Shown here piece after piece: positions 1 through 64,000 of a stretch of DNA of 64,000 nt (within the stretch, counting starts at the first letter, position 1; each line of letters opens with the position of its first letter). The position numbers and the translations under genes are program-made. Where the stretch lies: assembly GCF_016745395.1 (NCBI RefSeq), contig NZ_JAERVJ010000006.1:186001-250000 (forward strand), in the 5' to 3' direction. Source of the stretch: Methylocystis sp. Sn-Cys (GTDB taxonomy: Bacteria > Pseudomonadota > Alphaproteobacteria > Rhizobiales > Beijerinckiaceae). A model generated the notes under the pieces. The model saw only the letters and a program-made list of their open reading frames with translations. It searched no databases and was not told where the DNA came from.

Positions 1-811
1 CGCGAACATCTTTGCCTCTTTCCCCCTCGATTGCATAAGAGTTTGGGAGGATTCCCAGCGTGTCGGCGCGTAACCCTCGCCGAAGCGCCTCGAGGCTGAT
101 CAGCTCATCGACGAGAATATTGCCGAGATTGACGTCTGATCCGAACTGCCGAATAAGAAATGCCTGCTGTGCACGTTGCGGCGCCTCATAGATAAGGCGG
201 TCCGCCCGGCGGCTTCGCGCGAGCGCGTGGAGCACATTATGCCGGACCTTGCCGCAATCATCGTAGAGGCCGACTGTTCCGCTCTCTCGTCCTTCCACGA
301 CGATCCAGTCGGAACCGGCCATCAAGTCAGTTTCAATCTGGGAGATCCAGTCGACCGCCGATAGGATCTTACTTGGATCCTTGCTTCCAATCTCCGACAT
401 CACTTCGAACCCGAAAGACCGGGCGCGGGCGATAAGCATCTGCTTATCGCAGTACGGCATATCTGTCGCGCCGTCCGAGATTTCCACGCAATCGAAACCG
501 ACCTCTTTTGCGAACGCGAAGAAGCTTTCAGTTCGCCCCTGAAGCCAAGCTGCTTCCAACAGTGTGCCACCGGTGCAAGTCTTGACTTGAGCAGCGCGCA
601 GAACGGCGACTTTCGCTCGGGCGGTCGGATCGACGTAGGATGTGCCGAAGCCAAACTTCCAGACGTCGATGATCCGAGCCGCCGAAGAAAGGATGCTCTC
701 CGTCGCCAGCAGCGTACAGCCTTTGTCGAGAACGTGCGTGATCCCTTTACAACGCGGTTTCGCCGAACGTGGGGGAAGATCAAGGAAGGTTGGAAGCTCA
801 CTACCAGGCAT
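1..811 (-). CDS. Phosphosulfolactate synthase-like protein (ComA family), 3' end outside window
   Basis: The minus-strand frame is open from ATG 811 to the window edge (270 codons visible), so the C-terminus is missing. The translation shows a TIM-barrel pattern: KGITHVLDKG near the start, WKFGFGTSYVD around residue 50, an internal KTCTGGTLLEAA and FDCVEISDGA, and an EGRESG stretch around residue 175. These match the ComA family (PF02679), which adds sulfite to phosphoenolpyruvate to give phosphosulfolactate. The visible length is already at or slightly above the usual family size of about 250 residues. Bacterial homologues may use other acceptors, so the substrate is inferred. An OsmC gene lies 96 bp upstream on the same strand. 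The frame is absent from ordinary ORF calls because it has no stop in the window. Confidence 0.75.
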   Translation of the reverse strand, partial: MPGSELPTFLDLPPRSAKPRCKGITHVLDKGCTLLATESILSSAARIIDVWKFGFGTSYVDPTARAKVAVLRAAQVKTCTGGTLLEAAWLQGRTESFFAFAKEVGFDCVEISDGATDMPYCDKQMLIARARSFGFEVMSEIGSKDPSKILSAVDWISQIETDLMAGSDWIVVEGRESGTVGLYDDCGKVRHNVLHALARSRRADRLIYEAPQRAQQAFLIRQFGSDVNLGNILVDELISLEALRRGLRADTLGILPNSYAIEGERGKDVR

Positions 812-844
812 GACGCCGATCTCCCTGTGGCGACGCGTAGTATT

Positions 845-860
845 ATAGTATATACGCTAT
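845..860. promoter_or_regulatory. Imperfect palindrome upstream of the ComA-like gene
   Basis: ATAG-(8)-CTAT with a central GTATATAC, 34 bp upstream of the ATG at 811, in an AT-rich patch within GC-rich surroundings. The core resembles palindromes at 1510-1522 and 15076-15113. It could be an operator or simply an AT-rich promoter. Confidence 0.3.
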
Positions 861-907
861 GTCGCATCCGATAGCACGTCAAGGACGTGCGTGATCTCCC
901 GCGCGAT

Positions 908-1357
908 TCAGGGCGCCCCCGCAATGTTGGGCTCGCCTGCCGCCTCGACAGAAATTTCAACATCGGAGCGAAGAGTGTTGGTTACGTAGCACAGGCTCTC
1001 CGCACGACTGATTAGGGCATCGATCATCGAGGGGTCACATCCCATGCGAGCCGATATATGAATCGCGCGAAAGCGAGGGCCGTCGTAAGTCCCCGTTGCC
1101 GTCACCGCCAAGTGCTGCAACTCGACCGATAGCCTTTTGGCGCTAAAAGCGATTGCTAGCGTAAAGCAGGACGCCACAGCCGAAAGCAGAAGCTCCGTGG
1201 GTTGAGGCCCACTGTCATCTCCTCCGACGCTTTTCGGCTCATCCGCGACGAGAACGAAATTTCCTGCGCGTATGTCGCAGCGCAGCCCTCCGCGCCACGA
1301 ACTCTCCACCGATCGTTTGAAACGCCCTGATGCCATACTAAAGACCCCATATTGCAT
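908..1357 (-). CDS. OsmC/Ohr family peroxiredoxin-like protein
   Basis: A 149-residue protein of normal OsmC length. The two family cysteines are both present: one in the central helix motif SAVASCFTLA, the other in the late motif ESLCYVTNTL. These form the thiol pair that reduces organic hydroperoxides in OsmC/Ohr proteins. ATG 1357 has an AGGA ribosome site five bases upstream. It is followed by the ComA-like gene on the same strand and runs divergently from the nitrilase operon with about 320 bp between them. A role in handling thiol or peroxide stress, or a sulfur-linked substrate given the ComA-like neighbour, is inferred. Confidence 0.85.
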   Translation of the reverse strand: MQYGVFSMASGRFKRSVESSWRGGLRCDIRAGNFVLVADEPKSVGGDDSGPQPTELLLSAVASCFTLAIAFSAKRLSVELQHLAVTATGTYDGPRFRAIHISARMGCDPSMIDALISRAESLCYVTNTLRSDVEISVEAAGEPNIAGAP

Positions 1358-1509
1358 GAATTCCTGAAGCGCATTGTCTCAGACAAACCCGACCCACAAC
1401 GACAGATGCGTAGCAAGGGCCCCGAGGAGTGCTCTAAGGACGCATTCTCAAGCGTGGAGAAGCCCACTCTTTAGCAGATGCTGCCTTATCGCGGGCCGTT
1501 TTGCAAGAT

Positions 1510-1522
1510 TTGTATCATACAA
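1510..1522. promoter_or_regulatory. Perfect palindrome TTGTAT-C-ATACAA in the nitrilase/OsmC divergent promoter
   Basis: Six-base arms around one central base, in an AT-rich stretch between the OsmC start (1357) and the nitrilase start (1680). A TTGACT hexamer follows at 1532. The position suits an operator for one or both divergent transcripts; which protein binds is unknown. Confidence 0.4.
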
Positions 1523-1679
1523 TTTTTTATCTTGACTGCCAATTGAATGCATGATTGCATAGCCACTGTAACCACATTGACTGGCATGATTAGAGTCAAT
1601 CGAGGCCCGGCAACGAGTTGTAGCGCCGAAAATAAACCCGCGGGGAAGCGACGCCTCTCGGCTAGGGAAGGAAAAGCGA

Positions 1680-2693
1680 ATGGCTGAAAAACGAATTGTC
1701 AAAGTCGCCGCCGTGCAGATCGCTCCAGATCTGGACACCTCTGAAGGCACTCTAGATCGCGTGCTCGCGGCAATCGCGGAAGCTGCCCAAAAGGGCGTAC
1801 AGTTCGCAGTGTTTCCAGAGACATTCGTTCCCTGGTACCCGTATTTCTCTTTCGTCCGCCCACCCGTTCTTAGCGGCGCGGACCACATGCGCCTCTATGA
1901 GGAGGCTGTGGTTGTTCCAGGGCCGGTGACCGAGGCGGTAGCGCAGGCCGCGCGGCGGCACAAAATGGTGATCGTTCTCGGCGTCAACGAGCGCGATCAC
2001 GGTTCGCTTTACAATGCTCAGATCATCTTCGACGCGGACGGGCGGATTCTGCTGAAGCGCCGTAAGCTGACGCCGACCTTCCACGAACGCATGATCTGGG
2101 GTCAGGGCGACGGCGCCGGGTTGAAGGTTGTCGACTCCGCAGTCGGCCGGATCGGCGCGCTCGCCTGCTGGGAGCACTACAATCCGCTGGCCCGCTATGC
2201 GCTGATGGCGCAGCACGAAGAGATTCATGCCGCGCAATTCCCGGGTTCTCTCGTCGGCCAGCTCTTCGCCGACCAGATCGAGGTGACAATACGCCATCAT
2301 GCGCTGGAGAGCGGCTGCTTCGTGGTCAACGCCACGGGGTGGCTGACGGAAGACCAGATCGCCTCCATATCGCCGGACGAAAATCTGCGCCGCGGTCTGC
2401 GCGGCGGCTGCATGACAGCCATTGTCTCGCCCGAGGGTAATCACGTCGTGCCGCCCCTAACCTCCGGCGAGGGTCTGCTCATCGCCGAGCTCGACATGGG
2501 GCTGATCGTCAAACGCAAACGCATGATGGATTCGGTTGGCCACTACGCGCGGCCGGAGCTGCTGTCGCTGCTCATCGACGACCGCGTCGCGGCGCCGGTG
2601 CGCAGCATCAACGCAGCCCGCTTTTCATCCTCCGGCGAGTCGGCCGAGGACGCAGCCGAAATCTCGAGCGGGACGAACGATGATGCCGACTGA
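1680..2693 (+). CDS. nitC: Nit1C-type nitrilase (Sll0784 family)
   Basis: A 337-residue member of the carbon-nitrogen hydrolase superfamily. The catalytic triad is visible: Glu47 in FPETF, Lys129 in KRRKLTPT and Cys163 in ACWEH. The PWYPY segment after the Glu motif and the pattern HPxxLxxF-like tail are typical of the branch found in Nit1C clusters. The family hydrolyses nitriles to acids and ammonia, and Nit1C nitrilases have been tied to cyanide assimilation in pseudomonads. It heads an operon in which every following junction to 5320 overlaps. The next gene starts 14 bp before its stop. An AAGGAAAAGCG ribosome site precedes ATG 1680. Confidence 0.92.
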
Positions 2694-3783
2694 GCATCTT
2701 ATCAATGAGCTGCAATCCTTCGGGATCCGGCTCGCCGCCCCCGGAAGCGCGGGGGTGACGAGGCGCGGCGGCGCCGGACCATCGGACCATGTGCCGGTGA
2801 CAATCGACGGGATGACGGTGATGGCGCCGGTGCATAATGCGCCGGCCTTCGAAAGCCCTTACCTGGCGGAAAAACCCAACGCCCAGGGGCGCAGCCGTCT
2901 GAGCCGCGACGGCGTTACGATCGGCGACATCTCGTTTACCGCGCGTCCCCGGTTCTACGATCGCGTCACAGCCGACGGCGTCCCCTACTCCCACATCGCG
3001 ACCTTGCATGGTCGCGATGTACTCGCCACGACAGTGCTGCAAACCTGCATCCGATACCAAAGCCGCGCAAAGACTTGCCAATTTTGCTCGATTGGCCACT
3101 CGCTCGCGGCCGGCCGCACCGTCGAGCGCAAGACGCCGTCGCAACTTGCGGAGGTCGCAAAAGCTGCGGTCGAATTCGACGGCGTTCGCCACATGGTGAT
3201 GACGACGGGCACGCCTCCCGGTCCCGACCGCGGCGCGGCAATTCTCGCCGAGAGCGCGCGCGCCGTAAAAGCCGCGGTCGACCTGCCGATCGAGGCGCAG
3301 TGCGAACCGCCGGATGACGACGCATGGTTTGTGCGCATGAAAGACGCCGGCGTCGACTCGCTCGGCATGCATCTCGAAGCGGTTTCGCCGGCGGTTCGTG
3401 CGCGCGTCATGCCAGGCAAGGCGCAAGTTCCAATCGAGCGCTACTTCTCAGCGTTCGAGGCCGCCGCGCCCATCTTCGGTCGCGGCCAGCTCTCGACCTT
3501 TATCCTCGCGGGATTGGGAGACAGCGCGGCGGAAATACTGGATATCTGCGAGCGTCTGACGTCGATCGGCGTTTATCCATTCGTAGTGCCTTTCGTGCCG
3601 ATCTCGGGGACGCCACTCGAAAGTCACCCGGCGCCGACGCCTGATTTCATGCACGCCGTCCTCGAACCGCTGGCCGCCATGCTCGCCAAGACGGGTCTTC
3701 AGTCTAACGAAATCAAAGCCGGGTGCGGCAAATGCGGCGCGTGCTCGGCCCTCTCCACTTATGAGCGGAAAACCGGCAAATGA
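2680..3783 (+). CDS. nitD: MSMEG_0568-type radical SAM protein of the Nit1C cluster
   Basis: A 367-residue radical SAM enzyme. The cysteines that should hold the 4Fe-4S cluster are Cys123, Cys133 and Cys136, giving C-x9-C-x2-C rather than the usual C-x3-C-x2-C. This spacing goes with the Nit1C radical SAM family. Near the C-terminus a second cysteine group (Cys349, 352, 355 in GCGKCGACS) may bind an auxiliary cluster. I chose ATG 2680 because it overlaps the nitrilase stop and begins where family homology begins; an upstream in-frame extension to 2536 lies inside the nitrilase and reads as low-complexity arginine. The reaction is not known. The gene overlaps the acetyltransferase gene by 4 bp (ATGA). 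Confidence 0.88.
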
Positions 3784-4334
3784 CGGCTCCGCTCGACACC
3801 CCCCGCATCGCCTCGAGCCTTCAAATCAAATGGGCGACCGAGGAATGGGAAAAATCAGCCGCGATGGCGCTCCGGCGCCGCGTCTTCTGCGACGAACAAC
3901 AAGTCTTCGAGCAGGACGACCGAGATGAGATCGATGTGGCGGCCATCCCGCTGGTCGCCGTTTCGCTCTTTCAGGACATTGCCGACGGAGTGGTCGGCGC
4001 CGTGCGCATCCATGAGGACGAAGCCCGGGATGGAACCTGGTGGGGATCACGGCTCGCCGTCGAGAAGCGCTATCGCCGGTTCGGCGGCGTTGGCGTTGGC
4101 GCGGGGCTAATCCGCCTTGCGGTGTCCTCTGCGCATGCGCTTGGCTGCCGGCGTTTTCTCGCCAACGTGCAGAGCCAGAATGCGCCGCTGTTTCAGCGAC
4201 TGCATTGGCGATCGCTCGGTGAGTTCGAATGCCACGGCCGACTCCATCACCAAATGGAAGCGGATCTCAGCTATTACCCGCCATGTGAGACGCCGAACAT
4301 AGGCTTCTTCACCCGAGCGCGAGGCGCGGCATGA
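3780..4334 (+). CDS. nitE: GNAT N-acetyltransferase, MSMEG_0567/Sll0786 family
   Basis: A 184-residue GNAT-fold protein. The N-terminal half has the WEKSAAMALRRRVFCDEQQVF pattern (residues about 20-40) seen in acetyltransferases of the FlaR/Sll0786 type. The acetyl-CoA binding loop is the region RRFGGVGVGAGLIRLA (about 98-113). It overlaps nitD and nitF by 4 bp each, so translation is probably coupled. In Nit1C clusters this gene always travels with the nitrilase and radical SAM genes, which suggests that it acetylates an intermediate or product of that pathway; the acceptor is unknown. Confidence 0.88.
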   Translation: MTAPLDTPRIASSLQIKWATEEWEKSAAMALRRRVFCDEQQVFEQDDRDEIDVAAIPLVAVSLFQDIADGVVGAVRIHEDEARDGTWWGSRLAVEKRYRRFGGVGVGAGLIRLAVSSAHALGCRRFLANVQSQNAPLFQRLHWRSLGEFECHGRLHHQMEADLSYYPPCETPNIGFFTRARGAA

Positions 4335-5320
4335 CCATGTCAATCATCGCCAGCCAAGTCGCGCATACACTTAAGGAAAGCAAAAGTTTCGCGGCAAAAG
4401 CCGATATCGCCGACGTGATTGGCTTGCTTGGCGTTTCCGCCGAGGAAGCGATAGCGGTCGGCGACGACTGTGCGGCGATCCCGGACGGCGACAGTTATCT
4501 TTTAATTGCGATCGAAGGCTTCATGAATGAATTCGTCGCCCGAGATCCTTGGTTTGCGGGCTGGTGCGGCGTTATGGTCAATGTCTCCGACATCGCCGCA
4601 ATGGGGGGCGCGCCGATTGCGGTCGTCAATGCCATCTGGTCGGACGGCGTGGGCTCGGCCTCGCCGGTCCTTGAAGGCTTGAGAGAGGCGTCACGCGCCT
4701 TCGGGGTACCTGTCGTGGGCGGGCACAGCAATCTCCGTACGGACCGCGCCCAGCTTGCGGTCGCAATACTCGGGCGCGCCAAAAAGCTTCTCACCAGTTT
4801 CGACGCGGAGCCGGGCGACCAGCTTATTTCGGCGATCGATTTGCGCGGGCGCTTCCGAGAGCCGTTCTCGAATTGGGAAGCGGCAACGACCGCCCCACCT
4901 GAGCGCCTGCGAGGCGATCTCCAGCTCTTACCTGCAATCGCTGAAGCCGGGCTGTCGAAGGCCGCGAAGGATATCAGCCAAGGAGGCGTCGTCGGCACCG
5001 CGGCCATGCTGGCCGAATGCTCGAATGTCGCTGTCTCCATTGATCTCGCCGCAATTCCCAAGCCGGACTCGATCCCGTTAGAACGCTGGCTGACGAGCTT
5101 TCCCAGCTTCGGCTACCTGATCACGGCGCGTCCGAACAAGGTCGATGAAATCTTGGCTCTGTTCCGAGCGCGCGACATCGCCGCGGCAGCGATAGGCGAG
5201 ATCGCCTCGGGCGCCACCGTCGCAATTTGCAATCAAGGAAAGCGCGAAATCGTCTGGGACTTCTCCCAGAGAGCGCTGATCGGGTGCACCGCGCAGGGCG
5301 CGAATCGACGCTCGAATTGA
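4331..5320 (+). CDS. nitF: AIR synthase-related protein, Sll0787 family
   Basis: A 329-residue protein with the PurM/SelD/ThiL ATP-binding fold. The glycine/aspartate motif VGDDCAAIPDG (about residues 44-54), GVMVNVSDIAAMGG (about 81-94) and VVGGHSNLRT (about 133-142) are conserved family signatures for ATP and metal binding. It is a standard part of the Nit1C set. PurM-fold enzymes activate carbonyl or amide oxygen by phosphorylation, so a role in amidine or ring formation from a nitrile-derived intermediate is possible but inferred. It starts inside the stop of nitE and is followed after 31 bp by the LnmK-like gene. Confidence 0.88.
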   Translation: MTMSIIASQVAHTLKESKSFAAKADIADVIGLLGVSAEEAIAVGDDCAAIPDGDSYLLIAIEGFMNEFVARDPWFAGWCGVMVNVSDIAAMGGAPIAVVNAIWSDGVGSASPVLEGLREASRAFGVPVVGGHSNLRTDRAQLAVAILGRAKKLLTSFDAEPGDQLISAIDLRGRFREPFSNWEAATTAPPERLRGDLQLLPAIAEAGLSKAAKDISQGGVVGTAAMLAECSNVAVSIDLAAIPKPDSIPLERWLTSFPSFGYLITARPNKVDEILALFRARDIAAAAIGEIASGATVAICNQGKREIVWDFSQRALIGCTAQGANRRSN

Positions 5321-5351
5321 GAGCTGCAACCAAGGCGAGTCTACAGGTCAT

Positions 5352-6335
5352 ATGACACACACCCCTTTTCTCTCAGGCTCATCATCCCGAGACCATCTCG
5401 GTTGTCCCATGAGCGCATTTCACCCGGCGCTCAGCGCCACCGACACGCGGCGTGGGATCGAGATCGTCGCCGGACAACAATGCCGCTGGGGGCGTGCTGA
5501 AACGGATACGTATTTGCTGGGCATGCCCCAGCTTGGTCTGAACGGCCTCTCGGAAACCTGGCTCCTAAAAGAACTCGGCCATCGCCACTGGATGATGCTC
5601 GCGCGCCTCGCCGGGCAGGATGCGCCGCGTTTCACCGACGAGCGCGGCGCGCCCGTCTACGCAGCATTTTGTGCTCTGTCTATTTACGACGCTAGATTAG
5701 AAGCGGCGCGCGAGAACGATCATCTGGTTATCAGTTCAAAGCTGCGACGACTGTCCCGGACTCAGATGCTCAGCCGTCACGAACTGAATCTGCCAGATGG
5801 CGACATTGGCGTGGTCGAAATGGTGTCCACCTTCGTGCGTCGCGGCGCTGAGGGCGGCAATCATTCGGTTTCACGCTTCGCCGCGCCGGGGTTGCCGCCG
5901 GTATCTCCCGGGCTGGAAAACCATTGGCTCGCCGCCCGCGCAGCAGCACTACGCGCCGGACGGGCGGATGCCCATATGGGCTTCTCGGTTCGTCAGGCCC
6001 AACCGCGCAAGGTGGCTTCCTTCGACCCCTGCCCTAGCCAGGATTTCAATGGCGCTGGCCTGCTCTACTTCAGCAGCTTCGTATCTTTCGCCGATCGCAT
6101 GGAATGGTCGTTCGCGCGAGAAAAATCTCTCGGTGCGACAACGGTCAGGCGAGACGTGTTCTTCTCCGGCAACATAGATCCCGGCGAGACATTGGCGGTT
6201 AGCTTGGTTGAATTGCGGGACTATACGGAAACATTTGCTCATCACTGCCAGATCTTGCGCGAGCAAGACGGCGCTCCCTTGGCCCGCATTTTCACAGTCA
6301 GACGAGCGCCGACGAAACCAGAGCAATCCCGATGA
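5352..6335 (+). CDS. LnmK/Pnap_2097-like biosynthesis-cluster protein
   Basis: A 327-residue protein resembling the LnmK/Pnap_2097 group of double-hotdog proteins found in biosynthetic clusters. Visible signatures are TYLLGMPQLGLNGLSETWLLKELGHRHW (residues about 54-80) in the first half and DFNGAGLLYFSSFVSFADRMEW (about 229-250) in the second half, the latter being the typical hotdog helix. LnmK itself is a bifunctional acyltransferase/decarboxylase, but most relatives have no assigned reaction. The gene sits at the end of the Nit1C operon, and its presence argues that an acyl thioester is handled. ATG 5352 was used; ATG 5409 is an alternative, and neither has a strong ribosome site. Confidence 0.7.
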   Translation: MTHTPFLSGSSSRDHLGCPMSAFHPALSATDTRRGIEIVAGQQCRWGRAETDTYLLGMPQLGLNGLSETWLLKELGHRHWMMLARLAGQDAPRFTDERGAPVYAAFCALSIYDARLEAARENDHLVISSKLRRLSRTQMLSRHELNLPDGDIGVVEMVSTFVRRGAEGGNHSVSRFAAPGLPPVSPGLENHWLAARAAALRAGRADAHMGFSVRQAQPRKVASFDPCPSQDFNGAGLLYFSSFVSFADRMEWSFAREKSLGATTVRRDVFFSGNIDPGETLAVSLVELRDYTETFAHHCQILREQDGAPLARIFTVRRAPTKPEQSR

Positions 6336-6391
6336 TTGCCGAGAGCTCGCAATGAATCCAAAGGCTTTTTTCCCCGTGAGGAGTCCAAGCC

Positions 6392-6799
6392 ATGCCGAAG
6401 AGAGTACATGTTCCGCCTTTGTCGCCGTTACAGGCCGGTCTGCGGGGTCGATGCCCGCGTTGTGGACGAGGATCGCTCTTTAACGGCTTTCTTGAGCTTC
6501 ATAAGCAGTGCGACGCCTGCGGCCTCGATTATTCCTTTGCGGACCCAGCGGATGGGCCGGCGTTTTTCGTCATGTGTTTCGCCTGCGTTCCTTCGGTCGC
6601 GCTCGCCCTGTGGCTGGAGGCCGTCTATTCTCTTCCCTATTGGGCGCACCTTTTCACGACGCTTCCGTTCTTGTTAGTGACCTGTGTGCCGCCTCTGCGA
6701 CCGTTAAAAGGGTGGTTTGTCGCCCGCCAATATTACTATGACGCCGAAGAGGGCCGCCTTGCGCTCGAAGATGTGCGCGCCAAACATCAGACGACGTAA
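6392..6799 (+). CDS. DUF983 family membrane protein
   Basis: A 135-residue protein with the DUF983 signature GLRGRCPRCGRGSLFNGFL near residue 15-34, where two CxxC-type pairs (CPRC and CDAC) look like a small zinc ribbon. Two hydrophobic segments follow (about 52-72 and 80-100), so the protein is likely an inner-membrane protein with a cytosolic metal-binding head. ATG 6392 has GAGGAG eight bases upstream. It lies 56 bp after the LnmK-like gene on the same strand. DUF983 proteins are common in alphaproteobacteria, often beside cytochrome oxidase or other genes, and membership of this operon may be coincidental. Confidence 0.85.
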   Translation: MPKRVHVPPLSPLQAGLRGRCPRCGRGSLFNGFLELHKQCDACGLDYSFADPADGPAFFVMCFACVPSVALALWLEAVYSLPYWAHLFTTLPFLLVTCVPPLRPLKGWFVARQYYYDAEEGRLALEDVRAKHQTT

Positions 6800-6922
6800 C
6801 CGCGGCGATGACGACGCATCGGCTCGGTTCTCAGAGTCCCCAATTGTAGGATGACAAAATGCGCCGTGAGGGCGCCCGTGGTTCGGTCTTCATCAACAGA
6901 TGGAGGACCGCCAACGCCCTCA

Positions 6923-7579
6923 TCAGTCACGATTGCGACACGCTATCCAGATCAATTGAACCGGCATCTTGCTTTTATTTTCCCAATGGTGCGGGAGGTT
7001 GCCATCGAATTGCAGTGAGTCTCCCGCTTTCAGGATGTAGTCGCGACTGTTGACTCGGAAAGAGACCTCGCCTGACAAGACGTGAACGAGTTCCTCGCCC
7101 GCGTGTCTCAGGGCCTTCTCGCCGCTGGAGGCGCCAGGCGCCATTCGAGCGATCGCGGCGGCCGTCTGAAATTTCTGATAGGAGCCCGTTATGCCCGAGA
7201 GGCTCAATCCCTTATGTGACGTATAGACGCGCGGTCGCTGGTCCGCCGGCGTGTAATGGACGGGCTCCGGCAGAGTCTCGTCTTCCTCGACAAAATAAGA
7301 GACTGAAACGCCCAGGGCCGCAGCGAGCTTGAGCAGCGTGGTGATCGTCGGCACCATGCCGCTACGTTCGATCTTGTGAATTGCGGCAGGCGACACGTCG
7401 CTGATCTCTGCGAGCTGCTGCAAAGACAAGCCTTTTGTTCGACGCAGATTCGCCACCTTTTGGCCAACCAAACTCACAATGTCGTCTACTTCGCGAGAGC
7501 GCGAGCCTGCAACCTCGCGGGGCGCGCCATCAGCCGCCCGCTTCCGCGGTTCAGCCTTCTTCTTCGTCTGCGTAACCAA
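6923..7579 (-). CDS. XRE-family regulator with C-terminal cupin domain
   Basis: A 218-residue protein. A helix-turn-helix of the XRE type spans about residues 35-95 (VGQKVANLRRTKGLSLQQLAEIS... IERSGMVPTITTLLKLAAALGVSVSYF). A cupin barrel fills the C-terminal half (HAGEELVHVLSGEVSFRV, and GDSLQFDGNLPHHWEN), giving a small-molecule sensor. The start appears to be TTG 7579, preceded by GGAG with good spacing. This class often represses a catabolic operon and responds to its substrate. It lies in the same direction as, and 33 bp downstream of, the unknown gene at 7613-8278, between the nit operon and fdrA, so it is the natural candidate regulator of the island. Confidence 0.88.
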   Translation of the reverse strand: MVTQTKKKAEPRKRAADGAPREVAGSRSREVDDIVSLVGQKVANLRRTKGLSLQQLAEISDVSPAAIHKIERSGMVPTITTLLKLAAALGVSVSYFVEEDETLPEPVHYTPADQRPRVYTSHKGLSLSGITGSYQKFQTAAAIARMAPGASSGEKALRHAGEELVHVLSGEVSFRVNSRDYILKAGDSLQFDGNLPHHWENKSKMPVQLIWIACRNRD

Positions 7580-7612
7580 GGTGTACTCCGGCTTATCGGC
7601 GTAAAATGGCGA

Positions 7613-8278
7613 TTACCGATCTAGCGCTACAAGCGCCGTTTCGATTTTCATTTTCTGAGTATATTCGATACGGTCGCGCAGGGCGTCTCTCGATTCCAGC
7701 GCAGGTCCGACTGCCTCATGTTCTTTCCAATCGTCTACGCCGGGAGCGATTTCTATCACTTCTCCAGACTCAGGATCAAACCGCGCAAGCGCCGTCACGA
7801 AAACGGTCGCTCCGTCCAGCGGATTTCGTTGAAGCATGGATATGATGGCCAATCCAGTTTCAATATGCATCTCGATCCCCTGAAAAGGCGCGGCCGCCCC
7901 CCGATCGAGTTCCCCACTCCCTTCGAGGGTCACCCAGGCATGCCCTGAACCGCGCGCCTTGTCTATGCGCGATCTTCTAATCCTGCGAGCGTCGAGTTCA
8001 CATATCTCGCGCTCGCGGATAGCGAAGGCTGCGCCTAACAGTTGCTCCTTGGGAAAGGGTAATGCTTCCAAAGTAATTGCGAGCGTGGAGTCCCCTGGCC
8101 ATGCCGCCTCCAATTGTTCGAGCGCCTCGATATGGCGCAGCTCATCTGCCAATCTGCGGACGGTTCCCAGAATTCCTTGGTAGCGCGACACGTCCGAAAT
8201 AGCGCCCTCGTACAACTGGCGCTCAAACGCAGCCCAGCGTGCGCGCGGCGTATGATAATCCACCCTGCCGTCGATCAT
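7613..8278 (-). CDS. Unrecognised protein of the nitrile island
   Basis: A 221-residue soluble protein that I do not recognise. The reading frame is open to 8344, but ATG 8278 has a strong purine-rich ribosome site (GGGGGAGAGGAAGG) and is preferred. The sequence has no signal peptide or membrane segment. It is helical in the first third (RRLADELRHIEALEQLEAAW) and beta-like in the second, with GSGHAWVTLEGSGELDRG around residues 108-125 and a run of hydrophobic strands around IETGLAIISML. Its gene is co-directional with the XRE-cupin regulator and divergent from fdrA. The context suggests a metabolic or chaperone role with FdrA/DUF1116, but this is inference only. Confidence 0.7.
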   Translation of the reverse strand: MIDGRVDYHTPRARWAAFERQLYEGAISDVSRYQGILGTVRRLADELRHIEALEQLEAAWPGDSTLAITLEALPFPKEQLLGAAFAIREREICELDARRIRRSRIDKARGSGHAWVTLEGSGELDRGAAAPFQGIEMHIETGLAIISMLQRNPLDGATVFVTALARFDPESGEVIEIAPGVDDWKEHEAVGPALESRDALRDRIEYTQKMKIETALVALDR

Positions 8279-8344
8279 CCTTCCTCTCCCCCTGCCTCGG
8301 ATCGCCATCTTAGTTGGGCCATCCCCTTCTTTGCCTGACAACAA

Positions 8345-8359
8345 TCATACTAGATATGA
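8345..8359. promoter_or_regulatory. Inverted repeat TCATA-(5)-TATGA between divergent genes
   Basis: Five-base arms around CTAGA, in the 172-bp gap between the unknown gene (start 8278) and fdrA (start 8451). The position suits an operator. Its half-sites share the CATA/TATG pattern with the other palindromes of the island. Confidence 0.3.
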
Positions 8360-8450
8360 AATGAGAGTTCACTATAATAAACGTGCTTTGGACGCGCCCT
8401 GCTTCAACGCCGCAACCGTTCCCTCACAGGCCATCGCCTGCGACTAGAAG

Positions 8451-10055
8451 ATGAGGAAAGCCCAGGTGACCAAAAGCGTCGTCGTCTCTGTGCATAGCAA
8501 TTCGTATAAGGATAGCATTTGTTTGCTCGAGACGACGCGGACCTTGCTCGAGCACCCCGGCGTCACGTGGGGCTGGGCGTTCATGGCGACCCCGGCGAAT
8601 TTGGAGACCTTGGTCAAGGCGGGGTTTACCGAGGATCCGCTGAGAGCGGACGCAAATGACCTCGTGCTTGCCGTCCGTGCAACCGACGAGTCAGCCGCCG
8701 CGGCCGCGCTCGAAGCAGCATCGAGGCTTCTGTTCAACTCGGAAAGGGGCAGCGTGGCCAGCGAGCCCGAGCAGATATTCGATTTGCGATCAGCGCTCAA
8801 GTTACATCCTACCGCCAATATCGCGATTATCTCGACGCCGGGACACTATGCAACGCTCGAAGCGCAAAAGGCGCTCACAGCAGGTCTCCATGTGCTTTTG
8901 TTCAGTGATAATGTTCCTCTTGAAGACGAAATCGCATTGAAGCGACGCGGCCTGCGCCTCGGGCGTCTGGTCATGGGACCTGGTGCGGGCACGGCAATGC
9001 TCGGCGGCGTGGGTCTTGGTTTTGCCAATCGCGTCAGCGCCGGGCCGGTTGGCATCGTCGCCGCATCGGGAACCGGGGCTCAGGAAGCCATGAGCCTTCT
9101 CGATCGTTGGGGCGTCGGCGTCTCTCATGTGATCGGTGTCGGCGGTCGAGATCTTTCCGCGGAAGTCGGGGGCCTCATGACGGAAATGGCGATCCGCGCC
9201 CTCGACGCCGACGCCGATACGCAAGCGATCCTGCTCATTTCGAAACCGCCGTCGCGAGACGTCGTAGCGCGCGTGCTCGAATTGCCGCAGAAGCCAACGG
9301 TTGCTTCGCTGATCGGCCTCACAGCGCCTTTGAAAGGTCACCCACAGCACGTGACGATTTGCGACACGCTGGAGGAAGGCGCATTCCGCACGCTTGCAGG
9401 GCTCGGCATGCCACCGCCCGACAACGGCGTCGGCCGCCTGATCGAAAAGGTGGCGCGCGCAGCGGCGAGGCTGAATGCGGGCCGCAAGCGGCTCGTTGGC
9501 CTCTATAGCGGAGGAACTCTTTGCTACGAGGCCATGACGGTCGCATCTCGGCGCCTCGGCCCGGTATTTTCCAACGCCCCCTTCGACGAAAATTGGACCA
9601 TCGAGAGCGCCACACCGGGCGCGCATATCTGCCTCGACCTCGGTGAGGAAAGCTATACCCAGGGTCGCCCGCATCCCATGATAGACGCCCGCGCCAGAGC
9701 GGAGCTGCTTCGTCGGCAGGCGAGCGACCCGACCGTCGCGGCCGTGGTCTTCGACGTCGTGATCGGCGATGGCGCGCACCCTGATCCTGCAAGCGTATTG
9801 GCCCCTCTCGCCGCCGAAGTGGTGCGATCTGGCGCGGCGGTTGTCGTTTATGTGCTCGGGACGATGCGTGATCCGCAGGGCTTCGAAGAGCAACGCGCCC
9901 GCTTCGAACAGACGGGATGCATTGTCGCCGATAGCGCCGCGCGCGCCGCGCTCGCAGCCACAGCACTCGTCCTGAGAGACCCCTCGGTCGCCCTTGATAA
10001 TCTTCCGCCTGGTTTCTCGCCGTTCCTCAAGATCAACCCGGAAAAAGAAATATGA
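8451..10055 (+). CDS. fdrA: FdrA family protein (succinyl-CoA synthetase-like)
   Basis: A 534-residue protein matching FdrA, a paralogue of succinyl-CoA synthetase subunits. The N-terminal domain (VVSVHSNSYKDSICLL) precedes a CoA-binding-like domain, and a ligase domain with GIVAASGTGAQEAMSLLDRWGVGVSHVIGVGGRDLS (about residues 200-235) follows. In E. coli and relatives FdrA, a DUF1116 protein and a DUF2877 protein form oxamate carbamoyltransferase, which ends anaerobic allantoin breakdown. The DUF1116 partner is present here at 11339-12766, but no DUF2877 gene is visible. The gene ends in a 4-bp overlap with the glycosyltransferase gene, so both belong to one transcript. Confidence 0.88.
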   Translation: MRKAQVTKSVVVSVHSNSYKDSICLLETTRTLLEHPGVTWGWAFMATPANLETLVKAGFTEDPLRADANDLVLAVRATDESAAAAALEAASRLLFNSERGSVASEPEQIFDLRSALKLHPTANIAIISTPGHYATLEAQKALTAGLHVLLFSDNVPLEDEIALKRRGLRLGRLVMGPGAGTAMLGGVGLGFANRVSAGPVGIVAASGTGAQEAMSLLDRWGVGVSHVIGVGGRDLSAEVGGLMTEMAIRALDADADTQAILLISKPPSRDVVARVLELPQKPTVASLIGLTAPLKGHPQHVTICDTLEEGAFRTLAGLGMPPPDNGVGRLIEKVARAAARLNAGRKRLVGLYSGGTLCYEAMTVASRRLGPVFSNAPFDENWTIESATPGAHICLDLGEESYTQGRPHPMIDARARAELLRRQASDPTVAAVVFDVVIGDGAHPDPASVLAPLAAEVVRSGAAVVVYVLGTMRDPQGFEEQRARFEQTGCIVADSAARAALAATALVLRDPSVALDNLPPGFSPFLKINPEKEI

Positions 10056-11269
10056 GACCTGCGCCCACTCTGAATTCGCCGCGCGTTGCGCTGACCACCT
10101 ATTCCACAAAGCCACGAGGAGGCGTCGTGCACACGCTGGAGCTTGCGGAAGCCCTGCAGGCTGCTGGACTCGACGTGACCGTGATCGCCATGGGCGAGCC
10201 TGGCTCACTGTTCAGGAAAGTTGCCGTTCCCGTGGAGATGATCGCGACCCCGCCCGCAAAGAATACGCTTGAAGAACGAGTGTTCGACTGGATTGATGCC
10301 TTGACCGGCGGCCTCACCCGCCTGCGAGACTCATTCGATATCGTCCACAGTCAAGACTGCATCTCCGCGCGCGCCGCCGCCCGTGTGAGAGATGCAGGGG
10401 CGCGCTTTCGGTTAGTGCGCACCGTGCATCATGTCGACGATTTTACGACACAGGCGCTCATGGATTGCCAACGCAACGCCATATTGGAGCCGGATCGCGT
10501 CCTGGTTGTCAGCAAGACATGGCAAGAACGGCTTCGGGTGGAATATGGAGTCGACTCATCGATCGTCACCAATGGCGTTAGAAGCGAAGCATTCGCAAAT
10601 ATGCTAACGCCGCAACGGCGCGCCGAGCTGCGGCGACAAATCGGAACAAAAGATCGCTTCCTTTATCTGACCATCGGCGGGGTCGAGCCCCGCAAGGGAA
10701 CCGAATTCCTTGTCAGGGCGCTGGCCCAACTAAAAGCGGAAAGAGCAGATCCGCCCGAATTAGCGATCATCGGCGGCCATTCGTTTCAGGACTACCGTGA
10801 TTATCGCGAGCAGGTTTTGACTTCGCTCTGGCCGCTTGGTCTGGAGTTAGGCGAAGACGTCGTTTTGTTGCAGACGCTCCCCCAGACTGAACTGGTTGAA
10901 TGGCTGGCCGCTGCGGACGGATTTGTTTTCCCCTCCATCAAAGAAGGCTGGGGCTTGGTGATCATGGAGGCTGCCAGCGCAGGGCTGCCCGTCGTGGCGT
11001 CGGACATCGATGTTTTCCGGGAGTTCCTTGTGCATGACCGAGATGCGATTCTGACGGAAACATCCAATCCCGCGTCTCTTGCTCGGGGGATGGCAAGACT
11101 GATGGACGAGCCCCACACCGTCAAGCGCCTTGTTAAAAATGGGCTCGAAATGGCGGCGCGCCATAGCTGGGATCGAACAGCCGACCAGCACATTCGCATC
11201 TATAACCGAGTTATCGAAGAAGAGATGCAAGCCTCCACGCTTTTGAAAGGCGCGTTTTCTACAACCTAA
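10052..11269 (+). CDS. MSMEG_0565-type glycosyltransferase (GT4) of the Nit1 cluster
   Basis: A 405-residue GT-B fold protein. The N-terminal domain has the loop STKPRGGVVHTLELAEAL (residues about 17-34) for the acceptor side. The C-terminal domain carries GVEPRKGTEFLVRAL (about 210-224) and the family-4 donor-site signature FPSIKEGWGLVIMEAASAGLPVVASD (about 292-317). This glycosyltransferase subfamily is a marker of extended Nit1 clusters. It most likely transfers a sugar onto the product or an intermediate of the pathway; donor and acceptor are unknown. ATG overlaps the fdrA stop (ATGA), tying the two genes together. Confidence 0.88.
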   Translation: MRPAPTLNSPRVALTTYSTKPRGGVVHTLELAEALQAAGLDVTVIAMGEPGSLFRKVAVPVEMIATPPAKNTLEERVFDWIDALTGGLTRLRDSFDIVHSQDCISARAAARVRDAGARFRLVRTVHHVDDFTTQALMDCQRNAILEPDRVLVVSKTWQERLRVEYGVDSSIVTNGVRSEAFANMLTPQRRAELRRQIGTKDRFLYLTIGGVEPRKGTEFLVRALAQLKAERADPPELAIIGGHSFQDYRDYREQVLTSLWPLGLELGEDVVLLQTLPQTELVEWLAAADGFVFPSIKEGWGLVIMEAASAGLPVVASDIDVFREFLVHDRDAILTETSNPASLARGMARLMDEPHTVKRLVKNGLEMAARHSWDRTADQHIRIYNRVIEEEMQASTLLKGAFSTT

Positions 11270-11338
11270 GGAAAAGCCTGCCACGGCGGCGCCCCTCACG
11301 CCGCAATGCGCTATCTAGCTTTGCTGGGCAGGACATGT

Positions 11339-12766
11339 TCACAGAATTCTCTGGTCAAGATCCATCAACGCTTGGGTAAAACAGTCAATTGGAGCCGAAG
11401 CGACGCCGGCCCCAATTTGGCCGGCGCCGCTAAAAGCGTGAATGACGCCTGTGTTGACAGCCGGAGTGATCGCAAGCTCGACGACGCGTCGAACATCCAC
11501 GCCGAGTGGGGCGCCTGCGTTCTCCAATATTGGTAGAAGGAAGGAACGACTCTCTCCCGCACAGATGCGCTGCATGTTGCGCGTCGCCGCGATCGCGTCG
11601 GACATTCTGCCACCGAGGAAACCCGCGACCGCCGGAGAGTTTGCCGAAACTGCCCCTCCAAGGCCAATCAGCTCGAGTACGGCGCTGTCGCCGATGTCCG
11701 CGGCGCTCGCTTCCGGACCATGGCCGGGAAAATACAGCGCCTTCTGGATTGGCGGCGCGGCCGCAAGGAACCAACGCTCTAGGCCCGCCAGCCGAATGCC
11801 GTAGGTCACGCCATTGCGCGACATCGTCGTCACGATGCTCGAATTCTCGACTTTGGCCGCGGAGTCCACCAACGATTTGGCCGCAGCCATGGCGATGTTG
11901 AGAAACATCGTGTGATTGCGGCTGAGAAAATCAGCGGCGTCTCCAGCGCCAGGCCGGGAGATTCGCATCAAAAACGGGAGGAGATCCCTCAGTAGGAGAC
12001 ACGTTGTCGCCTGTACCCGTATATGAACGTCGTCGCCCATGACGACGCCCTGCGCCGCCAGCGACCAAACGTCTATAGCGCCCCTCCTGGCGATCGCTTC
12101 CCCAATTACAGGGCCAATCACATCGCGAATAAAAAAAAGCCGATCGATCGCCAAGCTGCTGTCGACGCCGAACCATTGAGTTTCGCCCGCTCCCTGGTTG
12201 ATGCTCGAAAAAGCGATCGTTCTTCCCATTTCATTTTCTACCACGTAAACCGGGGCGGACGGGCCGATTACAGTGGCCATGGGAACGACGGTCGAATGTT
12301 CGTTCGCCGGTCGTAGCTCGATTTCGCGAGAGGCAATGAGACGGGCCGCCGCCTCGATGTTTCCGGCCCACCCCTCCGCGACGATGGCTGCCTTGATCGA
12401 ACGTCGCAGAGGATCGCACATATCCGCCCATGCTATGGCGGGCCCGCAATGGAGCAATGTGCGCTCGCTCATGCCGGGCACGACCGCACCGGCTCTCTCG
12501 ACACCTTTGAGAAGGGGCGCGCCATTGTTCAAGCGCGCGACAACCTCTGCATTCGCAGCGTCGATAATGGATGATTTAGGCCCCATCAGCCGGGCTAACG
12601 CCGAAATGACGTCGCTCTCTCCTCCGCAGGGAATTTGCCAATCGATGCCTATGACAGGCGCCCCCTGGCTTCTGATCGATTCCTCGAATAGAGGCAGGCC
12701 GATGTTGATAACGTCGATCTTACGAGGAAGAGGGATTATTGAGGAAGGAGCCGGCATGAGCGTCAT
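11339..12766 (-). CDS. DUF1116 family protein (AllG/YlbE-like)
   Basis: A 475-residue DUF1116 protein of normal length. Recognisable stretches are GIDWQIPCGGE near residue 40, the GERTLLHCGPAIAW-like segment MSERTLLHCGPAIAWADMCDPLRRS (about 98-122), and TMSRNGVTYGIRLAGLERWFLAA (about 315-338). DUF1116 proteins are the AllG subunit of oxamate carbamoyltransferase with FdrA (AllF). Here it is encoded convergent to the fdrA-glycosyltransferase pair, in the same direction as the MSMEG_0572 and flavoprotein genes. ATG 12766 is preceded by AGGCGGGA. Pairing with FdrA in a carbamoyl or acyl transfer is inferred from the known partnership. Confidence 0.87.
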   Translation of the reverse strand: MTLMPAPSSIIPLPRKIDVINIGLPLFEESIRSQGAPVIGIDWQIPCGGESDVISALARLMGPKSSIIDAANAEVVARLNNGAPLLKGVERAGAVVPGMSERTLLHCGPAIAWADMCDPLRRSIKAAIVAEGWAGNIEAAARLIASREIELRPANEHSTVVPMATVIGPSAPVYVVENEMGRTIAFSSINQGAGETQWFGVDSSLAIDRLFFIRDVIGPVIGEAIARRGAIDVWSLAAQGVVMGDDVHIRVQATTCLLLRDLLPFLMRISRPGAGDAADFLSRNHTMFLNIAMAAAKSLVDSAAKVENSSIVTTMSRNGVTYGIRLAGLERWFLAAAPPIQKALYFPGHGPEASAADIGDSAVLELIGLGGAVSANSPAVAGFLGGRMSDAIAATRNMQRICAGESRSFLLPILENAGAPLGVDVRRVVELAITPAVNTGVIHAFSGAGQIGAGVASAPIDCFTQALMDLDQRIL

Positions 12767-12823
12767 TCCCGCCTAGGATAAGCCAAACTGGTAAAGCCAT
12801 TTCGCGGTCTGCGCGGGCAAAAA

Positions 12824-12860
12824 GAAAAGCAGCAAGCGGTTTCAAGGCTTGCTGCTTTTC
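12824..12860 (-). terminator. Rho-independent terminator after the MSMEG_0572-family gene
   Basis: A perfect 14-bp stem (GAAAAGCAGCAAGC, positions 12824-12837, with its complement at 12847-12860) and a 9-base loop. On the minus strand the stem ends in TTTTC followed by TTTTT, 21 bp past the stop at 12881. It should end the transcript that starts at the flavoprotein gene. Confidence 0.8.
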
Positions 12861-12880
12861 ACCGCACAACCGAAGGCCTG

Positions 12881-13369
12881 TTAAATCGTCCAGGTCGTCA
12901 TCACGAGGGCGCGGTCTCGCCAAGCCTGGATGGTGAGATCGAGGATGTCGAGTGGGTTCACTGGAATAACGCCGGGGATCAGATCGTCTTCCCGCATGCC
13001 GTACAATGCGCCCATGGCAAATCGGCAAGCGTAGATTTTGGCCCCCTCGTCCATCAATGTCTTGAGTTGACGATTATACGCTAGATTGCCAGGGAAGCCT
13101 TCGGCGCCGACGGACGGGTAACCGCGCGCGGCTGAAGCCATGAGGACACCCGGCCCATAGAGCACGAAGGACAGCTCGAACCCTTTCCGGGCTAGGCGCG
13201 TAGCCGTCAGCATGTTCACGAGTCCGACCGATCCCTCGAAGGGAACGGTGTGCATAAAGATATAAGCCTTGTCGCCGGGATTAGCCTTGTGATCCGGGAA
13301 CACCTTCTCCTCGACGTTGAATAAAACATCGCCGGGCTGCGGAGCGGGGATTGTAACGGTCTTAGGCAT
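12881..13369 (-). CDS. nitB: MSMEG_0572/Sll0783 family nitrogen starvation response protein
   Basis: A 162-residue protein with a DsrE-like fold. The characteristic stretches are NVEEKVFPDHKANPGDKAYIFMHTVPFEGSVG and FVLYGPGVLMASAARGYPSVGAEGFPGN. It belongs to the family induced on nitrogen starvation and located in Nit1C clusters, where it usually precedes the nitrilase gene. Here it has moved to a separate minus-strand transcript. ATG 13369 has an AAGGAGACAAA ribosome site; the frame extends upstream to 13414 without support. One cysteine (in KIYACRFAMG) corresponds to the position often conserved in DsrE proteins. Its biochemical activity is not known. Confidence 0.9.
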   Translation of the reverse strand: MPKTVTIPAPQPGDVLFNVEEKVFPDHKANPGDKAYIFMHTVPFEGSVGLVNMLTATRLARKGFELSFVLYGPGVLMASAARGYPSVGAEGFPGNLAYNRQLKTLMDEGAKIYACRFAMGALYGMREDDLIPGVIPVNPLDILDLTIQAWRDRALVMTTWTI

Positions 13370-13436
13370 TTTGTCTCCTTTTTGCTTGTGACAAACCGTG
13401 GGCTTCCTTCGCAAAGTTGCGAAGGATCGAACTCAA

Positions 13437-13715
13437 CTAGTCGAACTTGGGAAATGCCCGATGGGCGGGACGCGGTCGTTCGGCCTGTGCCGGCCAAGCG
13501 CGGTGATGGCTTCCAGGAAGCACGTAGAAAGCAAACCGCCGCAGGCCATCGGGAAGCACGCGATAAATCGGCACAAACACAAAGCGCCAAAAATAGTCCT
13601 TGAGACTGCGCGGCCTGAATGAAAACGCCATCCCATTTTGCGTTGCGATGCGCTCTTGCGCCGCGGCGAGCAGGTAGTATTCCGAATTGGATCGGAGCCA
13701 TTGCGGGAAAGACAT
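13437..13715 (-). CDS. Small hypothetical protein between flavoprotein and MSMEG_0572 genes
   Basis: A 92-residue protein of unknown function. ATG 13715 has a good ribosome site (GGGAGGCGATAATC) and the gene begins 2 bp after the flavoprotein stop, so it is very probably translated. The central part has an aromatic/arginine pattern (RPRSLKDYFWRFVFVPIYRVLPDGLRRFAFYVL) that could be an amphipathic membrane-associated helix pair. The C-terminus is rich in Pro and Arg. I do not recognise a family. Its place inside the nitB operon suggests a link to the same pathway. Confidence 0.6.
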   Translation of the reverse strand: MSFPQWLRSNSEYYLLAAAQERIATQNGMAFSFRPRSLKDYFWRFVFVPIYRVLPDGLRRFAFYVLPGSHHRAWPAQAERPRPAHRAFPKFD

Positions 13716-13717
13716 GA

Positions 13718-15049
13718 TTATCGCCTCCCGAGTTTTTGCTGCACGGCTTGCGCCGCCATGGCGATTGGCTCGTTCAACGCCCCTATGGCCGGGGAATAGA
13801 CGTTTTCCATCGTCGCCAGATCATCGATCGAAATGCCCGAGCGGACGGCCATGCCCAGGAAATCCGCTCGCTCCTTGACGCCTTCGCCCCCAACCATCTG
13901 CGCTCCGATGAGGCAGCGCGTAGCAGGATCTGCAAGCAGCTTCACCGTGATTGGACGCACCCCGGGATAGTACCGCGCCCTTGTGATACCGTTTGACGCG
14001 CCGCTCACGAATTTCACGCCAATCGCGGCGGCTGTCGTTTCACCAAAGGAAACGCCCCCAATCATCCAGTCGCCTGCGAGCATCGCCCAGGGGACATAGA
14101 CGGGCTGGTATTCGCGTCGCCCTCCCGCAGCATTGACGCCCGCGGCCTTGCCCTGCGCATAGGCATGGCTTCCCGAGAGGCCTTGAAGCGGAACATTGGT
14201 GACGCCATGCGGAATTTCCGTGCAGTCGCCGGCGGCAAACACGTCGCTCGCAGAGGTTTTCATGAAGGAATCGACGATAATGCCACCGGTGGCGCCCAGA
14301 GCGACGCCCGCCGCTCTTGCCAAAGCTGTATTCGGCGCCTTGCGCGTTCCGATGATGGCAAGCTGCGCCTCGACCCGCCCGGCTGTCGTCTCGGCATAAG
14401 CAAGGGCGCCCTGGCCGCCGAAGGCCGTAACGCGCTCTCCCCACAGCGTCACAACCCCAGCGTCGGCCCAGCTCTTTCGAACCGGCTCGATGATGTCAGG
14501 ATCGACGACGCCGGCCATCGGCCAAGGGGCGGGATCGACAACGGTGACCTTGATGCCGCGATGAACGAGCGCCGACACCATTTCGACGGCGATCGGTCCG
14601 CACTCGACCACGACCGCTGATTTCACCGTGTCGATGAATTTGTCCCACTCCATCGCGCGACGAATATTCTTGACGCGGTAGATGCCCTCCAGATGATCGC
14701 CGGGAATTTGGGGATCCGAATAATTCCAGCCGGTCGCGAGCACCAGCCGGTCATATCTAATTTCGCCTTCTTCGCGGACCTTGATGGCATGACGCTTGAC
14801 GTCGATGCTTTCGACCGTAGTCGTATAGTGAATATCTATGCCCTGATCGGCGTATTGTTGCTTCGTTGCAAGGAACAGTTTGTCGAAAGATTCAATTTCG
14901 CGACCGTGGACGAATGGAATGCCGCAGGGGCTGTAAGCAACGTCCTCGAATTCCGTGTAATTCACGATGTCAGCCGACGGGTCCACTCCTTTTGCAGCCC
15001 CTGCGGCGCCGAGCCCGGAAGCGCCGCCTCCAATTACGACGATCTTCAT
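13718..15049 (-). CDS. FAD-dependent oxidoreductase, CoA-disulfide-reductase-like
   Basis: A 443-residue two-dinucleotide-binding-domain flavoprotein. The FAD site is at the N-terminus (IGGGASGLGAAGAAKG), the single redox cysteine is Cys42 in YSPCGIPF, and the second FAD motif is VFAAGDCTE near residue 275. The NAD(P) domain around residues 145-175 has lost the usual GxGxxG (SAVVVECGPIAVEM). The single active-site Cys places it with CoA-disulfide reductases, NADH oxidases and persulfide reductases. ATG 15049 was chosen because the family begins there and GAGGAACGAGG precedes it; the open frame extends to 15169. It replaces the MSMEG_0569-type flavin oxidoreductase usually found in Nit1C clusters. 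Confidence 0.85.
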   Translation of the reverse strand: MKIVVIGGGASGLGAAGAAKGVDPSADIVNYTEFEDVAYSPCGIPFVHGREIESFDKLFLATKQQYADQGIDIHYTTTVESIDVKRHAIKVREEGEIRYDRLVLATGWNYSDPQIPGDHLEGIYRVKNIRRAMEWDKFIDTVKSAVVVECGPIAVEMVSALVHRGIKVTVVDPAPWPMAGVVDPDIIEPVRKSWADAGVVTLWGERVTAFGGQGALAYAETTAGRVEAQLAIIGTRKAPNTALARAAGVALGATGGIIVDSFMKTSASDVFAAGDCTEIPHGVTNVPLQGLSGSHAYAQGKAAGVNAAGGRREYQPVYVPWAMLAGDWMIGGVSFGETTAAAIGVKFVSGASNGITRARYYPGVRPITVKLLADPATRCLIGAQMVGGEGVKERADFLGMAVRSGISIDDLATMENVYSPAIGALNEPIAMAAQAVQQKLGRR

Positions 15050-15075
15050 CCCTCGTTCCTCCCGATTTGCCGCCA

Positions 15076-15116
15076 TCTCGTATGAGACAAGCACATATCC
15101 TATCGTATACGACAGG
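15076..15116. promoter_or_regulatory. Two palindromes upstream of the flavoprotein gene
   Basis: TCTCGTATGAGA (15076-15087) and TATCGTATACGA (15102-15113, within the longer CCTATCGTATACGACAGG) share a TCGTAT/ATACGA core. Their centres are 26 bp apart, as for a dimer pair on one face of the helix. They start 27 bp upstream of the ATG, overlapping the probable promoter. Confidence 0.45.
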
Positions 15117-15193
15117 AGCATTTCGTCAAGAGGCATGGGCAGCATTGTATGCATTTTGTGTGGCAACAAAGGAAGCCAACAACCAGAACAATT

Positions 15194-15241
15194 GTTATCG
15201 ACCGATAACGTAACTTATTATCAATATGTTATGTAACATAT
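15194..15241. promoter_or_regulatory. Two perfect inverted repeats in the flavoprotein/cio intergenic gap
   Basis: GTTATCG-AC-CGATAAC (15194-15209) and ATATGTTA-TG-TAACATAT (15224-15241), both without mismatch, with only an AT-rich spacer between. They have no T-run and lie between divergent genes, so they are more likely protein-binding sites than terminators. Confidence 0.4.
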
Positions 15242-15316
15242 GAGCCGCCATAGATTCGGGCTTTATGGCTCTCAGCGATTTTTTGCCGTCATTTTTTATG
15301 GCGATGAACAACCGAT

Positions 15317-15345
15317 TTGACATATTTGTATGCATATTGTATCAG
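15317..15345 (+). promoter_or_regulatory. Probable sigma-70 promoter ahead of the cio region
   Basis: A perfect TTGACA (15317-15322) is followed after 17 bp by TATCAG (15340-15345). The spacer holds TATGCATA, a palindrome that a repressor could use. It reads toward the small ORF at 15401 and cioA at 15826. Confidence 0.4.
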
Positions 15346-15400
15346 AAGCAATCTCACTACAAACTCACTTGTGTGGCAACGAGATGCAGAGGGGACGTCG

Positions 15401-15625
15401 ATGCTCACCGGCCAAGTTTCACAATTGGCGGAGATCTCCTCGATCACAGCCCAAGCGCTGCGAGCTTGCGCTATGCGGACAGGCCCCCGGGCCAAACTAT
15501 CGAACAGCGAGCGCGCGAGACTGAAAGAACTGGAACGCGAAGTGCGCGAGCTCCTCGGCTACTCGGCCAGGCTGCTGCAGGATCAAATGCCCGACGCGGA
15601 TCACAGTCGCGGGTCCACTCCCTGA
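15401..15625 (+). CDS. Small hypothetical protein upstream of cioA
   Basis: A possible 74-residue protein starting at ATG 15401, preceded by AGAGGGGAC at a suitable distance. The middle is a charged helix (ERARLKELEREVRELLGYSARLL) that resembles the coiled-coil end of IS3-type OrfA transposases, so it may instead be a transposon remnant. No other domain is visible. It lies between a probable promoter (15317) and cioA, about 200 bp upstream of the latter. The rest of the 776-bp gap (15050-15825) holds palindromes and no other gene that I can support. Confidence 0.4.
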   Translation: MLTGQVSQLAEISSITAQALRACAMRTGPRAKLSNSERARLKELEREVRELLGYSARLLQDQMPDADHSRGSTP

Positions 15626-15825
15626 TCGCTGGCCGCAAGTCCTCCTAATCCAGCGCACGCATGGCAGCGCAACACGCCATAGAGGCCTAACGCGGACTGC
15701 AACGCGCGGTCGTTCAGGTTTTGAAAGCCCACCCAAATGCACAAGGCCGTCAAAACCGCAGCCGTTCAGGCTGCGCCAATTTGCCACTGTCGAATTGGTC
15801 GCTTGTCCCGTCCAGGAGAAAAGAC

Positions 15826-17241
15826 ATGTTCGAATTAACGGCGCTCGATCTCGCCCGCGTCCAATTTGGATTCACAGTGTCCTTCCATATCATCTTCCCG
15901 ACGATCACGATCGGGCTCGCCAGCTATCTGGCTGTGTTGGAAGGCTTGTGGCTCTGGAAGAAAGATTCCGTTTATCGGGACCTCTATCTCTTTTGGTCGC
16001 AGATATTCGCGGTGAATTTCGCGATGGGCGTCGTTTCAGGACTGGTTATGGCTTATCAGTTCGGGACGAACTGGAGTTACTTCTCCACTTTCGCCGGCGG
16101 CATTACTGGCCCACTACTCACCTATGAGGTGCTCACCGCCTTCTTCCTCGAGGCAGGGTTCCTCGGCGTGATGCTATTTGGCTGGAACAAAGTGGGACCG
16201 AGCTTGCATTTCTTTGCGACCGTGATGGTCGCAATAGGCACTCTCATATCTGCGACTTGGATTCTTGCCTCCAATAGCTGGATGCAAACGCCACAGGGCT
16301 TTGAGATAATCGACGGTCGCGTCGTACCGGTTGATTGGCTGAAGGTGATCTTCAACCCCTCCTTCCCCTACCGGCTCGCACACACTTCCATCGCGGCCTT
16401 TCTCGCCACCGCGCTGTTCGTCGGGGCTGCAGGAGCCTGGCATCTGCTGCGCGGGCGCGCGACGGCGGCAGTGCGCGCCATGCTCTCGATGGCGATGTGG
16501 ATGATCTTGATCGTAGCGCCGATTCAAGTCGCCGTCGGCGATGCGCACGGTCTTAACACGCTTGAGCATCAACCAGCCAAGATTGCCGCCATGGAAGGTC
16601 ACTGGCGCAACGAACCAGGCCAGGGCGTACCCCTCATCCTGTTCGGCTGGCCCGACATGGCGGCTGAGACCACACGCTACGTCATCGAAATTCCACGGCT
16701 CGCCAGCCTGATCCTGACCCATGATCTCGATGGCCAATTTCCAGGCTTGATGGATTTCCCGGCGCAGGACCGGCCCAACGCCACGATTGTTTTCTGGTCC
16801 TTCCGAGTGATGGTTGGTCTCGGCCTGCTGATGCTGTTGCTCGGGTTCCGGGGCCTGTGGCTGCGCTGGCGCGAGCGACTCTATGACGACCGCACATTCC
16901 TGCGGTTTACGACAATGATGGGACCAAGCGGCACGATCGCGATTCTTGCCGGCTGGTTCACCACAGAGGTCGGGCGGCAGCCTTGGGTGATTTACGGCGC
17001 GATGCGGACCGAGCACGCAGTCTCGAACCACTCGGCTTTGGCGCTATCCGCCACGTTGCTCATGTTCGTCGTCATGTATGCCTCCGTCTTCGGGACCGGC
17101 ATCGGTTACATGCTGAAGCTGGTTGCGAAAGGGCCGCAGGAGGGGCTGGGCGTCGAGAATATGCCTAACCACGGACAGCCGCCGCATGCGGCCCGGCCGC
17201 TCTCCGCCGCCCCCGACAATATCCGCCCAGCAATCCGCTAA
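15826..17241 (+). CDS. cioA: Cytochrome bd-type quinol oxidase subunit I, cyanide-insensitive type
   Basis: A 471-residue CydA-family membrane protein with about nine hydrophobic segments. The haem-ligand histidine lies in the first helix region (VSFHIIFPTITIG), and the quinol/haem motif EVGRQPWVIYG is near residue 390. The Q-loop is short, as in the cyanide-insensitive (CIO) branch, not extended as in E. coli CydA. The enzyme oxidises quinol and reduces oxygen while resisting cyanide. ATG 15826 has an AGGAGAAAAGAC ribosome site; the open frame reaches back to 15721 without support. cioB follows after 12 bp. Proximity to a Nit1C cluster parallels cyanide-using pseudomonads. Confidence 0.93.
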   Translation: MFELTALDLARVQFGFTVSFHIIFPTITIGLASYLAVLEGLWLWKKDSVYRDLYLFWSQIFAVNFAMGVVSGLVMAYQFGTNWSYFSTFAGGITGPLLTYEVLTAFFLEAGFLGVMLFGWNKVGPSLHFFATVMVAIGTLISATWILASNSWMQTPQGFEIIDGRVVPVDWLKVIFNPSFPYRLAHTSIAAFLATALFVGAAGAWHLLRGRATAAVRAMLSMAMWMILIVAPIQVAVGDAHGLNTLEHQPAKIAAMEGHWRNEPGQGVPLILFGWPDMAAETTRYVIEIPRLASLILTHDLDGQFPGLMDFPAQDRPNATIVFWSFRVMVGLGLLMLLLGFRGLWLRWRERLYDDRTFLRFTTMMGPSGTIAILAGWFTTEVGRQPWVIYGAMRTEHAVSNHSALALSATLLMFVVMYASVFGTGIGYMLKLVAKGPQEGLGVENMPNHGQPPHAARPLSAAPDNIRPAIR

Positions 17242-17253
17242 GGAGGCCCAACC

Positions 17254-18261
17254 ATGGGTATAGACCTTCCCCTCCTCTGGACCTTTGTCCTCACTTTCGG
17301 GCTCATGATGTATGTTGTCATGGATGGGTTCGACCTTGGCATCGGCATACTGTTCCCCTTTGTGCGCGACCGTTCCGAACGAGACACCATGGTCAATACG
17401 GTGGCGCCGGTCTGGGACGGCAACGAGACGTGGTTGGTGCTCGGCGGAGCTGCTTTACTTGCAGCCTTCCCGTTGACCTATTCGGTTCTCCTGAGCGCGC
17501 TCTATCTGCCGCTGGTCGCGATGCTTGCAGGTTTAATCTGGCGCGGGGCGGCCTTCGAGTTCCGATTCAAGGCCGACGAGGCGCACAAGCCTTTCTGGGA
17601 CAAGGCGTTCGCTTGGGGCTCTTATATCGCGACCTTTTCACAAGGCATCGCGCTGGGAGCCTATATCAACGGCTTCGAAGTCAGGGATGGCGCCTATGCC
17701 GGCGGTCTGCTGGACTGGCTCACCCCTTTCGGTCTCTTTACCGGCCTTGGCCTTTTGATCGCCTATGCTTTGCTCGGCGCAACATGGCTTGTGATGAAGA
17801 CCGAAGGCCCTCTCCAACGCCGCATGCGCGCGCTCGCGCGGCCGGTCGCTATAGCTCTGCTCGGGGCCATCACGATCGTTAGCCTCTGGACGCCATACGC
17901 TCACGCGGAAGTGGCGGCCCGATGGTTCTCGCTGCCCAACTTCATATTCTTCGCCCCTGTGCCGATGCTCGTGCTGGCTACCACCTGTACGCTCCTGAAG
18001 ACACTCGGCGACGACCGCGACGTTGCGCCCTTCCTGTTGACGCTGCTGCTGCTGTTTCTCGGCTATACAGGCCTGATCATCAGCCTCTGGCCAAACATCA
18101 TTCCACCGGCCGTCTCCATTTGGGATGCAGCGGCGCCGGCGCAGAGCATGGGCTTCGCTCTGGCTGGAGCGCTATTCATCATCCCCTGCACCCTCGCCTA
18201 CACTGCATGGTCTTACTATGTCTTCCGCGGCAAAGTGCGGACTGGCGAGGGCTATCACTAA
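17254..18261 (+). CDS. cioB: Cytochrome bd-type quinol oxidase subunit II
   Basis: A 335-residue CydB-family membrane protein, with the typical start LPLLWTFVLTFGLMMYVVMDGFDLGIGIL and the conserved WDGNETWLVLGGAALLAAFP segment near residue 55-74. About eight transmembrane segments can be seen. It pairs with CioA to form the bd-type oxidase, probably in the inner membrane. An AAGGAGG ribosome site precedes ATG 17254. The stop codon overlaps the start of the small DUF2474 gene (TAATG). Confidence 0.93.
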   Translation: MGIDLPLLWTFVLTFGLMMYVVMDGFDLGIGILFPFVRDRSERDTMVNTVAPVWDGNETWLVLGGAALLAAFPLTYSVLLSALYLPLVAMLAGLIWRGAAFEFRFKADEAHKPFWDKAFAWGSYIATFSQGIALGAYINGFEVRDGAYAGGLLDWLTPFGLFTGLGLLIAYALLGATWLVMKTEGPLQRRMRALARPVAIALLGAITIVSLWTPYAHAEVAARWFSLPNFIFFAPVPMLVLATTCTLLKTLGDDRDVAPFLLTLLLLFLGYTGLIISLWPNIIPPAVSIWDAAAPAQSMGFALAGALFIIPCTLAYTAWSYYVFRGKVRTGEGYH

Positions 18262-18404
18262 TGCGAGCCCTTCCGCTCTTTCGGATCGTATGGGTCCGCC
18301 GTCTCGGCTGGCTCGTTGCCCTTTGGGTCGGGAGCGTAGTCGCACTCGCCGCCGTTGCGATGCTATTTCGGACCGTTATGAGTCTTGCCGGGTTGACGAG
18401 ATGA
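18261..18404 (+). CDS. DUF2474-type small subunit of the bd oxidase
   Basis: A 47-residue protein beginning at the ATG that overlaps the cioB stop by one base. It has a single transmembrane helix (WLVALWVGSVVALAAVAMLFRTVM) preceded by the pattern WVRRLGW. This is the DUF2474 pattern, found directly after cydAB/cioAB genes, and it corresponds to the CydX-like accessory subunits that stabilise the oxidase haems. It is too short for many gene finders. Function as a third subunit is inferred from family and position. Confidence 0.8.
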   Translation: MRALPLFRIVWVRRLGWLVALWVGSVVALAAVAMLFRTVMSLAGLTR

Positions 18405-18640
18405 ACGGCGGCGTATCCAGCGTCGCCCGCGCCGCCGGGCCCGTGCCGGTCGGATCATCCGTACAACGAGGAAGCGGACCTCGACCAATTACTCGATTCT
18501 TTTGCGGCTTGCCCGACGCAATGACTGGAAATTGATCGAATGATTGAATATGTCAGGAGTTCTAGCCCACGAATTGCAGGCATAGACTAAAGCGTCGGCT
18601 ACGGGTTTCGAAATCGAGAATGTTTGGCGCAGAGGCTCGA

Positions 18641-20032
18641 ATGACTGGGAAGCAGCAGTACTGGCTGCCGGAGATTGAGAACGCCGGAAAGCCGGTATAT
18701 CTGGAGATTGCCGACGCAATCGAAAGGGACGTTGAGTCTGGCCGGCTTGCCGTGTCTGCGCGCTTGCCCCCGCAGCGCTATGTCGCGGATAAGCTCGGGG
18801 TGAACCTCGCGACGGTGGCGCGAGCCTATACCGAAGCGCAGCAACGCGGTCTGATAGACTCCCGGGTCGGGCAAGGGACCTTTGTCCGCCGCCCCGCCGA
18901 ACGACGGACTGCGGCGCCGCCGCGTTCCCCCATGCGCGGCGACATGCTGATGAACATGCCTCCCGAACCCTACGCGCCTGCCCTCCTGGAAAGGATGCAA
19001 GCCGGGATAGAGGGGCTGGACGATTTACCGTCTCTCCTACGCTACCAGGAATTCGGCGGCTCGCCGGAAGCCCGCGCAGCCGGCGCACGTTGGCTATCGC
19101 CGCGGCTGGGCGACCTGGCGCTCGACCGTTTGCTCGTGTTCCCGGGCGCGCAGGCGTCTCTCCTTTGCGTGCTGTCGGGCTTTACGCAGCCGGGAGACGT
19201 GGTGTGTTGCGAAGAGCTCACCTATCCTGGCTTCAAAAGCTTGGCTCAGCAATTCGGGCTACGTCTCGTCGGCCTGCCCTTGGATGATGAAGGAATCGAT
19301 GCGTCGGCCTTCGCGAAGGCCTGTAATGATGCGGCCGTCAAATTGCTCTACATGAATCCCACGCTCTTGAACCCGACGACGACGACAACTTCGAAAAGAC
19401 GGCGCGAAGCGCTGATCAAGGTGGCGAGGGCGCAAGGGGTGATGATTCTTGAGGATGACGCCTATGGCGCGTTGCCCCTCGAATCTCCGCCATCATTCGC
19501 TCGATTGGCCCCCGACATTACCTTTCACGTGTCGAGTCTCGCCAAATGCGTCGGCGCAGGATTACGCGTCGCTTATATGAGCGTGCCAGAAGGCAGACAT
19601 GCCGCGAGGCTTATGTCCGCGTTGAGCATGACCAACGTGTTCGCGTCTCCCATTACCACCGCGATCGCCACCCGTTGGATCGAAGAAGGCGTTGCCAGCG
19701 CTGCTTTGGAAGGCATAAGGAGCGAGACGCGCGCGCGGCAGGAGCTGGTTGCTCGAACGCTTCCGGTCGGAAGCTATGTTTCGGATCCAGAGGCTTTCCA
19801 CCTATGGCTTCGTCTGCCACAGGGCTGGAATCGGCACGCGTTCGAGTCCCATTTGCGAGGACTTGGCGTCAGTGTTGCAGTGAGCGACGCGTTCGCTGTC
19901 ACCTCCGCTCCGCCGGAGGCCGTACGCCTCTGTCTCGGCGGACCAGCCTCTCGATCGGACGTCCAGACCTCCCTTGCTATCCTAGCCGATAGCCTCGCTC
20001 CGCGCCCATTGATGGCATCCATGGTAATTTGA
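18641..20032 (+). CDS. MocR-type transcriptional regulator (GntR HTH plus aminotransferase fold)
   Basis: A 463-residue fusion. An N-terminal GntR winged helix spans about residues 18-80 (YLEIADAIERDVESGRLAVSARLPPQRYVADKLGVNLATVARAY), and a fold-type I aminotransferase domain follows. The PLP lysine should be the Lys in SSLAKCVGAGLRVAYM; the ILEDDAYG motif that holds the PLP aspartate precedes it. MocR proteins sense PLP or amino compounds and control nearby metabolic genes. ATG 18641 has AGAGG five bases upstream; ATG 18620 is an alternative. It follows the cio operon by 237 bp on the same strand; its target is unknown. Confidence 0.9.
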   Translation: MTGKQQYWLPEIENAGKPVYLEIADAIERDVESGRLAVSARLPPQRYVADKLGVNLATVARAYTEAQQRGLIDSRVGQGTFVRRPAERRTAAPPRSPMRGDMLMNMPPEPYAPALLERMQAGIEGLDDLPSLLRYQEFGGSPEARAAGARWLSPRLGDLALDRLLVFPGAQASLLCVLSGFTQPGDVVCCEELTYPGFKSLAQQFGLRLVGLPLDDEGIDASAFAKACNDAAVKLLYMNPTLLNPTTTTTSKRRREALIKVARAQGVMILEDDAYGALPLESPPSFARLAPDITFHVSSLAKCVGAGLRVAYMSVPEGRHAARLMSALSMTNVFASPITTAIATRWIEEGVASAALEGIRSETRARQELVARTLPVGSYVSDPEAFHLWLRLPQGWNRHAFESHLRGLGVSVAVSDAFAVTSAPPEAVRLCLGGPASRSDVQTSLAILADSLAPRPLMASMVI

Positions 20033-20552
20033 CCTGAGGTCCGCGGATGTATCGCAATGAAACCAGCGAGTCTTGGAGGATTTCCTTGGCTACGCTTTCA
20101 ACGAAAGCGGTCGAAATCGGCTGTCGATCGTGGCGTCGCCGTCCTAGCACTACTTTGGCAGTCTGCGTCGGCTGCGGGGGATTCCGGTTTGGCATCGAAG
20201 CAGCTAGGCTGCGTCGTCATGAATCGCTGGAGGCGGGTCATGGCGACGATAGCTGCGCATTTGGGCGTCGATGCGTTGCGTGAGCGGTATGTTTCGAGTT
20301 CGAACGCGCGCGGGGCGCGGCATTTTCATGCGCCCGGGCTTTTTTCTTTAGCCTCATGCCGAGACCTTCGCAGACGCTCAGAGATAATCCGATGCAGCCG
20401 CTTGTCAGTGCTGTCCCGGACAGAGCTTGGGCTCAAGAGCGAGAAGCGTGGAGAGGCTCGCGGAACTTTGGCGGCTTCTCTTCCCGAGCGCGAGGATAAG
20501 CGCGCGGCCGCGCGCTCAACCTCCGGATGAGTTCGGATTGCCTTTCAGGCGA
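20033..20552. other. No supported gene
   Basis: About 520 bp between the MocR regulator and a small secreted protein. Open frames exist here (for example 20057-20530 plus) but have arginine-rich compositions and no ribosome site or family pattern. I see no structured element in it. Confidence 0.5.
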
Positions 20553-20774
20553 TTACCTGAAACAGCGGAGCGTGCCGTTCGGCATGCGAGTGGCAGGATG
20601 GCCCGTCCTTCTCAGGCACCAGTCCCGATTTTGACCGCCGAACACGCAAAAACCCCGCCCATTCCGATGCCCGTTTGGGCCGCAACCGCCCAACGCGAAA
20701 GCAGGCGTAGCCACAGAAGACACCGCGGCGGAAAGAATAGCAGCGCACAATGCAAAGGAAAGTCTATTCATCAT
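20553..20774 (-). CDS. Small secreted cysteine-containing protein
   Basis: A 73-residue protein. The first 27 residues form a Sec signal peptide (RLSFALCAAILSAAVSSVATPAFA, cleaved after AFA). The mature part of about 45 residues has four cysteines and the pattern GCGPNGHRNGRGFCVFGG. Short exported proteins with a GCGxxxHR...G.C core are common and unassigned in Rhizobiales. The mature region is glycine- and arginine-rich. The surroundings are non-coding or decayed on both sides, and no operon is visible. Confidence 0.65.
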   Translation of the reverse strand: MMNRLSFALCAAILSAAVSSVATPAFALGGCGPNGHRNGRGFCVFGGQNRDWCLRRTGHPATRMPNGTLRCFR

Positions 20775-21023
20775 TCAACCCCGACTCTTATCGCCATCCG
20801 AATAAGTGGCGCGTCGATCTTAGCGCCTGAGAGTAACTTAGGCAGGTCCCGCAAGACTTTGAATTAGGCTATGCCTACCGCAGTCTTACTTCGGCCCCCT
20901 CAACATTCTTAAAAACCAATGCATGAGGATGGCGGCGGCGAGCAATCCGCTGCTTCCAAGGTTCATTGCGCACAATCTCCAAAAGCCGTTACCGCGGCCG
21001 TCCTGCGCGAGGTTTATCCACGC

Positions 21024-21322
21024 TCAAACCCTGAAGCTCTCCCCTTTGAAGCTGTAGCAATTCCTTTTGATGAGCTTCAGATTGGCCGGGCAAACTGCAT
21101 CGCCCGCGAGCACTTCGAATTTACCGGTTTCGGCGCCTTCGGCGTCGGGACGGCGCGAACGTGGAGGCTTTGGATCAGCCCGCGCCGAGCGATCGACGCG
21201 GCGAGTTCTTCGATAGAAACGCCCGCCTGCATGCGCCGGACATTCGATTGCGACAAAACGAGCTTGTCGAACGGGATATCGCGGGAGGAGGAGAGCGTGA
21301 TCTTCTGGGCGGCTTTCGCCAC
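21024..21322 (-). pseudogene. Plasmid-type ParB fragment, frameshifted and truncated
   Basis: From ATG 21322 the frame reads the ParB/Spo0J N-terminal pattern (SSRDIPFDKLVLSQSNVRRMQAGVSIEELAASIARRGLIQSLHVR). A frameshift near 21150 moves the continuation (DAEGAETGKFEVLAG) into another frame, after which homology stops and the frame runs into unrelated sequence to 21024. Only about 75 residues of a protein of several hundred remain. ParB proteins of this branch are typical of plasmids and integrated conjugative elements, so this marks a former mobile element. Confidence 0.75.
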
Positions 21323-21539
21323 GGTTGTTACTCCGCGACGAGCCGAGGCCCTCTCTCTCGCCCAATTCCTCGTCAGTGCGCCAAGCGCAGCCCTCTAGCT
21401 CTATACGTAGAAAGGAGAATCACACCGGGTTAGATGCTCAACTACCGACCACTCCGGAGGGTGAAAGCCCCTCCCTGCCACACCGTGCAGCGTGGGGCGG
21501 GAAGCGAACGGGTGAGGCCGACCGGGGGCTTCGGGATCG

Positions 21540-21834
21540 GTGCGTTCTCGCCGAGCGTCCGACTGTGATCGCGACCCACCACGCCCCGCATCCGGATGCG
21601 GTGGCGGCGCGCTTCTCGAACGACCCGCTTACGCCTTGCTTCGTGAGCCACCTCTCGGACGTCATCGAAGCGCGTCAACCGACGCTTTGGATCCACGGCC
21701 ACACCCACGACTCCTTCGACTACCGGGGCGGGGCGATGCGCGTCGTCTGCAATCTCAAGGGGCTATGGGCCCATAAGGCCGGCGCGACGGCTAGAGAACG
21801 TGGACTTCGGGATGAAGATTGTGGAGCTTTGAAA
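21540..21834 (+). pseudogene. Metallophosphoesterase C-terminal fragment
   Basis: The frame reads PTVIATHHAPHPDAV, then FVSHLSDVIEARQPTLWIHGHTHDSFDYR and MRVVCNLKGLW, the last third of a calcineurin-like phosphoesterase with the metal-binding GHTH motif. The N-terminal metal motifs (GDxH, GNHE) are missing. A frameshift near 21790 breaks the natural C-terminus, which continues in the neighbouring frame as ENVDFGMKIVEL and a stop at 21832-21834. It is adjacent to the parB remnant and part of the same scar. Confidence 0.7.
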
Positions 21835-21925
21835 CCGTAAATGCACAGCTCGACCATCAATCGTGGCCACCGCGCCTTCGGCGCGGCGGCCACCAAATCA
21901 ACCTTCCGGTCACGCCAAAGTCAGG

Positions 21926-22609
21926 TCAGAATTTCGTGAGGCTGAGGAGATCACTGGCGTCGAAGCGGTAATTGACGCCGGCTCGAACGACGTGAAAGCT
22001 GATGTCCCGCTTGCCGCCGGGGCCGCCCGCGGCGCCGCCCGAGACGTCGTTGAAGAGATACTCAGCCTTCGCCGACCAATTGCGTGCAAAGGTCCATTCG
22101 GCGCCGCCGCCCACTGTCCAGCCCGTCGCGACGCCGCCGCCGGCGCCCGCATAGGCGAAGCCGCCCGTGCCATAGAGCAGCAAGGTCGGACTAAGCGCCA
22201 GAACCCCGACGCGCGCCCGCAAAGTGCCGAACCAGGGAACAGAACGTGCGCCTTGCGCTCCCGGAAATGGGACAAGGGGCGCAGCGCCGGCAGCGAATGC
22301 AGTCGGGTCGAACAGAGCCGGACGTCGGCCGGAGAGGGAAAGGCTGGTTCCCTGAAAATCGGTTTCGAGACCGACCACGAACAGCGGCGTCAACTGATAA
22401 TTGTAACCGATCTGCGCGCCGCCGACGACGCCGCCCGCGCCGCGTTCCGGCCATCCGCCGCCGAGGTTCAGGCCGAGGTAAAGCCCGTTCCACAGAGCGG
22501 CGGGCGGGGGCGGCGGCGTGTAAACGGGCTTGCGCGAAGGAAGATCGGCGGCCCGCGTCGGTTCGAGGAGCGCGATCAGGGCGAGGATGGAGAGCGTGGG
22601 TTTTTTCAT
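21926..22609 (-). CDS. Outer-membrane beta-barrel porin-like protein (Omp25/RopB type)
   Basis: A 227-residue protein. ATG 22609 begins a Sec signal peptide (KKPTLSILALIALLEPTRAADLP) with the typical RAADLP cleavage region of Rhizobiales Omp25/RopB proteins. The mature chain has a proline-rich linker and alternating-residue strands (WNGLYLGLNLGGGW, GAQIGYNYQLTPLFVVGLETDFQG) and ends in aromatic strand VRAGVNYRFD, then a short tail. It forms an eight-stranded barrel in the outer membrane. A double operator-like palindrome lies about 215 bp upstream. Confidence 0.85.
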   Translation of the reverse strand: MKKPTLSILALIALLEPTRAADLPSRKPVYTPPPPPAALWNGLYLGLNLGGGWPERGAGGVVGGAQIGYNYQLTPLFVVGLETDFQGTSLSLSGRRPALFDPTAFAAGAAPLVPFPGAQGARSVPWFGTLRARVGVLALSPTLLLYGTGGFAYAGAGGGVATGWTVGGGAEWTFARNWSAKAEYLFNDVSGGAAGGPGGKRDISFHVVRAGVNYRFDASDLLSLTKF

Positions 22610-22823
22610 TTCCGTGAAATCCTGCTTTCGGTTTTCAGTTGACCCCTGCCGCCACTGGACGGCAGTGGCCCGGCAGGGGATGCCCGCCGGGCACGGATCG
22701 GCGGCTCGAGAGGGCAAGAAGCCGGCCGACCGGGCGACCGCTCACTCGCGCGGCCGTTCGTTCCGACCCGGCTGGCCGGGTCGGCCGTCACTTCGAAGAG
22801 GCGTCGATAGAGCGGCGCCGCTT

Positions 22824-22868
22824 CGTGTGAAATTTACCCACGTATACTGCGTGGGTAAATTTCACACG
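22824..22868. promoter_or_regulatory. Perfect 19-bp inverted repeat upstream of the porin gene
   Basis: CGTGTGAAATTTACCCACG (22824-22842) and its exact complement (22850-22868) flank a 7-base loop TATACTG. Each arm is itself an imperfect palindrome of the form CGTGtGaAAtTTaCcCACG, so this is probably two adjacent operators with centres 26 bp apart. Related copies stand before the DUF6502 gene (24966-25042). Confidence 0.65.
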
Positions 22869-22939
22869 TCAACAGCCTGCGCGGGAATTTCGTCGCCATT
22901 CGCGGACTGTTATCGCAGAAAACAGTTGGTTACGCGCGC

Positions 22940-24091
22940 TCAGCGCCTCGGACGGCCGCCGGGACCAGGCATTCCAGGCCCCGGGAAGCCGCCAGGAGGC
23001 GCTCCGCCGGCTCCGAACGGGAACGGATCTCCAAAGCCGCCAGAGGGCACATTTCCGAAATTGGGTGGGGCCTCGGCGCCGGACCGCGACCCGCCACCGT
23101 CGCCCGCGGGCGCCGGCGCGGTTTCCTCGACGCTTTTCATCCGCTGGCGGAAATCCTTACCTGAACCCTTCTCGCCGAGGCTTTCCGAGGCGCGGAAGGT
23201 CTCGATGGACCATCCGCCGTTCCGGTCCATGGCTACGCCGATCACGGCGCGGATGACGCCATAGAAGGAGGGGTCGCGCCGCGCCGTCAGCATCGGCCCG
23301 GCGGCAGCGGCGACCATATCGCCGTCCCGTTCGACATAGGTTTCGACGAGCGCCTGTCGCACCCCGCGCGGCAGCCACTCGTCAGGCGCGACATGGGAAA
23401 CCTCGAAGGCTCCGGCGGCGACTGCGCCGCGCAGCGCGACCCGTTGTCCAGCCAGCGACCGCGCCGCGCCGGCGAGCGGTTGCGCCCCGATCGCCAGCCG
23501 TCCGTCCGCGTCACGCGTCACCGTGCCAACGATTTGCGCTACCGCGGCATCGACGGGCTCGACAAGGCTTGCGACGATCGTCTGATCCGGCAGGCGCAGT
23601 CCGCTGACTGCGACATGCTGCCCGACAGCCAGTCCGCCGGCGGCGACGCCACGCCCGAGTTCGACCTTCTGCCCCAGGATGCGCAGGCTGCGACCGGAGA
23701 TCGATTCGATCGACCCCACCACCTCGTGCAGGATGCGGATGCGCGTCGTCGTAAAGCCCGCTTCATTGCGCTGCGCGACGAGCGACACGACATGGCCGAC
23801 GCGCATGCGCGAAACATCGACCGGCTGTCCGTCTATCGTCACCTCCGCCGTCGGCGCGTAGGAAATCTTCAGCCCGTTGACGAGAATGCTGCCGAAGCCG
23901 CGGATCGTGCCGACGACGCCGGTGCCCCCCAATCCATTGTCGGGGTCGGGAAGCACGGAAATGTAGCCGGTGCCCCCGAGGCCGTTGTCCTTCGGCTTCT
24001 CTCCGGCGCGCCCGGGCGCCGCGCCGTTGGCGAGACAGGCGAAGAGAGAAGCGATCAGCCGGCGCCGGTCGAGCCGTAGAAATCCTGTCAC
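22940..24091 (-). CDS. DUF5666 domain protein, exported
   Basis: A 383-residue protein. GTG 24091 overlaps the stop of the DUF6502 gene (GTGA), which supports this start over the longer open frame to 24178. An RR-containing hydrophobic leader (RRRLIASLFACLANGAA) is followed by a repeated motif, DNGLGGTG, found twice around residues 33-55. Several small OB-like DUF5666 repeats follow (VRGFGSILVNG..., VGSIESISGRSLRILGQKVELG, IVGTVTRDADGRLAIGAQPL). The C-terminal 60 residues are rich in Pro/Gly. DUF5666 and DUF6502 genes often occur as a pair; the pair's role is unknown, with the cell envelope likely. Confidence 0.82.
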   Translation of the reverse strand: MTGFLRLDRRRLIASLFACLANGAAPGRAGEKPKDNGLGGTGYISVLPDPDNGLGGTGVVGTIRGFGSILVNGLKISYAPTAEVTIDGQPVDVSRMRVGHVVSLVAQRNEAGFTTTRIRILHEVVGSIESISGRSLRILGQKVELGRGVAAGGLAVGQHVAVSGLRLPDQTIVASLVEPVDAAVAQIVGTVTRDADGRLAIGAQPLAGAARSLAGQRVALRGAVAAGAFEVSHVAPDEWLPRGVRQALVETYVERDGDMVAAAAGPMLTARRDPSFYGVIRAVIGVAMDRNGGWSIETFRASESLGEKGSGKDFRQRMKSVEETAPAPAGDGGGSRSGAEAPPNFGNVPSGGFGDPFPFGAGGAPPGGFPGPGMPGPGGRPRR

Positions 24092-24942
24092 GACGGCTCT
24101 CCCGGCTGGTTTTCCGGCGCGCCGTCGCCGCGCGGCTCCCGTTCGCGGTAGACATAGACGCCGAAGTTCCAGCGCCACTCGCCGCCGGCGTCGCCCCGGT
24201 GAAGCGTCTGCGCCTCGCGGTTGGCCGCGAGCAACGCCTCCATCGCCACTTTGCGGGACAGCGCCTCGAGCTGGCGCGCCACATCCTCGGACAGGCCCTC
24301 GTAATGGACAGCGCGCTCGAGGAAGGGCGCCGGGTTCGAGGTCACGTTCTCTACAGCCGCGGCGATATGGTCGTGCAGATTGCGGCCGAAGTAATGGAGC
24401 TGTCGATCGTCGCCGCGGTTCGGCGCGATCGCCGCCTCGGTGAGGACCACGCGGCCCTTGGCGTCGAGGACTACGATCTTGCGATCAAGCCACTCGTCGA
24501 GCACGGCTCGCGGGCGAAGATCCTTGGTGACCTCCTCGACCAGCGACTCGAAGGTAGGCCCGGAGCCCGCGCGCCGCAGCGGCGCCGGCGCGCCGTTCCT
24601 GTCCGTGAAGCGGCGGTCGGCCAGCCACAGAGCGACGATCTGGGTCGTGCGGGACAGCGAGGCCGGCGTCATGCGGACCGGAGCCCCCGCTTCACGCAGA
24701 CGCCGGACCTCCTTGCGGTGGATTCCCGTCAAGAGGCTGATGCGGCTGTCGGTCTGCTCCTTGTCCGGCAAGGCGAAATCATGGACGGCGACATTGACGT
24801 AAAGCTCCCGCAGCAGGTCGCAGAGTGCTGGAAAGGTCGTGCCGCAGCGGATGAACAGCCGCACGAGCGGGCGCAGCAGGCGCGCGATCGGCTGCTGAAG
24901 CTTCTGCGCGTCTGGGAGCGCGTCGTCGCGGCTTTCGGTCAT
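24088..24942 (-). CDS. DUF6502 family protein, likely DNA-binding regulator
   Basis: A 284-residue DUF6502 protein. It begins with a helical domain (LLRPLVRLFIRCGTTFPALCDLLRELYVNVA) and contains a helix-turn-helix-like stretch DSRISLLTGIHRKEVRRLRE around residues 65-84. The C-terminal half includes HYFGRNLHDHIAAAVENVTS and ERAVHYEGLSEDVARQLEALSRKVAMEALLAANREAQ, typical of the family. It overlaps the DUF5666 gene by 4 bp. Three palindromes stand within 100 bp upstream of its ATG, which suggests that it regulates its own operon, though no binding activity is established for the family as far as I know. Confidence 0.82.
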   Translation of the reverse strand: MTESRDDALPDAQKLQQPIARLLRPLVRLFIRCGTTFPALCDLLRELYVNVAVHDFALPDKEQTDSRISLLTGIHRKEVRRLREAGAPVRMTPASLSRTTQIVALWLADRRFTDRNGAPAPLRRAGSGPTFESLVEEVTKDLRPRAVLDEWLDRKIVVLDAKGRVVLTEAAIAPNRGDDRQLHYFGRNLHDHIAAAVENVTSNPAPFLERAVHYEGLSEDVARQLEALSRKVAMEALLAANREAQTLHRGDAGGEWRWNFGVYVYREREPRGDGAPENQPGEPS

Positions 24943-24965
24943 GAACCTTGGTAACCCGAGTCAAA

Positions 24966-25042
24966 GTGGGACACAATCCCACGCCTCCTTGACGTGGGAA
25001 ATTTTTACACGCATATTGGCGGACGTGTGATGTTTTCCCACT
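24966..25042. promoter_or_regulatory. Three operator-like palindromes before the DUF6502 gene
   Basis: GTGGGA-CACAA-TCCCAC at 24966-24982, then two longer copies at 24993-25011 and 25024-25042 that match the porin-site arm at 16 and 15 of 19 positions. Centres are 28 and 31 bp apart. The shared pattern is CGTG-T-N-AAA-N-TT-N-CCCACG. Confidence 0.6.
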
Positions 25043-25300
25043 TCGGAGTTTGGAGATGTCCCTCACGCTCCTGCCCCTGTCGGCCCCCCCGCGCCGAAAG
25101 GCGTATGCCGCACCCGATATGCTGAGGCGTCTCGGTGTGGTCGTCACAATCGGCGCGAGTGCTTTCGCGTCGTCGAGCCCCCGGATCAGCGCCCAGCCGC
25201 GCCCTTCAATCCAACAATCGTGCGATGCGCTGGCGACGACGACCTCGGTTGCGTTCTGCTCGCTGCGCTGAGCCCCAGGCGAAGAGAGACGGAGTCAATA

Positions 25301-26764
25301 ATGGTTGACTACATCCGCACTGCCTTTTTCGACGAGGATCGCGCAGATCGGGGTTCTTCGGGATCCTCGCCATGCGACCGCAGTCGGCGCATCGATGCAT
25401 GGCTTTCGGCCTGGATCCAGGCCGAGAACCAACATCTCATATGCGACCGCGCCATGAACGCTCTCGATCCGGTCACTGCGACCCTCTACTTCCGCGCGCG
25501 GGAACTCTACTGGACCGTGACGCGCGCGCTCGGCCTCGGCCATCTTCACGACGGCTCGCGCGTCCGCACTTGCCAGTCTCGCCCGCACCTTCCTGCCAAT
25601 TCCTCCCCGGCGCACGGCTGCTCCCGATCCGCCGCAGGGCGGCTGTTCATCGACGTGACGCCGACACATCGCTTTGGAGGGCAGACGGGCATTCAACGCG
25701 TCGTGCGCGAGGTCGCGCGGCGCGCCCCGAGAAGCGGTTTTGCGATGCCTGTGATCATCGAAAGCGGCAAGCTTCTCTCGTGGTACGATAGTCCGGACTG
25801 GTCGAGCCCGCTGTCGTTCGCGCCGGGGGACCGACTCCTATTGCTCGACGCCTGCTGGGGCCTGACCGGGGAATACGAGTCGATCATCCACAGCCTGCGG
25901 GCGGCAGGTGGAAGCCTCGTCACCGTCGTGCACGATCTCATCCCGCTCACGCATCCGCTGGCTGTTTCGCCGCGCATGCACGCAGAGTTTCAGGAATGGT
26001 TTGACACGATCGTGATGGAAAGCGACGGCGTCGTCTGCGTCTCGCGCAGCGCTGCTTCGGATTTCATCGAGTACATCGAGAAATGCGCCCCTTTCGGGCG
26101 CCCCGATCTTCCTGTCGGCTGGTGGCGCCTCGGCGCTGATTTCGAAGACGAGGATCGGCGGCCCGTTTCCGCGATGGCGCAAGCCATTTTTGCGGAAACG
26201 ACACCCTGTTTCCTTAGCGTCGGAACGCTCGAGCCGCGAAAGGCCTACCCGATCGCGCTGCACGCTTTCGAGCAACTGTGGCGCATGGGGGTCGACGTCC
26301 GATATCTCATCGTCGGACGACCCGGCTGGCAGAGCGACGCGCTCGCTCACGACATCACGCGACACCCGGAGTTCGGTCGACGTCTGTTCTGGCTCGACCG
26401 CGCGAGCGACACGGATCTGCGATTCTGCTATCGCCACGCCCACGCGCTCGTCTTCCCTTCGGTCATCGAAGGCTTCGGTCTGCCCCTCGTCGAAGCCAAC
26501 CGGCACGGCCTGCCCGTCATCGCCTCCGATCTACCGGTGTTTCGCGAAAATGGCGGCGGCAATGTCGACTTCGTGCCGCTGCTCGATCCACGCGCGCTCG
26601 CGGAGAAGATAATGGAGCTTTGCAACCGGACTGCTGAACGAAAGATCGTCGTCGCGCCGTCATGGGATCAGTCCGTTGACAGTCTCATTCGGCTGATTCA
26701 CGAAGGCGCCTACCAGGCCGGCGCGCGCATCGCCGCGAGGCAAGCCGTGATCCAGAGAGGCTGA
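25301..26764 (+). CDS. Family 4 glycosyltransferase
   Basis: A 487-residue GT-B fold protein. ATG 25301 with GAGACGGAG upstream was chosen; the open frame reaches 25220. After a poorly conserved 130-residue N-terminal region, RLFIDVTPTHRFGGQTGIQRVVREVA begins the acceptor domain. The donor domain shows FLSVGTLEPRKAYPIALHAFEQLW, then the signature PSVIEGFGLPLVEANRHGLPVIASDLPVFRE. The FGGQTGIQRV motif belongs to polysaccharide and LPS glycosyltransferases. A single gene here, it could glycosylate a cell-surface polymer. It is divergent from the DUF6502 operon and could share its operator region. Confidence 0.88.
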   Translation: MVDYIRTAFFDEDRADRGSSGSSPCDRSRRIDAWLSAWIQAENQHLICDRAMNALDPVTATLYFRARELYWTVTRALGLGHLHDGSRVRTCQSRPHLPANSSPAHGCSRSAAGRLFIDVTPTHRFGGQTGIQRVVREVARRAPRSGFAMPVIIESGKLLSWYDSPDWSSPLSFAPGDRLLLLDACWGLTGEYESIIHSLRAAGGSLVTVVHDLIPLTHPLAVSPRMHAEFQEWFDTIVMESDGVVCVSRSAASDFIEYIEKCAPFGRPDLPVGWWRLGADFEDEDRRPVSAMAQAIFAETTPCFLSVGTLEPRKAYPIALHAFEQLWRMGVDVRYLIVGRPGWQSDALAHDITRHPEFGRRLFWLDRASDTDLRFCYRHAHALVFPSVIEGFGLPLVEANRHGLPVIASDLPVFRENGGGNVDFVPLLDPRALAEKIMELCNRTAERKIVVAPSWDQSVDSLIRLIHEGAYQAGARIAARQAVIQRG

Positions 26765-26774
26765 GCGCCGAGCC

Positions 26775-26912
26775 ATGACGTCAACAATCGTCGCGACCAT
26801 CCTGTCGCTCTTCGAGCCCGACTTGATTTCGACAGCGTCGAATTCGCTCATGGCGATCGACGTGGCGGGATTTATGATCGTTCTGGGAGTCCTGCTGTTC
26901 GGAAAGATCTGA
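26775..26912 (+). CDS. Possible small membrane protein
   Basis: A 45-codon frame 10 bp after the glycosyltransferase stop. It encodes two short hydrophobic stretches (IVATILSLFEPDLI and MAIDVAGFMIVLGVLLF). The ribosome site is weak (GAGCGCCGAGCC). It may be a genuine small membrane peptide in the glycosyltransferase transcript or chance. Confidence 0.35.
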   Translation: MTSTIVATILSLFEPDLISTASNSLMAIDVAGFMIVLGVLLFGKI

Positions 26913-27510
26913 CGGCACACCGATTGATCATCGCGTTTCGCGGGATGAGGTTAAAATTCGCGAGCCAAACTTGCTAGACACCGCGTTACGGCGCCGCCTA
27001 ACAGCAAGCAGTTACTACTATGGTTGGCGCTTCGCGCACAGCGCATCACCACGAATGCTAGTGAGAAAACGGCAAGATATGCCAGCGAAGCGTGACGGCG
27101 CGCAATCGGCTGCGGCGCGACAGCGTTGGTGACGGTCGCGTTCCCACAATATCCGTCCGAACGGGGCTGTTCCAGGGATTGATCGCGCCCGGCAGATATT
27201 CCTCGACGGTGAAGCTGCGGGGGTTAGGCCGGGTCGGCTCCTACGACGGAAGTCAGATTTCGATAGTTGGCGGTGGCCACCCCCTCAGGTCGTGATGAGA
27301 GAAAATCAGCATGGCGACAATAAGCGAGCCCAATGTGGCCAACCCCCGCCAGTTCATGGGATTTTCACCTGTCCATTGACCATCGGCCATCTTTTGTGGA
27401 CGTGTTGCCAAGGACGATCAAATGCGACGGTGTACCAGTTCTACGCTGGCTGATGACAAATCAATCCGCTGGGCATCTTTACCAACCTGGTGGAAGCAGG
27501 GACCATTAAG
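26913..27510. other. No supported gene
   Basis: About 600 bp. A minus-strand stretch around 27050-27240 reads as FTVEEYLPGAINPWNSPVRTD and may be a short remnant of an old gene, but it has no start or family that I can name. The rest looks non-coding and should hold the promoter of the histidine kinase gene. Confidence 0.45.
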
Positions 27511-28593
27511 ATGGAAGAAGGAATGCCAACCCGAAAATCCCTCTTTGGGGAAGCGTTCAAGCTGGGAATAACATACCTGTTCCTGACGGCGTTATTATAT
27601 GGCGTATCTGCATTTTTTTCGGGATCGGAACAGAACGAAAATGGTTCGGAAGGCTTCGTTGGACACTCCGGAATTGTCGTTCTTGTGTCCGGAGTTCTGT
27701 CATTTTCAATGATGTCGATTGCAGTCTGGCATTTCCGCGGAGCCACGATGATTTATAACATCATCACCTGCTTCTTGATATCTGCGCTCGTTTCTATCAC
27801 AGATTTTTTCCTCACTCGGGAATTATCCCGGATTCTCTTCGCAGAGGACAATCTGGATTTTTCCATTTCCAATAATATTAAGGACTTGTTCATCTGCTGG
27901 GCAGCGTTCTTTGGCTGGTCCAGCGTGTTTCTGACGCTTCTGTACAGCTTCGATGTTAGGGATCGCGAGCGCCGATTAGCTGTGGTTCGGGAAGACGCCC
28001 TTTCCGCGCAAATGAGGGCGCTGCGCTATCAGGTAAACCCGCATTTCCTCTTCAATACGCTCAACTCGATCGCCGGACTGATTGAAGAAGGCTCCGCGAC
28101 ACGCGCCGAGCGGATGGTGCTGTCGCTATCGACGTTCCTGCGCACAACGCTGACGCTGGACCCGTTCCACGATGTCCGATTGTCCGAGGAACTGAGGTTG
28201 CAGGAGGAGTATCTGGAGATAGAGCATGAGCGTTTCTCGGATCGGATGACCTTTCATATCGATATGCCGGATGATGTGCGTCACGCTCTGGTGCCCAGTC
28301 TGATCCTCCAGCCCCTGATCGAAAACGCGATCAAGCACGGCGTCGGGGCAATGACGGACAAGGTCAGTATTTCGCTTTCCGCCCGTCGTGAGACGAACCG
28401 GCTTCGCGTGATCGTCGAGAACGACATGCCGATGGAAACGGTTGGGCCAAAGCCCGCCGGCATGGGGCTCGGGCTGAAGAATGTGGCCGAACGCCTTCGA
28501 GCGCGGTTTCAGGATGACGGGCGATTTTCGGCCGGCCTTGCCGCACCGGGCATCTATCGGGCAACGCTCGATATGCCGTGGAGGACGGAATGA
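27511..28593 (+). CDS. LytS/YehU-type sensor histidine kinase, orphan
   Basis: A 360-residue kinase with four predicted membrane helices in the first 150 residues, and a His_kinase domain (PF06580) in the rest. The phospho-acceptor is the His in YQVNPHFLFNTLNSIAGLIEEG, and the ATP-binding signature is QPLIENAIKHGVG followed by PAGMGLGLKNVAERL. ATG 27511 is preceded by AGGGA; a GTG at 27490 is in frame. Its catalytic half is nearly identical to that of the second kinase at 37090, while the membrane half differs strongly. The response regulator that should follow is destroyed, so it may signal to the regulator at 38175. Confidence 0.9.
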   Translation: MEEGMPTRKSLFGEAFKLGITYLFLTALLYGVSAFFSGSEQNENGSEGFVGHSGIVVLVSGVLSFSMMSIAVWHFRGATMIYNIITCFLISALVSITDFFLTRELSRILFAEDNLDFSISNNIKDLFICWAAFFGWSSVFLTLLYSFDVRDRERRLAVVREDALSAQMRALRYQVNPHFLFNTLNSIAGLIEEGSATRAERMVLSLSTFLRTTLTLDPFHDVRLSEELRLQEEYLEIEHERFSDRMTFHIDMPDDVRHALVPSLILQPLIENAIKHGVGAMTDKVSISLSARRETNRLRVIVENDMPMETVGPKPAGMGLGLKNVAERLRARFQDDGRFSAGLAAPGIYRATLDMPWRTE

Positions 28594-28730
28594 CCGAACT
28601 GTCGGTTCTTGTTGTCACTGCTGACCCGCTGCCCGGCGCCGGCTGATACGACTGTTGAACAAGCTCGTCTGGGTAAGCCATGTCGACGAGGCCGGCGATA
28701 TCATGAAGGCCCGCGCCCTCGTAGAGGAGC
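28590..28730 (+). pseudogene. LytTR response regulator remnant
   Basis: Starts with ATG overlapping the kinase stop, like the intact pair at 38175. The first frame reads MTELSVLVVTADPLPG then a stop. The homologous continuation (RLLNKLVWVSHVDEAGDIMKARALVEERVPDI) is in another frame and aligns with RLLRLLAKMEWVGRIDEAADAREACRAAEQSRPDI of the intact copy. The acidic pair of the receiver active site (VVDDEP in the intact copy) has become VVTADP. The phospho-aspartate region and the LytTR DNA-binding domain are gone. Confidence 0.8.
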
Positions 28731-28911
28731 GCGTACCGGACATTGGCAGGATCGCCACGCCGATGGCGTTGTCGGTCTTGGGCGCATCGCCGTTGATTTC
28801 CTACGGCGTGGATTCGAGCCGCTCCGATGCACCGGTACGCATTCGATGGTACAGAAAAGATCGGGCTCTTGGTAAGCGTTTGCTGCACGGCGACGGACAG
28901 AGGAGACCATC

Positions 28912-29607
28912 TTGGCGACACTGGTAAGCAGTGTGTTGCGATTTGCATGCCGCACATCATTACTGCTTGGCGCGACATGGCTCGAATTGGCGCCTCGCCC
29001 CGCGCAGGCCCAGGTCTATCCCTGCCCGGCAGGACCTAGCCCAGGCGAGAGGATGGTCGGATCGAGACAGGGAGGACAAGGGGTCGGTTCCGTGCCGATG
29101 TGCGCGGCTGATGTGCAACCGGACAGCGATTACCGCTCTGGCGACGGGCGCGGCTTGGTGATCCCCCCTGCGCCATGGCCTGAGAATCTCATTCCGGGAT
29201 GGGGGATAGTCGTGACTTTTACCAACCGGAAGGGCAAGGAAGCCGGAAAGAACAGCAAGGATGCCTATGTCGCCGTGGTTAACCAACCGACGAGCGACGA
29301 CGCCTTCACCGCCGCGGCAAGGGAATGTCTGGCGAAAGTGATGCCAGGGCATGAATCCGAATGCCCCCACAGAGGCGATGGTAGTTCCGCTACGACGCTC
29401 GCCTATGTCACGGTCTATCGGTGGCCGTCGGGAGAGCATACCTATCAGATTACCAACGAGCCGGACAAAGGGCGGAACATTCCTCGGTCGACCTGCGAGA
29501 GCGCCCAACAGCAGGCCAATTACCTCAAGATCGCTAGATTGAGCGGAATCGAATGCCCCATCGAGATCGTTGAGGAGCTGGTTAACGGAACTCCGAAGGA
29601 ATGGTGA
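28912..29607 (+). CDS. Exported protein of unknown function, DUF4189-like N-terminus
   Basis: A 231-residue protein starting at TTG 28912, supported by AGGAG seven bases upstream and by the signal peptide that begins there (LRFACRTSLLLGATWLELAPRPAQAQ). The mature N-terminus VYPCPAGPSPGERMVGSRQGGQGVGSVPMC resembles the Cys/Pro/Gly opening of many DUF4189-type proteins. The rest has six cysteines in all, and no catalytic motif that I recognise. The secreted protein at 42170-42940 opens in a similar way. Confidence 0.7.
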   Translation: MATLVSSVLRFACRTSLLLGATWLELAPRPAQAQVYPCPAGPSPGERMVGSRQGGQGVGSVPMCAADVQPDSDYRSGDGRGLVIPPAPWPENLIPGWGIVVTFTNRKGKEAGKNSKDAYVAVVNQPTSDDAFTAAARECLAKVMPGHESECPHRGDGSSATTLAYVTVYRWPSGEHTYQITNEPDKGRNIPRSTCESAQQQANYLKIARLSGIECPIEIVEELVNGTPKEW

Positions 29608-29798
29608 TAACTCGGCGGCCTCGCATCTAGACGCCGGCCGAAAGCTTCTGAGGGTTACGCCCCGATCCGGCCCATAATTACATCGTCATCCCCATCATCT
29701 AGCCAAGTCGGCGGAGGAAGGGCGCGGCCGGCGCTCGTGACCGCGCAGGTCCCGTCACCTTTGGCGTCAAATGATCCCGGAGCGTGGGGGGCTACGTC

Positions 29799-30143
29799 AT
29801 GAAAACTTGGGTCGGACTCTCTGTTATCGGCTTTGTGCTGGTTATAGGCATCCTATTCCTGCGTTCTGACATGAGAGGCTGGACGCCGGGGACCTGGACC
29901 GACCCAGCGACCGTCGTTGAACCGGTAGATGGAAACGACCCTTCCTTTACGGTCGCCGATTGCCTGCCGGGTACGATTGACCCCTATCAGACGCCACGCG
30001 GCCATGATTACGGCGACATAGCGACCATCAGAGTCCTCACCTGCCGCAGCCGATCGAGCGCGGTGAAGATCATGTCTGTCTATCTGCTCCTGGCCTTGAG
30101 CTATCCAGCTTACCGCTGCGCCACGCGCCGAAAGAAGCGATGA
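29799..30143 (+). CDS. Small membrane protein of unknown function
   Basis: A 114-residue protein with one helix at the N-terminus (WVGLSVIGFVLVIGILFL) and a second near the C-terminus (IMSVYLLLALSYPAYRC), followed by a basic tail (RRKKR). The roughly 65-residue loop between them is polar and lies outside or in the periplasm if the tail is cytosolic. ATG 29799 was preferred to 29784 because the hydrophobic helix starts right after it. I do not recognise the family. Confidence 0.55.
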   Translation: MKTWVGLSVIGFVLVIGILFLRSDMRGWTPGTWTDPATVVEPVDGNDPSFTVADCLPGTIDPYQTPRGHDYGDIATIRVLTCRSRSSAVKIMSVYLLLALSYPAYRCATRRKKR

Positions 30144-30242
30144 AATACGGGACAAAGCGCTGGCGGAAGTCTCCTTCTCCATGAGGAACCAGTACATCCC
30201 AGACGATTGCGTGAAGCATCGGTTTGCAATCAAGCTAAGCGC

Positions 30243-30623
30243 ATGAGACTGTTTGCATTCATTTTGGTGACCGGGATAACAGCACAAATTGCGCCGGCAG
30301 GCGCAGAGGAAAATCTCTGGGGCGCCATAGCCCTCGGCGGCAATGGGTTCGGCGCGAGCCGCGGACGTCCGGACGAAAACGCCGCGATCTCGGGGGCTCT
30401 CCGCCAGTGCGAGGAAAGCGGTGGTGCGGGCGAATGCAAGATCCGGCTGACCTACCGCAACCGGTGCGCCGCCTACGCCTCCGGTGACAATCGGGAAGTC
30501 GCTATCGCTTATGCCGACACGATGGAGAAGGCGAGCAAGCTCGCGCAGCGCAGTTGCTCGGAAGCGACTAAAAACTGCCGTATCCAGTATGCGGCCTGCA
30601 GCGTTCCCTCCTCCTTCAACTGA
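30243..30623 (+). CDS. DUF4189 secreted protein
   Basis: A 126-residue protein with a Sec signal peptide (RLFAFILVTGITAQIAPAGAEE). The mature part has the DUF4189 pattern: LWGAIALGGNGFGASRGRPDENAAISGALRQCEESG, KIRLTYRNRCAAYASG and IAYADTMEKASKLAQRSC. Cysteines occur at regular positions, probably in disulfides. DUF4189 proteins are exported small domains of unknown role, thought to bind or respond to the cell surface. ATG 30243 was chosen because the signal peptide starts there; an upstream in-frame start at 30207 lacks support. Confidence 0.8.
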   Translation: MRLFAFILVTGITAQIAPAGAEENLWGAIALGGNGFGASRGRPDENAAISGALRQCEESGGAGECKIRLTYRNRCAAYASGDNREVAIAYADTMEKASKLAQRSCSEATKNCRIQYAACSVPSSFN

Positions 30624-30944
30624 CAAGTTGTCGGCAACCGAATGCGGATCGACGACATAATCCGGATAATTTGCAGGCGGGGCGCATGATGCACGGTTCC
30701 GACCTCGAGGACTGAAATTCAGCGTCTCCGGTCGCAACGCCTTATTTGTCCTTCACACGGTTTCTTGCACATCGGCTGTGAGCGATGCTGGTAAAACTCG
30801 GCCTGAAGAGGCCGTCAGAATGGATTCCTCGCACTCTGCTTCGGGCGTCAAAATGGTCGATAATCCCTGAAAATTGGCCGCTCACCGGATTACCGCAGTC
30901 TCGCTACGAGCTTGCGACAACCTCTTCGCCCTTGCTTGCGACCA

Positions 30945-31541
30945 TCAGCGCCTGCTGTAACGAATATCCGCGACGAGTTCCCAGCAATCTTTGGTCGGGT
31001 CGAGAAGCAATCGGCCATCGACTCGCCTTCCCGGACGGTAAGGTTTGCCGTCGAGGTCATACGCCGTCCCCAAACTCTCCTCGCCCACGTACGGTCCGCG
31101 GTAATGCACGCGCGTCCAGTCGACGGAAATCTGATTGCTCTGGCTCTGATTGAACTCCATCATCACATATTCATCTTTGTCGCCGGGCTTCGCCGGGACG
31201 GTCGATTTCCAATAGAAATCGAACGTCTGGATGGGAAATTTGTCGTAACTCTCTTTCGGAATCGCGCTCTTCCTCATCTCGCTGTTTTCGCCGCGTTCTG
31301 CATAATCGATCTGAGGCGCGGCGTATTTCTTTCGCACCGCTGCCGATCGGATCATTGCCCAGAACAGCTCTTTATAACTCCGGGACTGGCACGCGAGCGT
31401 CGCCTGTTCGAGTTCATGCTGTTCGAGTTCGGCAATTGGATTTTCGGCGCCGCCCCATGCCGGTCCGGCAGACAGGATTTGAGGCAGCGCCAGAGCGACC
31501 AAAAGGCGGGTGAAGAGAAAGGTTGAAGAGAAGGCGGACAT
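30945..31541 (-). CDS. Exported protein of unknown function
   Basis: A 198-residue protein with a signal peptide (FLFTRLLVALALPQILSAGPAWGGA). The mature region shows no known motif. It has an aromatic, beta-rich middle (FPIQTFDFYWKSTVPAKPGDKDEYVMMEFNQSQSNQISVDW) and only two mature cysteines, one near the start and one near the end, in DCWELVADIRYS. The final strand suggests a compact beta fold. It is divergent from the gene at 31693. The family looks like others in this block with a WKS/WRF strand and a late DPTK.CW pattern. Confidence 0.65.
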   Translation of the reverse strand: MSAFSSTFLFTRLLVALALPQILSAGPAWGGAENPIAELEQHELEQATLACQSRSYKELFWAMIRSAAVRKKYAAPQIDYAERGENSEMRKSAIPKESYDKFPIQTFDFYWKSTVPAKPGDKDEYVMMEFNQSQSNQISVDWTRVHYRGPYVGEESLGTAYDLDGKPYRPGRRVDGRLLLDPTKDCWELVADIRYSRR

Positions 31542-31692
31542 TATCCATTCATGTCTGATTTTGCTTTCCTGTCGAAGCTATCGTCGGTCCGGGTCGAAGT
31601 TGAGCGTAAAAGCGAACCGGTACGTCGTATATGTTGATGGCGTGTGGCGCTGGGAATATCCACGGATAGGACGGCTTGCGCGAGGACTGGCG

Positions 31693-32406
31693 ATGTCTCG
31701 AAGACGATGGCGACAAATCGCCACGGTCGGCTTTGTAGCCTGTTCATTTTGCTTTTGGCCGTCCGCACCGGGCTTTGCCGGACCCGGCTGCCGCGATGAA
31801 GCAGCTTTGGACTATTTGACCGAATACAGCGCGCAAATCGCACCGGAGGACAAAGTGAGCAGCAAGGGCGAGGCCTTGTCCGACGCGGTCGCTATTCTCC
31901 TGCAAGACCACTTCAACGCAGGCGCCACGTTGACGATGAACAAGGAAACGAGCACGGCTATCGTCGACGGCAATCCGTCGCGGCTGGCGGACGTCTACCG
32001 CGCCAAGAGCAACGGACGGCCGCGGATCCCTGTCGGAATCTCGAACGGGGCCCCGCCAGAGGGAATTGAAGCTGCGGAGACGCCGCGCCCGTTGCATGAG
32101 ATTCCGCTGCAATATCGCGGAAAATGGGCCTATTCGGCGCATGATTGCACCGCGGAAGAACCGACCGCCATCCTCGTGATCGATTCCGAAGGCCTGCATC
32201 AGGCGGAAGGGGAAATGATCGCTCTCGGTGTCCTCCCTAAGGGGAGCTCGCGCCGTACGATTTTTATCAACGCTCGAAATTCGGGCGGCGGAGGCGAATG
32301 GGATTCTACGGAGGAGTTTACGCTTTCATCCGATGGCGCCGTTCTCGAATGGCGGACGGTGCGGCCCGATCCATCGCCGGTTTCGCGATTGTTCCGTTGT
32401 CGATAA
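31693..32406 (+). CDS. Exported protein of unknown function
   Basis: A 237-residue protein. ATG 31693 starts a signal peptide (RRRWRQIATVGFVACSFCFWPSAPGFAGP); the upstream open frame to 31510 is disregarded. The middle is helical. The C-terminal 110 residues look like a small beta barrel: EIPLQYRGKWAYSAHDC, AILVIDSEGLHQAEGEMIALGV, and DGAVLEWRTVRPDPSPVSRLFRC. This resembles lipocalin-like or DUF-type stress proteins that begin with a pattern like YRGKWA, but I cannot name the family. Confidence 0.65.
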   Translation: MSRRRWRQIATVGFVACSFCFWPSAPGFAGPGCRDEAALDYLTEYSAQIAPEDKVSSKGEALSDAVAILLQDHFNAGATLTMNKETSTAIVDGNPSRLADVYRAKSNGRPRIPVGISNGAPPEGIEAAETPRPLHEIPLQYRGKWAYSAHDCTAEEPTAILVIDSEGLHQAEGEMIALGVLPKGSSRRTIFINARNSGGGGEWDSTEEFTLSSDGAVLEWRTVRPDPSPVSRLFRCR

Positions 32407-32584
32407 AGCGGCGTATGAAGCAGCGCCACAAGTGGAAAAGACTGTTGGGAGACACGGGATGATATCGCGACGAAAGCTTTTTCTATGTCCCTTTGTCGTC
32501 GGCGTCATGCGCCTCGCGGCCGGGGACGTTAGCTGCGACAAGCGCGGCGACAAGGCATGAAGCTGCGTGGCGGATGGGGGGCTC

Positions 32585-33136
32585 TCACTCGCAAAGTTTC
32601 AATGTGACGCGCTCACGACCGGCTTCCTCCATCACGAGCGTTTTCTTCTCATCCGAGAGGCTGAGCTGATAGAAATGGCTTTCGCCTTGTCGAAGCGGGC
32701 GTAGCTCGACGAGCATCTCGGCGGCGTTCCGCTCCTTCTCGGACGAAAGGACGATCTTGCGCTTCTCCGCCAGAGCGGCTTCTGCGTCTCGCGGCGTCAT
32801 CGTCTCCGGCGTTCGGACATAAGCGCCAGCGACCACGAGCGGGCCGGATTTGGTGGAGATGCGATCGGCGGCGATCCCGACGAATCCGTTGGGAGTCTGG
32901 TCCGGGAACGCGGCCGGGCGCGGCTCCTCGCCGCAGATTTCCGGACGCAGGGCCCAGGCGCCGAGGAAGCCCGGCAAGATGTGGGAAACATCCAGAGGGG
33001 CGTAGGCTTTGCGTGCGCCCCAGGCGCCGGCGACCACGATGCCGCTTTCGTCCATAGTCACGCTGGACGACGCGGCGTAAGCGGGTGAGGTCGCCAAGAG
33101 GATGCCGACGAGAAATTGCGTCAGTCTATTCCACAT
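32585..33136 (-). CDS. Exported protein of unknown function
   Basis: A 183-residue protein starting at ATG 33136 with GGAG seven bases upstream (a TTG at 33139 is in frame). It has a signal peptide (NRLTQFLVGILLATSPAYAASS). The mature chain starts with short beta strands (SVTMDESGIVVAGAWGARKAYAPLDVSHILPGFLGAWALRPEICGEE) and ends in EKKTLVMEEAGRERVTLKLCE, with two cysteines in the mature part. The shape is similar to the neighbours at 33156-35341 (Cys at the very end), so it may be a distant member of the same exported family. Confidence 0.65.
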   Translation of the reverse strand: MWNRLTQFLVGILLATSPAYAASSSVTMDESGIVVAGAWGARKAYAPLDVSHILPGFLGAWALRPEICGEEPRPAAFPDQTPNGFVGIAADRISTKSGPLVVAGAYVRTPETMTPRDAEAALAEKRKIVLSSEKERNAAEMLVELRPLRQGESHFYQLSLSDEKKTLVMEEAGRERVTLKLCE

Positions 33137-33155
33137 CAAGATACTCCTTCCGCGC

Positions 33156-33761
33156 TCACGGCGCGGAGCAGGGAAGCTTGGGCATCAGGTGGAGACCACT
33201 GGCCCCAAGGGCGCGCGTATCGAAGACGACCCTCGGCGTCTCGACGCGGATCTGCGAAGCGTCCGTGAAGCTCTTGACCTCTTCGCGCGTCAGACGCCCC
33301 GTTTCCAAAGTGCCCGAGCCTGTCACCAGAATGGGCACGCGCTTGAACTCCTTGTCCATTTCGTCGATGAGGATGACCGTCCCCGGCGCGCCGAAGTAAT
33401 ACGCCTTGTTTTTCATATAGGCGGTTTCCTCCTCGCCCGAAGCGTCGGAGCCTAACGGTGCGAGTTCTACGAGGAATCTCCAAACGCTCTTTGCGGGGTC
33501 GATGCGGTCGCAGCCGAGCGCAAAATTCGGCATCAGGTCCGGCGGACCGGACTTATGTTTCGCATCTAGAAAATACAAGCGGACACCGCCGCCCCATGCG
33601 TGTTCGTCGATAACCCATTCGGATCGAGCGCTCGAGTCGATGACCTCGAGTTTTTCCCGAGGGGCGGCCGCTACCGAGAGCGACGCGAGAATCTGCAAGC
33701 CAGCGATAGCGGCGACGCACACTCGGGCGACGCGGCGCGCGGCGCGCTTTGCTTTTGGCAT
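33156..33761 (-). CDS. Exported protein, first member of a tandem family
   Basis: A 201-residue protein starting at ATG 33761. It has a signal peptide (RVARVCVAAIAGLQILASLSVAAAP), the shared WGGGVRLYFLDAKHKSGPP, FALGCDRIDPAKSVWRFLVELAP, KAYYFGAPGTVILIDEMDKEFKRVPI and IRVETPRVVFDTRALGASGLHLMPKLPCSAP. The same pattern is repeated in the next two genes, so the three arose by tandem duplication; this is the most divergent copy. The YFGAPGT stretch with a following acidic strand is the best conserved part. No catalytic motif is evident. Confidence 0.72.
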   Translation of the reverse strand: MPKAKRAARRVARVCVAAIAGLQILASLSVAAAPREKLEVIDSSARSEWVIDEHAWGGGVRLYFLDAKHKSGPPDLMPNFALGCDRIDPAKSVWRFLVELAPLGSDASGEEETAYMKNKAYYFGAPGTVILIDEMDKEFKRVPILVTGSGTLETGRLTREEVKSFTDASQIRVETPRVVFDTRALGASGLHLMPKLPCSAP

Positions 33762-33762
33762 C

Positions 33763-34437
33763 TTATGATACTGGCCTTTGAGAGCGAGGGAGCGGATGAG
33801 ATCGATATGCGAGCTCAGGCGTTGCGCAGGGAAGCTTCGCATTCCTGTCGATCGTCGCCTTCAGCGCCGAGGTTCCGGATTCGAAATAGATCCTCGGCGT
33901 CTCGGCGCGGATTGCCGAGGCGTTCAGGATGGCTCGGACATCATCTTGCCTCAGAGCAGCGGTTTCGAGCGCGCCGTTCCTCGGCGTAAGCGGAGTGCGC
34001 TTTATTTCCTTGTCCGCCTCGTCCAGGAGAACGAGCATCCCCGGCGCGCCGAAGTAATATTTCATGCCTCTCTCGTGGGCGATCTCGTCCCTGCTCGTGA
34101 TGCCCGATCCGGGCGGTGTGGCTCCCACGCGGAAGCGCCAGTAGCTCTTGGTCGGATCCTGATCGGCGCAACCAAAGGCAAATTCAGGCGCTCCTCCGGC
34201 GAGAAAGTTCAGGGAAGGCGCGCCCGCTTCCTTGCTCTGTTTCAGATCGAACACAAAGCGAGCGCCGCCGCCCCAGTCAAAGGCCTCGATCCAATTCGCC
34301 CGCGGATCGCGATCGACGGCTCTGAGCGGCGCCGGAGAGGCGGCAATTGCGGGAAGCGACGCGAGCATTTGAAGAGCGACGACGACTGCAAGGCGAAAGC
34401 TGGCGCCGATTGGCGTGGAAGGCGTCTTTTTGGACAT
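33763..34437 (-). CDS. Exported protein, second member of the tandem family
   Basis: A 224-residue protein. ATG 34437 begins a signal peptide (LAVVVALQMLASLPAIAAS). The conserved parts are WGGGARFVFDLKQSKEAG, FAFGCADQDPTKSYWRFRVGATPPGSGITSRDEIA, MKYYFGAPGMLVLLDEADKEIKRTPL and IYFESGTSALKATIDRNAKLPC. Its C-terminus runs on about 19 residues past the last conserved Cys (TPELAYRSHPLPRSQRPVS), in the spacer towards the downstream gene, which suggests loss of an original stop near the LPCA motif. The gene ends 2 bp before the start of the first copy. Confidence 0.72.
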   Translation of the reverse strand: MSKKTPSTPIGASFRLAVVVALQMLASLPAIAASPAPLRAVDRDPRANWIEAFDWGGGARFVFDLKQSKEAGAPSLNFLAGGAPEFAFGCADQDPTKSYWRFRVGATPPGSGITSRDEIAHERGMKYYFGAPGMLVLLDEADKEIKRTPLTPRNGALETAALRQDDVRAILNASAIRAETPRIYFESGTSALKATIDRNAKLPCATPELAYRSHPLPRSQRPVS

Positions 34438-34672
34438 TTCGCAACCTAGACGAAAGGGTGAGCGGTTAGCTTTCGCTCGAGGGGCAAAAGAGAACCGCGG
34501 GGTGACGGGTGGACTCATCGCTGTGTCGGCCGCCGAGGGGTGGCCTCGATCGGGAGCGATGCGAGACTCCGAGCCCTGCGATCGTGACGACACGGCGACG
34601 CCGCGCGCTTTGCTTCTGACATTTTACGATCCTGACTTCGAGAGAGAGGGGGATGCCGATCGACACGCGAGC

Positions 34673-35341
34673 TCACCGCGCGGCGCAGGGAAGCTTCGCA
34701 TTGCCGTCGATCGTCGCTTTCAGCGCCGAGGTTCCGGATTCGAAAAAAATCCGCGGCGTCTTGGCGCGGATCACGGGCGCGTTCAGGATGGCTTGGACAT
34801 CGTCTTGCGTCAGAGCGGCGGTTTCGAGCGCGTCATTGCTCGGCGCAAGCGGAATGCGCCTCATCTCCTTGTCAGCCTCGCCCAGGAGAATAAGCGTCCC
34901 CGGCGCGCCGAAGTAATATTTTATGCCCGTCTCATACGCGATCTCGTCTCTGCTCGTGATGCCAGATCCGGGCGGCGTGACTCCCACTCGAAAGCGCCAG
35001 TAGCTCTTTGCCGGATCCCGGTCGGCGCAACCGAACGTAAATTCAGGACCGCCTCCCGCGAGAAACTTCAGGGAAGGCGGCCGGACATTTGTTTCGAATT
35101 CGGTTCCAGCGAGAAAATCTCGGTGCGCCGCGTCCGCCGCCAGGCTCTGCTTCAGATCAAAAACGAAGCGAGCGCCGCCGCCCCAGCTACGGTCCTCGAT
35201 CCAATAATTGGACGGAGAGTCGCGATCCACGGCTCTGAACGGCCCCGTAGATGCGGCTAACGCGGGAAGCGATGCGAGCGCGACGACGGCTACAAGGAGG
35301 GAACCGGCGCCGACTGGCATGGAAGGCGTCTTTCTCGACAT
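34673..35341 (-). CDS. Exported protein, third member of the tandem family
   Basis: A 222-residue protein starting at ATG 35341 with a signal peptide (LLVAVVALASLPALAAS). Compared with the middle copy it has an insertion (DAAHRDFLAGTEFETNVRPP) that repeats the neighbouring FLAGG segment. The motifs FTFGCADRDPAKSYWRFRVGVTPPGSGITSRDEIAYE and KYYFGAPGTLILLGEADKEMRRIPL are close to copy two. The DNA similarity between the copies extends past the stop codons into the downstream spacer, so this duplication is recent. Confidence 0.72.
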   Translation of the reverse strand: MSRKTPSMPVGAGSLLVAVVALASLPALAASTGPFRAVDRDSPSNYWIEDRSWGGGARFVFDLKQSLAADAAHRDFLAGTEFETNVRPPSLKFLAGGGPEFTFGCADRDPAKSYWRFRVGVTPPGSGITSRDEIAYETGIKYYFGAPGTLILLGEADKEMRRIPLAPSNDALETAALTQDDVQAILNAPVIRAKTPRIFFESGTSALKATIDGNAKLPCAAR

Positions 35342-35425
35342 TTTGAGTGACCTCGATGAATGAGTGGGCGGATAATGTTCGCCCGACGCGAAAAAGAACG
35401 GCTGCGGCGGGGATTCACCACTGTG

Positions 35426-35797
35426 TCAGCCGGTTCGATCGAAAGACAGCCGCTTGCATCGCCGCCAGGAGTGAACGACGAGGACCAGCAACCACAAGAG
35501 GAACAATCCCGCGCCAATGGGCAGGGTGAAGATCGTCAGCCAGCCGCCGACCGCCATATTGTAGAGGGTTTGTCCCACGTCCGAACCGAGGACGAGGCAG
35601 GGGTGCGGATTGCCTTCGTCGAGCGCACTACCGTTCACGTTCGCGATAAAGCTCGCGGCGAAGAGGGAGATCAATGGGAGCGAGGTGACGATAATGATCG
35701 CGACGAGCGCCAGCCCGTGGCGCCAAGCCAGCCTATGCGAATGTACGCCGGGATCGTCTGTCATGGCGGTGATCTTTTCCACATGCGCTTCAGTCAT
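35426..35797 (-). CDS. Small inner-membrane protein of unknown function
   Basis: A 123-residue protein with two clear transmembrane helices (LALVAIIIVTSLPLISLFAASFI and WLTIFTLPIGAGLFLLWLLVLVVHSW), a polar loop between them that holds one Cys and a GxDVGQTLYN pattern, and a basic C-terminus. ATG 35797 overlaps the stop of the upstream gene by 8 bp, so the two are co-translated. ATG 35764 is another possible start. I do not recognise the family. It may anchor or help export the co-encoded secreted protein. Confidence 0.6.
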   Translation of the reverse strand: MTEAHVEKITAMTDDPGVHSHRLAWRHGLALVAIIIVTSLPLISLFAASFIANVNGSALDEGNPHPCLVLGSDVGQTLYNMAVGGWLTIFTLPIGAGLFLLWLLVLVVHSWRRCKRLSFDRTG

Positions 35798-36248
35798 CGA
35801 TGGCATAGATGCTTGCGTCGTAAACGAGTCCAATCTCCGCTCCATCCGGAGCCTGGACCCGTAGGGCGGTCCATTCCTCGCCCGCCTCCGGCCCGTTATC
35901 GATTTGCGAGGCGTTGCCAAGCTGCAGCGGACGGTATTGTCCCGCGGCCGCGGGTTCGCAACTTTGTCCGGCGAGCGAGCGCAAAAGCGTGGCGCGCAAT
36001 GTTTTCGGCGTCTTTTCGTGCAGATGGGCCTTCTCGACAATAGAGACGACGAAGGTCGCGGCTTCGTAGCTCGGGCAGCGATAGCCGCGATGATAGTCTC
36101 CGTGCGTCTTTCCGCTCAGGCGGATCGTCCCCTGGAAGGTTCCCTGACTCGGATCGCCGATCCACTCTTGGAGCGATTTTTCTGAATCCCGCGCGGACGC
36201 GAAGCGAAAAGCGAAGAGCAGGACGAGCAAGGCGCAAATATTTCTCAT
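35790..36248 (-). CDS. Exported protein of unknown function
   Basis: A 152-residue protein starting at ATG 36248, where a signal peptide begins (RNICALLVLLFAFRFASAR). The mature part opens with KSLQEWIGDPSQGTFQGTIRLSGKTHGDYHRGYRCPSYEAATFVVSIVEKAHLH and has two cysteines. It closes with WTALRVQAPDGAEIGLVYDASIYAIDD, a beta-rich ending. No family is recognised. It overlaps the downstream membrane-protein gene and is followed upstream by the LuxR-type gene on the same strand. Confidence 0.65.
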   Translation of the reverse strand: MRNICALLVLLFAFRFASARDSEKSLQEWIGDPSQGTFQGTIRLSGKTHGDYHRGYRCPSYEAATFVVSIVEKAHLHEKTPKTLRATLLRSLAGQSCEPAAAGQYRPLQLGNASQIDNGPEAGEEWTALRVQAPDGAEIGLVYDASIYAIDD

Positions 36249-36405
36249 AATTTTTTTTGGAATCCCAGCCTCTCGGATAAGGCATGGAGGCATCCGATCC
36301 TCGCGGAATCAACCCCGCCGAAGCACCAGTACAATGCGCGCGTTGCGGCTGACAGAGACGCGGCAAATAATGCGCTGTGGTGCCTCGGGGCAACGAACAT
36401 CCTCG

Positions 36406-36918
36406 TCAATCAGAAAGGGGCAGGACATGCGCATCTTCGGCGAGAGTGTCATTCAGCAAGGCGACAACTGCCTTGCGCGAGGGGACGTTCAACTGTCTCA
36501 ACAGTTGCGAGACATGATTGCGTACCGTGAAATGCGACAGCTTCAAGCGCCGGCCGATCTCCTTGTTCGACAGGTCATGCATCAAGAGCCGCAGTATGTC
36601 GCGTTGTCGGTCCGTCAGCGAGGAAAGCGTGTGCAGGAGGGAAAAGTCGCGCGCGCCGGCTGCTTCGCGCTGCGCATACAACACGCTGCCCTCCGGCAGC
36701 ATGTGACGCACTCGAGCAAGAATATCATCCGCGTCATTCGTCCGCACCGCGAACAACACGACGCTCGCGGTCGCACTGTGCTCGATCATCGAGCGGACTC
36801 CTGAACGCCCGCTGACCCGAAGGTTTGGCGCGATGTCCGAAATATCGTATGTGTCCATGCTGAGACTTCCGCGTGGTCCCTTGCCCAACTCCGTAGCATC
36901 GCTCGAGCGAGGGTTCAT
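36406..36918 (-). CDS. LuxR/NarL-type DNA-binding regulator
   Basis: A 170-residue protein. The C-terminal domain is a complete LuxR helix-turn-helix (LTDRQRDILRLLMHDLSNKEIGRRLKLSHFTVRNHVSQLLRQL). The N-terminal part (about 85 residues) looks like the last part of a receiver domain with its phospho-aspartate missing (SVVLFAVRTNDADDILARVRHMLPEGSVLYA). ATG 36918 with GGAAG upstream is preferred over ATG 36858. Because the acceptor Asp is not seen, it may work without phosphorylation. The secreted-protein operon 35426-36248 lies on the same strand, so regulation of that set is plausible. Confidence 0.8.
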   Translation of the reverse strand: MNPRSSDATELGKGPRGSLSMDTYDISDIAPNLRVSGRSGVRSMIEHSATASVVLFAVRTNDADDILARVRHMLPEGSVLYAQREAAGARDFSLLHTLSSLTDRQRDILRLLMHDLSNKEIGRRLKLSHFTVRNHVSQLLRQLNVPSRKAVVALLNDTLAEDAHVLPLSD

Positions 36919-37089
36919 TCGACTTCCGGCGACGAGCGCGAGCGCGGCGACGAGCGGCGGCAAGAATCTGCGAATGGCGACTGTGGGGGGACGAACGGCA
37001 TGCCGAAGACGGCTTTGCGGGTGTCCTAGAACGCCGACACGAGTCGATGAATGGGAAGGCCCTGTAGGTCGAAGAGGGAACGAAGGGTG

Positions 37090-38178
37090 ATGAAACGATC
37101 GTCTAACGCATGCGCAATCCGTCAGGCCACCTTTCGCTTCGGCCTGATCTATTGGGTGGGCGTATTCATTTTCTCAAGCATATTATGGGGTATCGTCGGC
37201 ACGGACCCGATCGAATCCGCCATTGGCAAGCTTTTGCACTATGCCTTGTGCTCGGTCATCACCGCCGGCATTTCGGCGCTATTATTCCACTTGCACGAGA
37301 GGCTGGTCGAGACGCGCTCCTCGGAGAATGCGCTCCCGTTGCTCGTCGCCGCTTCCTTCATTCTCTCTCTGGCGGCGGCGCCGGCCTGGGCCGCGCTTGG
37401 CTATGCGGTTTACACTCTCTGCGTCTGGCCGCAGCCCGCTGTCTTCGATTGGAAGGATTTCGGCTATGACACTGCATATGGCGCGGCGTTGTTTTTCGGA
37501 TGGTCCTGTCTGTTCATTACTCTCGTTTTCGGTTTCGAGCTCCATGACCGTGAACTTAGGCTCGCCGCCGTTCGTGAGGAGGCCCTGACCGCACAGATGC
37601 GCGCGCTGCGGTATCAAGTAAATCCGCATTTTCTCTTCAACACGCTGAACTCGATCGCCGGCCTGATCGAGGAAGGATCGGCCACCCGCGCCGAGCGCAT
37701 GGTCCTGTCGCTCTCGACATTCCTGCGCACGACCCTGTCGCTCGATCCCATGCATGACGTGTCCCTGGCGGATGAGCTGGCTCTGCAGGAGGAATATCTC
37801 CAGATCGAGCGCGAGCGCTTTTCCGACCGAATGGCGTTCAGCATCGACATGCCCGAGGACGTGCGCAGCGCCCTTGTGCCGAGCCTGATCCTCCAGCCGC
37901 TGATCGAGAACGCCATCAAGCACGGCGTCGGCGCCACTGTCGGCAAGGTCGAGATCGCGCTGCGCGCGCGCCGTGAGGCAAACCGGCTTAGGGTTACGGT
38001 CGAGAACGACATGCCCATCGAGGATGACGGCAAGAAGCCTGCCGGCATGGGAGTCGGATTGCGCAACGTCGCGGAACGCCTGCACGCCCGCTTTCAGGGC
38101 GACAGCTCGTTTTCATCCGGCCCGGTCGCGCCCGGCCGCTACCGGGCATTCATCGAGCTCCCGTGGCGGCTCGCATGA
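37090..38178 (+). CDS. LytS/YehU-type sensor histidine kinase
   Basis: A 362-residue kinase with four hydrophobic helices in the first 150 residues and a His_kinase/HATPase region. The phospho-histidine is in YQVNPHFLFNTLNSIAGLIEEG and the ATP site includes QPLIENAIKHGVG and PAGMGVGLRNVAERL. ATG 37090 was chosen over the open frame to 37051. It overlaps the response regulator gene by 4 bp (ATGA), forming a standard pair. Its cytosolic half is nearly the same as that of the orphan kinase at 27511; the membrane sensor parts differ, so they may sense different signals. Confidence 0.92.
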   Translation: MKRSSNACAIRQATFRFGLIYWVGVFIFSSILWGIVGTDPIESAIGKLLHYALCSVITAGISALLFHLHERLVETRSSENALPLLVAASFILSLAAAPAWAALGYAVYTLCVWPQPAVFDWKDFGYDTAYGAALFFGWSCLFITLVFGFELHDRELRLAAVREEALTAQMRALRYQVNPHFLFNTLNSIAGLIEEGSATRAERMVLSLSTFLRTTLSLDPMHDVSLADELALQEEYLQIERERFSDRMAFSIDMPEDVRSALVPSLILQPLIENAIKHGVGATVGKVEIALRARREANRLRVTVENDMPIEDDGKKPAGMGVGLRNVAERLHARFQGDSSFSSGPVAPGRYRAFIELPWRLA

Positions 38179-38951
38179 GCGAGCTCACGATTCTCGTTGT
38201 CGACGATGAGCCGCTCGCGCGCCGCAGGCTCTTGCGTCTGCTCGCGAAGATGGAATGGGTCGGGCGGATCGACGAAGCCGCCGACGCCAGGGAGGCTTGT
38301 CGCGCGGCGGAACAATCCCGGCCCGACATTCTTCTGCTCGACATTCAAATGCCGGGTGGCAGCGGCTTCGACGTTCTCGAAAGCCTCGGACCGGAGCCGC
38401 CGGTGGTCGTTTTCGTCACCGCATTCGACCATCACGCCCTGCGCGCCTTCGAGGCCAACGCCGTCGATTACGTCACCAAGCCGATCGAGCCAGGGCGCTT
38501 CACTCGCGCCCTGGAGCGCGCGCGGATCGCCGCGGGCGCGCGCCATCAGGCGGACCGAGTCGCCGAATTGCAGGAAACGATCGCTTCCCTGAAGCGCGCT
38601 TTGACCGAACAGCCGAAAAAGTCGACCGAGTTCTGGGTGAAGGCGCGAGGCGAATATTTGCGCGTCACGCTGGCCAATGTGATCCGCTTTCAGGCGGAAC
38701 GCGACTATGTGCGCATCCATGTTCCTGGCGCGGACTATCTCTTTCAGGAGAGCCTGTCCTCGCTCGAACGCCGTCTCGACGGCGAAGAGTTCCTGCGTAT
38801 CCATCGCGGAGCGATTGTGCGCCGCAGCGCCATCACGCGTATCAAGCAGGCGCCTTTCGCGGCGCTGATCGCGGTTCTAAACGACGGCTCGGAAGTGCGC
38901 GTGGGGCGGACCTATGCGCCGTCGATCCGCGCAAGGCTGATACGCACGTAG
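38175..38951 (+). CDS. LytTR-family response regulator
   Basis: A 258-residue regulator. The receiver domain has the acidic pair in VVDDEP (Asp10, Asp11), the phospho-acceptor Asp56 in ILLLDIQMP, and the conserved Lys in DYVTKPIEP. A LytTR DNA-binding domain follows (about residues 145-258), with VIRFQAERDYVRIHVPG and EEFLRIHRGAIVRRSAITRI. It is co-translated with the kinase at 37090. LytTR regulators often control exported or surface proteins, which fits the flanking secreted-protein genes. Confidence 0.92.
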   Translation: MSELTILVVDDEPLARRRLLRLLAKMEWVGRIDEAADAREACRAAEQSRPDILLLDIQMPGGSGFDVLESLGPEPPVVVFVTAFDHHALRAFEANAVDYVTKPIEPGRFTRALERARIAAGARHQADRVAELQETIASLKRALTEQPKKSTEFWVKARGEYLRVTLANVIRFQAERDYVRIHVPGADYLFQESLSSLERRLDGEEFLRIHRGAIVRRSAITRIKQAPFAALIAVLNDGSEVRVGRTYAPSIRARLIRT

Positions 38952-38978
38952 GCAAAGGCTCCCTGTGCGCAATCTCGT

Positions 38979-39719
38979 TCAGCGTTCGAGGGAAACACCG
39001 TTTTGCACCATCCAGTCGAGGACCTCCAGCCGCGCTTGCCGAGCTTCGGCGTTGAGCAGACGCTCCGGCGTCATAAGGAGGTAGGTCTGGAAAGTCTTGC
39101 CCTGCCGGTTGCGCGCCCCGGCTGGGGCTCCTTGTTGCAACAATCTCAGAACGCGCGCCGCGTCGTTGATTTGCGCCGCGAGATGCAGAATGGTATTGCC
39201 CATGTTGTCGGCATGGTTCAAACGCGCCCCGGCTGCGAGTAACATTTCGAACTGCCGCTCCCGTTCCCCCATCAAGGCCGCCATCAAAGGCGTCCTGCCG
39301 GTCTGACCATTGCGAGCGTCGACGTCGACATGGCGCGCGAGGAGGAGACGCAAATATTCCAAATCATTCGCCATGGCAGCGAAGTGGATCGCCGTATCGC
39401 CGTCGACGCCGGGCTGCGCAGGATCGGCGCCGACATTCAGCAGCACTTGGAAGGCGAAGTGGCTTTTGTTGAGCATAGCCCATTGCAACAGCGTGACGTT
39501 CTTGTCGCCTCTCGCCTTTACATTGGCGCCAGCCGCCACGAGCTCGGCGGCGCGCGTGCTGTCCCGCTGCATGGCGGCGTCGAGCAGTGCTTCGACCTTA
39601 GGGTCGGAAAAAATCTCCGCAGCGTCGGGCGCGGCGACGCTCGCCCTCGGATAAGAGAATGAAGATGCGATCAGAGCGCCGATAAGGAAGCTCCGCCGCG
39701 ACAGAGTCGTCTGCGTCAT
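38979..39719 (-). CDS. Tat-exported ankyrin-repeat protein
   Basis: A 246-residue protein. ATG 39719 gives a twin-arginine leader (SRRSFLIGALIASSFSYPRASVAAP); the longer open frame to 40100 lies over the next gene. At least five ankyrin repeats follow: KVEALLDAAMQRDSTRAAELVAAGANVKARG, VTLLQWAMLNKSHFAFQVLLNVGADP, GDTAIHFAAMANDLEYLRLLLARHVDVDARN, GRTPLMAALMGERERQFEMLLAAGARLNHAD and GNTILHLAAQINDAARVLRLLQQGA. This fits a protein-protein contact surface in the periplasm. The convergent neighbour is the response regulator. ATG overlaps the stop of the next upstream gene. Confidence 0.85.
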   Translation of the reverse strand: MTQTTLSRRSFLIGALIASSFSYPRASVAAPDAAEIFSDPKVEALLDAAMQRDSTRAAELVAAGANVKARGDKNVTLLQWAMLNKSHFAFQVLLNVGADPAQPGVDGDTAIHFAAMANDLEYLRLLLARHVDVDARNGQTGRTPLMAALMGERERQFEMLLAAGARLNHADNMGNTILHLAAQINDAARVLRLLQQGAPAGARNRQGKTFQTYLLMTPERLLNAEARQARLEVLDWMVQNGVSLER

Positions 39720-40219
39720 GGCGCGGACTTCCTCCAGGGCTCGAAGGTGCTCAACGTGTAGCCCGTTTCTCCACTGATGTGGAGCATCGCGCCTTTGCAT
39801 TCCCGGAGCCGGGTCTCGAAGCTGTGGCTCGTTTCGATCTGTCCGAGATCGGTCCGAACGCGCCCGTGGTGATACCAGACGGTCGCCTGATAACGGACGT
39901 TGTCGGTCCCATTCCGCTCTATGCCCGATGTTTCCAATGACGTCTCTTGGCTGGAGCCGTCGGCGTCGACGGTCTTTTCGACGATGCGTCTCTTGTCCTC
40001 GGCATATTGGCGCTCGAGCGCTTCGACACATGCGCGATGCGACGCGAGCGCTTGCGAAGATGGCGGTACCGGCAGCCTGCCGCTCGCATGGGCCGGCCAC
40101 GACGCAAGAAAGATCTCGAGACCCAAAGCAGTAGTCGCCAGCGCTCCAAAACTCATCAATGCCATAGACGCTGCTCCAGCGACATGCGATCCGCTTCGAG
40201 CTTCAACGCGTCTCGCCAT
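39716..40219 (-). CDS. Exported protein of unknown function
   Basis: A 167-residue protein. ATG 40219 gives a leader (GAASMALMSFGALATTALGLEIFLASWPAHAS) with a cleavage region around AHAS; other starts are possible. The mature part has a helical stretch (ASHRACVEALERQYAEDKRRIVEKTVDADG) and a beta-rich part ending in KGAMLHISGETGYTLSTFEPWRKS. Two cysteines are seen (SHRAC and RECKG). It overlaps the downstream ankyrin gene (ATGA) and the upstream gene, so the four genes 38979-41350 look like a single operon of exported proteins. Confidence 0.62.
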   Translation of the reverse strand: MARRVEARSGSHVAGAASMALMSFGALATTALGLEIFLASWPAHASGRLPVPPSSQALASHRACVEALERQYAEDKRRIVEKTVDADGSSQETSLETSGIERNGTDNVRYQATVWYHHGRVRTDLGQIETSHSFETRLRECKGAMLHISGETGYTLSTFEPWRKSAP

Positions 40220-40628
40220 AATAAGGGGACTCTCCGCCTCGTGAATCATTCGTGTGCTCTTTTAGATTTACGCAGACGCAAACCGCGTCGGCGCAATTAT
40301 TGGAGAGCTCCTTGTGAACAAAGGAGCAGTCCGGCTTCGAATGAACCGTTTCCCTCTTGGTGGCGTTCTCATAGGCGTAAACGGCAGCCTTAGTGTCCAG
40401 GACTTCCATGAGCCTCAATCCGCTGTTTTGGCAGATCAGCCGCTCGATCGGCTTGTTCTGCCTTTGACAGTCGAGGCAGGACGGCACGTCGCCGTAAAAC
40501 TCCGATAACTCGCCGATCGCGCGCTTAACCTTGTCGACGTCCAAGTTCGGGCAATCGACCGCAAGGGCGCGCCCCGCGACGCCCGTGAAAGAAAAGATCA
40601 ACAGAGACGCCAACAAAGCTCTTCGCAT
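40203..40628 (-). CDS. Exported cysteine-rich protein, possibly LprI/DUF1311-like
   Basis: A 141-residue protein with a signal peptide starting at ATG 40628 (RRALLASLLIFSFTGVAGRALAVDC). About ten cysteines are present in the mature part. The segment PIERLICQNSGLRLMEVLDTKAAVYAYENATKRE recalls the LprI/DUF1311 pattern (IC...L..LD..L...Y) of lysozyme-inhibitor-like lipoproteins, but the match is partial. The C-terminal half has CADAVCVCVNLKEHTNDSR. The stop overlaps the downstream gene by 17 bp. Disulfide bonding in the periplasm is likely; the role is inferred. Confidence 0.62.
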   Translation of the reverse strand: MRRALLASLLIFSFTGVAGRALAVDCPNLDVDKVKRAIGELSEFYGDVPSCLDCQRQNKPIERLICQNSGLRLMEVLDTKAAVYAYENATKRETVHSKPDCSFVHKELSNNCADAVCVCVNLKEHTNDSRGGESPYYGETR

Positions 40629-40669
40629 ATCATCCTCTTTTGCGGTTGTTGTTCCACGCCGCGACGACG

Positions 40670-41350
40670 TCATTGAAGTGGCTCCACGCGGTTGACGCAG
40701 GACCTCTTGGTCATATCGCTCCCGGGCGTGAACAGAGAGAAGGAAAAGAACGTCTCTCCTGGGCTGTTTTTGCCGCCATCCTCGTTGCGCCCAGCGCGGA
40801 CAAAGACCGGCGTCGGCGCGGCTGGAAGATCAATCCGGAAAAAGGCGATATGCTCGTCATCAGGCAGATCGCCATAGCCGTCCGTCTTGCAATTGTCGGC
40901 TAGCAGGGTCACGGTCCCGACGCTCAACTGCCCTCGGAGAATTTCTTGATAATTGCTGCTCGGATAGAACTTCTGAAGCTCTATCGCGCGAACGCCCTTG
41001 GCGCTGTGGAAAATGACGTCGATCGAAGCATCGCCTGCGTTGCCCTTTTTGTGCGTAGCGTTCGCGCCGATTCCAACCGGAAGGTCGACCTCGCCAAATC
41101 CATTCAGGCGCAGTCGTCCGCGCAAATGGTATGTCACGCTGAGATCTTTTTCGGAATCTTCGGGATAGGCGAAACCTTGCCATTCGATGTTCGAAAGCGC
41201 GGCGATGTCCTTGTCCCGCTTCCCCTGTGCGAAGGCGATGAGCAGCGTCTCGAGCGGGTTGCTCGCGTCGCGTGCGTCTACCGAAGCGCCAAGCGCCATT
41301 GCGAGAACGAAGGAAAGCGCAAAACGATATGTGCGGCAGGTGAGAGCCAT
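40670..41350 (-). CDS. Exported protein of unknown function
   Basis: A 226-residue protein. ATG 41350 starts a signal peptide (RFALSFVLAMALGASVDARD); ATG 41359 is a near alternative. The mature chain has LETLLIAFAQGKRDKDIAALSNIEWQGFAYPEDSEKDLSVTYHLRGRLRLNGFGEVDLPVGIG, a beta-rich stretch, and FFRIDLPAAPTPVFVRAGR near the end. Two mature cysteines are far apart. I do not recognise the family. It is co-directional with its neighbours on both sides. Confidence 0.65.
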   Translation of the reverse strand: MALTCRTYRFALSFVLAMALGASVDARDASNPLETLLIAFAQGKRDKDIAALSNIEWQGFAYPEDSEKDLSVTYHLRGRLRLNGFGEVDLPVGIGANATHKKGNAGDASIDVIFHSAKGVRAIELQKFYPSSNYQEILRGQLSVGTVTLLADNCKTDGYGDLPDDEHIAFFRIDLPAAPTPVFVRAGRNEDGGKNSPGETFFSFSLFTPGSDMTKRSCVNRVEPLQ

Positions 41351-41406
41351 GGCGTCCATCGGTTGTAAGAAATTCACTCTGAGAAGTGGGGATGATTCCA
41401 GCGAGG

Positions 41407-42048
41407 TTATTTTTCGGACGGAAAAAGCATGAAGCGCTTGCCTTTCAGGCGGTCGGCTTTGTCCGGCCCGAGACCGCGTAAGCTGTACGGTTCTACTTCG
41501 AAGGAGGACAAGGCATAGCGGTCGGTATTGTGCAGGAAACGCCACGATCCTTTCTCCCCGGAGTCTTCACTGGCGCCCCAACGCTCGTCGCTCGTTATTT
41601 CAAGGCTATTCGAATTGATTTTCCCATTCGAAAGTCTGGTCACGACCTCGTATCCGATCGCGCTAGGCTTCTCCGCCAACTCGGATCCGATGTCGTCGGC
41701 CCAGCGAAGTTCATATACAGGCTTTGCGAAGTGCATCAGCCGGTAGCTGGAGAAAGTCCGCCACAGAAGAAACACGCGGGTCCGAGTGGCGGAATACTCG
41801 CAATGGAGATCATAAATGATCGTGGCGACATTGCCGCTCCGCGACGCCACGATTATCCGGTCATCTTTGATAAGGTGCGCGTTATCTGTATCGTCGCATC
41901 CAGCGTCGGTATGTGAAATTAGAAATTTACGCGCGTCTCGCAGCGTCGGAGCATCCGGCGGCAATTCTGCGCTGCAGGCGGAGGTTTGCGCGAAGAGGGC
42001 CAAGGCGCAAAAACGCACGGCGAACCGGGTGAAGATTTTGTGCGTCAT
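41407..42048 (-). CDS. Exported protein (possible lipoprotein) of unknown function
   Basis: A 213-residue protein. ATG 42048 starts a leader with a possible lipobox (FCALALFAQTSACSAEL), in which the Cys of SAC could be lipidated. The mature chain has a beta-rich middle (NVATIIYDLHCEYSATRTRVFLLWRTFSSYRLMHFAKPVYELRW) and ends in DKADRLKGKRFMLFPSEK. One internal disulfide between Cys residues of GCDDTD and LHCEY is plausible. No family is recognised. Confidence 0.65.
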   Translation of the reverse strand: MTHKIFTRFAVRFCALALFAQTSACSAELPPDAPTLRDARKFLISHTDAGCDDTDNAHLIKDDRIIVASRSGNVATIIYDLHCEYSATRTRVFLLWRTFSSYRLMHFAKPVYELRWADDIGSELAEKPSAIGYEVVTRLSNGKINSNSLEITSDERWGASEDSGEKGSWRFLHNTDRYALSSFEVEPYSLRGLGPDKADRLKGKRFMLFPSEK

Positions 42049-42169
42049 GCAAGTTCCGACCATCTCGCCTGCGCTTTTTCGAAATCACTGCAACGAGGCA
42101 GGCGAGAACGCGCATGTTCATTCTTGCTCTCGGCAAGGGGCGGTCGCTGGAGAGCGCTCCGCTCGTGAT

Positions 42170-42940
42170 TCATTTGCCACGCTTGTTGACGCAGTTGCTC
42201 AACCACTTTCGCGCCGTCGAGCCGCTGTGCCACTTGCCGTGGATGACTTCCTGTCCGTGCAGTTCAACCGCATAGTCCTGCATTTCTTCAATCGACCCGA
42301 GCAGCGCCTGTGTGGAGGGGACGGCGAATATGATCATTCCGATCTTCGCGGACCAAGGCAAACTCGCATGAAAAGCACGGACCCTCTGGATTTCCCCGGA
42401 CTGGGTAAGACTGACCGTCTCGGTGCGTATGTCCGCGGTCGGTGGGATCGCCCCGCCGAAATAGGCGAGGAGCGTGCCTTTGGCTTCGCCAACCCAATCC
42501 ATGATCAAGACGCCGCCATTCAACTGGAGGAATGATGCGGTGCATATCTGGCGTGAATCTTTCGGCTGCGAGCGTGAGAATTTCCATACGCCTTGCTTCA
42601 ATTCACGCAAAACAGGATCGTTCTTCAAGAGACGCTCTTCGTTTTCCTGCGCGACTTGTTTTTCCCATTGGAGAAGGGCGCGGAATTCAGCGGCATTGAA
42701 GGGAGGAGGGCCGGAATCGCCGCCACTGCGCGGCGCGGCGCCGTTACCGCCGCCATCGTCGACGTCGTACATGTGGAGGCAACCCGTCCAACCGGCATTT
42801 TCTTGTCCGGGGACCATAGCGCCGCCCGGGATGAATCCTGGCGGGCAGGCGCCTTCGGCGGACGCGCGGTCGCCGCCATGGAACGCAAACGCGAAGAGGG
42901 AAAATAGGACGCCACGCAAAAATCGGAATTGTCTTGTCAT
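42170..42940 (-). CDS. Exported protein of unknown function
   Basis: A 256-residue protein with a signal peptide (RFLRGVLFSLFAFAFHGGDRASAEGA). The mature N-terminus ACPPGFIPGGAMVPGQENAGWTGCLHMYD resembles the opening of the protein at 28912 (CPAGPSPGERMVG...VPMC), a shared module. A helical part (FRALLQWEKQVAQENEERLLKN) leads to a beta-rich C-terminal domain that includes GVWKFSRSQPKDSRQICTASFLQLNGGVLIMDWVGEAKGTLLAYFGG and VSLTQSGEIQRVRAFHASLPWS. No catalytic residues are recognised. Confidence 0.67.
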   Translation of the reverse strand: MTRQFRFLRGVLFSLFAFAFHGGDRASAEGACPPGFIPGGAMVPGQENAGWTGCLHMYDVDDGGGNGAAPRSGGDSGPPPFNAAEFRALLQWEKQVAQENEERLLKNDPVLRELKQGVWKFSRSQPKDSRQICTASFLQLNGGVLIMDWVGEAKGTLLAYFGGAIPPTADIRTETVSLTQSGEIQRVRAFHASLPWSAKIGMIIFAVPSTQALLGSIEEMQDYAVELHGQEVIHGKWHSGSTARKWLSNCVNKRGK

Positions 42941-43234
42941 TTTCGTGCCTGGTCCCTACGCCTCGCGCCATGAGGCGCCTTCCGAAGGCTCTTCGTTGTT
43001 CGGCAAAACCCCCGACCGCATCCGCCTGTCGCGGACCGGACTGCCGCGCCAAGCTAAGGGAGATGACCAAGCTGGCCAAGGCTTACGACGTACCGGTGCT
43101 TGCGAGCGCGTCATTGTGGTATTCTCATGGGCGTGTCCGAACCGACGCCATGACCCAGCGCCACCGCACGGATTCGTTAGGCGTTCGCCAAGGGTCATGG
43201 GCGCCTTCCTTTCAGCGCTCCTGGCGGCGCAAGG

Positions 43235-43430
43235 TCATAGGATCTCGCGTATCGCGCCGACGATCGCCTCCGGCTTCTCGAGCGGAATGGCGCGACCGCT
43301 GTCAACCCACACTTGGCGGGCGCCGGGGTTGAGGCGGAGAATGTCAATTCGCTTTGCATTGCCGTCACGAGCGAGTTCGGCCCGTGGTTGTGGATTTGGG
43401 GAGCAAAGATTGCCGCGCTGGCTTCCACTA
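43235..43430 (-). pseudogene. C-terminal remnant, possibly of an alpha/beta hydrolase
   Basis: On the minus strand the frame reads AELARDGNAKRIDILRLNPGARQVWVDSGRAIPLEKPEAIVGAIREIL and a stop at 43235-43237. The DSGRAIPLEKPEAIVGAIRE pattern looks like the C-terminal end of an alpha/beta hydrolase (catalytic histidine region followed by the last helix), but the catalytic His itself is not present. Nothing of the N-terminal domain is found nearby. Confidence 0.4.
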
Positions 43431-43527
43431 TGAGCTACAGGCCGGCGACCGTCGCCCGGTCAGGGCAATTTGCCAGTAGTCCCCTATCAGCGTCGGGGTT
43501 TTCTTCTATTTATGAGGAGCAAGCGAC

Positions 43528-44210
43528 ATGCTGGCCATTCGGAAAATTCGCTTGGTTGTCGGGCTGGCGATCTGCTGCGGCGAGTTCGTCTTGAATTCCA
43601 TGGCTTGGACGCAGTTCTGCAACCTTTCAATTCCCGACTTATCTTTCGGTTCATTCGACGTTACCGCAAACACCCCTTCGAACGGTTCAACAACAATCTC
43701 GGTAAGATGCACGGCACTGTATCTGTGGCGTTGCGCGTATGCGTCAACGTAGGCCCAGGTTCGCCAGCGGCTTTGAACGCTTCCACCAGATATATGACGT
43801 CTGGCTCCAACAGTCTGACCTACGGATTGTTTTCAGACGCTGGCGCAACCACTACGGTTGGCTCGAACTTCTGGCGCGCCGGTGGCGGGAACCCAATCAT
43901 CATCGCCTTCCCCTTATTTATCGGCACCGTTACCAGAACAGCGACCTTGTATGGACAGATTTACTACGGCCAGTAGACCGCCCCAGCAGGAACATATTCG
44001 ACGAGCTTCGGCACAACGGGCGCCATGATTCAATATGGTCTGTTTTCGTTCGTGAGCTGTAATTTGCTGACGGCGACCCCGCCACCTTTAACGCTTCAGC
44101 CAGCGTTTCAATGAACTGCTCAGCAATCTCAACTTCGGCACGCTGGGCGTGTCGAACGCTGCAATCAACGCCAACACGACCGTTTGACCGGGCTGCGCCA
44201 ATGGTACGCC
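43528..44210 (+). pseudogene. Spore coat U (Csu-type pilin) gene, decayed
   Basis: The first frame has a signal peptide and the pilin start (FCNLSIPDLSFGSFDVTANTPSNGSTTISVRC), then a frameshift near 43700. The next frame continues with VCVNVGPGSPAALNASTRYMTSGSNSLTYGLFSDAGATTTVGSN and LFIGTVTRTATLYGQIYYGQ, then a TAG stop at 43974-43976 followed in frame by TAPAGTYSTSF. A second SCPU domain (NLNFGTLGVSNAAINANTTV, GCANGTPQTLSGCGAD) is broken by another shift and a TGA. Two SCPU domains in a row are typical of a tip subunit of archaic chaperone-usher pili. Confidence 0.72.
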
Positions 44211-44594
44211 CCAGACTTTATCGGGATGCGGCGCGGACATAGCCGTCCGATCAACTGCTGCTTCCCATGGCGCTTGGCGCGCGCGGCGATTTCATCACAT
44301 GCGAGCCGTCGTCGCATATGCGGACGAATATAGCGGTCATTCGGGCATTTCTAGGTGAGAGAATTGCGCTCACAGAACTGGGGATGACGAGTGGCTGGCG
44401 CAGATTCGATAGGGCGCGAAAGCACCGATCCGTTTCACGGCAACGAACGAATTAACCTTTCGTCTCACGCTTGGCGCCGTATCGAATTCTGGCGCTTCTG
44501 GATCGTCGCCCCAGCGCGCCGCGTCGACGCTTTAGTCCGGCTCAGAGCACGCGAGCGCACCTGCCTCCCCTCCCGACGTCGCCCTTACACTGGC
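44211..44594. other. No supported gene
   Basis: About 380 bp between the pilin remnant and the outer-membrane protein. The frames present here show no family or ribosome site. No repeat or hairpin stands out. Confidence 0.4.
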
Positions 44595-45734
44595 TCAGAT
44601 GCGAAGACGGAATGAGAAACCCGCCTGCCAATTCTTCTTGATCTGCGGACCGTTGAGATTTTGATAGACTGGCAGTCCGGCTTCGAAAGCGATCGATGCC
44701 GCGTCGTATCCCACGAGTTTGCCATTCAACACGCCGCCGCCGAACAGCTCCACGCGCTGACCGCCATAGAAGGCCGGGTTGGTCGGCACGGCGCGGCCCG
44801 TAATTTCGGGGTCGAAACCCGAAATCTGGGATTGGGTGGCGCCGTTTACGCGGAACGTAGCCGTGACGCTCGGGATCGGCGTGTAACCCACCCAGCCGTT
44901 GTATTCATGCAGATCGCCAAAGCGCCAATTTTGTGAATTTCTGGCGAGCGGCAAGCGTGCGCGATAGGACAGCCCCCAGGACCACTTATCGATATTGCCT
45001 GCGTAAACGACGCCCGGCATAATATCGAACGTGCCGCTGCCCGGCTGCATGCCGTAGAAGGCGCGAATGTTCGGCACGGTTCCGTCGGCCTGCAAGAGAT
45101 CGAAGCGCGCGGTGTTGAAGCTGAAGGGATAGGCGAAACCGAGATTGACCTGCACGCGATGCACCGGGTCCTGGTAGACTTTGTAGATCGCGCTGGTGGT
45201 GAAATCTGAAAGTCCAAACGTATCGGGGTAACTTCTGCCGAGCGGCGTGATCCCGGAAGGGCCCTTGAAGGTCAGGGCTTCGAGCCGCTTCTCGGCTATC
45301 GACGCGGTGATGACGACGGCGAGATCGTCGGTGAGACCATAGGAGATCACGCCCGTCTGCGCTGCCAGCGCAATGTTCTGAGGGACGAGGCGCAGCTTTT
45401 TCGTCGGATCGACCCACCAGGGGGTGTTGGCGACGATATATTGTGAGCTGACGCTCTGCGTGCCGATCAGTTGGCCGGAGAGATTCGCCCAAATCGGCGC
45501 GATCGCCAGGACGAACCTGCCTTTCGCCGGCATATCGGCGCCGAACACGCCCATCGGCGCCGGAGGTCGCGGCGCTGAAGTGGCGGGTGCTGCGGTCGCA
45601 CTTTTCTGCTCGATGCTTTTGCGCGGTTCTGCCGCCAAGGCGTTTGTTACGCAAAGTGATGCTGCGGAGAGGGCGAGCAGTAGGCTCCGCAGTCGCCAAA
45701 CGGCTTTCGCGGGCGCTTCTACACGAACAGTCAT
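44595..45734 (-). CDS. Outer-membrane channel of the phenol MetA-pathway transporter type
   Basis: A 379-residue protein with a signal peptide (LRSLLLALSAASLCVTNALAAE). After a Pro-rich linker, the mature chain has alternating hydrophobic strands typical of an outer-membrane beta barrel: GRFVLAIAPIWANLSGQLIG, TGVISYGLTDDLAVVITASIAEKR, VHRVQVNLGFAYPFSF, FDIMPGVVYAGNIDKWSWGLSYRARLPLAR and AGFSFRLRI at the end. This matches the 'MetA-pathway of phenol degradation' transporter family (PF13557). It is next to a TetR regulator and an ABC uptake operon, so it may be the outer-membrane entry for the same substrate. Start at ATG 45734. Confidence 0.8.
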   Translation of the reverse strand: MTVRVEAPAKAVWRLRSLLLALSAASLCVTNALAAEPRKSIEQKSATAAPATSAPRPPAPMGVFGADMPAKGRFVLAIAPIWANLSGQLIGTQSVSSQYIVANTPWWVDPTKKLRLVPQNIALAAQTGVISYGLTDDLAVVITASIAEKRLEALTFKGPSGITPLGRSYPDTFGLSDFTTSAIYKVYQDPVHRVQVNLGFAYPFSFNTARFDLLQADGTVPNIRAFYGMQPGSGTFDIMPGVVYAGNIDKWSWGLSYRARLPLARNSQNWRFGDLHEYNGWVGYTPIPSVTATFRVNGATQSQISGFDPEITGRAVPTNPAFYGGQRVELFGGGVLNGKLVGYDAASIAFEAGLPVYQNLNGPQIKKNWQAGFSFRLRI

Positions 45735-45956
45735 TCCAACCTCGTATCCATGTTTACCGAAAGACGACGCTCGGGAGCCCGCTCACGCCGAACAAGCGTT
45801 GAAGGGCCGAACACGGACCACTCTGCATTTACTCTATAAGTTTTATCAAGATTATCGCGCCGAGAGCGGCCTAGCTTCGATCCTGGCGAAATATCAATAG
45901 TCTGTGGTTCTGGGCGAATCGTTATTAGACGGTTTCGTATAGAAATAATTCCAAGC

Positions 45957-46682
45957 TTAAGTCTCTTGCGTTGCGATCGTTGCACGAATGCAACGCTCGT
46001 CGGCAGCGTGTTTGCGCAAGCGCTCACCCTCCGGTAGCAAAGCGGCGGCGATCTTTTTCGCCTCCATCGCCGGCGCTGAGGTTTTTTTGATGGCGGCCTT
46101 CACAATCGCGCCGTCCATCAGAAGATCGAACTGCTGCGTGAGCAACTCGACGTCCTCGACGCCCGCCGCTGCGACGAGCGCGCGCAACTGCTCTAACACG
46201 TGGCTCTTGTGATTGCGTATGATCTCAGCGAGCTTCTCGTCCGTATTACGGCTCTCCATCGCCGCGTTCATGAGCGCGCAACCAAGATAATCGTCGCGCC
46301 GAAACCACTCTTCCATAATGTCGAAGAAAGCGAGCAGCTTCTCGCGCGGAGCGCCCCGCGTCTCCGCAAGTCTCGTAAAGAACCAAGCGCGCCAGACGCT
46401 TGCTTCATGGGCGAGCGCCGCGTGGATCAACGCGTCCTTCGAGCCGTAGCGATTGTACAGCGTCATGCGCGCAACGCCCGAGGCGTCGATGATCTCGTCG
46501 ACGCTTGTCGCGGCGATTCCCTTTCGGCAGCAGAGCCCAATCGCGGCCTCGAGCAGCCGCTTGTTCGCCTTCGCTTTCGCGACTGGCGCGGACTTCCCGC
46601 CTGATCGAGCGCGGACATCGCGCTTTGCCGCTGTGGGCGACACCCGGCTCGTGAGTTTGCGCGAAGATCGTCTGTTTTCCAT
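45957..46682 (-). CDS. TetR/AcrR-type regulator
   Basis: A 241-residue protein. ATG 46682 was chosen; TTG 46715 is in frame. A basic N-terminal tail of about 40 residues precedes a TetR helix-turn-helix (RLLEAAIGLCCRKGIAATSVDEIIDASGVARMTLYNRYGSKDALI). The C-terminal ligand domain has DYLGCALMNAAMESR, as in the TetR_C_6 type. It is divergent from the ABC operon that starts at 46830, with about 150 bp between, and follows the outer-membrane gene, so it probably controls this uptake locus. Confidence 0.87.
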   Translation of the reverse strand: MENRRSSRKLTSRVSPTAAKRDVRARSGGKSAPVAKAKANKRLLEAAIGLCCRKGIAATSVDEIIDASGVARMTLYNRYGSKDALIHAALAHEASVWRAWFFTRLAETRGAPREKLLAFFDIMEEWFRRDDYLGCALMNAAMESRNTDEKLAEIIRNHKSHVLEQLRALVAAAGVEDVELLTQQFDLLMDGAIVKAAIKKTSAPAMEAKKIAAALLPEGERLRKHAADERCIRATIATQET

Positions 46683-46829
46683 TTTTTCTAGATCATCCGT
46701 TCTAACTTGGCGCAAGTCGTGTGCCTCATGCCATTTAATTTCAGCCTATTGCATCACATTTCGATGCAACAAACAATAGAATTGATATTCTTTATAAATT
46801 TTGTAGTCTATCTGCGAAAGGAGCCGCTC

Positions 46830-47588
46830 GTGATCCCTCTTCCGCTCATCGACGTCAGACGCGTCACCCACCGCTATGGCTACCATCGCGCGCCGGTCCT
46901 TGCCGACCTCAGCCTGCGGGTGGCGCAAGGCGAACGGCTTGCCGTCATTGGCCGCAGCGGCTGCGGAAAGTCCACACTGCTGCAGATCATGGCGGGCCTC
47001 GCGCATCCAACGAGCGGGGAGATTCGGCTCGCCGAGCGGCGCTACGCCACGCGGCCCATCCGCCGCACGCTGATGTTCCAGCGCCCTCTCCTCTTTCCCT
47101 GGCTCGACGTCGCGGGCAACGTCGCTCTTGCGCTACGCTTCGATGGAAGAGCCCGCGAGGCGCCGGGCCGCGTCGAGGCGTTGCTCACGCAGGTGGGCCT
47201 TGCAGAACACGCGAACACGAATGTGCGCGAACTCTCCGGCGGACAGCAGCAGCGCGTGGCGCTCGCGCGCTCGCTCGCGATCGACCCCGATGTTCTTCTG
47301 CTCGATGAGCCTTTTTCCGCTCTCGATCCATTGACGCGCAGCGATCTGCGCCGCCAGTTGCGCGAGACGCAAGTCGCATTCGGCTTCGCCATGACTCTCG
47401 TCACGCACGACGTCGACGACGTTCTCGATCTGGCCACGCGCGTCGTGGCGATGTCGGCGGATCCCGGGCGCATCGTCGCCGAATTCGACATCCCACCCGA
47501 CATGGACGCCGAAGCGCGCGCCACCCTCCGTGCGCAGCTTATCAACGCGTTGGAACCCGCCACCTTTCCCTTAGCGCTCAGCGCCTGA
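46830..47588 (+). CDS. ABC transporter ATP-binding protein (NrtD/SsuB/TauB type)
   Basis: A 252-residue ATPase. Start GTG 46830 has AAAGGAG in front; the open frame to 46707 has no support. Walker A is GRSGCGKST, the signature motif LSGGQQQRVALARS, and Walker B VLLLDEPFSAL. The D-loop and His-switch (THDVDDVLDLA) are normal. It belongs to the aliphatic sulfonate/nitrate/taurine group (PF00005, NitT/TauT). It works with the binding protein 18 bp downstream and the permease at 48833 to import an unknown anionic or sulfur-containing substrate. Confidence 0.93.
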   Translation: MIPLPLIDVRRVTHRYGYHRAPVLADLSLRVAQGERLAVIGRSGCGKSTLLQIMAGLAHPTSGEIRLAERRYATRPIRRTLMFQRPLLFPWLDVAGNVALALRFDGRAREAPGRVEALLTQVGLAEHANTNVRELSGGQQQRVALARSLAIDPDVLLLDEPFSALDPLTRSDLRRQLRETQVAFGFAMTLVTHDVDDVLDLATRVVAMSADPGRIVAEFDIPPDMDAEARATLRAQLINALEPATFPLALSA

Positions 47589-47606
47589 CGAAAGACGAAA
47601 CACGAT

Positions 47607-48836
47607 ATGTGCCAATCCTGCGATCAGTATGATCTCAACTACGCTGCCGGAGCTGGCGTGTCGCGCCGTCATGTGCTCGATCGCCTCGCCATGGGCGGTC
47701 TTGCGGCGCTACTGGCGGGCCTGCCAAAAACAACGCGTGCGGCCGAAAGCGACGACGACACGCTGCGCATCGGCTATCTGCCGATCACGGACGCGACGCC
47801 GCTGCTTGTCGCCCACGCCAAGGGCTATTTCGAAGAGGAAGGACTCAAGGTCGCCAAGCCGGAGCTCATTCGCGGCTGGGCGCCTCTTATCGAAGGTTTC
47901 ACCGCGGGACGCTTCAACCTCGTGCATCTTCTCAAGCCGACCGCGCTCTGGCTGCGCTACGGCAGCCATGTACCCGTGAAGGTTGTGGCCTGGGCGCACA
48001 CAAACGGCTCAGCGCTTGTCGTGCAGGGCGACGGCGGGGTGCAGAGCTTTACAGATCTCGCCGGTAAGCAGCTCGCTGTGCCGTTCTGGTATTCAATGCA
48101 CAATATCGTGCTGCAATATGCCCTACGCAAAAGCGGCCTCACGCCTGTCATAAAGCCCCAGAGCGCGGCGCTCGGCGCCAAGGAAGTCAATCTTCAGATC
48201 CTGCAGCCGCCGGACATGCCGCCAGCGCTCGCCGCCAAGAAGATCGACGGCTATATTGTCGCCGAGCCTTTCGACGCGTTGGGCGAACTCAACGCTGGCG
48301 GGCGCGTGCTGCGCTTTACCGGCGACATTTGGAAAAACCACCCATGTTGCGTCGTCGCCATGTTGCAGCCGCTGATAGAGAAGCGGCCGGAATGGGCGCA
48401 GAAGACCGTTAACGCCATCGTGCGAGCGGAAATCTACGCCTCGCAGAACAAGGAAGAGGTGGCCCAGCTCCTCTCGCGCGACGGCGCCGGCTATCTGCCG
48501 CCGCCGGCGAAAGTCGTAACGCGCGCCGTGACCGCCTATGCGCAGGAGCCCGCCTACAAGGAGGTTATCCGACATCGCGATTGGGGCAACGGTCGGATCG
48601 ATTTCCAGCCCTGGCCATATCCTTCTGCGACGCGCCTGATCGTCCAGCAGCTAAAGGAAGCAAAAATCGAAGGCGAACGAGCCTTCCTGGATAAGCTCGA
48701 CCCGGATTTCGTCGCCAAGGACCTCGTCGATTACGCCCTCGTCAAAAAGGCGCTGGAGCGTTACCCGGATTGGAAGCGCGACCGGAGTGTCTCGAGCGGC
48801 GACCCCTTCAGCCGGAAGGAGGTTCTCGCGCTATGA
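47607..48836 (+). CDS. ABC transporter substrate-binding protein, Tat-exported
   Basis: A 409-residue protein with a Tat-type leader (SRRHVLDRLAMGGLAALLAGLPKTTRAAES). The mature part is an NMT1/THI5-like or NitT/TauT periplasmic-binding fold: RIGYLPITDATPLLVAHAKGYFEEEGLKV, GRFNLVHLLKPTALWLRYG and DGYIVAEPFDALGELNAGGRVLRF. Tat export suggests folding, and possibly cofactor capture, in the cytoplasm. The C-terminus overlaps the permease start by 4 bp. The substrate is unknown; the N-terminal CQSCDQYDL has two Cys before the leader core. Confidence 0.9.
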   Translation: MCQSCDQYDLNYAAGAGVSRRHVLDRLAMGGLAALLAGLPKTTRAAESDDDTLRIGYLPITDATPLLVAHAKGYFEEEGLKVAKPELIRGWAPLIEGFTAGRFNLVHLLKPTALWLRYGSHVPVKVVAWAHTNGSALVVQGDGGVQSFTDLAGKQLAVPFWYSMHNIVLQYALRKSGLTPVIKPQSAALGAKEVNLQILQPPDMPPALAAKKIDGYIVAEPFDALGELNAGGRVLRFTGDIWKNHPCCVVAMLQPLIEKRPEWAQKTVNAIVRAEIYASQNKEEVAQLLSRDGAGYLPPPAKVVTRAVTAYAQEPAYKEVIRHRDWGNGRIDFQPWPYPSATRLIVQQLKEAKIEGERAFLDKLDPDFVAKDLVDYALVKKALERYPDWKRDRSVSSGDPFSRKEVLAL

Positions 48837-49663
48837 GCGCCGTGGCCGTGAGCTTCCTCGAAAGGCCGCGCGACTTGCGGCGCCGGCGCGCCATCGGCGC
48901 GCGTTTAGCGCGAGTGCTCGTCGAACTGAGCGGACTCGCGCTTCTTTTGGGCCTGTGGGCGCTCGGAGGTTGGCTGATCGCGCGCAATCCATCGACCGCA
49001 GCTTTCGCCGGCTTCGCGCCGGCGCCCGCCCTGAGCCGTCTTTACGACATGCTGCGCGACGGCTCCGCGTTGGCCGCCGCGGTTCCGAGCCTTGGGCGCA
49101 TCGCGTTTGGTCTCCTGATCGCCTTTGCGGCAGGAGCGCCGGTCGGCGTGATCGTGGGCAGCAGCGCGCTCTTTCGCAGGGCGACGCATCTCCCTTTCCA
49201 GCTTTTGCGCATGGTAAGCCCGCTCGCCTGGATGCCGATCGCCATTCTCGCCTTTTCGACTTGGAACGCGGCAATCGTATTCCTCATCTTCGCGTCCTCA
49301 GTCTGGCCGATCATTTTCTCGACCGCGCATGGCCTGCGCAAGCTCGACCCCGATTGGTTCCGCCTCGCGCATAATCTTGGCGCGGGCAGATGGCAAATCC
49401 TACGCGCCGTCATCGTTCCGGCGGTGGCGCAGGATGTGCTCACCGGTCTGCGACTCGCGCTCGGCGTCGCCTGGATCGTGCTTGTTCCCGCCGAATATCT
49501 TGGCGTGACGAGCGGGCTTGGCTACGCGATCAACGATGCGCGCGACACCCTTGAATACGATCGCCTCGCGGCGACGGTCGTCCTGATCGGCCTCATTGGC
49601 TTCTTGCTTGACGCGCTCCTGCTTGCCGCCATCGCCCGCGTCTCCTGGACCACCCACGACTGA
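48833..49663 (+). CDS. ABC transporter permease (NrtB/SsuC type)
   Basis: A 276-residue inner-membrane protein with six hydrophobic segments, typical of the binding-protein-dependent permease family. The EAA-like loop lies in AHNLGAGRWQILRAVIVPAVAQDVLTGLRLALGVAW, which contacts the ATPase. ATG 48833 overlaps the stop of the binding-protein gene (ATGA). It should form the membrane channel with the ATPase at 46830 and the binding protein at 47607. The OsmC-like gene follows after 25 bp. Confidence 0.92.
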   Translation: MSAVAVSFLERPRDLRRRRAIGARLARVLVELSGLALLLGLWALGGWLIARNPSTAAFAGFAPAPALSRLYDMLRDGSALAAAVPSLGRIAFGLLIAFAAGAPVGVIVGSSALFRRATHLPFQLLRMVSPLAWMPIAILAFSTWNAAIVFLIFASSVWPIIFSTAHGLRKLDPDWFRLAHNLGAGRWQILRAVIVPAVAQDVLTGLRLALGVAWIVLVPAEYLGVTSGLGYAINDARDTLEYDRLAATVVLIGLIGFLLDALLLAAIARVSWTTHD

Positions 49664-49688
49664 CACGAACAAAAGGATCGCTTTCTAC

Positions 49689-50240
49689 ATGAGCAACGAC
49701 GCCCCCGTTCTCATTTCCTGCCTGGCGCCGATCAGCAAGGATGGGCTCGACGCCCTCATCGCGGCCGGCAAGGCCAATCCCGCGGCCATCAAGACGGTCA
49801 AATGCCGCACTGTCGCCGAAGGCCGTTTCCGCCATCTGAATTTCATTCGAGATCTCCCGCCGCACATCGTCGACGAACCGCCCGTCCTTCTGGGCGACGA
49901 CACTGCCCCCAACCCCTCGGAAGCGTTGCTCGCCGCGCTCGGCTCTTGTCTCGCCGTGGGCATTCACGCCAACGCCGTCGCCAATGGCGTCGTGGTGCGC
50001 TCCCTTGCGCTCGATCTTGAAGCCGATATCAACATCACTTCGGTGTGGGGAACGGGCGACACTACGCCCAAGCCCGTCGGCTTCGACGTAATCCGCGTAG
50101 CAGTTTCCTTTGACGCAGACGCTCCAAAGGAAACGCTCGACGCCCTGATAGCTCACGCACAGAAATGGTCGCCGGTCGCAAACACCATCTCCAAGCCTGT
50201 AGCCCTCTCGGTCACGCGAACGGAAAAGGCCGAGTCATGA
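49689..50240 (+). CDS. OsmC-like protein lacking the second catalytic cysteine
   Basis: A 183-residue OsmC-fold protein. One family Cys is present (Cys87, in AALGSCLAVG), but at the second position the sequence has KWSPVANTI (Ser161) in place of the usual CPV motif. Loss of one of the two Cys should abolish classic hydroperoxide reduction. There is also an N-terminal extension of about 40 residues containing Cys11 and Cys39, which could act instead. ATG 49689 is used. It overlaps the next gene by 4 bp and belongs to the ABC operon. A thiol or sulfur-transfer role is inferred. Confidence 0.85.
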   Translation: MSNDAPVLISCLAPISKDGLDALIAAGKANPAAIKTVKCRTVAEGRFRHLNFIRDLPPHIVDEPPVLLGDDTAPNPSEALLAALGSCLAVGIHANAVANGVVVRSLALDLEADINITSVWGTGDTTPKPVGFDVIRVAVSFDADAPKETLDALIAHAQKWSPVANTISKPVALSVTRTEKAES

Positions 50241-51385
50241 GTCTCGCTGAACTATCGACGTCTCCTATAGGCGTGTCGAACCAAAGCAGCATGCTCGGGC
50301 GCGTGAAGGCAATCGTCCAATCCGACTTGCGCCCCCTTGCCGCGCGGATTGACGAGGACGGCCTTTATCCAGCGCATGTCCTCAAGAATCTCGGATTGGC
50401 CGGCGCTTTCGCCCAGCATCATGACGGTTTCGGCGAAGACCATGCGATTAATCTCCAAGCCGCTATCCGGGCGATGAGCTCAGTCGCGGAGGCCTGTCTC
50501 TCGACCGCCTTCTGCGTCTGGTGTCAGGATGCTTTTGGCTGGTATCTGCAAAACTCAGAGAACCTCGGCTTGCGCGCACGCTTGCAGGCAGACGCTGCGT
50601 CGGGCGCCGCTCTCGGCGGGACTGGCCTCTCAAACCCGATGAAGGCGCTTTCGGGTGTAGAGCCGCTAAGGCTCAAAGGGCGTCGGGTCGATGGCGGCTA
50701 TCGCGTGGACGGTGTTTTGCCTTGGGTGTCGAATTTGGAAGACGGCCATTATTTTGGCTTCTGTTTCGAAGCGGGCGCCACGGTTGTTACGGCGATCGCC
50801 CGTCTTGGTTTCGATGGTGTCGAAAGCCGTAAGGGGGCGCAATTCATTGCGCTGGAAGGGACGGCAACGCGGGCCGTTGGTTTCAAGAACGCTTTAATTC
50901 CCGACGAAATGATACTGTCTGACTCATTGACCCGCTTCGCCAAGCGGATCAAGCCAGGCTTTCTCCTGCTGCAAACAAGCATGGCCATCGGCCTCATCCG
51001 CAACTGCGCCGATTTGATGCGCGCCCTGCCCTCGCGTGTACGGGCGGTGAACGCCTATTTGCCGATTGGCCCGGGATCGCTGGACGAGCTCGTCGATGCG
51101 ATGGAGCACGAGATCATGAGGCTCGCTGAAACGCCTTCGGAGCAGGCCCCCGAATATCTACGGCGAGTTCTCGAGGCGCGGCTCGAAGGCTCCCGTCTTG
51201 CGCTCGATGCAACTCAGGCGCTGATGCTGCATGCCGGCTCCAGCGCCTATCTACGCGGCTCGATCTACAGTCGGCGACTTCGAGAGTCCTACTTCATCGC
51301 GATCGTGACGCCGGCCACAAAACATCTGCTGAAGGATATCTCTGAAAGAAACTCTTCTTTGCAACACACGCTCATGCAGCCTTGA
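50237..51385 (+). CDS. Acyl-CoA dehydrogenase-like flavoprotein (DszC/SfnB type)
   Basis: A 382-residue protein with the acyl-CoA dehydrogenase fold. An N-terminal helical domain is followed by a beta domain (AALGGTGLSNPMKAL...LKGRRVDGGYRVDGVLPWVSNLEDGHYFGF) and a helical C-terminal domain with the flavin-side pattern ALDATQALMLHAGSSAYLRGS. The lack of a clear catalytic Glu, and the ABC importer context, suggest the oxygenase-like relatives (SfnB, DszC) that use FMNH2 rather than a true dehydrogenase. It starts in an ATGA overlap with the OsmC-like gene and ends the operon. The product is probably used as a sulfur or carbon source. Confidence 0.83.
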   Translation: MSLAELSTSPIGVSNQSSMLGRVKAIVQSDLRPLAARIDEDGLYPAHVLKNLGLAGAFAQHHDGFGEDHAINLQAAIRAMSSVAEACLSTAFCVWCQDAFGWYLQNSENLGLRARLQADAASGAALGGTGLSNPMKALSGVEPLRLKGRRVDGGYRVDGVLPWVSNLEDGHYFGFCFEAGATVVTAIARLGFDGVESRKGAQFIALEGTATRAVGFKNALIPDEMILSDSLTRFAKRIKPGFLLLQTSMAIGLIRNCADLMRALPSRVRAVNAYLPIGPGSLDELVDAMEHEIMRLAETPSEQAPEYLRRVLEARLEGSRLALDATQALMLHAGSSAYLRGSIYSRRLRESYFIAIVTPATKHLLKDISERNSSLQHTLMQP

Positions 51386-51455
51386 CTGTCCTTGACATGG
51401 GCAGCGGCGCCTTGCCGGCGACCGTCACGAGCGGCGCCGTGTAGGTCCCCGTTCC

Positions 51456-51760
51456 TTAGGTGATAGCGCCGCAGTCGGCGCTATAGGCCTTCTTGTCGTC
51501 AGGATCCGTCGTCTCGACGTCGGTCCGCTTCGTTGCGCCAACGTCAATCGGCGGCAGGGCCTGGATCTGCGCGAGAATGATCGACGCCGCCATTTCGTCC
51601 AGCCCCCCGAAGCGATAGGACAGACCGGTTCCCTCGAGGAGCCTATCGAGCCCTTCACGCATCGAGAAAGCTCCAGAAAGCCCGGTCGTGCGTAGCATCC
51701 GCGTAACACGCGCATCTAGTCTAATTGGCGATTTGGCGCGAGCGACAAGGAGACGTCTTC
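51456..51760 (-). pseudogene. TonB-dependent receptor, N-terminal STN-domain remnant
   Basis: The minus frame reads LLVARAKSPIRLDARVTRMLRTTGLSGAFSMREGLDRLLEGTGLSYRF, the second half of an STN (secretin/TonB) domain, then some 30 residues of linker (DVGATKRTDVETTDPDDKKAYSADC) and a stop at 51456. The signal peptide and the whole plug and barrel are missing. It is the start of a siderophore-type TonB receptor that has been lost. Confidence 0.6.
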
Positions 51761-51959
51761 TCCGCGCTCCGCAACCTGTTCGTTCCAGCCCGTCCCTCTC
51801 GCCACTCCGCCATTGCCATCCATCTGCATCGCCTCAGGGCGATCGCGGCGTGAAGATCCGTGGCGTTACCCGGCTGAATCGAGACCGATAGGCTTCGCTA
51901 CGCCTTGAACGAGTTAATGTGACATCGCCCTCGAGCCATGCCGAAGCGATTAGCATCTC

Positions 51960-53318
51960 TTATCTGCCGACGTAGCGCACTCTGAAGATGACGCCGTTCC
52001 CGTCTTCGCTGACGAGGAGTGATCCGTCGGGCGCGACCGTTGCATCGACGGGTCGCCCCCATACCCTTCTGTCATCCACGACAAATCCCGTCAGGAAATC
52101 CTGGTATTCGCCTGTCGGTTCGCCATCTTTGAACTTCAAACGAACGACCTTGTAGCCAGTGCGTTTGGCGCGATTCCAGGAACCATGGAGCGTCACGAAC
52201 GCGTCGCCCTTATAGTCGGCCGGGAATTGCGCACCATCGTAAAAGGCGAGGCCGAGCGGCGCGGAATGAGGCTGCAGGAGAATGTCCGGTATCGTGACCT
52301 TGTCTGCGAGATCCGGCCTTGCGCCGAGATGCCGCGGATCGGGATTGCCGCCGATATAATACCACGGCCATCCATAAAAGGCGCCCGGCTTCACGCGCGT
52401 CGCATAATCGGGCGGCAAGTCGTCGCCGAGCATGTCGCGCTCATTGACGACGCACCAGAGATCCTCGGACTTCGGCCGCAAGCGTAAGCCGGAACAGTTG
52501 CGGATGCCCGTCGCATAGATTCGCTTGTTTGCGCCATCGGGATCGAAAGCGAGCACGGCGGCGCGATCGAGTTCGGGCCCCGAGCTTGCGCCGACGCCAT
52601 TCTTGGCCTCGAGTTCGGCGACTTCCGCGGCGGAAGGACGAACATGGCCATCCGCGACATTGCTCTTGGACCCAACCGCGACGAAGAGCGTCTTTCCATC
52701 GGGCGAGAAGGCAATGTCGCGGGTCCAGTGGCCGCTTTCCGCCGGCAGCGGACCGGCGACGATTTCGGCGGGGCCGGCCGCTTTGAGGTCCCCTTGCCTG
52801 TAGGGGAAGCGCACGACCTTCGAGACCGTTCCAACATAGACATATTGTGGGTTGGGGCCGGGCGGATAGAAGGCGACACCGTAGGGCCGCTCGAGCTCGG
52901 CGGCGAAAATCTCGCTCTGCGCGGGCTTGATATCTCCGTCCTTCATTCGAAACACGCGCACGCGTCCGGCGTTGCTCTCCGTCACGAACAAATCGCCGTT
53001 GGGCGCAAATTTCAGAACGCGCGGTCCGTTCAGCCCAGAAGCGAAAACTTCAGCCTCGAAACCCGCGAGCGTTTTGAGCGCAGCGCCCTCGGGCCGAGGA
53101 ACGACCTGGGAGCGCTCCGCTTTGGGCTCGCTCGCAAGCGGGCGCGGTAAATCTTGCGGGCCAATCCGCCGCCATGCGCCAGGCGCATCCGCGCGCCAGT
53201 CGCTGAAGGCGGCGGCGCCGATAAGTCGCTGATCCGTTTCCGAGCGGAGAGCCGTTACCAATAGCGCGGCGCCGCCGACCGCAGCGACGCCGATGACCGC
53301 GAGCCATCTCCTACGCAT
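51960..53318 (-). CDS. Sorbosone dehydrogenase-like PQQ/beta-propeller protein
   Basis: A 452-residue protein with an N-terminal membrane anchor or signal (WLAVIGVAAVGGAALLVTALRS). The mature part is a six-bladed beta-propeller of the soluble glucose/sorbosone dehydrogenase type: GFEAEVFASGLNGPRVLKFAPNGDLFVTESNAGRVRVF, SGHWTRDIAFSPDGKTLFVAVGSKSNV, and RNCSGLRLRPKSEDLWCVVNERDMLGDDLPPDYAT. The C-terminal RPVDATVAPDGSLLVSEDGNGVIFRVRY closes the propeller. Homologues oxidise aldoses in the periplasm using PQQ, which methylotrophs make for methanol dehydrogenase. The electron acceptor and substrate here are not known. Confidence 0.85.
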   Translation of the reverse strand: MRRRWLAVIGVAAVGGAALLVTALRSETDQRLIGAAAFSDWRADAPGAWRRIGPQDLPRPLASEPKAERSQVVPRPEGAALKTLAGFEAEVFASGLNGPRVLKFAPNGDLFVTESNAGRVRVFRMKDGDIKPAQSEIFAAELERPYGVAFYPPGPNPQYVYVGTVSKVVRFPYRQGDLKAAGPAEIVAGPLPAESGHWTRDIAFSPDGKTLFVAVGSKSNVADGHVRPSAAEVAELEAKNGVGASSGPELDRAAVLAFDPDGANKRIYATGIRNCSGLRLRPKSEDLWCVVNERDMLGDDLPPDYATRVKPGAFYGWPWYYIGGNPDPRHLGARPDLADKVTIPDILLQPHSAPLGLAFYDGAQFPADYKGDAFVTLHGSWNRAKRTGYKVVRLKFKDGEPTGEYQDFLTGFVVDDRRVWGRPVDATVAPDGSLLVSEDGNGVIFRVRYVGR

Positions 53319-53567
53319 TCCTATTCGCCTTACCCAATCTATTTATCTATTCATCGACTATGATATTAATCCGCCGAACTGAGGCATTCAAGACGGGCTT
53401 CACCCATAGTCCATATTTTCTCGCGTATTCCGCTTTCCTCACGGATTACGGCCCAGCGGCCTCAGATCGATTTCTGTATTTTTATAGTGTGTTATAGTCC
53501 TATAATCATTGATGGCGGGCTTCCTGAGCGCGGAACTCGCGGCGACCGAAAAAGGACAGGAAATTTT

Positions 53568-54046
53568 GGGTTCTGTCGTAAATTTTGCGTAAGCCTCGAG
53601 AGGCAGGGCAGCGGGCCTCTCGAGGCTTACGCCGCGAGAGCATAGACCTGCTTTGCTGGGCGCAATTTGCCCGTCGTTTGCAACTGCCCTTTTCGGATCA
53701 TGTGCATGAGCTCGACGCCGGTGAGCGTTGCTGCGGCCGAGCGAAAGGATTTGAACCCCAGCGCTGGCCGCACCACCCGCTTGATCGCTCGGTGGTCCTG
53801 TTCGACGATGTTGTTCAGATATTTCCTCCGGCGGATCTCAATGCCCGCCTCGTTCTCTGCATTGGAGCTCTCGATCGCAGCGGTGTTGGCGCCGCTCTTG
53901 TCGATCGTGACATTCTTCGGCGCGCCGTTCTGCCGATCGCTCGGCGCCGGAACCGCAACGCCGCTTTGCGAGCCCGCTTTGCCGTCAGCAGGAAGTCCAA
54001 CGTCGCCTTGTGATCGCCTTGAGCCTCCTGATAGGGGCTTGCGCAA
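53568..54046 (-). mobile_element. IS6-family transposase remnant with one terminal repeat
   Basis: The transposase C-terminus is seen on the minus strand (GAPKNVTIDKSGANTAAIESSNAENEAGIEIRRRKYLNNIVEQDHRAIKRV... ELMHMIRKGQLQ, stop at 53627), including the catalytic-domain end. Upstream the reading frame shifts (LDFLLTAKRARKAALRF lies in another frame) and the N-terminal half is absent. One terminal repeat, GGTTCTGTCGTAAATTTTGCG, lies at about 53569-53589. The element is therefore dead and incomplete. Confidence 0.82.
53589..53630. repeat. Perfect 16-bp hairpin at the end of the IS6 remnant
   Basis: GTAAGCCTCGAGAGGC (53589-53604) and its complement (53615-53630) around a 10-base loop, just after the transposase stop. 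Other copies of the element in the window keep one arm only. It may block read-through or be part of the insertion end. Confidence 0.7.
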
Positions 54047-54357
54047 CGACGCGCGGCAGACGAAACCCGCTGCCGGTCTTATGGCTTTCAGCCAAGAACG
54101 GACGGCTTTTCCAAGTGTCTGCTCGACACCGATCTTGATCGCGCCGCCGACCGGCGAGCCGCCTCCTATTCCGCCCCGCCCAGGGGCCCGGCGTCTACGG
54201 CAGGCCCTGGCGCTATTGGTGACGATCGGGGCGGCGCCGACGGCTACGTGCGTCGGGACGGATGAATTTTACTTGGTCGACACCGTTGCTAATCTCTACC
54301 AATTACGTATGATTATGACGGCCCGCGGAGGGGCGGGCGCGTCAAAAGGATTGTTAC
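54047..54357. other. No supported gene; holds the fae promoter
   Basis: About 310 bp between the IS6 remnant and fae. Open frames here are arginine- and proline-rich and unconvincing. The last 60 bp before ATG 54358 are AT-richer and should carry the promoter of the first fae gene. Confidence 0.45.
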
Positions 54358-54867
54358 ATGGCTAAAATCAACAAGCTTCTCGTCGGCGAGTCCCTCGTGG
54401 GCGAAGGGAACGAAGTTGCTCACATCGATCTGCTGATTGGACCGCGCGGCTCCGCGGCGGAGCTCGCCTTCGCCAATGCGCTCGTCAACAACAAGGATGG
54501 CTTCACGACACTGCTCGCCGTGATCGCACCCAATCTCCTCGCGAAGCCAAACACCATTCTTTTTAACAAGGTCACCATCAAGGGCGCAAAGCAGGCGGTG
54601 CAGCTCTTTGGCCCGGCGCAGCATGGCGTCGCCAAGGCCGTCGCCGACTCTGTCGCCGAAGGCGTCATTCCTCTCGAAGAGGCGGACGACCTTTTCATCT
54701 CGGTGGGCGTGTTCATCCATTGGGAAGCCAACGACGACAAGAAGATCCAGGACTACAACTACCAGGCCACGAAAGAGGCCATCGCGCGCGCGGTCGCCGG
54801 CGAGCCGAAGGCTTCCGAAGTCGTCGCGAAGCGCAACGAAGCGAAGCATCCGTTCGCGGCCAACTGA
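54358..54867 (+). CDS. fae: Formaldehyde-activating enzyme
   Basis: A 169-residue Fae. It condenses formaldehyde with tetrahydromethanopterin in the cytoplasm, the first step of formaldehyde oxidation in methylotrophs. The conserved active-site His is in [18 protein letters not shown]; other hallmarks are [38 protein letters not shown] and [19 protein letters not shown], and [27 protein letters not shown] near the C-terminus. Length is as expected. A second copy follows 111 bp downstream. Presence of Fae shows an H4MPT-dependent methylotroph. Confidence 0.97.
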
Positions 54868-54920
54868 TCCAGCGAACGCAAACCGCTGGGGAGACGGCCT
54901 TGCCGTCCTCCCGGGGAAAG

Positions 54921-54953
54921 CTGCGGGTGCGACCGCGTTTCCCGCACCCGCAG
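54921..54953 (+). promoter_or_regulatory. Hairpin between the two fae genes
   Basis: An 11-bp stem, CTGCGGGTGCG (54921-54931) with its complement at 54943-54953, and an 11-base loop. There is no T-run, so it is more likely to stabilise the upstream mRNA end or to moderate read-through into the second gene than to be a strong terminator. Confidence 0.5.
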
Positions 54954-54978
54954 CCAACTCGCCCAAGTAGAGGTCTTG

Positions 54979-55542
54979 ATGTCGCTTCTAACCAAGTTTC
55001 TCAGCATTTTCGCGCCGAAAGCGACGCAGCAAAGCGCCGGGCTCTCGAAGCTCGGCGTCGGCGAGTCCCTCGTTGGCGACGGCAATGAGGTCGCGCATAT
55101 CGATCTCCTGATCGGCCCGCGCGGCAGCGCCGCCGAAAAGGCCTTCGCCAATGCGCTCGTCAACAATAAGCACGGCTTCACCACCTTGCTCGCGGTCATT
55201 GCGCCGAACCTTCTCGTCAAGCCCTACACAATCCTGTTCAACAAGGTGACCATCAAGAATGCCCGTCAGGCGATCCAGCTGTTCGGACCGGCGCAGCACG
55301 GCGTCGCCAAGGCTGTCGCGGACTCGGTCGCCGAGGGAATCATCCCGGTCGAGCAGGCGGAAGACCTCTTCATCTCTGTCGGAGTCTTCATTCACTGGGA
55401 CGCCGCCGACGACAGGAAAATCCAGGACTTCAACTATCGCGCCACGAAGGAGGCCATCGCGCGGGCGCTCGCGGGCGATCCGTCGGCGAAATCTGTCCTG
55501 TCGGCCCGCGTCACCGCCAAGCATCCCTTCGCGCCGGGCTGA
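54979..55542 (+). CDS. fae: Formaldehyde-activating enzyme, second copy
   Basis: A 187-residue Fae with about 80 percent visible identity to the copy just upstream. It carries an N-terminal extension of some 22 residues ([19 protein letters not shown]) ahead of the [22 protein letters not shown] motif, which may change localisation or assembly. Key residues of the fold are the same ([42 protein letters not shown]). ATG 54979 is used, with a TTG three bases earlier. Duplicate Fae genes are common in methylotrophs. The gene lies 32 bp before a hydroxylase-like gene. Confidence 0.95.
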
Positions 55543-55574
55543 GTCGGCGACATCCAGCGGAAAGGCGGCAGGTC

Positions 55575-56159
55575 TTGCTCGTCACATTGCTCAACCACTC
55601 TGCGCTCGTGATCCTTGTGCTGCTCAGCGTGGCCGAGGCCGCCGCCGGGCGGCTCGATCTGTCGAAAGCCGACAGAGACGAAACGACGCTCGATCTCGCT
55701 TCGATCGCCTTTCCGCTGGCGAGCCGGCCGGCGGTTTTCGCGCTGGTCCTAGGCGGCGCCGCGGCGCTGGTCCCGGAATGGCGGGATAGGTTCAGCCACT
55801 GGAGCTGGGTGGCCTGGATCCCCGTTTATCTGATCGGGGAGGACATGGTTCAATATTGGTGGCATCGGCTGGGCCACACCAAATACACTTGCCTTTGGCG
55901 CCGCGCCCATCATTCGCAGGCAACTTCGGGAAACCTACTCTTCTTCTGGGACGTGTTGTTTGGAACGGCGCTGATCACCCGTCGCTATCCGCCGGCGTCC
56001 GGTGTCGAGAACGACCTTGAATATGGAAGGGAGCGCTGGTGGGTGCAGCTCTTCGTGCCGATGTTCCAATCGCGCCGGCGGCAATCCGACTACAACAGCG
56101 CCTCTTACTGGTTCAGCCGCACACCGTCTCGCGCCCCGGTCGAGCAGAGTCGCGCATGA
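55575..56159 (+). CDS. Sterol desaturase/fatty acid hydroxylase family protein, internally deleted
   Basis: A 194-residue protein in the fatty-acid-hydroxylase superfamily (PF04116). The membrane segments and first His box are normal (DMVQYWWHRLGHT, then WRRAHHSQ), but directly after HHS the sequence jumps to GNLLFFWDVLFGTA, which in full-length relatives lies some 70-80 residues later, after the third His box. The iron-binding set is therefore incomplete and activity is doubtful. The start is TTG 55575 or a close one. It probably shares the fae transcript. It could be a recent in-frame deletion. Confidence 0.6.
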   Translation: MLVTLLNHSALVILVLLSVAEAAAGRLDLSKADRDETTLDLASIAFPLASRPAVFALVLGGAAALVPEWRDRFSHWSWVAWIPVYLIGEDMVQYWWHRLGHTKYTCLWRRAHHSQATSGNLLFFWDVLFGTALITRRYPPASGVENDLEYGRERWWVQLFVPMFQSRRRQSDYNSASYWFSRTPSRAPVEQSRA

Positions 56160-56184
56160 GGGCAATCTTTCGAAAGGACTCAAC

Positions 56185-56608
56185 ATGAGCGCCGACTGGG
56201 ACTATCAAATCCGTTTCAGGCTCGACGAGCAGGGCCGACCGCGCGCGCCATCGTCCGGATGATCCCGCCTTCAGGCCAATCGCAGAAGCTCTCGCCCGTC
56301 ATAGCGCGACGGCCATCACCACCTACGACGCCTTCGTCAATTACGTTACGCAGGCGAAACGGAGCAGCGTTGATGCTTTCCCGCTCTACAAATGGACGAA
56401 GGCCACGATCGAGGATCCGGCGAAAAAGGCCAAGCATTCCCTGTCCTTTGCAGTCTATGTCAATGGCGACGAGGTATACGACAAGGCCCGCGTCGACGCA
56501 CTCGAGGCGGATCTTGCGCCGCTGGTCGCACAAGGACTGATTGTTTCGCTTTCGAAACACGACACCAATCCGGACAACAATCCCCAGGCGCCTTCACATC
56601 TGCGTTGA
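56185..56608 (+). pseudogene. Frameshifted hypothetical protein
   Basis: ATG 56185 opens MSADWDYQIRFRLDEQGRPRA and runs into a stop at about 56260. The same protein continues in another frame as DDPAFRPIAEALARHSATAITTYDAFVNYVTQAKRSSVDAFPLYKWTKATIEDPAKKAKHSLSFAVYVNGDEVYDKARVDALEADLAPLVAQGLIVSLSKHD, with a stop at 56606-56608. The second part has good coding character and no stop codons, which argues for a single recent frameshift (or a sequencing error) near 56240. The family is not recognised. Confidence 0.6.
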
Positions 56609-56875
56609 CCCGACCGTAGACTATTTTCAAGCGTGCCCGCGTCCAGCGGTCGAACCAATTGGCACAAAAAGATGATAGCCCGAGACCCGTTGAGATCGAG
56701 ACGACAAGCCGCTTGCACCACCCCATCACATGATGGATGTCACTTCTCAAACGAAACTTCGGGAGACGGCTGTCGACGCCGACTGGTTGCAACTTCACCC
56801 ATCATGTTTTCCCGCCTGTTGCAACATGAGCCGACCAAGGCTTGCCCAAATTCATCTGCTTTAAAGTGAGCTCTG

Positions 56876-57592
56876 ATGGAATATTTATCCTCTTGTCTCT
56901 TTATCACCGCCGTTCTGGTTTTACTCGCGACAGGAATACAGGCGTTCGAGGTTCGCTTTCGCACGGCAACTTCAATAGGACTCGCCATTGCCGCATGCGC
57001 CGTTTTCACGCTCGGCCTCCTCGCCCACTTCGCTCCTGACCATGGCTGCAAGCTGTGGAGGGACCTCGGATACCCAGTGAAAATGGCGGACCGATGTATC
57101 GCGTCCGAAAGAGCTGTATCTGACCAGACCGATGCATCCAACCGCATGGTCAGCCGGGCAAATCTCAAAATTGCACCCCCAGAGGGCGCTTCGTTTCTTT
57201 TAAGACAGTTCGGCTTCGCCACTGCCGTATATGATATCGCCGCACATACAGTTTATCTGCCGAACGGCCAGCGCTTGGAGGCGCATTCAGGGCTCGGCGC
57301 GCGACTTGATGACCCTCGCTTTGTTCACGAACCTATGCGCGGCGCAACGCCGCCTAACACCTACGAGATTACGCTGAGGGAACAGCCCTTTCATGGCGTC
57401 CGGGCCCTACGTCTCGTTCCTGTTGGCGACGCAAATACCTTCGGTCGCACCGGCCTGCTCGCCCATACTTATATGCTGGGGCCCAAAGGCGACTCGAACG
57501 GTTGCGTGGTTTTCAAGGATTACGCAGCCTTTTTGCGTGCCTTTGAATCAGGCGAGATTAAGCGTCTTCTTGTCGTCGCACATCTGGACTGA
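56876..57592 (+). CDS. DUF2778 (Tlde1-like) protein
   Basis: A 238-residue protein with two hydrophobic segments in the first 55 residues (LSSCLFITAVLVLLATGI and IGLAIAACAVFTLGLLAHFA) and a C-terminal DUF2778 domain. The domain shows LEAHSGLGARLDDPRFVHEPMRGATPPNTYEITLRE, FHGVRALRLVPVG, LLAHTYMLGPKGDSNGCVVFKDYAAFLRAF. The His in HTYMLG and the Cys in SNGCVVF match the catalytic pair of L,D-transpeptidase-like enzymes. Tlde1 family members are type VI secretion effectors that attack peptidoglycan. The membrane anchor here instead suggests a chromosomal or housekeeping version. Confidence 0.8.
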   Translation: MEYLSSCLFITAVLVLLATGIQAFEVRFRTATSIGLAIAACAVFTLGLLAHFAPDHGCKLWRDLGYPVKMADRCIASERAVSDQTDASNRMVSRANLKIAPPEGASFLLRQFGFATAVYDIAAHTVYLPNGQRLEAHSGLGARLDDPRFVHEPMRGATPPNTYEITLREQPFHGVRALRLVPVGDANTFGRTGLLAHTYMLGPKGDSNGCVVFKDYAAFLRAFESGEIKRLLVVAHLD

Positions 57593-57671
57593 ATGGTGCT
57601 GCTGGGGTCCCGGGGGAGTTCAGGACGACTGAGATGGGAGGTGATTTTGTGGTTCCTCTATGCGGTCCTGT

Positions 57672-57873
57672 ATCTGGGGCGTGCGCTGGTATGTCGCCTA
57701 CCCGATCAGCTACCGGCAGCTCGAGGAGATGATGGAAGAGCGCGGGGTTCGAGGAAGGGCAACTGCAAACGACGGACAAATTGCGCCCGGCGAAGCAGTT
57801 CTACGCTTCGCGGCGTAAGCCTCGAGAGGCCCGCTGTCGCGCGTCTCGCACTCACGCAAAATTTGCGACAGAA
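57672..57873 (+). mobile_element. Internally deleted IS6 element, left end missing (copy A)
   Basis: It encodes the transposase start (WGVRWYVAYPISYRQLEEMMEERGV) joined directly to the transposase end (GRATANDGQIAPGEA in the shifted frame, corresponding to GQLQTTDKLRPAKQ). The right terminal sequence AAAATTTGCGACAGAA ends at 57873. The left end is truncated at about 57672. Nearly the same sequence, with the same internal junction, recurs at 60082-60399. Confidence 0.75.
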
Positions 57874-57912
57874 TCGTCTCAATTGCAGGGGTCTCCGGAT
57901 TGTGCGACTGAA

Positions 57913-59733
57913 CTAGCGGGCGCTGTAATCTTCGACGACGCGCTCCAGAACAGCGAGAGGGAGCGAGCCCGACAGCAACCCCGCGTCGTGAAATTTTCGA
58001 AGATCAAATCTGGAGCCGAGCGCAAGGCGAGCGCGGTCGCGCAACCGGAGCCAAGTGAGCTTTCCGACCATGTAGCCGCAGGCCTGTCCCGGCCATACGC
58101 AGTAGCGCTCCACTTCCGTCGTGGCGACGCTTTGCTTCTCTCCGAGAGTGTCGGCGAAATAGGCGATGGCCCTCTCTCGGCTCCAGTCCTTGGCGTGCAA
58201 ACCCGAGTCGACCACGAGCCGAACAGCGCGGAACAGCGCGGCTTGCAATTGGCCTATGTGACCAAGCGGATCGTTTTCATACAATCCGATTTCGACCGCG
58301 AGTTGTTCGGCGTAAAGCGCCCAGCCCTCCGCATAGGCGTTGAAGCCCGACATCTTGCGAATCAAGGGCAGGTTTTGCGCTTCATTCGCCAAAGTAATTT
58401 GGAGATGATGGCCCGGAATGGCCTCATGATAGGTCAGCGTCGGCAGGCGCCAGCGGGCCCATTCCGCAGTGTCGCGCAGGTTGATGTAATAGGCTCCGGG
58501 CCGTGCACCGTCGAGCGAGCCGGCGTAATAATACCCGCCGGGCGCGCCCGCTTCGATTTCCTTGGGAACGCGCCGGATTTCAACGATGGCCTTGGGAAGG
58601 GCGCCGAAATAGGACGGCAGCTTAGCTTGCACCTCGGCGACCTTCGCATTGAGGTCCGCAATCAGGGTCTCCTTTGCGTCGTCAGTATTCTCATAAAGAA
58701 ATTTTGGGTCGGCGCTCAGCTCCGCCAATCTTTGGCCGACATTGCCGCTGCTGTATCCCTGCGACTCGAGCAGCTCGCCGAGCTCGGAAGAAATCTTCGC
58801 GACGAGCTCGAGACCCGTTGCGTGGATTTCATCGGGGGTGAGCGTCGAGGTAGTGCTTTCCTTCAACGAGACGCGGTAATAGTCGGCGCCGTTTGGAAGC
58901 GCCGCTACGCCGGCCGCATGCGTCGCGCGGCCGCGCAAGCTTTGTAGATATTCAGCCTGACTGGCCAGCGCCGGAAGGATTTTTCCTGTGTACGCCGCTT
59001 CTGCGCGGCCAACCCAATCGCCCGCAATGCCCTTCACTTTCGTCCGGCGGGCGAGGGATTGAACGACCGTGGCCTTGTCGACCGGAATATTCAAGAACGC
59101 GCGCATTTGCACGAGGGTCTTGTCGATGACAAAATCGGGCGGCGTTACGCCGGCGCCGACATCGTGCTTCGCAAGCTCCAGCTCCTCCCTCATCTGTCGC
59201 GCGAAAGCGTCGAGGCGGGCGAGATAGGCCTCAGCGTCGTCGGAGGTCTCTATCGTGTGCTTCGTGTCGAGAAAGTCCGGCACAAATCGATATGCGCCGG
59301 TCAATTGGCTTAAAACATAAGGTGCTCCCGATCCGCCGGCGCCGAAATTGAAAATCCGGTCCGCCTCATTGCGGATTTCGGTAGTCAACAACACCGTATC
59401 GTAGTTGATGCGGTCGGTGTCGCCGAGCGCGGCGCGGTCGATGCTCCGAAGCCCCTCAAGGCGGCGCGCAGTGTCTTCTTTGTCTTGAGCAAGGACGTTC
59501 GGCGAGCGTTCGCTAAGGAGGCTTTTCAGGCCCGCGAGTTCGCCCTTATCGAGGCCCAGGCTTGTCGCGTGTTCTGGGTAGCGGCGCAGGCGTTCTTGAA
59601 CAAATTTGTCGAAAAGGGCCCCGAGCTTGGCGCCCTCCGTCGCCAATGGTGCCTCAGCGGCGTCTGCGGCGGCAAGAAGCGGCGTAAGAGCGGAAATGGC
59701 AACGCCTTGCAATAGGTTGCGACGAGAGAGCAT
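57913..59733 (-). CDS. DUF885 family peptidase-like protein, exported
   Basis: A 606-residue DUF885 protein. ATG 59733 starts a leader with a twin-arginine look (LSRRNLLQGVAISALTPLLAAADAAEAP). The mature part is helical and contains the metal-binding pattern LTYHEAIPGHHLQITLA (an HExxxGHH type motif) near residue 425 and EGWALYAEQLAVEIGLY further on, which supplies the third ligand. Such proteins are zinc metallopeptidase-like and found in the periplasm. It is bracketed by two copies of a deleted IS6 element, which may have helped move it. Confidence 0.88.
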   Translation of the reverse strand: MLSRRNLLQGVAISALTPLLAAADAAEAPLATEGAKLGALFDKFVQERLRRYPEHATSLGLDKGELAGLKSLLSERSPNVLAQDKEDTARRLEGLRSIDRAALGDTDRINYDTVLLTTEIRNEADRIFNFGAGGSGAPYVLSQLTGAYRFVPDFLDTKHTIETSDDAEAYLARLDAFARQMREELELAKHDVGAGVTPPDFVIDKTLVQMRAFLNIPVDKATVVQSLARRTKVKGIAGDWVGRAEAAYTGKILPALASQAEYLQSLRGRATHAAGVAALPNGADYYRVSLKESTTSTLTPDEIHATGLELVAKISSELGELLESQGYSSGNVGQRLAELSADPKFLYENTDDAKETLIADLNAKVAEVQAKLPSYFGALPKAIVEIRRVPKEIEAGAPGGYYYAGSLDGARPGAYYINLRDTAEWARWRLPTLTYHEAIPGHHLQITLANEAQNLPLIRKMSGFNAYAEGWALYAEQLAVEIGLYENDPLGHIGQLQAALFRAVRLVVDSGLHAKDWSRERAIAYFADTLGEKQSVATTEVERYCVWPGQACGYMVGKLTWLRLRDRARLALGSRFDLRKFHDAGLLSGSLPLAVLERVVEDYSAR

Positions 59734-60081
59734 GCCAGAAGCCTCTAATGGCGAGTGAAAATTATCTATGACTCCTGTCGAGATAATATACAAAATGACG
59801 CCGCGCGCAAATTTGTAGGAACGCAATGGCGACCCTTTGCCTCTCCAGCACACAAGAAGAGACTCCTACACGCCGAGGGGGCAACGCGCGGGATCGGCGA
59901 CGAGGACGCGCCCGCGGCAAAAATCTCTATCGAAATCTTGAAACCGAAGTTCGAGTCCGAGCGCGTCAAGGTTGTCGCGAGGCTCGTGCAAGTCGGGCTT
60001 TACGCCGCCCGCGGCTTCCTGACCGTATCTGACTGGATAGCCAAACTGGCCCATCAATGGCGCGCTCTCGGGCGCATTTCC
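59734..60081. other. No supported gene
   Basis: About 350 bp between the DUF885 start and the IS6-derived element. A stretch on the minus strand (about 59880-60070) reads RDNLDALGLELRFQDFDRDF and has a coding look, but I cannot assign a start or family; it may be a remnant cut by the inserted element. Confidence 0.4.
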
Positions 60082-60399
60082 GGGTTCTGTCGCAAATTTT
60101 CGTCTGAGGGCGGCCTGGGTTACGCTGTTGTCGGGGCAGGCGGGACAGCGCGATGATGGAGTCCAAAGGGAGCCATTTCGAATGTGACGTGATCGTCTGG
60201 GGCGTGCGCGGGTATGTCGCCTACCCATCAGCTACCGGCAGCTCGAGGAGATGATGGAAGGGCGCGGGGTCGAGGAAGGGCAATTTGCAAACAACGGGCA
60301 AATTGCGCCCGACGAAGTAGGCCTACGCTCTCGCGGCGTAAGCCTCGAGAGGCCCGCTGTCGCGCGTCTCGCACTCACGCAAAATTTGCGACAGAACCC
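60082..60399 (+). mobile_element. MITE-like IS6 derivative with perfect 19-bp terminal repeats (copy B)
   Basis: A 318-bp element bounded by GGGTTCTGTCGCAAATTTT (60082-60100) and its exact complement (60381-60399). Inside is the beginning of the transposase gene (about WGVRGYVAY... QLEEMMEGRGV) fused to its end (EEGQFANNGQIAPDE region), so the catalytic middle is missing. The terminal repeats match the IS6 remnant at 53568. The flanks show no obvious 8-bp duplication (GCATTTCC left, GAGAACTT right). It lies 15 bp past the end of the acetyltransferase gene. Confidence 0.85.
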
Positions 60400-60413
60400 G
60401 AGAACTTGCTTAT

Positions 60414-60965
60414 TCATTGCGAACTATCGAATTCGTGCGCGAGAAGTCCCATGATCACATCATCGCGCCATTCGTCGCCGACGCGCGCCGCTTCGCGTTC
60501 CCGTCCTTCCTCTACAAAGCCGCATGCGCGGTAACAGGCGATAGCTCGCCCGTTGTAGGAAACGACGCGCACGCTGATGCGATGCAAGGCGAGCGCGTCA
60601 AAGGCGTAGCGAAGGAGGATAAGTATTGCCCGTCTACCGAGACCGCGCCCAAGCTTGTGTGGGTCATAGAGCCCGATCGCCAACTGCGCGCGACGATCGT
60701 GCTTGTTCATGTTGTCGAGCCTGATTTCGCCGAGCCAGCTCCCTTCGTGTTCGATCGCCCAGGCGAGGGGATGCTTTGCCAAATCATCGACCCAGCGGCG
60801 GACGCCGGCCTCTGTCAGCGCCGGGATGTCAGTCGGGTCCACTCCAAACATTCGCATGATTGCGGGGTCGTTTCCGAGCTCGAAACGCTCCCGCGCATCA
60901 CCTGCACGAAATTCTCGCAACAGCATATCCGGGCCACGAAGCGTCGGAATGCTTTGCAGGCTCAT
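60414..60965 (-). CDS. GNAT-family N-acetyltransferase
   Basis: A 183-residue RimJ/RimL-like acetyltransferase: LREFRAGDARERFELGNDPAIMRMFG at the start, WAIEHEGSWLGEIRLDNMNKHDRRAQLAIGLYDPHKLGRGLGRRAILILLRYAF with the acetyl-CoA loop (GRGLGRRA), then ALHRISVRVVSYNGRAIACYRACGFVEEGREREAA. The start overlaps the stop of the binding-protein gene (ATGA), making it the last gene of the 60414-64000 ABC operon. It may modify the imported substrate or a protein; the substrate is not known. Confidence 0.87.
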   Translation of the reverse strand: MSLQSIPTLRGPDMLLREFRAGDARERFELGNDPAIMRMFGVDPTDIPALTEAGVRRWVDDLAKHPLAWAIEHEGSWLGEIRLDNMNKHDRRAQLAIGLYDPHKLGRGLGRRAILILLRYAFDALALHRISVRVVSYNGRAIACYRACGFVEEGREREAARVGDEWRDDVIMGLLAHEFDSSQ

Positions 60966-62362
60966 CCTGGCCTCCGAGTTGGGCTCGGTTTACTTTGAAG
61001 GATCGCGTCGAAGTCCTGCACCTTTCCGCCCGACTTCGCGGCGAAGGATTCCGCGGCGGCTTTCGAGAAAAACGCATCGAGCCGCCCTGATGACGCGGCG
61101 ACATACCAGCCGCGGTTGGCAAATATCTTGATGCCGTTGCTGCGGTCCTGCGCATAGGCGGCGCGGATTTTCTTGCCTTGCGTTTCGAATTGGGTCAGAG
61201 CGGCGAACGCCGCGTCCGGCGATGCATAGCGGTGGACTTTGGGCTCGCCCTCCAACCAGAGTTCTGCGGAAAGGCTCGCTTCGGTCATCGGCTCACTCGT
61301 CGACGAGGCGTAGTGCGCAAGCTCAGTGTCGTAGTCGAGTCCAGACGCCTTGAAAGCGGCGCGGATAAATCTATCGTCGATGAATGTTTCGAGATCGAGG
61401 CCGGTGTCGGCGCGCTTCAGCAGCTTGAGCGTTTCGATCGAGGTCGCAAGATCCTGCCGATACTCCTTCTTCCAGGTCAGGTCGCGTGTCTGAAGTCCGA
61501 GTGGGCCATGAAAGAGATAGACGACAGGGGCGTCGATGCCGGTGGCCTTGGCGATCAACTCGCTGTATTTTTCCGGCTCGTCGGCCAACAGCCTGTTCGC
61601 GTCGATGATCGCGCGGAGATAGGCGACGACAAGCTCTGGATATTTCTCGGCGTAATCAGAGTCCACGAGAGCGCCGTGGAAAGTCGGAACGCCCGCCTGG
61701 GCGCCATCGAAGATCTTACGGGCAAAGCCGCGCGCAGGAAAAAGCTCCGCGAAAGGCACGAAGTCGGCGTGCGCGTCGATCTGCCCGCTTTGCAGCGCCG
61801 AGCCTGCGACCTCGGGGGCCTGCGCGATGATCTTCACGTCGCGCGCGGGATCCCAGCCGAGATCAGCGACAGCGCGCAGCAGCATGCCATGCGCTGTCGA
61901 AGCAAAGGGCACGGAGATCGTCTTGCCCTTCAACTCAGCGAGCGATTGCGCCGGCGAAGCGATCGGCACGACGACGCCATTGCCGCTTCCGCGGATGCTG
62001 CCGGATAGCACCGTGATGAACCGGCTGCTTTTGCCGGCCTTCTTGAAGGCGACGCCGTTCAGCGCGCCGGGGAAGTCGGCCATGAGGCCGATATCGAGCT
62101 TGCCCGCGACCATTTCATTCGTGATCGGCGCGCCGCTCGAGAAATTCTTCCACTGAATATCGTATGTCGCGTCCTTATACTTGCCGTCATGCGGGAGATG
62201 GCGCCGCAGAAGATCGAGTTCGCGAATCAGTAGTCCGCCCGCGGCGCAATTGATCGTCGTATCCTGCGTTCCGATCGCGATGCGAATTGTTTCCGCAGCC
62301 GCGCCCATCGGCGTCGCAAGGATCCATGAAAGAATGCCGCAGATTCGAAGCAGTCGTCGCAT
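60962..62362 (-). CDS. ABC transporter substrate-binding protein with C-terminal NosL-like tail
   Basis: A 466-residue protein. Signal peptide: RLLRICGILSWILATPMGAAAET. Residues 25 to about 350 make up a NitT/TauT-type binding fold (IRIAIGTQDTTINCAAGGLLIREL, GKLDIGLMADFPGALNGVAFKK, GKTISVPFASTAHGMLLRAV). After a linker, the last about 90 residues (GIKIFANRGWYVAASSGRLDAFFSKAAAESFAAKSGGKVQDFDAI) have the pattern of NosL, a copper-binding accessory protein (SRAAAEAFA...GG.V..F). The tail makes it about 130 residues longer than usual binding proteins. A substrate involving copper or another metal is possible; this is inference. Confidence 0.88.
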   Translation of the reverse strand: MRRLLRICGILSWILATPMGAAAETIRIAIGTQDTTINCAAGGLLIRELDLLRRHLPHDGKYKDATYDIQWKNFSSGAPITNEMVAGKLDIGLMADFPGALNGVAFKKAGKSSRFITVLSGSIRGSGNGVVVPIASPAQSLAELKGKTISVPFASTAHGMLLRAVADLGWDPARDVKIIAQAPEVAGSALQSGQIDAHADFVPFAELFPARGFARKIFDGAQAGVPTFHGALVDSDYAEKYPELVVAYLRAIIDANRLLADEPEKYSELIAKATGIDAPVVYLFHGPLGLQTRDLTWKKEYRQDLATSIETLKLLKRADTGLDLETFIDDRFIRAAFKASGLDYDTELAHYASSTSEPMTEASLSAELWLEGEPKVHRYASPDAAFAALTQFETQGKKIRAAYAQDRSNGIKIFANRGWYVAASSGRLDAFFSKAAAESFAAKSGGKVQDFDAILQSKPSPTRRPG

Positions 62363-62395
62363 TTCAATTTCACCCGTGCTTTCGAGGCGACGCGA

Positions 62396-63241
62396 TCACT
62401 GGCTTTCTCCCCGCCATGGTGTGAGCGCGCAGCCGATCCGTCTGACGATGGCGCTGCTCAGGAAACCGAGAACGCCGATGATCGCCATGCCCGCGACGAT
62501 ATCTGGGTAATTCTGGAGGGTGTAGGATTCCCAGGTGAAATAGCCGATGCCGAACTGGCCGGAAATCATCTCCGCGGTCACGAGGCAGAACCAACTCGTT
62601 CCCATGCCGATCGCGAGGCCGGTGAATATGCTCGGCAAAGCGCCTGGCAGCACCACTTCGACGACGACAGTGACGCTGCCGGCGCCTAGCGAGCGCGCGG
62701 ATGCGATGAGCCGGGCGTCGATGTCCCGCACGCCATGAATCGTGTTGAGCAAGATTGGGAACAGCGCGCCCATGAAGGTGATGAAAACCATCGACGCTTC
62801 GGACGACGGGAACATCAGGATCGCAAGAGGTATCCAGGCGACCGCCGGAATCGGCCGCAGGAGTTCGAGAGGCGTCAGCAGCGCGTCCTCGAAAAAGGGC
62901 CTGCGCGCGACGAGACCGCCGAGAGCGATTCCAAATAAAGAGGCGAGAGCATAGCCTGCGAGAACGCGCGCGAGGCTGGCCTCGACATGCGACAGCAGCT
63001 TTCCCGAATGCGAAAGCTCGAGGAGCGAGTCGAACACCTGCGTCGGAGCGGGCGTGAAGGCGAAGGTGAGGAAGGAGAAGTGCGCCTTCGACTGGGAGGC
63101 ATATTGCCAGGCCGCGAGAAGCGCGACGAGGGAAAAAATTCTCACGCTCCACCGCCACGTCGCAGTCATCCTCGTTTTCGAACCAGCGGGACGAAGCTCA
63201 TCGGCTCGGATTCCCCGGCGTATGACTTGCACGACGGTCAC
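62396..63241 (-). CDS. ABC transporter permease (NitT/TauT type)
   Basis: A 281-residue inner-membrane protein with six hydrophobic helices. The EAA-like loop is in ASARSLGAGSVTVVVEVVLPGALPSIFTGLAIGMGTSW. GTG 63241 overlaps the ATPase stop (GTGA) and has GGAG eight bases upstream; ATG 63169 is in frame but has a poorly placed ribosome site. It couples to the ATPase at 63238 and the binding protein at 60962. An ORF extending to 63301 is present but not supported. Confidence 0.9.
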   Translation of the reverse strand: MTVVQVIRRGIRADELRPAGSKTRMTATWRWSVRIFSLVALLAAWQYASQSKAHFSFLTFAFTPAPTQVFDSLLELSHSGKLLSHVEASLARVLAGYALASLFGIALGGLVARRPFFEDALLTPLELLRPIPAVAWIPLAILMFPSSEASMVFITFMGALFPILLNTIHGVRDIDARLIASARSLGAGSVTVVVEVVLPGALPSIFTGLAIGMGTSWFCLVTAEMISGQFGIGYFTWESYTLQNYPDIVAGMAIIGVLGFLSSAIVRRIGCALTPWRGESQ

Positions 63242-64000
63242 GCAGCGGACTCCGACAGGTCGAAGATCCGACGACCCTCGCGACGGATCAGCTCGAGGCA
63301 CTGCAACTTCGCCGCATTGAAAGGGCCGCTCGCGGAGATGTCCGGGGGGCGGGGACGCGGCAAGTCGATGGGCAAATCGAGTATGACGCGCCCCGGCGCG
63401 GCGCTGAAGACAATCACTCTGTCCGCCAGATAGATCGCTTCGTCCACATCATGGGTGACAAAGAATATAGTTGCGCCGACGTCTCGCCAGAGATCAAGCA
63501 GCAACTCCTGCATGAGCGCGCGCGCCTGCGCGTCGAGCGCGCCGAATGGCTCGTCCATCAACAAGACCGAGGGCCGGTTGATCAATGCACGCGCGATCGC
63601 GACGCGTTGCTGCATGCCGCCCGAGAGCGTGTGGGGATAGCGGTCGGCGAAACCGGATAGCCCGACGCGATCGATCCACTCGTACGCCGCCCGTCGCGCT
63701 TCGGCGCTTCCGATCCCTCGCATGCGCAGACCAAAGGCGATGTTCGCCAAGGCCGTCTTCCATGGAAACAGCGAATAGTGCTGGAAGACGACGCCTCGGT
63801 CGGCGCCCGGCCCGCGGATCGGCGCGCCATCGACAAGAACCTCACCCGAGGTTGGGGGAACAAAGCCGGCGATAGCATTCAAGGCGGTGGATTTGCCGCA
63901 GCCCGACGGGCCGAGAAAGCAGATGAATTGCCCCGGCTCCGCCGCGATCCCGAAATCTCGCAACGCCGCCGCGCCACGATAAGCGACCGTGAGATTGCGC
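63238..64000 (-). CDS. ABC transporter ATP-binding protein, 5' end outside window
   Basis: The frame is open to the window edge; RNLTVAYRGAAALRDFGI is visible at the edge, so the true start lies beyond 64000. Walker A is GPSGCGKST, the Q-loop VFQHYSLFPWKTALANIAFGL, the signature motif LSGGMQQRVAIARA and Walker B VLLMDEPFGALD. It belongs to the nitrate/sulfonate/taurine group. The gene ends in an overlap with the permease. At least 254 codons are visible of a usual 260. Confidence 0.92.
   Translation of the reverse strand, partial: RNLTVAYRGAAALRDFGIAAEPGQFICFLGPSGCGKSTALNAIAGFVPPTSGEVLVDGAPIRGPGADRGVVFQHYSLFPWKTALANIAFGLRMRGIGSAEARRAAYEWIDRVGLSGFADRYPHTLSGGMQQRVAIARALINRPSVLLMDEPFGALDAQARALMQELLLDLWRDVGATIFFVTHDVDEAIYLADRVIVFSAAPGRVILDLPIDLPRPRPPDISASGPFNAAKLQCLELIRREGRRIFDLSESAA

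Follow-up and report, generated by a model that had tools for sequence, protein, structure and literature searches.

Nit1C gene clusters are widespread, and most of their genes have no assigned reaction. The described clusters comprise nitBCDEFGH (Podar 2005, PMC1199592; Pseudomonas pseudoalcaligenes CECT5344, PMC11049912). In the Nit1C clusters that have been studied best, growth on cyanide requires NitC, and the clusters of those strains carry NitA (PMC11049912, PMC8567248). CECT5344 also has a cio cluster (cioA3B3-nit4) in which nitrilase use is paired with cyanide-tolerant respiration; the nitrilase there is Nit4, many amino-acid genes are added, and Nit1C lies elsewhere, with NitA (PMC8567248, PMC5333837, PMC11049912). 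There, mocR is divergent to the cio cluster, which is cyanide-induced, and constitutive expression in a MocR mutant is reported as unpublished data (PMC8567248).

We analyzed a 64-kb window (the whole stretch of DNA studied) of a 267-kb contig that matched Methylocystis iwaonis plasmids, with 98.2% identity across 20.1 kb in two plasmids. Judged by sequence, the host is the methanotroph M. iwaonis, which bears out the methylotroph proposed in the preliminary description. M. iwaonis is a methane-eating bacterium of the rice paddy. Because the 20.1-kb stretch is shared with two M. iwaonis plasmids, the arrangement of the island is not a matter of chance; for counting, the three copies compared (the window, SS37A-Re and SD4) were treated as one lineage. 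The plasmid was found to be a patchwork carrying a prodigiosin cluster, coenzyme M genes and VapBC. On the evidence of its gene families, the plasmid-borne island is derived from a Nit1C cluster with a CIO-type oxidase built in (Table 1), and this arrangement of Nit1C and cio was seen in one species.

Table 1. Features of the island and its left-hand neighbors, in window coordinates.
Feature	Coordinates	Strand	Basis
ComA/phosphosulfolactate synthase	1..811	-	Pfam ComA 264 bits; first gene of coenzyme M (xcb) operon
OsmC-like protein	908..1357	-	Pfam OsmC 65 bits
Predicted MocR operator, nitC promoter	1539..1566	+	d=11 matrix 17.4, third in 64 kb
NitC, Nit6803-family nitrilase	1680..2693	+	TIGR04048 572 bits, cut-off 503
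NitD, MSMEG_0568 radical SAM	2683..3783	+	TIGR04043 579 bits, cut-off 304; start (about 2683) by M. iwaonis annotation
NitE, MSMEG_0567 GNAT acetyltransferase	3780..4334	+	TIGR04045 226 bits, cut-off 68
NitF, sll0787-family AIR-synthase-like	4331..5320	+	TIGR04049 460 bits, cut-off 321
LnmK-like Pnap_2097 family acyl enzyme	5352..6335	+	TIGR04099 328 bits (cut-off 125), TIGR04098 287 bits
DUF983 protein	6392..6799	+	Pfam PF06170
HTH-cupin (PuuR-like) regulator	6923..7579	-	NF007408 94 bits, below cut-off 211
ORF without family, possibly no gene	7613..8344	-	Other annotated lengths in both M. iwaonis plasmids
FdrA-like, CoA-ligase domain	8451..10055	+	NF004760 385 bits, below cut-off 433
MSMEG_0565-family glycosyltransferase	10052..11269	+	TIGR04047 368 bits, cut-off 260
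AllG/DUF1116	11339..12766	-	Pfam AllG 219 bits
NitB, MSMEG_0572 (DsrE-like)	12881..13369	-	TIGR04044 214 bits, cut-off 110; start by M. iwaonis annotation
92-aa ORF, no assigned family	13437..13715	-	No family over cut-off
CoA-disulfide-reductase-like flavoprotein (DSOR)	13718..15049	-	TIGR03385 234 bits, below cut-off 579; start (15049) by M. iwaonis annotation
Predicted MocR operator, upstream of DSOR	15141..15168	+	d=11 matrix 21.6, second in 64 kb
Predicted MocR operator, DSOR/cioA intergenic	15322..15349	+	d=11 matrix 24.9, first in 64 kb
CioA, short-Q-loop cytochrome bd subunit I	15826..17241	+	Pfam PF01654 555 bits; start (15826) by M. iwaonis annotation
CioB, cytochrome bd subunit II	17254..18261	+	Pfam PF02322 327 bits; NCBIfam cydB 172 bits, cut-off 117
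DUF2474 protein	18261..18404	+	Annotated at equivalent place in M. iwaonis
Predicted MocR operator, upstream of mocR	18517..18544	+	d=11 matrix 15.1, fourth in 64 kb
MocR regulator (GntR-aminotransferase)	18620..20032	+	GntR + Aminotran_1_2 domains

The genes named in the preliminary description were all present and nearly full length, as evident from the NCBIfam and Pfam profile matches. Five of the seven Nit1C genes (nitB-F) were found, each above its curated NCBIfam cut-off and of the same family as in the described clusters, and residues 7-302 of NitC aligned with the nitrilase structure 3wuy (495 bits). The glycosyltransferase neighbor is also shared with Nit1C, and the MocR and Pnap_2097 neighbors are shared with the clusters of relatives. 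In contrast to the described Nit1C clusters (PMC1199592, PMC11049912), the island has no NitG or NitH and has genes on both strands; it adds FdrA, AllG, the flavoprotein, the HTH-cupin regulator and cioAB, and MocR replaces NitA. A search of the whole genome revealed no match at E<=0.001 to NitG (TIGR04042, MSMEG_0570) or to the NitH flavoprotein (TIGR04046, MSMEG_0569), while the Nit1C stretches of 39 relatives from the same order contained NitG in 37 cases and NitH in 38, the single miss of the latter being a contig end. The 92-aa ORF could not be recognized as NitG, scoring 1.4 bits with a rough profile of that protein. The compact co-directional Nit1C order was not kept, with nitB lying apart from nitC-F on the opposite strand. 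The earlier view of a Nit1C set with a CIO branch thus stands as to its Nit1C origin and its short-Q-loop CIO and falls as to completeness, since NitG and NitH are missing; for the same reason, cyanide assimilation is not transferable unchanged from Pseudomonas.

Several accessory genes accompany this core. The LnmK-like Pnap_2097 gene was present in the Nit1C stretches of 23 of the 39 relatives, and DUF983 homologues were found in two of these stretches and beside MocR-cioAB units. By its Pfam name, AllG belongs to the oxamate carbamoyltransferase AllFGH. The island resembles that system in containing both an FdrA-like protein and AllG; it differs in that AllH (PF11392) had no match in the whole genome and in that fdrA and allG lie on opposite strands. 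For the DSOR flavoprotein, there was no other match at E<=1e-70 among 385 genomes of the class.

The homology of both subunits and the short Q-loop identify CioAB as a CIO-type oxidase, which may, to judge from its type, be cyanide tolerant. The match of the short-Q-loop cioA spanned 1287 bp, compared with 1479 and 1485 bp for the two other copies in the genome, and the short form was also compared by alignment with one of these copies. Among 39 Methylocystis genomes, with two partial matches (G415 and G425) left untyped, short-type cioA was found in three, namely the two that have Nit1C and G398, the copy of which was only 43% identical. The window CioA was 82.6% identical to a Roseomonas plasmid copy, and MocR stood beside cioAB in five of the best eight CioA plasmid matches outside Methylocystis, two of the five being nearly identical to each other. 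Such plasmid units, with the composition MocR-(nitrilase)-cioAB, were seen in Agrobacterium sp. T29 and Roseomonas; their CioAB was 71-83% identical to that of the window, a MocR homologue lay upstream, DUF2474 was annotated except in one unit (L116), and DUF983 was sometimes present. In contrast, their MocR was only 40-49% identical to that of the window, and no Nit1C core genes were annotated beside them.

The island had been thought to end at 18404; we moved this end, as MocR at 18620-20032 belongs to the island. This MocR was 51-55% identical to its six best Nit1C-linked matches, and in the tree it fell on the side of the Nit1C-type regulators. In 38 of the 39 relatives' Nit1C loci, mocR was divergent to nitB, the exception being a contig that starts at nitB. 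Here, the block of flavoprotein and cioAB sits inside the junction between nitB and mocR, which remain a divergent pair. Separation of nit and cio in most relatives had been named in the preliminary description as one sign against its proposal, and the two were indeed mostly apart: cioAB was within the fetched stretch around nitC in none of the 39 and 10.8 kb away in one (G196), and in many of the others it lay on another contig, which leaves no distance to measure. The island is similar to the cio cluster of CECT5344 in combining cioAB, MocR and a nitrilase, and MocR adjoins cioAB (15826-20032) as in that type of cluster. The two differ in that the island nitrilase is NitC, the sole nitrilase found (no Nit4-type enzyme was present among the scanned island proteins), and in that the island regulator groups with those of Nit1C. 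By analogy with P. pseudoalcaligenes, where a MocR reportedly represses the cio genes that cyanide induces, cyanide is a likely trigger of the island. No cyanide phenotype of M. iwaonis was found in the literature searched.

The predicted operator motif consists of direct repeats ATTGAMTGYAT spaced 11-12 bp apart, and a d=11 matrix trained on 42 other Nit1C loci was scanned over the window. Its top four scores fell at three promoters, those of flavoprotein/cioA (two predicted sites), nitC and mocR, and no predicted operator was present directly before fdrA. For comparison, the best score averaged 12.9 over 30 simulated 64-kb windows and reached at most 18.8, and the best in 149 kb of other DNA of the same genome was 13.8. 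Of 500 matrices with permuted columns, one covered each of the three promoters. When the matrix was retrained 40 times on random halves, the best site stayed at the flavoprotein/cioA promoter 38 times, and the top four sites included all three promoters 24 times. Among 29 cioA loci that lie apart from the Nit1C stretch in 24 genomes with Nit1C, one had a site above 15 within 500 bp upstream; therefore, the sites seen here are no general trait of cioA promoters. Comparison of the plasmid copies revealed that the predicted operator at 15141 was unchanged in both other plasmids, that at 15322 was unchanged in SS37A-Re with two changes in SD4, the one upstream of mocR had one change or one deletion, and the one at nitC had three base changes in each plasmid with the core half-site (1542-1552) intact.

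Other scores ranked the sites differently. With a simpler two-half-site score, the nitC and mocR sites ranked 1-3 in the window (22.7, 19.9 and 19.5), the best being at 1531, where a half-site adjoins the predicted nitC operator, whereas each cioA-side site showed just one half-site, with ranks 1 and 5 in the half-site list. The d=12 matrix scored best at 41594 (19.9) and second at 1527 (17.4), a value that a background site also reached. The cioA-side sites read TTGTATGCAT instead of the commoner ATTGAATG/ATTGACTG; they may have been left over from a cio-type MocR unit. A d=11 site above 15 was present in one (L118) of five MocR-cioAB units compared. Since the top-scoring d=11 sites lie at three promoters and are rare at other cioA genes, cioAB probably belongs to the Nit1C MocR regulon, although by the simpler score the cioA promoter has half-sites only. 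The matching predicted sites suggest one regulator over both nit and cio.

We regard as moderately probable, taken as a whole, a model in which the island is a MocR-controlled response to cyanide or nitriles that combines nitrile hydrolysis with protected respiration. We infer that the Nit1C-type MocR would bind the direct repeats at three promoters, governing putative operons of nitC-D-E-F-lnmK, of flavoprotein-orf92-nitB-allG with the divergent cioAB, and of mocR itself. MocR would be altered by cyanide, by a derived nitrile or by the accompanying nitrogen starvation. The nitrilase set would then be made and hydrolyze a nitrile, such as a cyanohydrin or a cyanoalanine-type compound, freeing ammonium, and the cyanide-tolerant quinol oxidase would be made in parallel, so that respiration could continue despite the block of cytochrome c oxidases. 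NitG and NitH would have been lost from the cluster, the island flavoprotein may replace the NitH flavoenzyme, and FdrA/AllG may work further along the pathway, on an acyl or carbamoyl intermediate.

An unlikely alternative is that the island serves biosynthesis or nitrogen starvation: when nitrogen is limiting, NitC-F, the LnmK-like enzyme, the glycosyltransferase, FdrA/AllG and the flavoprotein would produce a small molecule derived from a nitrile, with cyanide at most a by-product from which CioAB shields the cell. LnmK-like enzymes belong to a methylmalonyl acyltransferase/decarboxylase family, and a methylmalonyl-CoA mutase comes after the Pnap_2097 gene in Burkholderia anthina. Radical SAM, GNAT and glycosyltransferase enzymes are typical of tailoring, a prodigiosin cluster lies on the same plasmid, and the Synechocystis NitB homologue Sll0783 is reportedly linked to nitrogen starvation and polyhydroxybutyrate. 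However, the island proteins that were scanned included neither a carrier protein nor a polyketide or peptide synthetase, and the requirement for NitC on cyanide, although reported for NitA-carrying clusters (PMC11049912, PMC8567248), points the other way.

We consider it very unlikely that nit and cio are unrelated plasmid cargo and chance neighbors, with the operator-like sites on the cioA side being remnants of a cio-type MocR unit. The patchwork nature of the plasmid and the separation of nit and cio in nearly all relatives fit such cargo, as do the resemblance of the cioA sites to those of Agrobacterium and Roseomonas MocR-cioAB units and their half-site status by the simpler score. Yet cioAB lies between nitB and mocR rather than beside the cluster, and the tree places the sole MocR seen in the island with the Nit1C-type regulators. 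The cioA sites nonetheless persist across three plasmids, one unchanged and one nearly so, and the Nit1C-trained matrix ranks them first.

The ComA-like enzyme had been counted as an island member and is instead the first gene of a neighboring coenzyme M operon, which runs leftward out of the window with XcbA, XcbD-, PALP- and XcbC-like genes. These five homologues of the Xanthobacter Py2 coenzyme M pathway (35-43% identical) adjoin the island, and methanotroph etnE clusters (PMC11507031) are a further close counterpart of the set. No epoxyalkane:CoM transferase was seen beside it; an EtnE homologue was found on another contig, C19, with its own CoM set. When plants make ethylene, HCN is formed in equimolar amount (PMC6399987). 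It is a speculative and quite unlikely reading that the plasmid is a kit for plant roots releasing ethylene and HCN, with the CoM operon and the Nit1C-cio island forming one rice-root adaptation. Methane monooxygenase would turn ethylene into toxic epoxyethane, which would be captured by the coenzyme M pathway through the CoM set of the EtnE homologue and the second set beside the island, and the MocR island would handle cyanide through nitrile hydrolysis and CIO respiration. A MocR that alone governs both in response to cyanide would, to our knowledge, have no precedent as a regulator linking Nit1C with cioAB.

A natural cluster that lacks NitG and NitH and carries an oxidase of the cyanide-tolerant type under a shared predicted operator offers a direct test of the purpose of the Nit1C pathway. 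The island also shows a route to telling which Nit1C genes are dispensable, and the operator motif is usable as a regulon predictor in other genomes. The cell may use nitriles while shielding its respiration from cyanide; if this is true, methanotrophs would gain a new nitrogen source together with a stress defence in rice soil.

The preliminary description had joined nit and cio genes into a single block, and this observation holds. The island is made up of Nit1C-derived genes, a CoA-disulfide-reductase-like flavoprotein gene, cioAB and a gene for a MocR regulator, and its layout is given in the table. NitC gave an alignment of 495 bits with the nitrilase structure 3wuy (Nit6803). The interpretation is partly supported. 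The joining of nit and cio genes is real, and the use of cyanide as a nitrogen source is no more than a possibility because two core genes, those for NitG and NitH, are missing. A genome-wide profile search found no match for NitH, NitG or AllH in the organism's own genome. A Nit1C cluster with five of the seven genes is unusual, since the available text of Podar et al. (PMC1199592) stresses that all seven genes are retained. The 92-residue orf92 between the flavoprotein gene and nitB was considered as a diverged NitG, which was not supported; it scored 1.4 bits against a rough NitG profile with at least one misread row (locus L047), and the genome-wide NitG search was also negative. Against methanogenesis marker 2 (TIGR03267), NitF scored 251 bits, under the cut-off of 365; apart from the Nit1C families, the next AIR-synthase relative in the list reached 75 bits, far under this value.

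Features of the island and predicted MocR operator sites (positions in the window; d, spacing of the repeats in bp)
Feature	Strand	Position	Remark
comA		1-811	heads coenzyme M operon
nitC, nitD, nitE, nitF, LnmK-like, DUF983	+	nitF 4331-5320; DUF983 6392-6799	first group
fdrA, then MSMEG_0565 glycosyltransferase	+		second group
HTH-cupin	-
flavoprotein, orf92, nitB, allG	-		pointing away from cioA
cioA, cioB, DUF2474, mocR	+		third group
Site, flavoprotein|cioA		15322	d=11, score 24.9
Site, flavoprotein|cioA		15141	d=11, score 21.6
Site, nitC promoter		1539	d=11, score 17.4
Site, mocR promoter		18517	d=11, score 15.1
Site		41594	d=12, first, score 19.9
Site		1527	d=12, second, score 17.4
Site		15280	d=12, third, score 17.0

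Contig C17, of which the window is bases 186001-250000, is 266,763 bp long in a genome of 4.02 Mb and is probably a plasmid. Two Methylocystis iwaonis plasmids, SS37A-Re and SD4, the latter with the rice rhizosphere as its recorded source, are 98.2% identical to the first 20.1 kb of the window over 100% of the length. Among 39 Methylocystis genomes, Nit1C was found, besides the organism's own, only in G402, which is of the same species. On these two matches of sequence, the organism is almost surely M. iwaonis.

ComA had also been counted as an island member, which we reject because its gene heads a coenzyme M (CoM) operon. This CoM set contains XcbA (278 bits, cut-off 150; scored on the SD4 protein, which is 92% identical in the own genome), XcbC-like (422, cut-off 575), XcbD-like (509, cut-off 600) and PALP proteins, which share 35-43% identity with their Py2 counterparts. 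The gene for EtnE (76% identity with the Py2 protein) lies on contig C19 with its own CoM set; in G402 its place is contig C1, not the contig of the island. The island-side set (L003 12736-19880 and L004 2997-3812) is thus a second CoM set of the genome; no epoxyalkane:CoM transferase was seen beside it, and it includes ketopantoate-reductase-like, DUF938 and SpeE-like genes. CoM sets without EtnE in other Methylocystis were suggested by ComA matches in G412, G413, G417 and G430 and were not upheld; the ComA matches of the last three had only 23-26% identity, with xcb genes absent from the DNA fetched around them, and nothing matched in the stretch from G412. Additionally, the SD4 plasmid carries a prodigiosin cluster (L041 29424-41512, L090 3331-23945), with ORFs of like length in the own contig (L003 448-7510). 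In the SD4 record, PigC scored 1460 (cut-off 1300), PigD 1355 (950) and PigE 1373 (850), a PigB-like protein scored 538 bits, below its cut-off of 850, and the Pig genes are followed by annotated methyltransferase, ACP, polyketide synthase and phosphopantetheinyl transferase genes.

Going by the Pfam name, FdrA and AllG are relatives of two of the three subunits of an oxamate carbamoyltransferase. Since the third subunit is absent, we propose no more than that FdrA/AllG may act on an intermediate of acyl or carbamoyl type. The flavoprotein scored 234 bits, below the curated cut-off of 579 for CoA-disulfide reductase, and it has a cysteine at the position of the active one. No close relative was found in the 385 sampled genomes of the class, and we infer that it substitutes for NitH. 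A role as 2-ketopropyl-CoM reductase was not supported, with 22% identity to the Py2 enzyme and 27% to Xaut_5065. A search of genome contigs with the LnmK-like protein led to three loci. In Burkholderia anthina (L083 18444-21415), a methylmalonyl-CoA mutase gene follows the Pnap_2097 (LnmK-like) gene that ends Nit1C, hinting at methylmalonyl as the LnmK-like substrate. We also observed that DUF983 recurs near Nit1C clusters and MocR-cioAB units (L053, L077, L082, L116, L118 and L149).

The genome collection is a sample, with 397 genomes of the order and 385 of the class, and 40 of the 397 encode a nitrilase that passes the TIGR04048 cut-off. From 39 of these, the window's own excepted, a stretch of up to 20 kb with nitC was taken, and 29 query proteins were mapped; L043, L062 and L067 end at contig ends (10.7-12.1 kb), L061 is 19.6 kb long and others sit closer to one end of their contig. 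The usual order was MocR divergent to nitB-C-D-E-F-glycosyltransferase-G-H-LnmK, with MocR present in 38 stretches, NitH in 38, NitG in 37, the glycosyltransferase in 31 and LnmK in 23, and the single MocR and NitH absences lie at contig ends. This layout was also found in Ancylobacter, Aureimonas and B. anthina loci. In the window, nitB and mocR are still divergent, but about 5 kb with the divergent flavoprotein|cioAB promoter lies in between. CioA, CioB, FdrA, AllG, the flavoprotein and HTH-cupin were each found in none of the 39 stretches around nitC. Within this sample, the preliminary claim of nit and cio genes in one block applies to M. iwaonis alone. A genome of the same family, G196, has cioA at a distance of 10.8 kb from nitC, accompanied by a MocR gene of its own, DUF983 and a 5-aminolevulinate synthase gene. 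The G196 arrangement is different from that in Methylocystis and mildly favours a functional nit-cio link.

On the Pfam model, the match of the plasmid CioA spans 1287 bp, as compared with 1479 and 1485 bp for two further copies in this genome, both on contig C8, and 1476-1485 bp for the remaining full-length Methylocystis matches, except the G402 plasmid copy and that of G398. The Q-loop insert is missing from the plasmid CioA, as seen in an alignment with one C8 copy (L005) and in the match lengths, which cover all copies. The short-Q-loop type is the cyanide-tolerant one in this oxidase family.

Direct repeats, ATTGAMTGYAT, with a spacing of 11 or 12 bp are common to the 42 MocR-nitB intergenic regions taken from other genomes. 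When a 28-bp matrix (d=11) trained on these regions, with the window not in the training set, was applied to the 64-kb window, its four best sites fell in the flavoprotein|cioA, nitC and mocR promoters. The best scores of 30 simulated windows had a mean of 12.9 and a maximum of 18.8, and 149 kb of other DNA from the same genome reached 13.8. Of 500 column-permuted matrices, one covered all three promoters and one had its top two sites within the flavoprotein|cioA region. Upon training on random halves, flavoprotein|cioA held the best site in 38 of 40 runs, the four best sites included all three promoters in 24 of 40, and 93% of held-out regions on average had a site >15. The predicted regulon is weakened by a simpler score of two half-sites 11-12 bp apart, by the d=12 ranking and by changes in the nitC and mocR sites. 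By the simpler score, nitC and mocR sites ranked 1-3 (22.7, 19.9 and 19.5), and the cioA-side sites were not listed as pairs, being the first and fifth best single half-sites. The d=12 matrix, with a background best of 17.4, was dropped as not specific enough. In each of the other M. iwaonis plasmids, the nitC site differs by three changes, with the core half-site intact, and the mocR site by a single change or deletion; the cioA-side sites have no change in SS37A-Re and two in SD4.

The 39 relatives include 24 with CIO-like cioA loci, 29 in total. The operator as a general cioA-promoter trait of Nit1C genomes was rejected, as only 1 of the 29 had a site >15 within 500 bp upstream (G364, 19.6) and the next reached 13.8. 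An IS remnant between the flavoprotein gene and cioA was not supported, as a search with 281 bp matched the two M. iwaonis plasmids only. In sequence (TTGTATGCAT), the predicted cioA sites resemble the sites of cio-type units, and they may have arrived together with cioAB.

The best 10 of 664 CioA matches in the plasmid collection included two from Methylocystis, and the best 8 of 662 outside the genus were compared. In five of these eight (L111, L112, L115, L116 and L118, of which L112 and L115 are nearly identical), a MocR homologue lay upstream of cio and was separated from it by no more than one gene, and none was found in the fetched stretches of the other three (L113, L117 and L119). Most cio-linked MocRs would probably read a somewhat different motif, since the Nit1C-trained matrix gave a site >15 in only two of the eight loci (L118 and L113). 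The records H57 (FdrA match) and H70 (CioA match) hold no annotated features. In Rhizobium rhizogenes K84 (L113 7649-7687), a palindromic ATTGACTGCATTCAAT site lies about 0.3 kb before cioA in a 17.4-kb stretch in which no MocR homologue was found.

The tree of 48 MocRs has a branch (99/95) that separates 6 cio-linked sequences from 41 Nit1C-linked ones and that of the window, which is a long branch near this split, joined to 40 Nit1C rows at 90/76, with a long-branch warning. This placement suggests the capture of a cio block by the island, under a Nit1C-side MocR.

Agrobacterium sp. T29 has the order MocR, nitrilase, cioA, cioB, DUF2474, and its nitrilase scored 372 bits against the NIT4 structure 6i00. 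The T29 plasmid (L111 215-10576) also has genes for a phosphoserine transaminase and another aminotransferase. The T29 unit resembles the cio-nit4 cluster of Pseudomonas pseudoalcaligenes CECT5344, for which the available portion of PMC11049912 reports no homologous cluster in databases. In CECT5344, according to the accessible text of PMC8567248, mocR is divergent to the cio cluster, which is induced by cyanide, and a mocR mutant is said, from unpublished data quoted there, to express the cluster constitutively. In response to a cyanide residue, nit and cio proteins alike increase, as stated in the available part of PMC5333837. The joining of nit and cio genes in the M. iwaonis island is probably regulatory, and by analogy cyanide would likely act as the signal.
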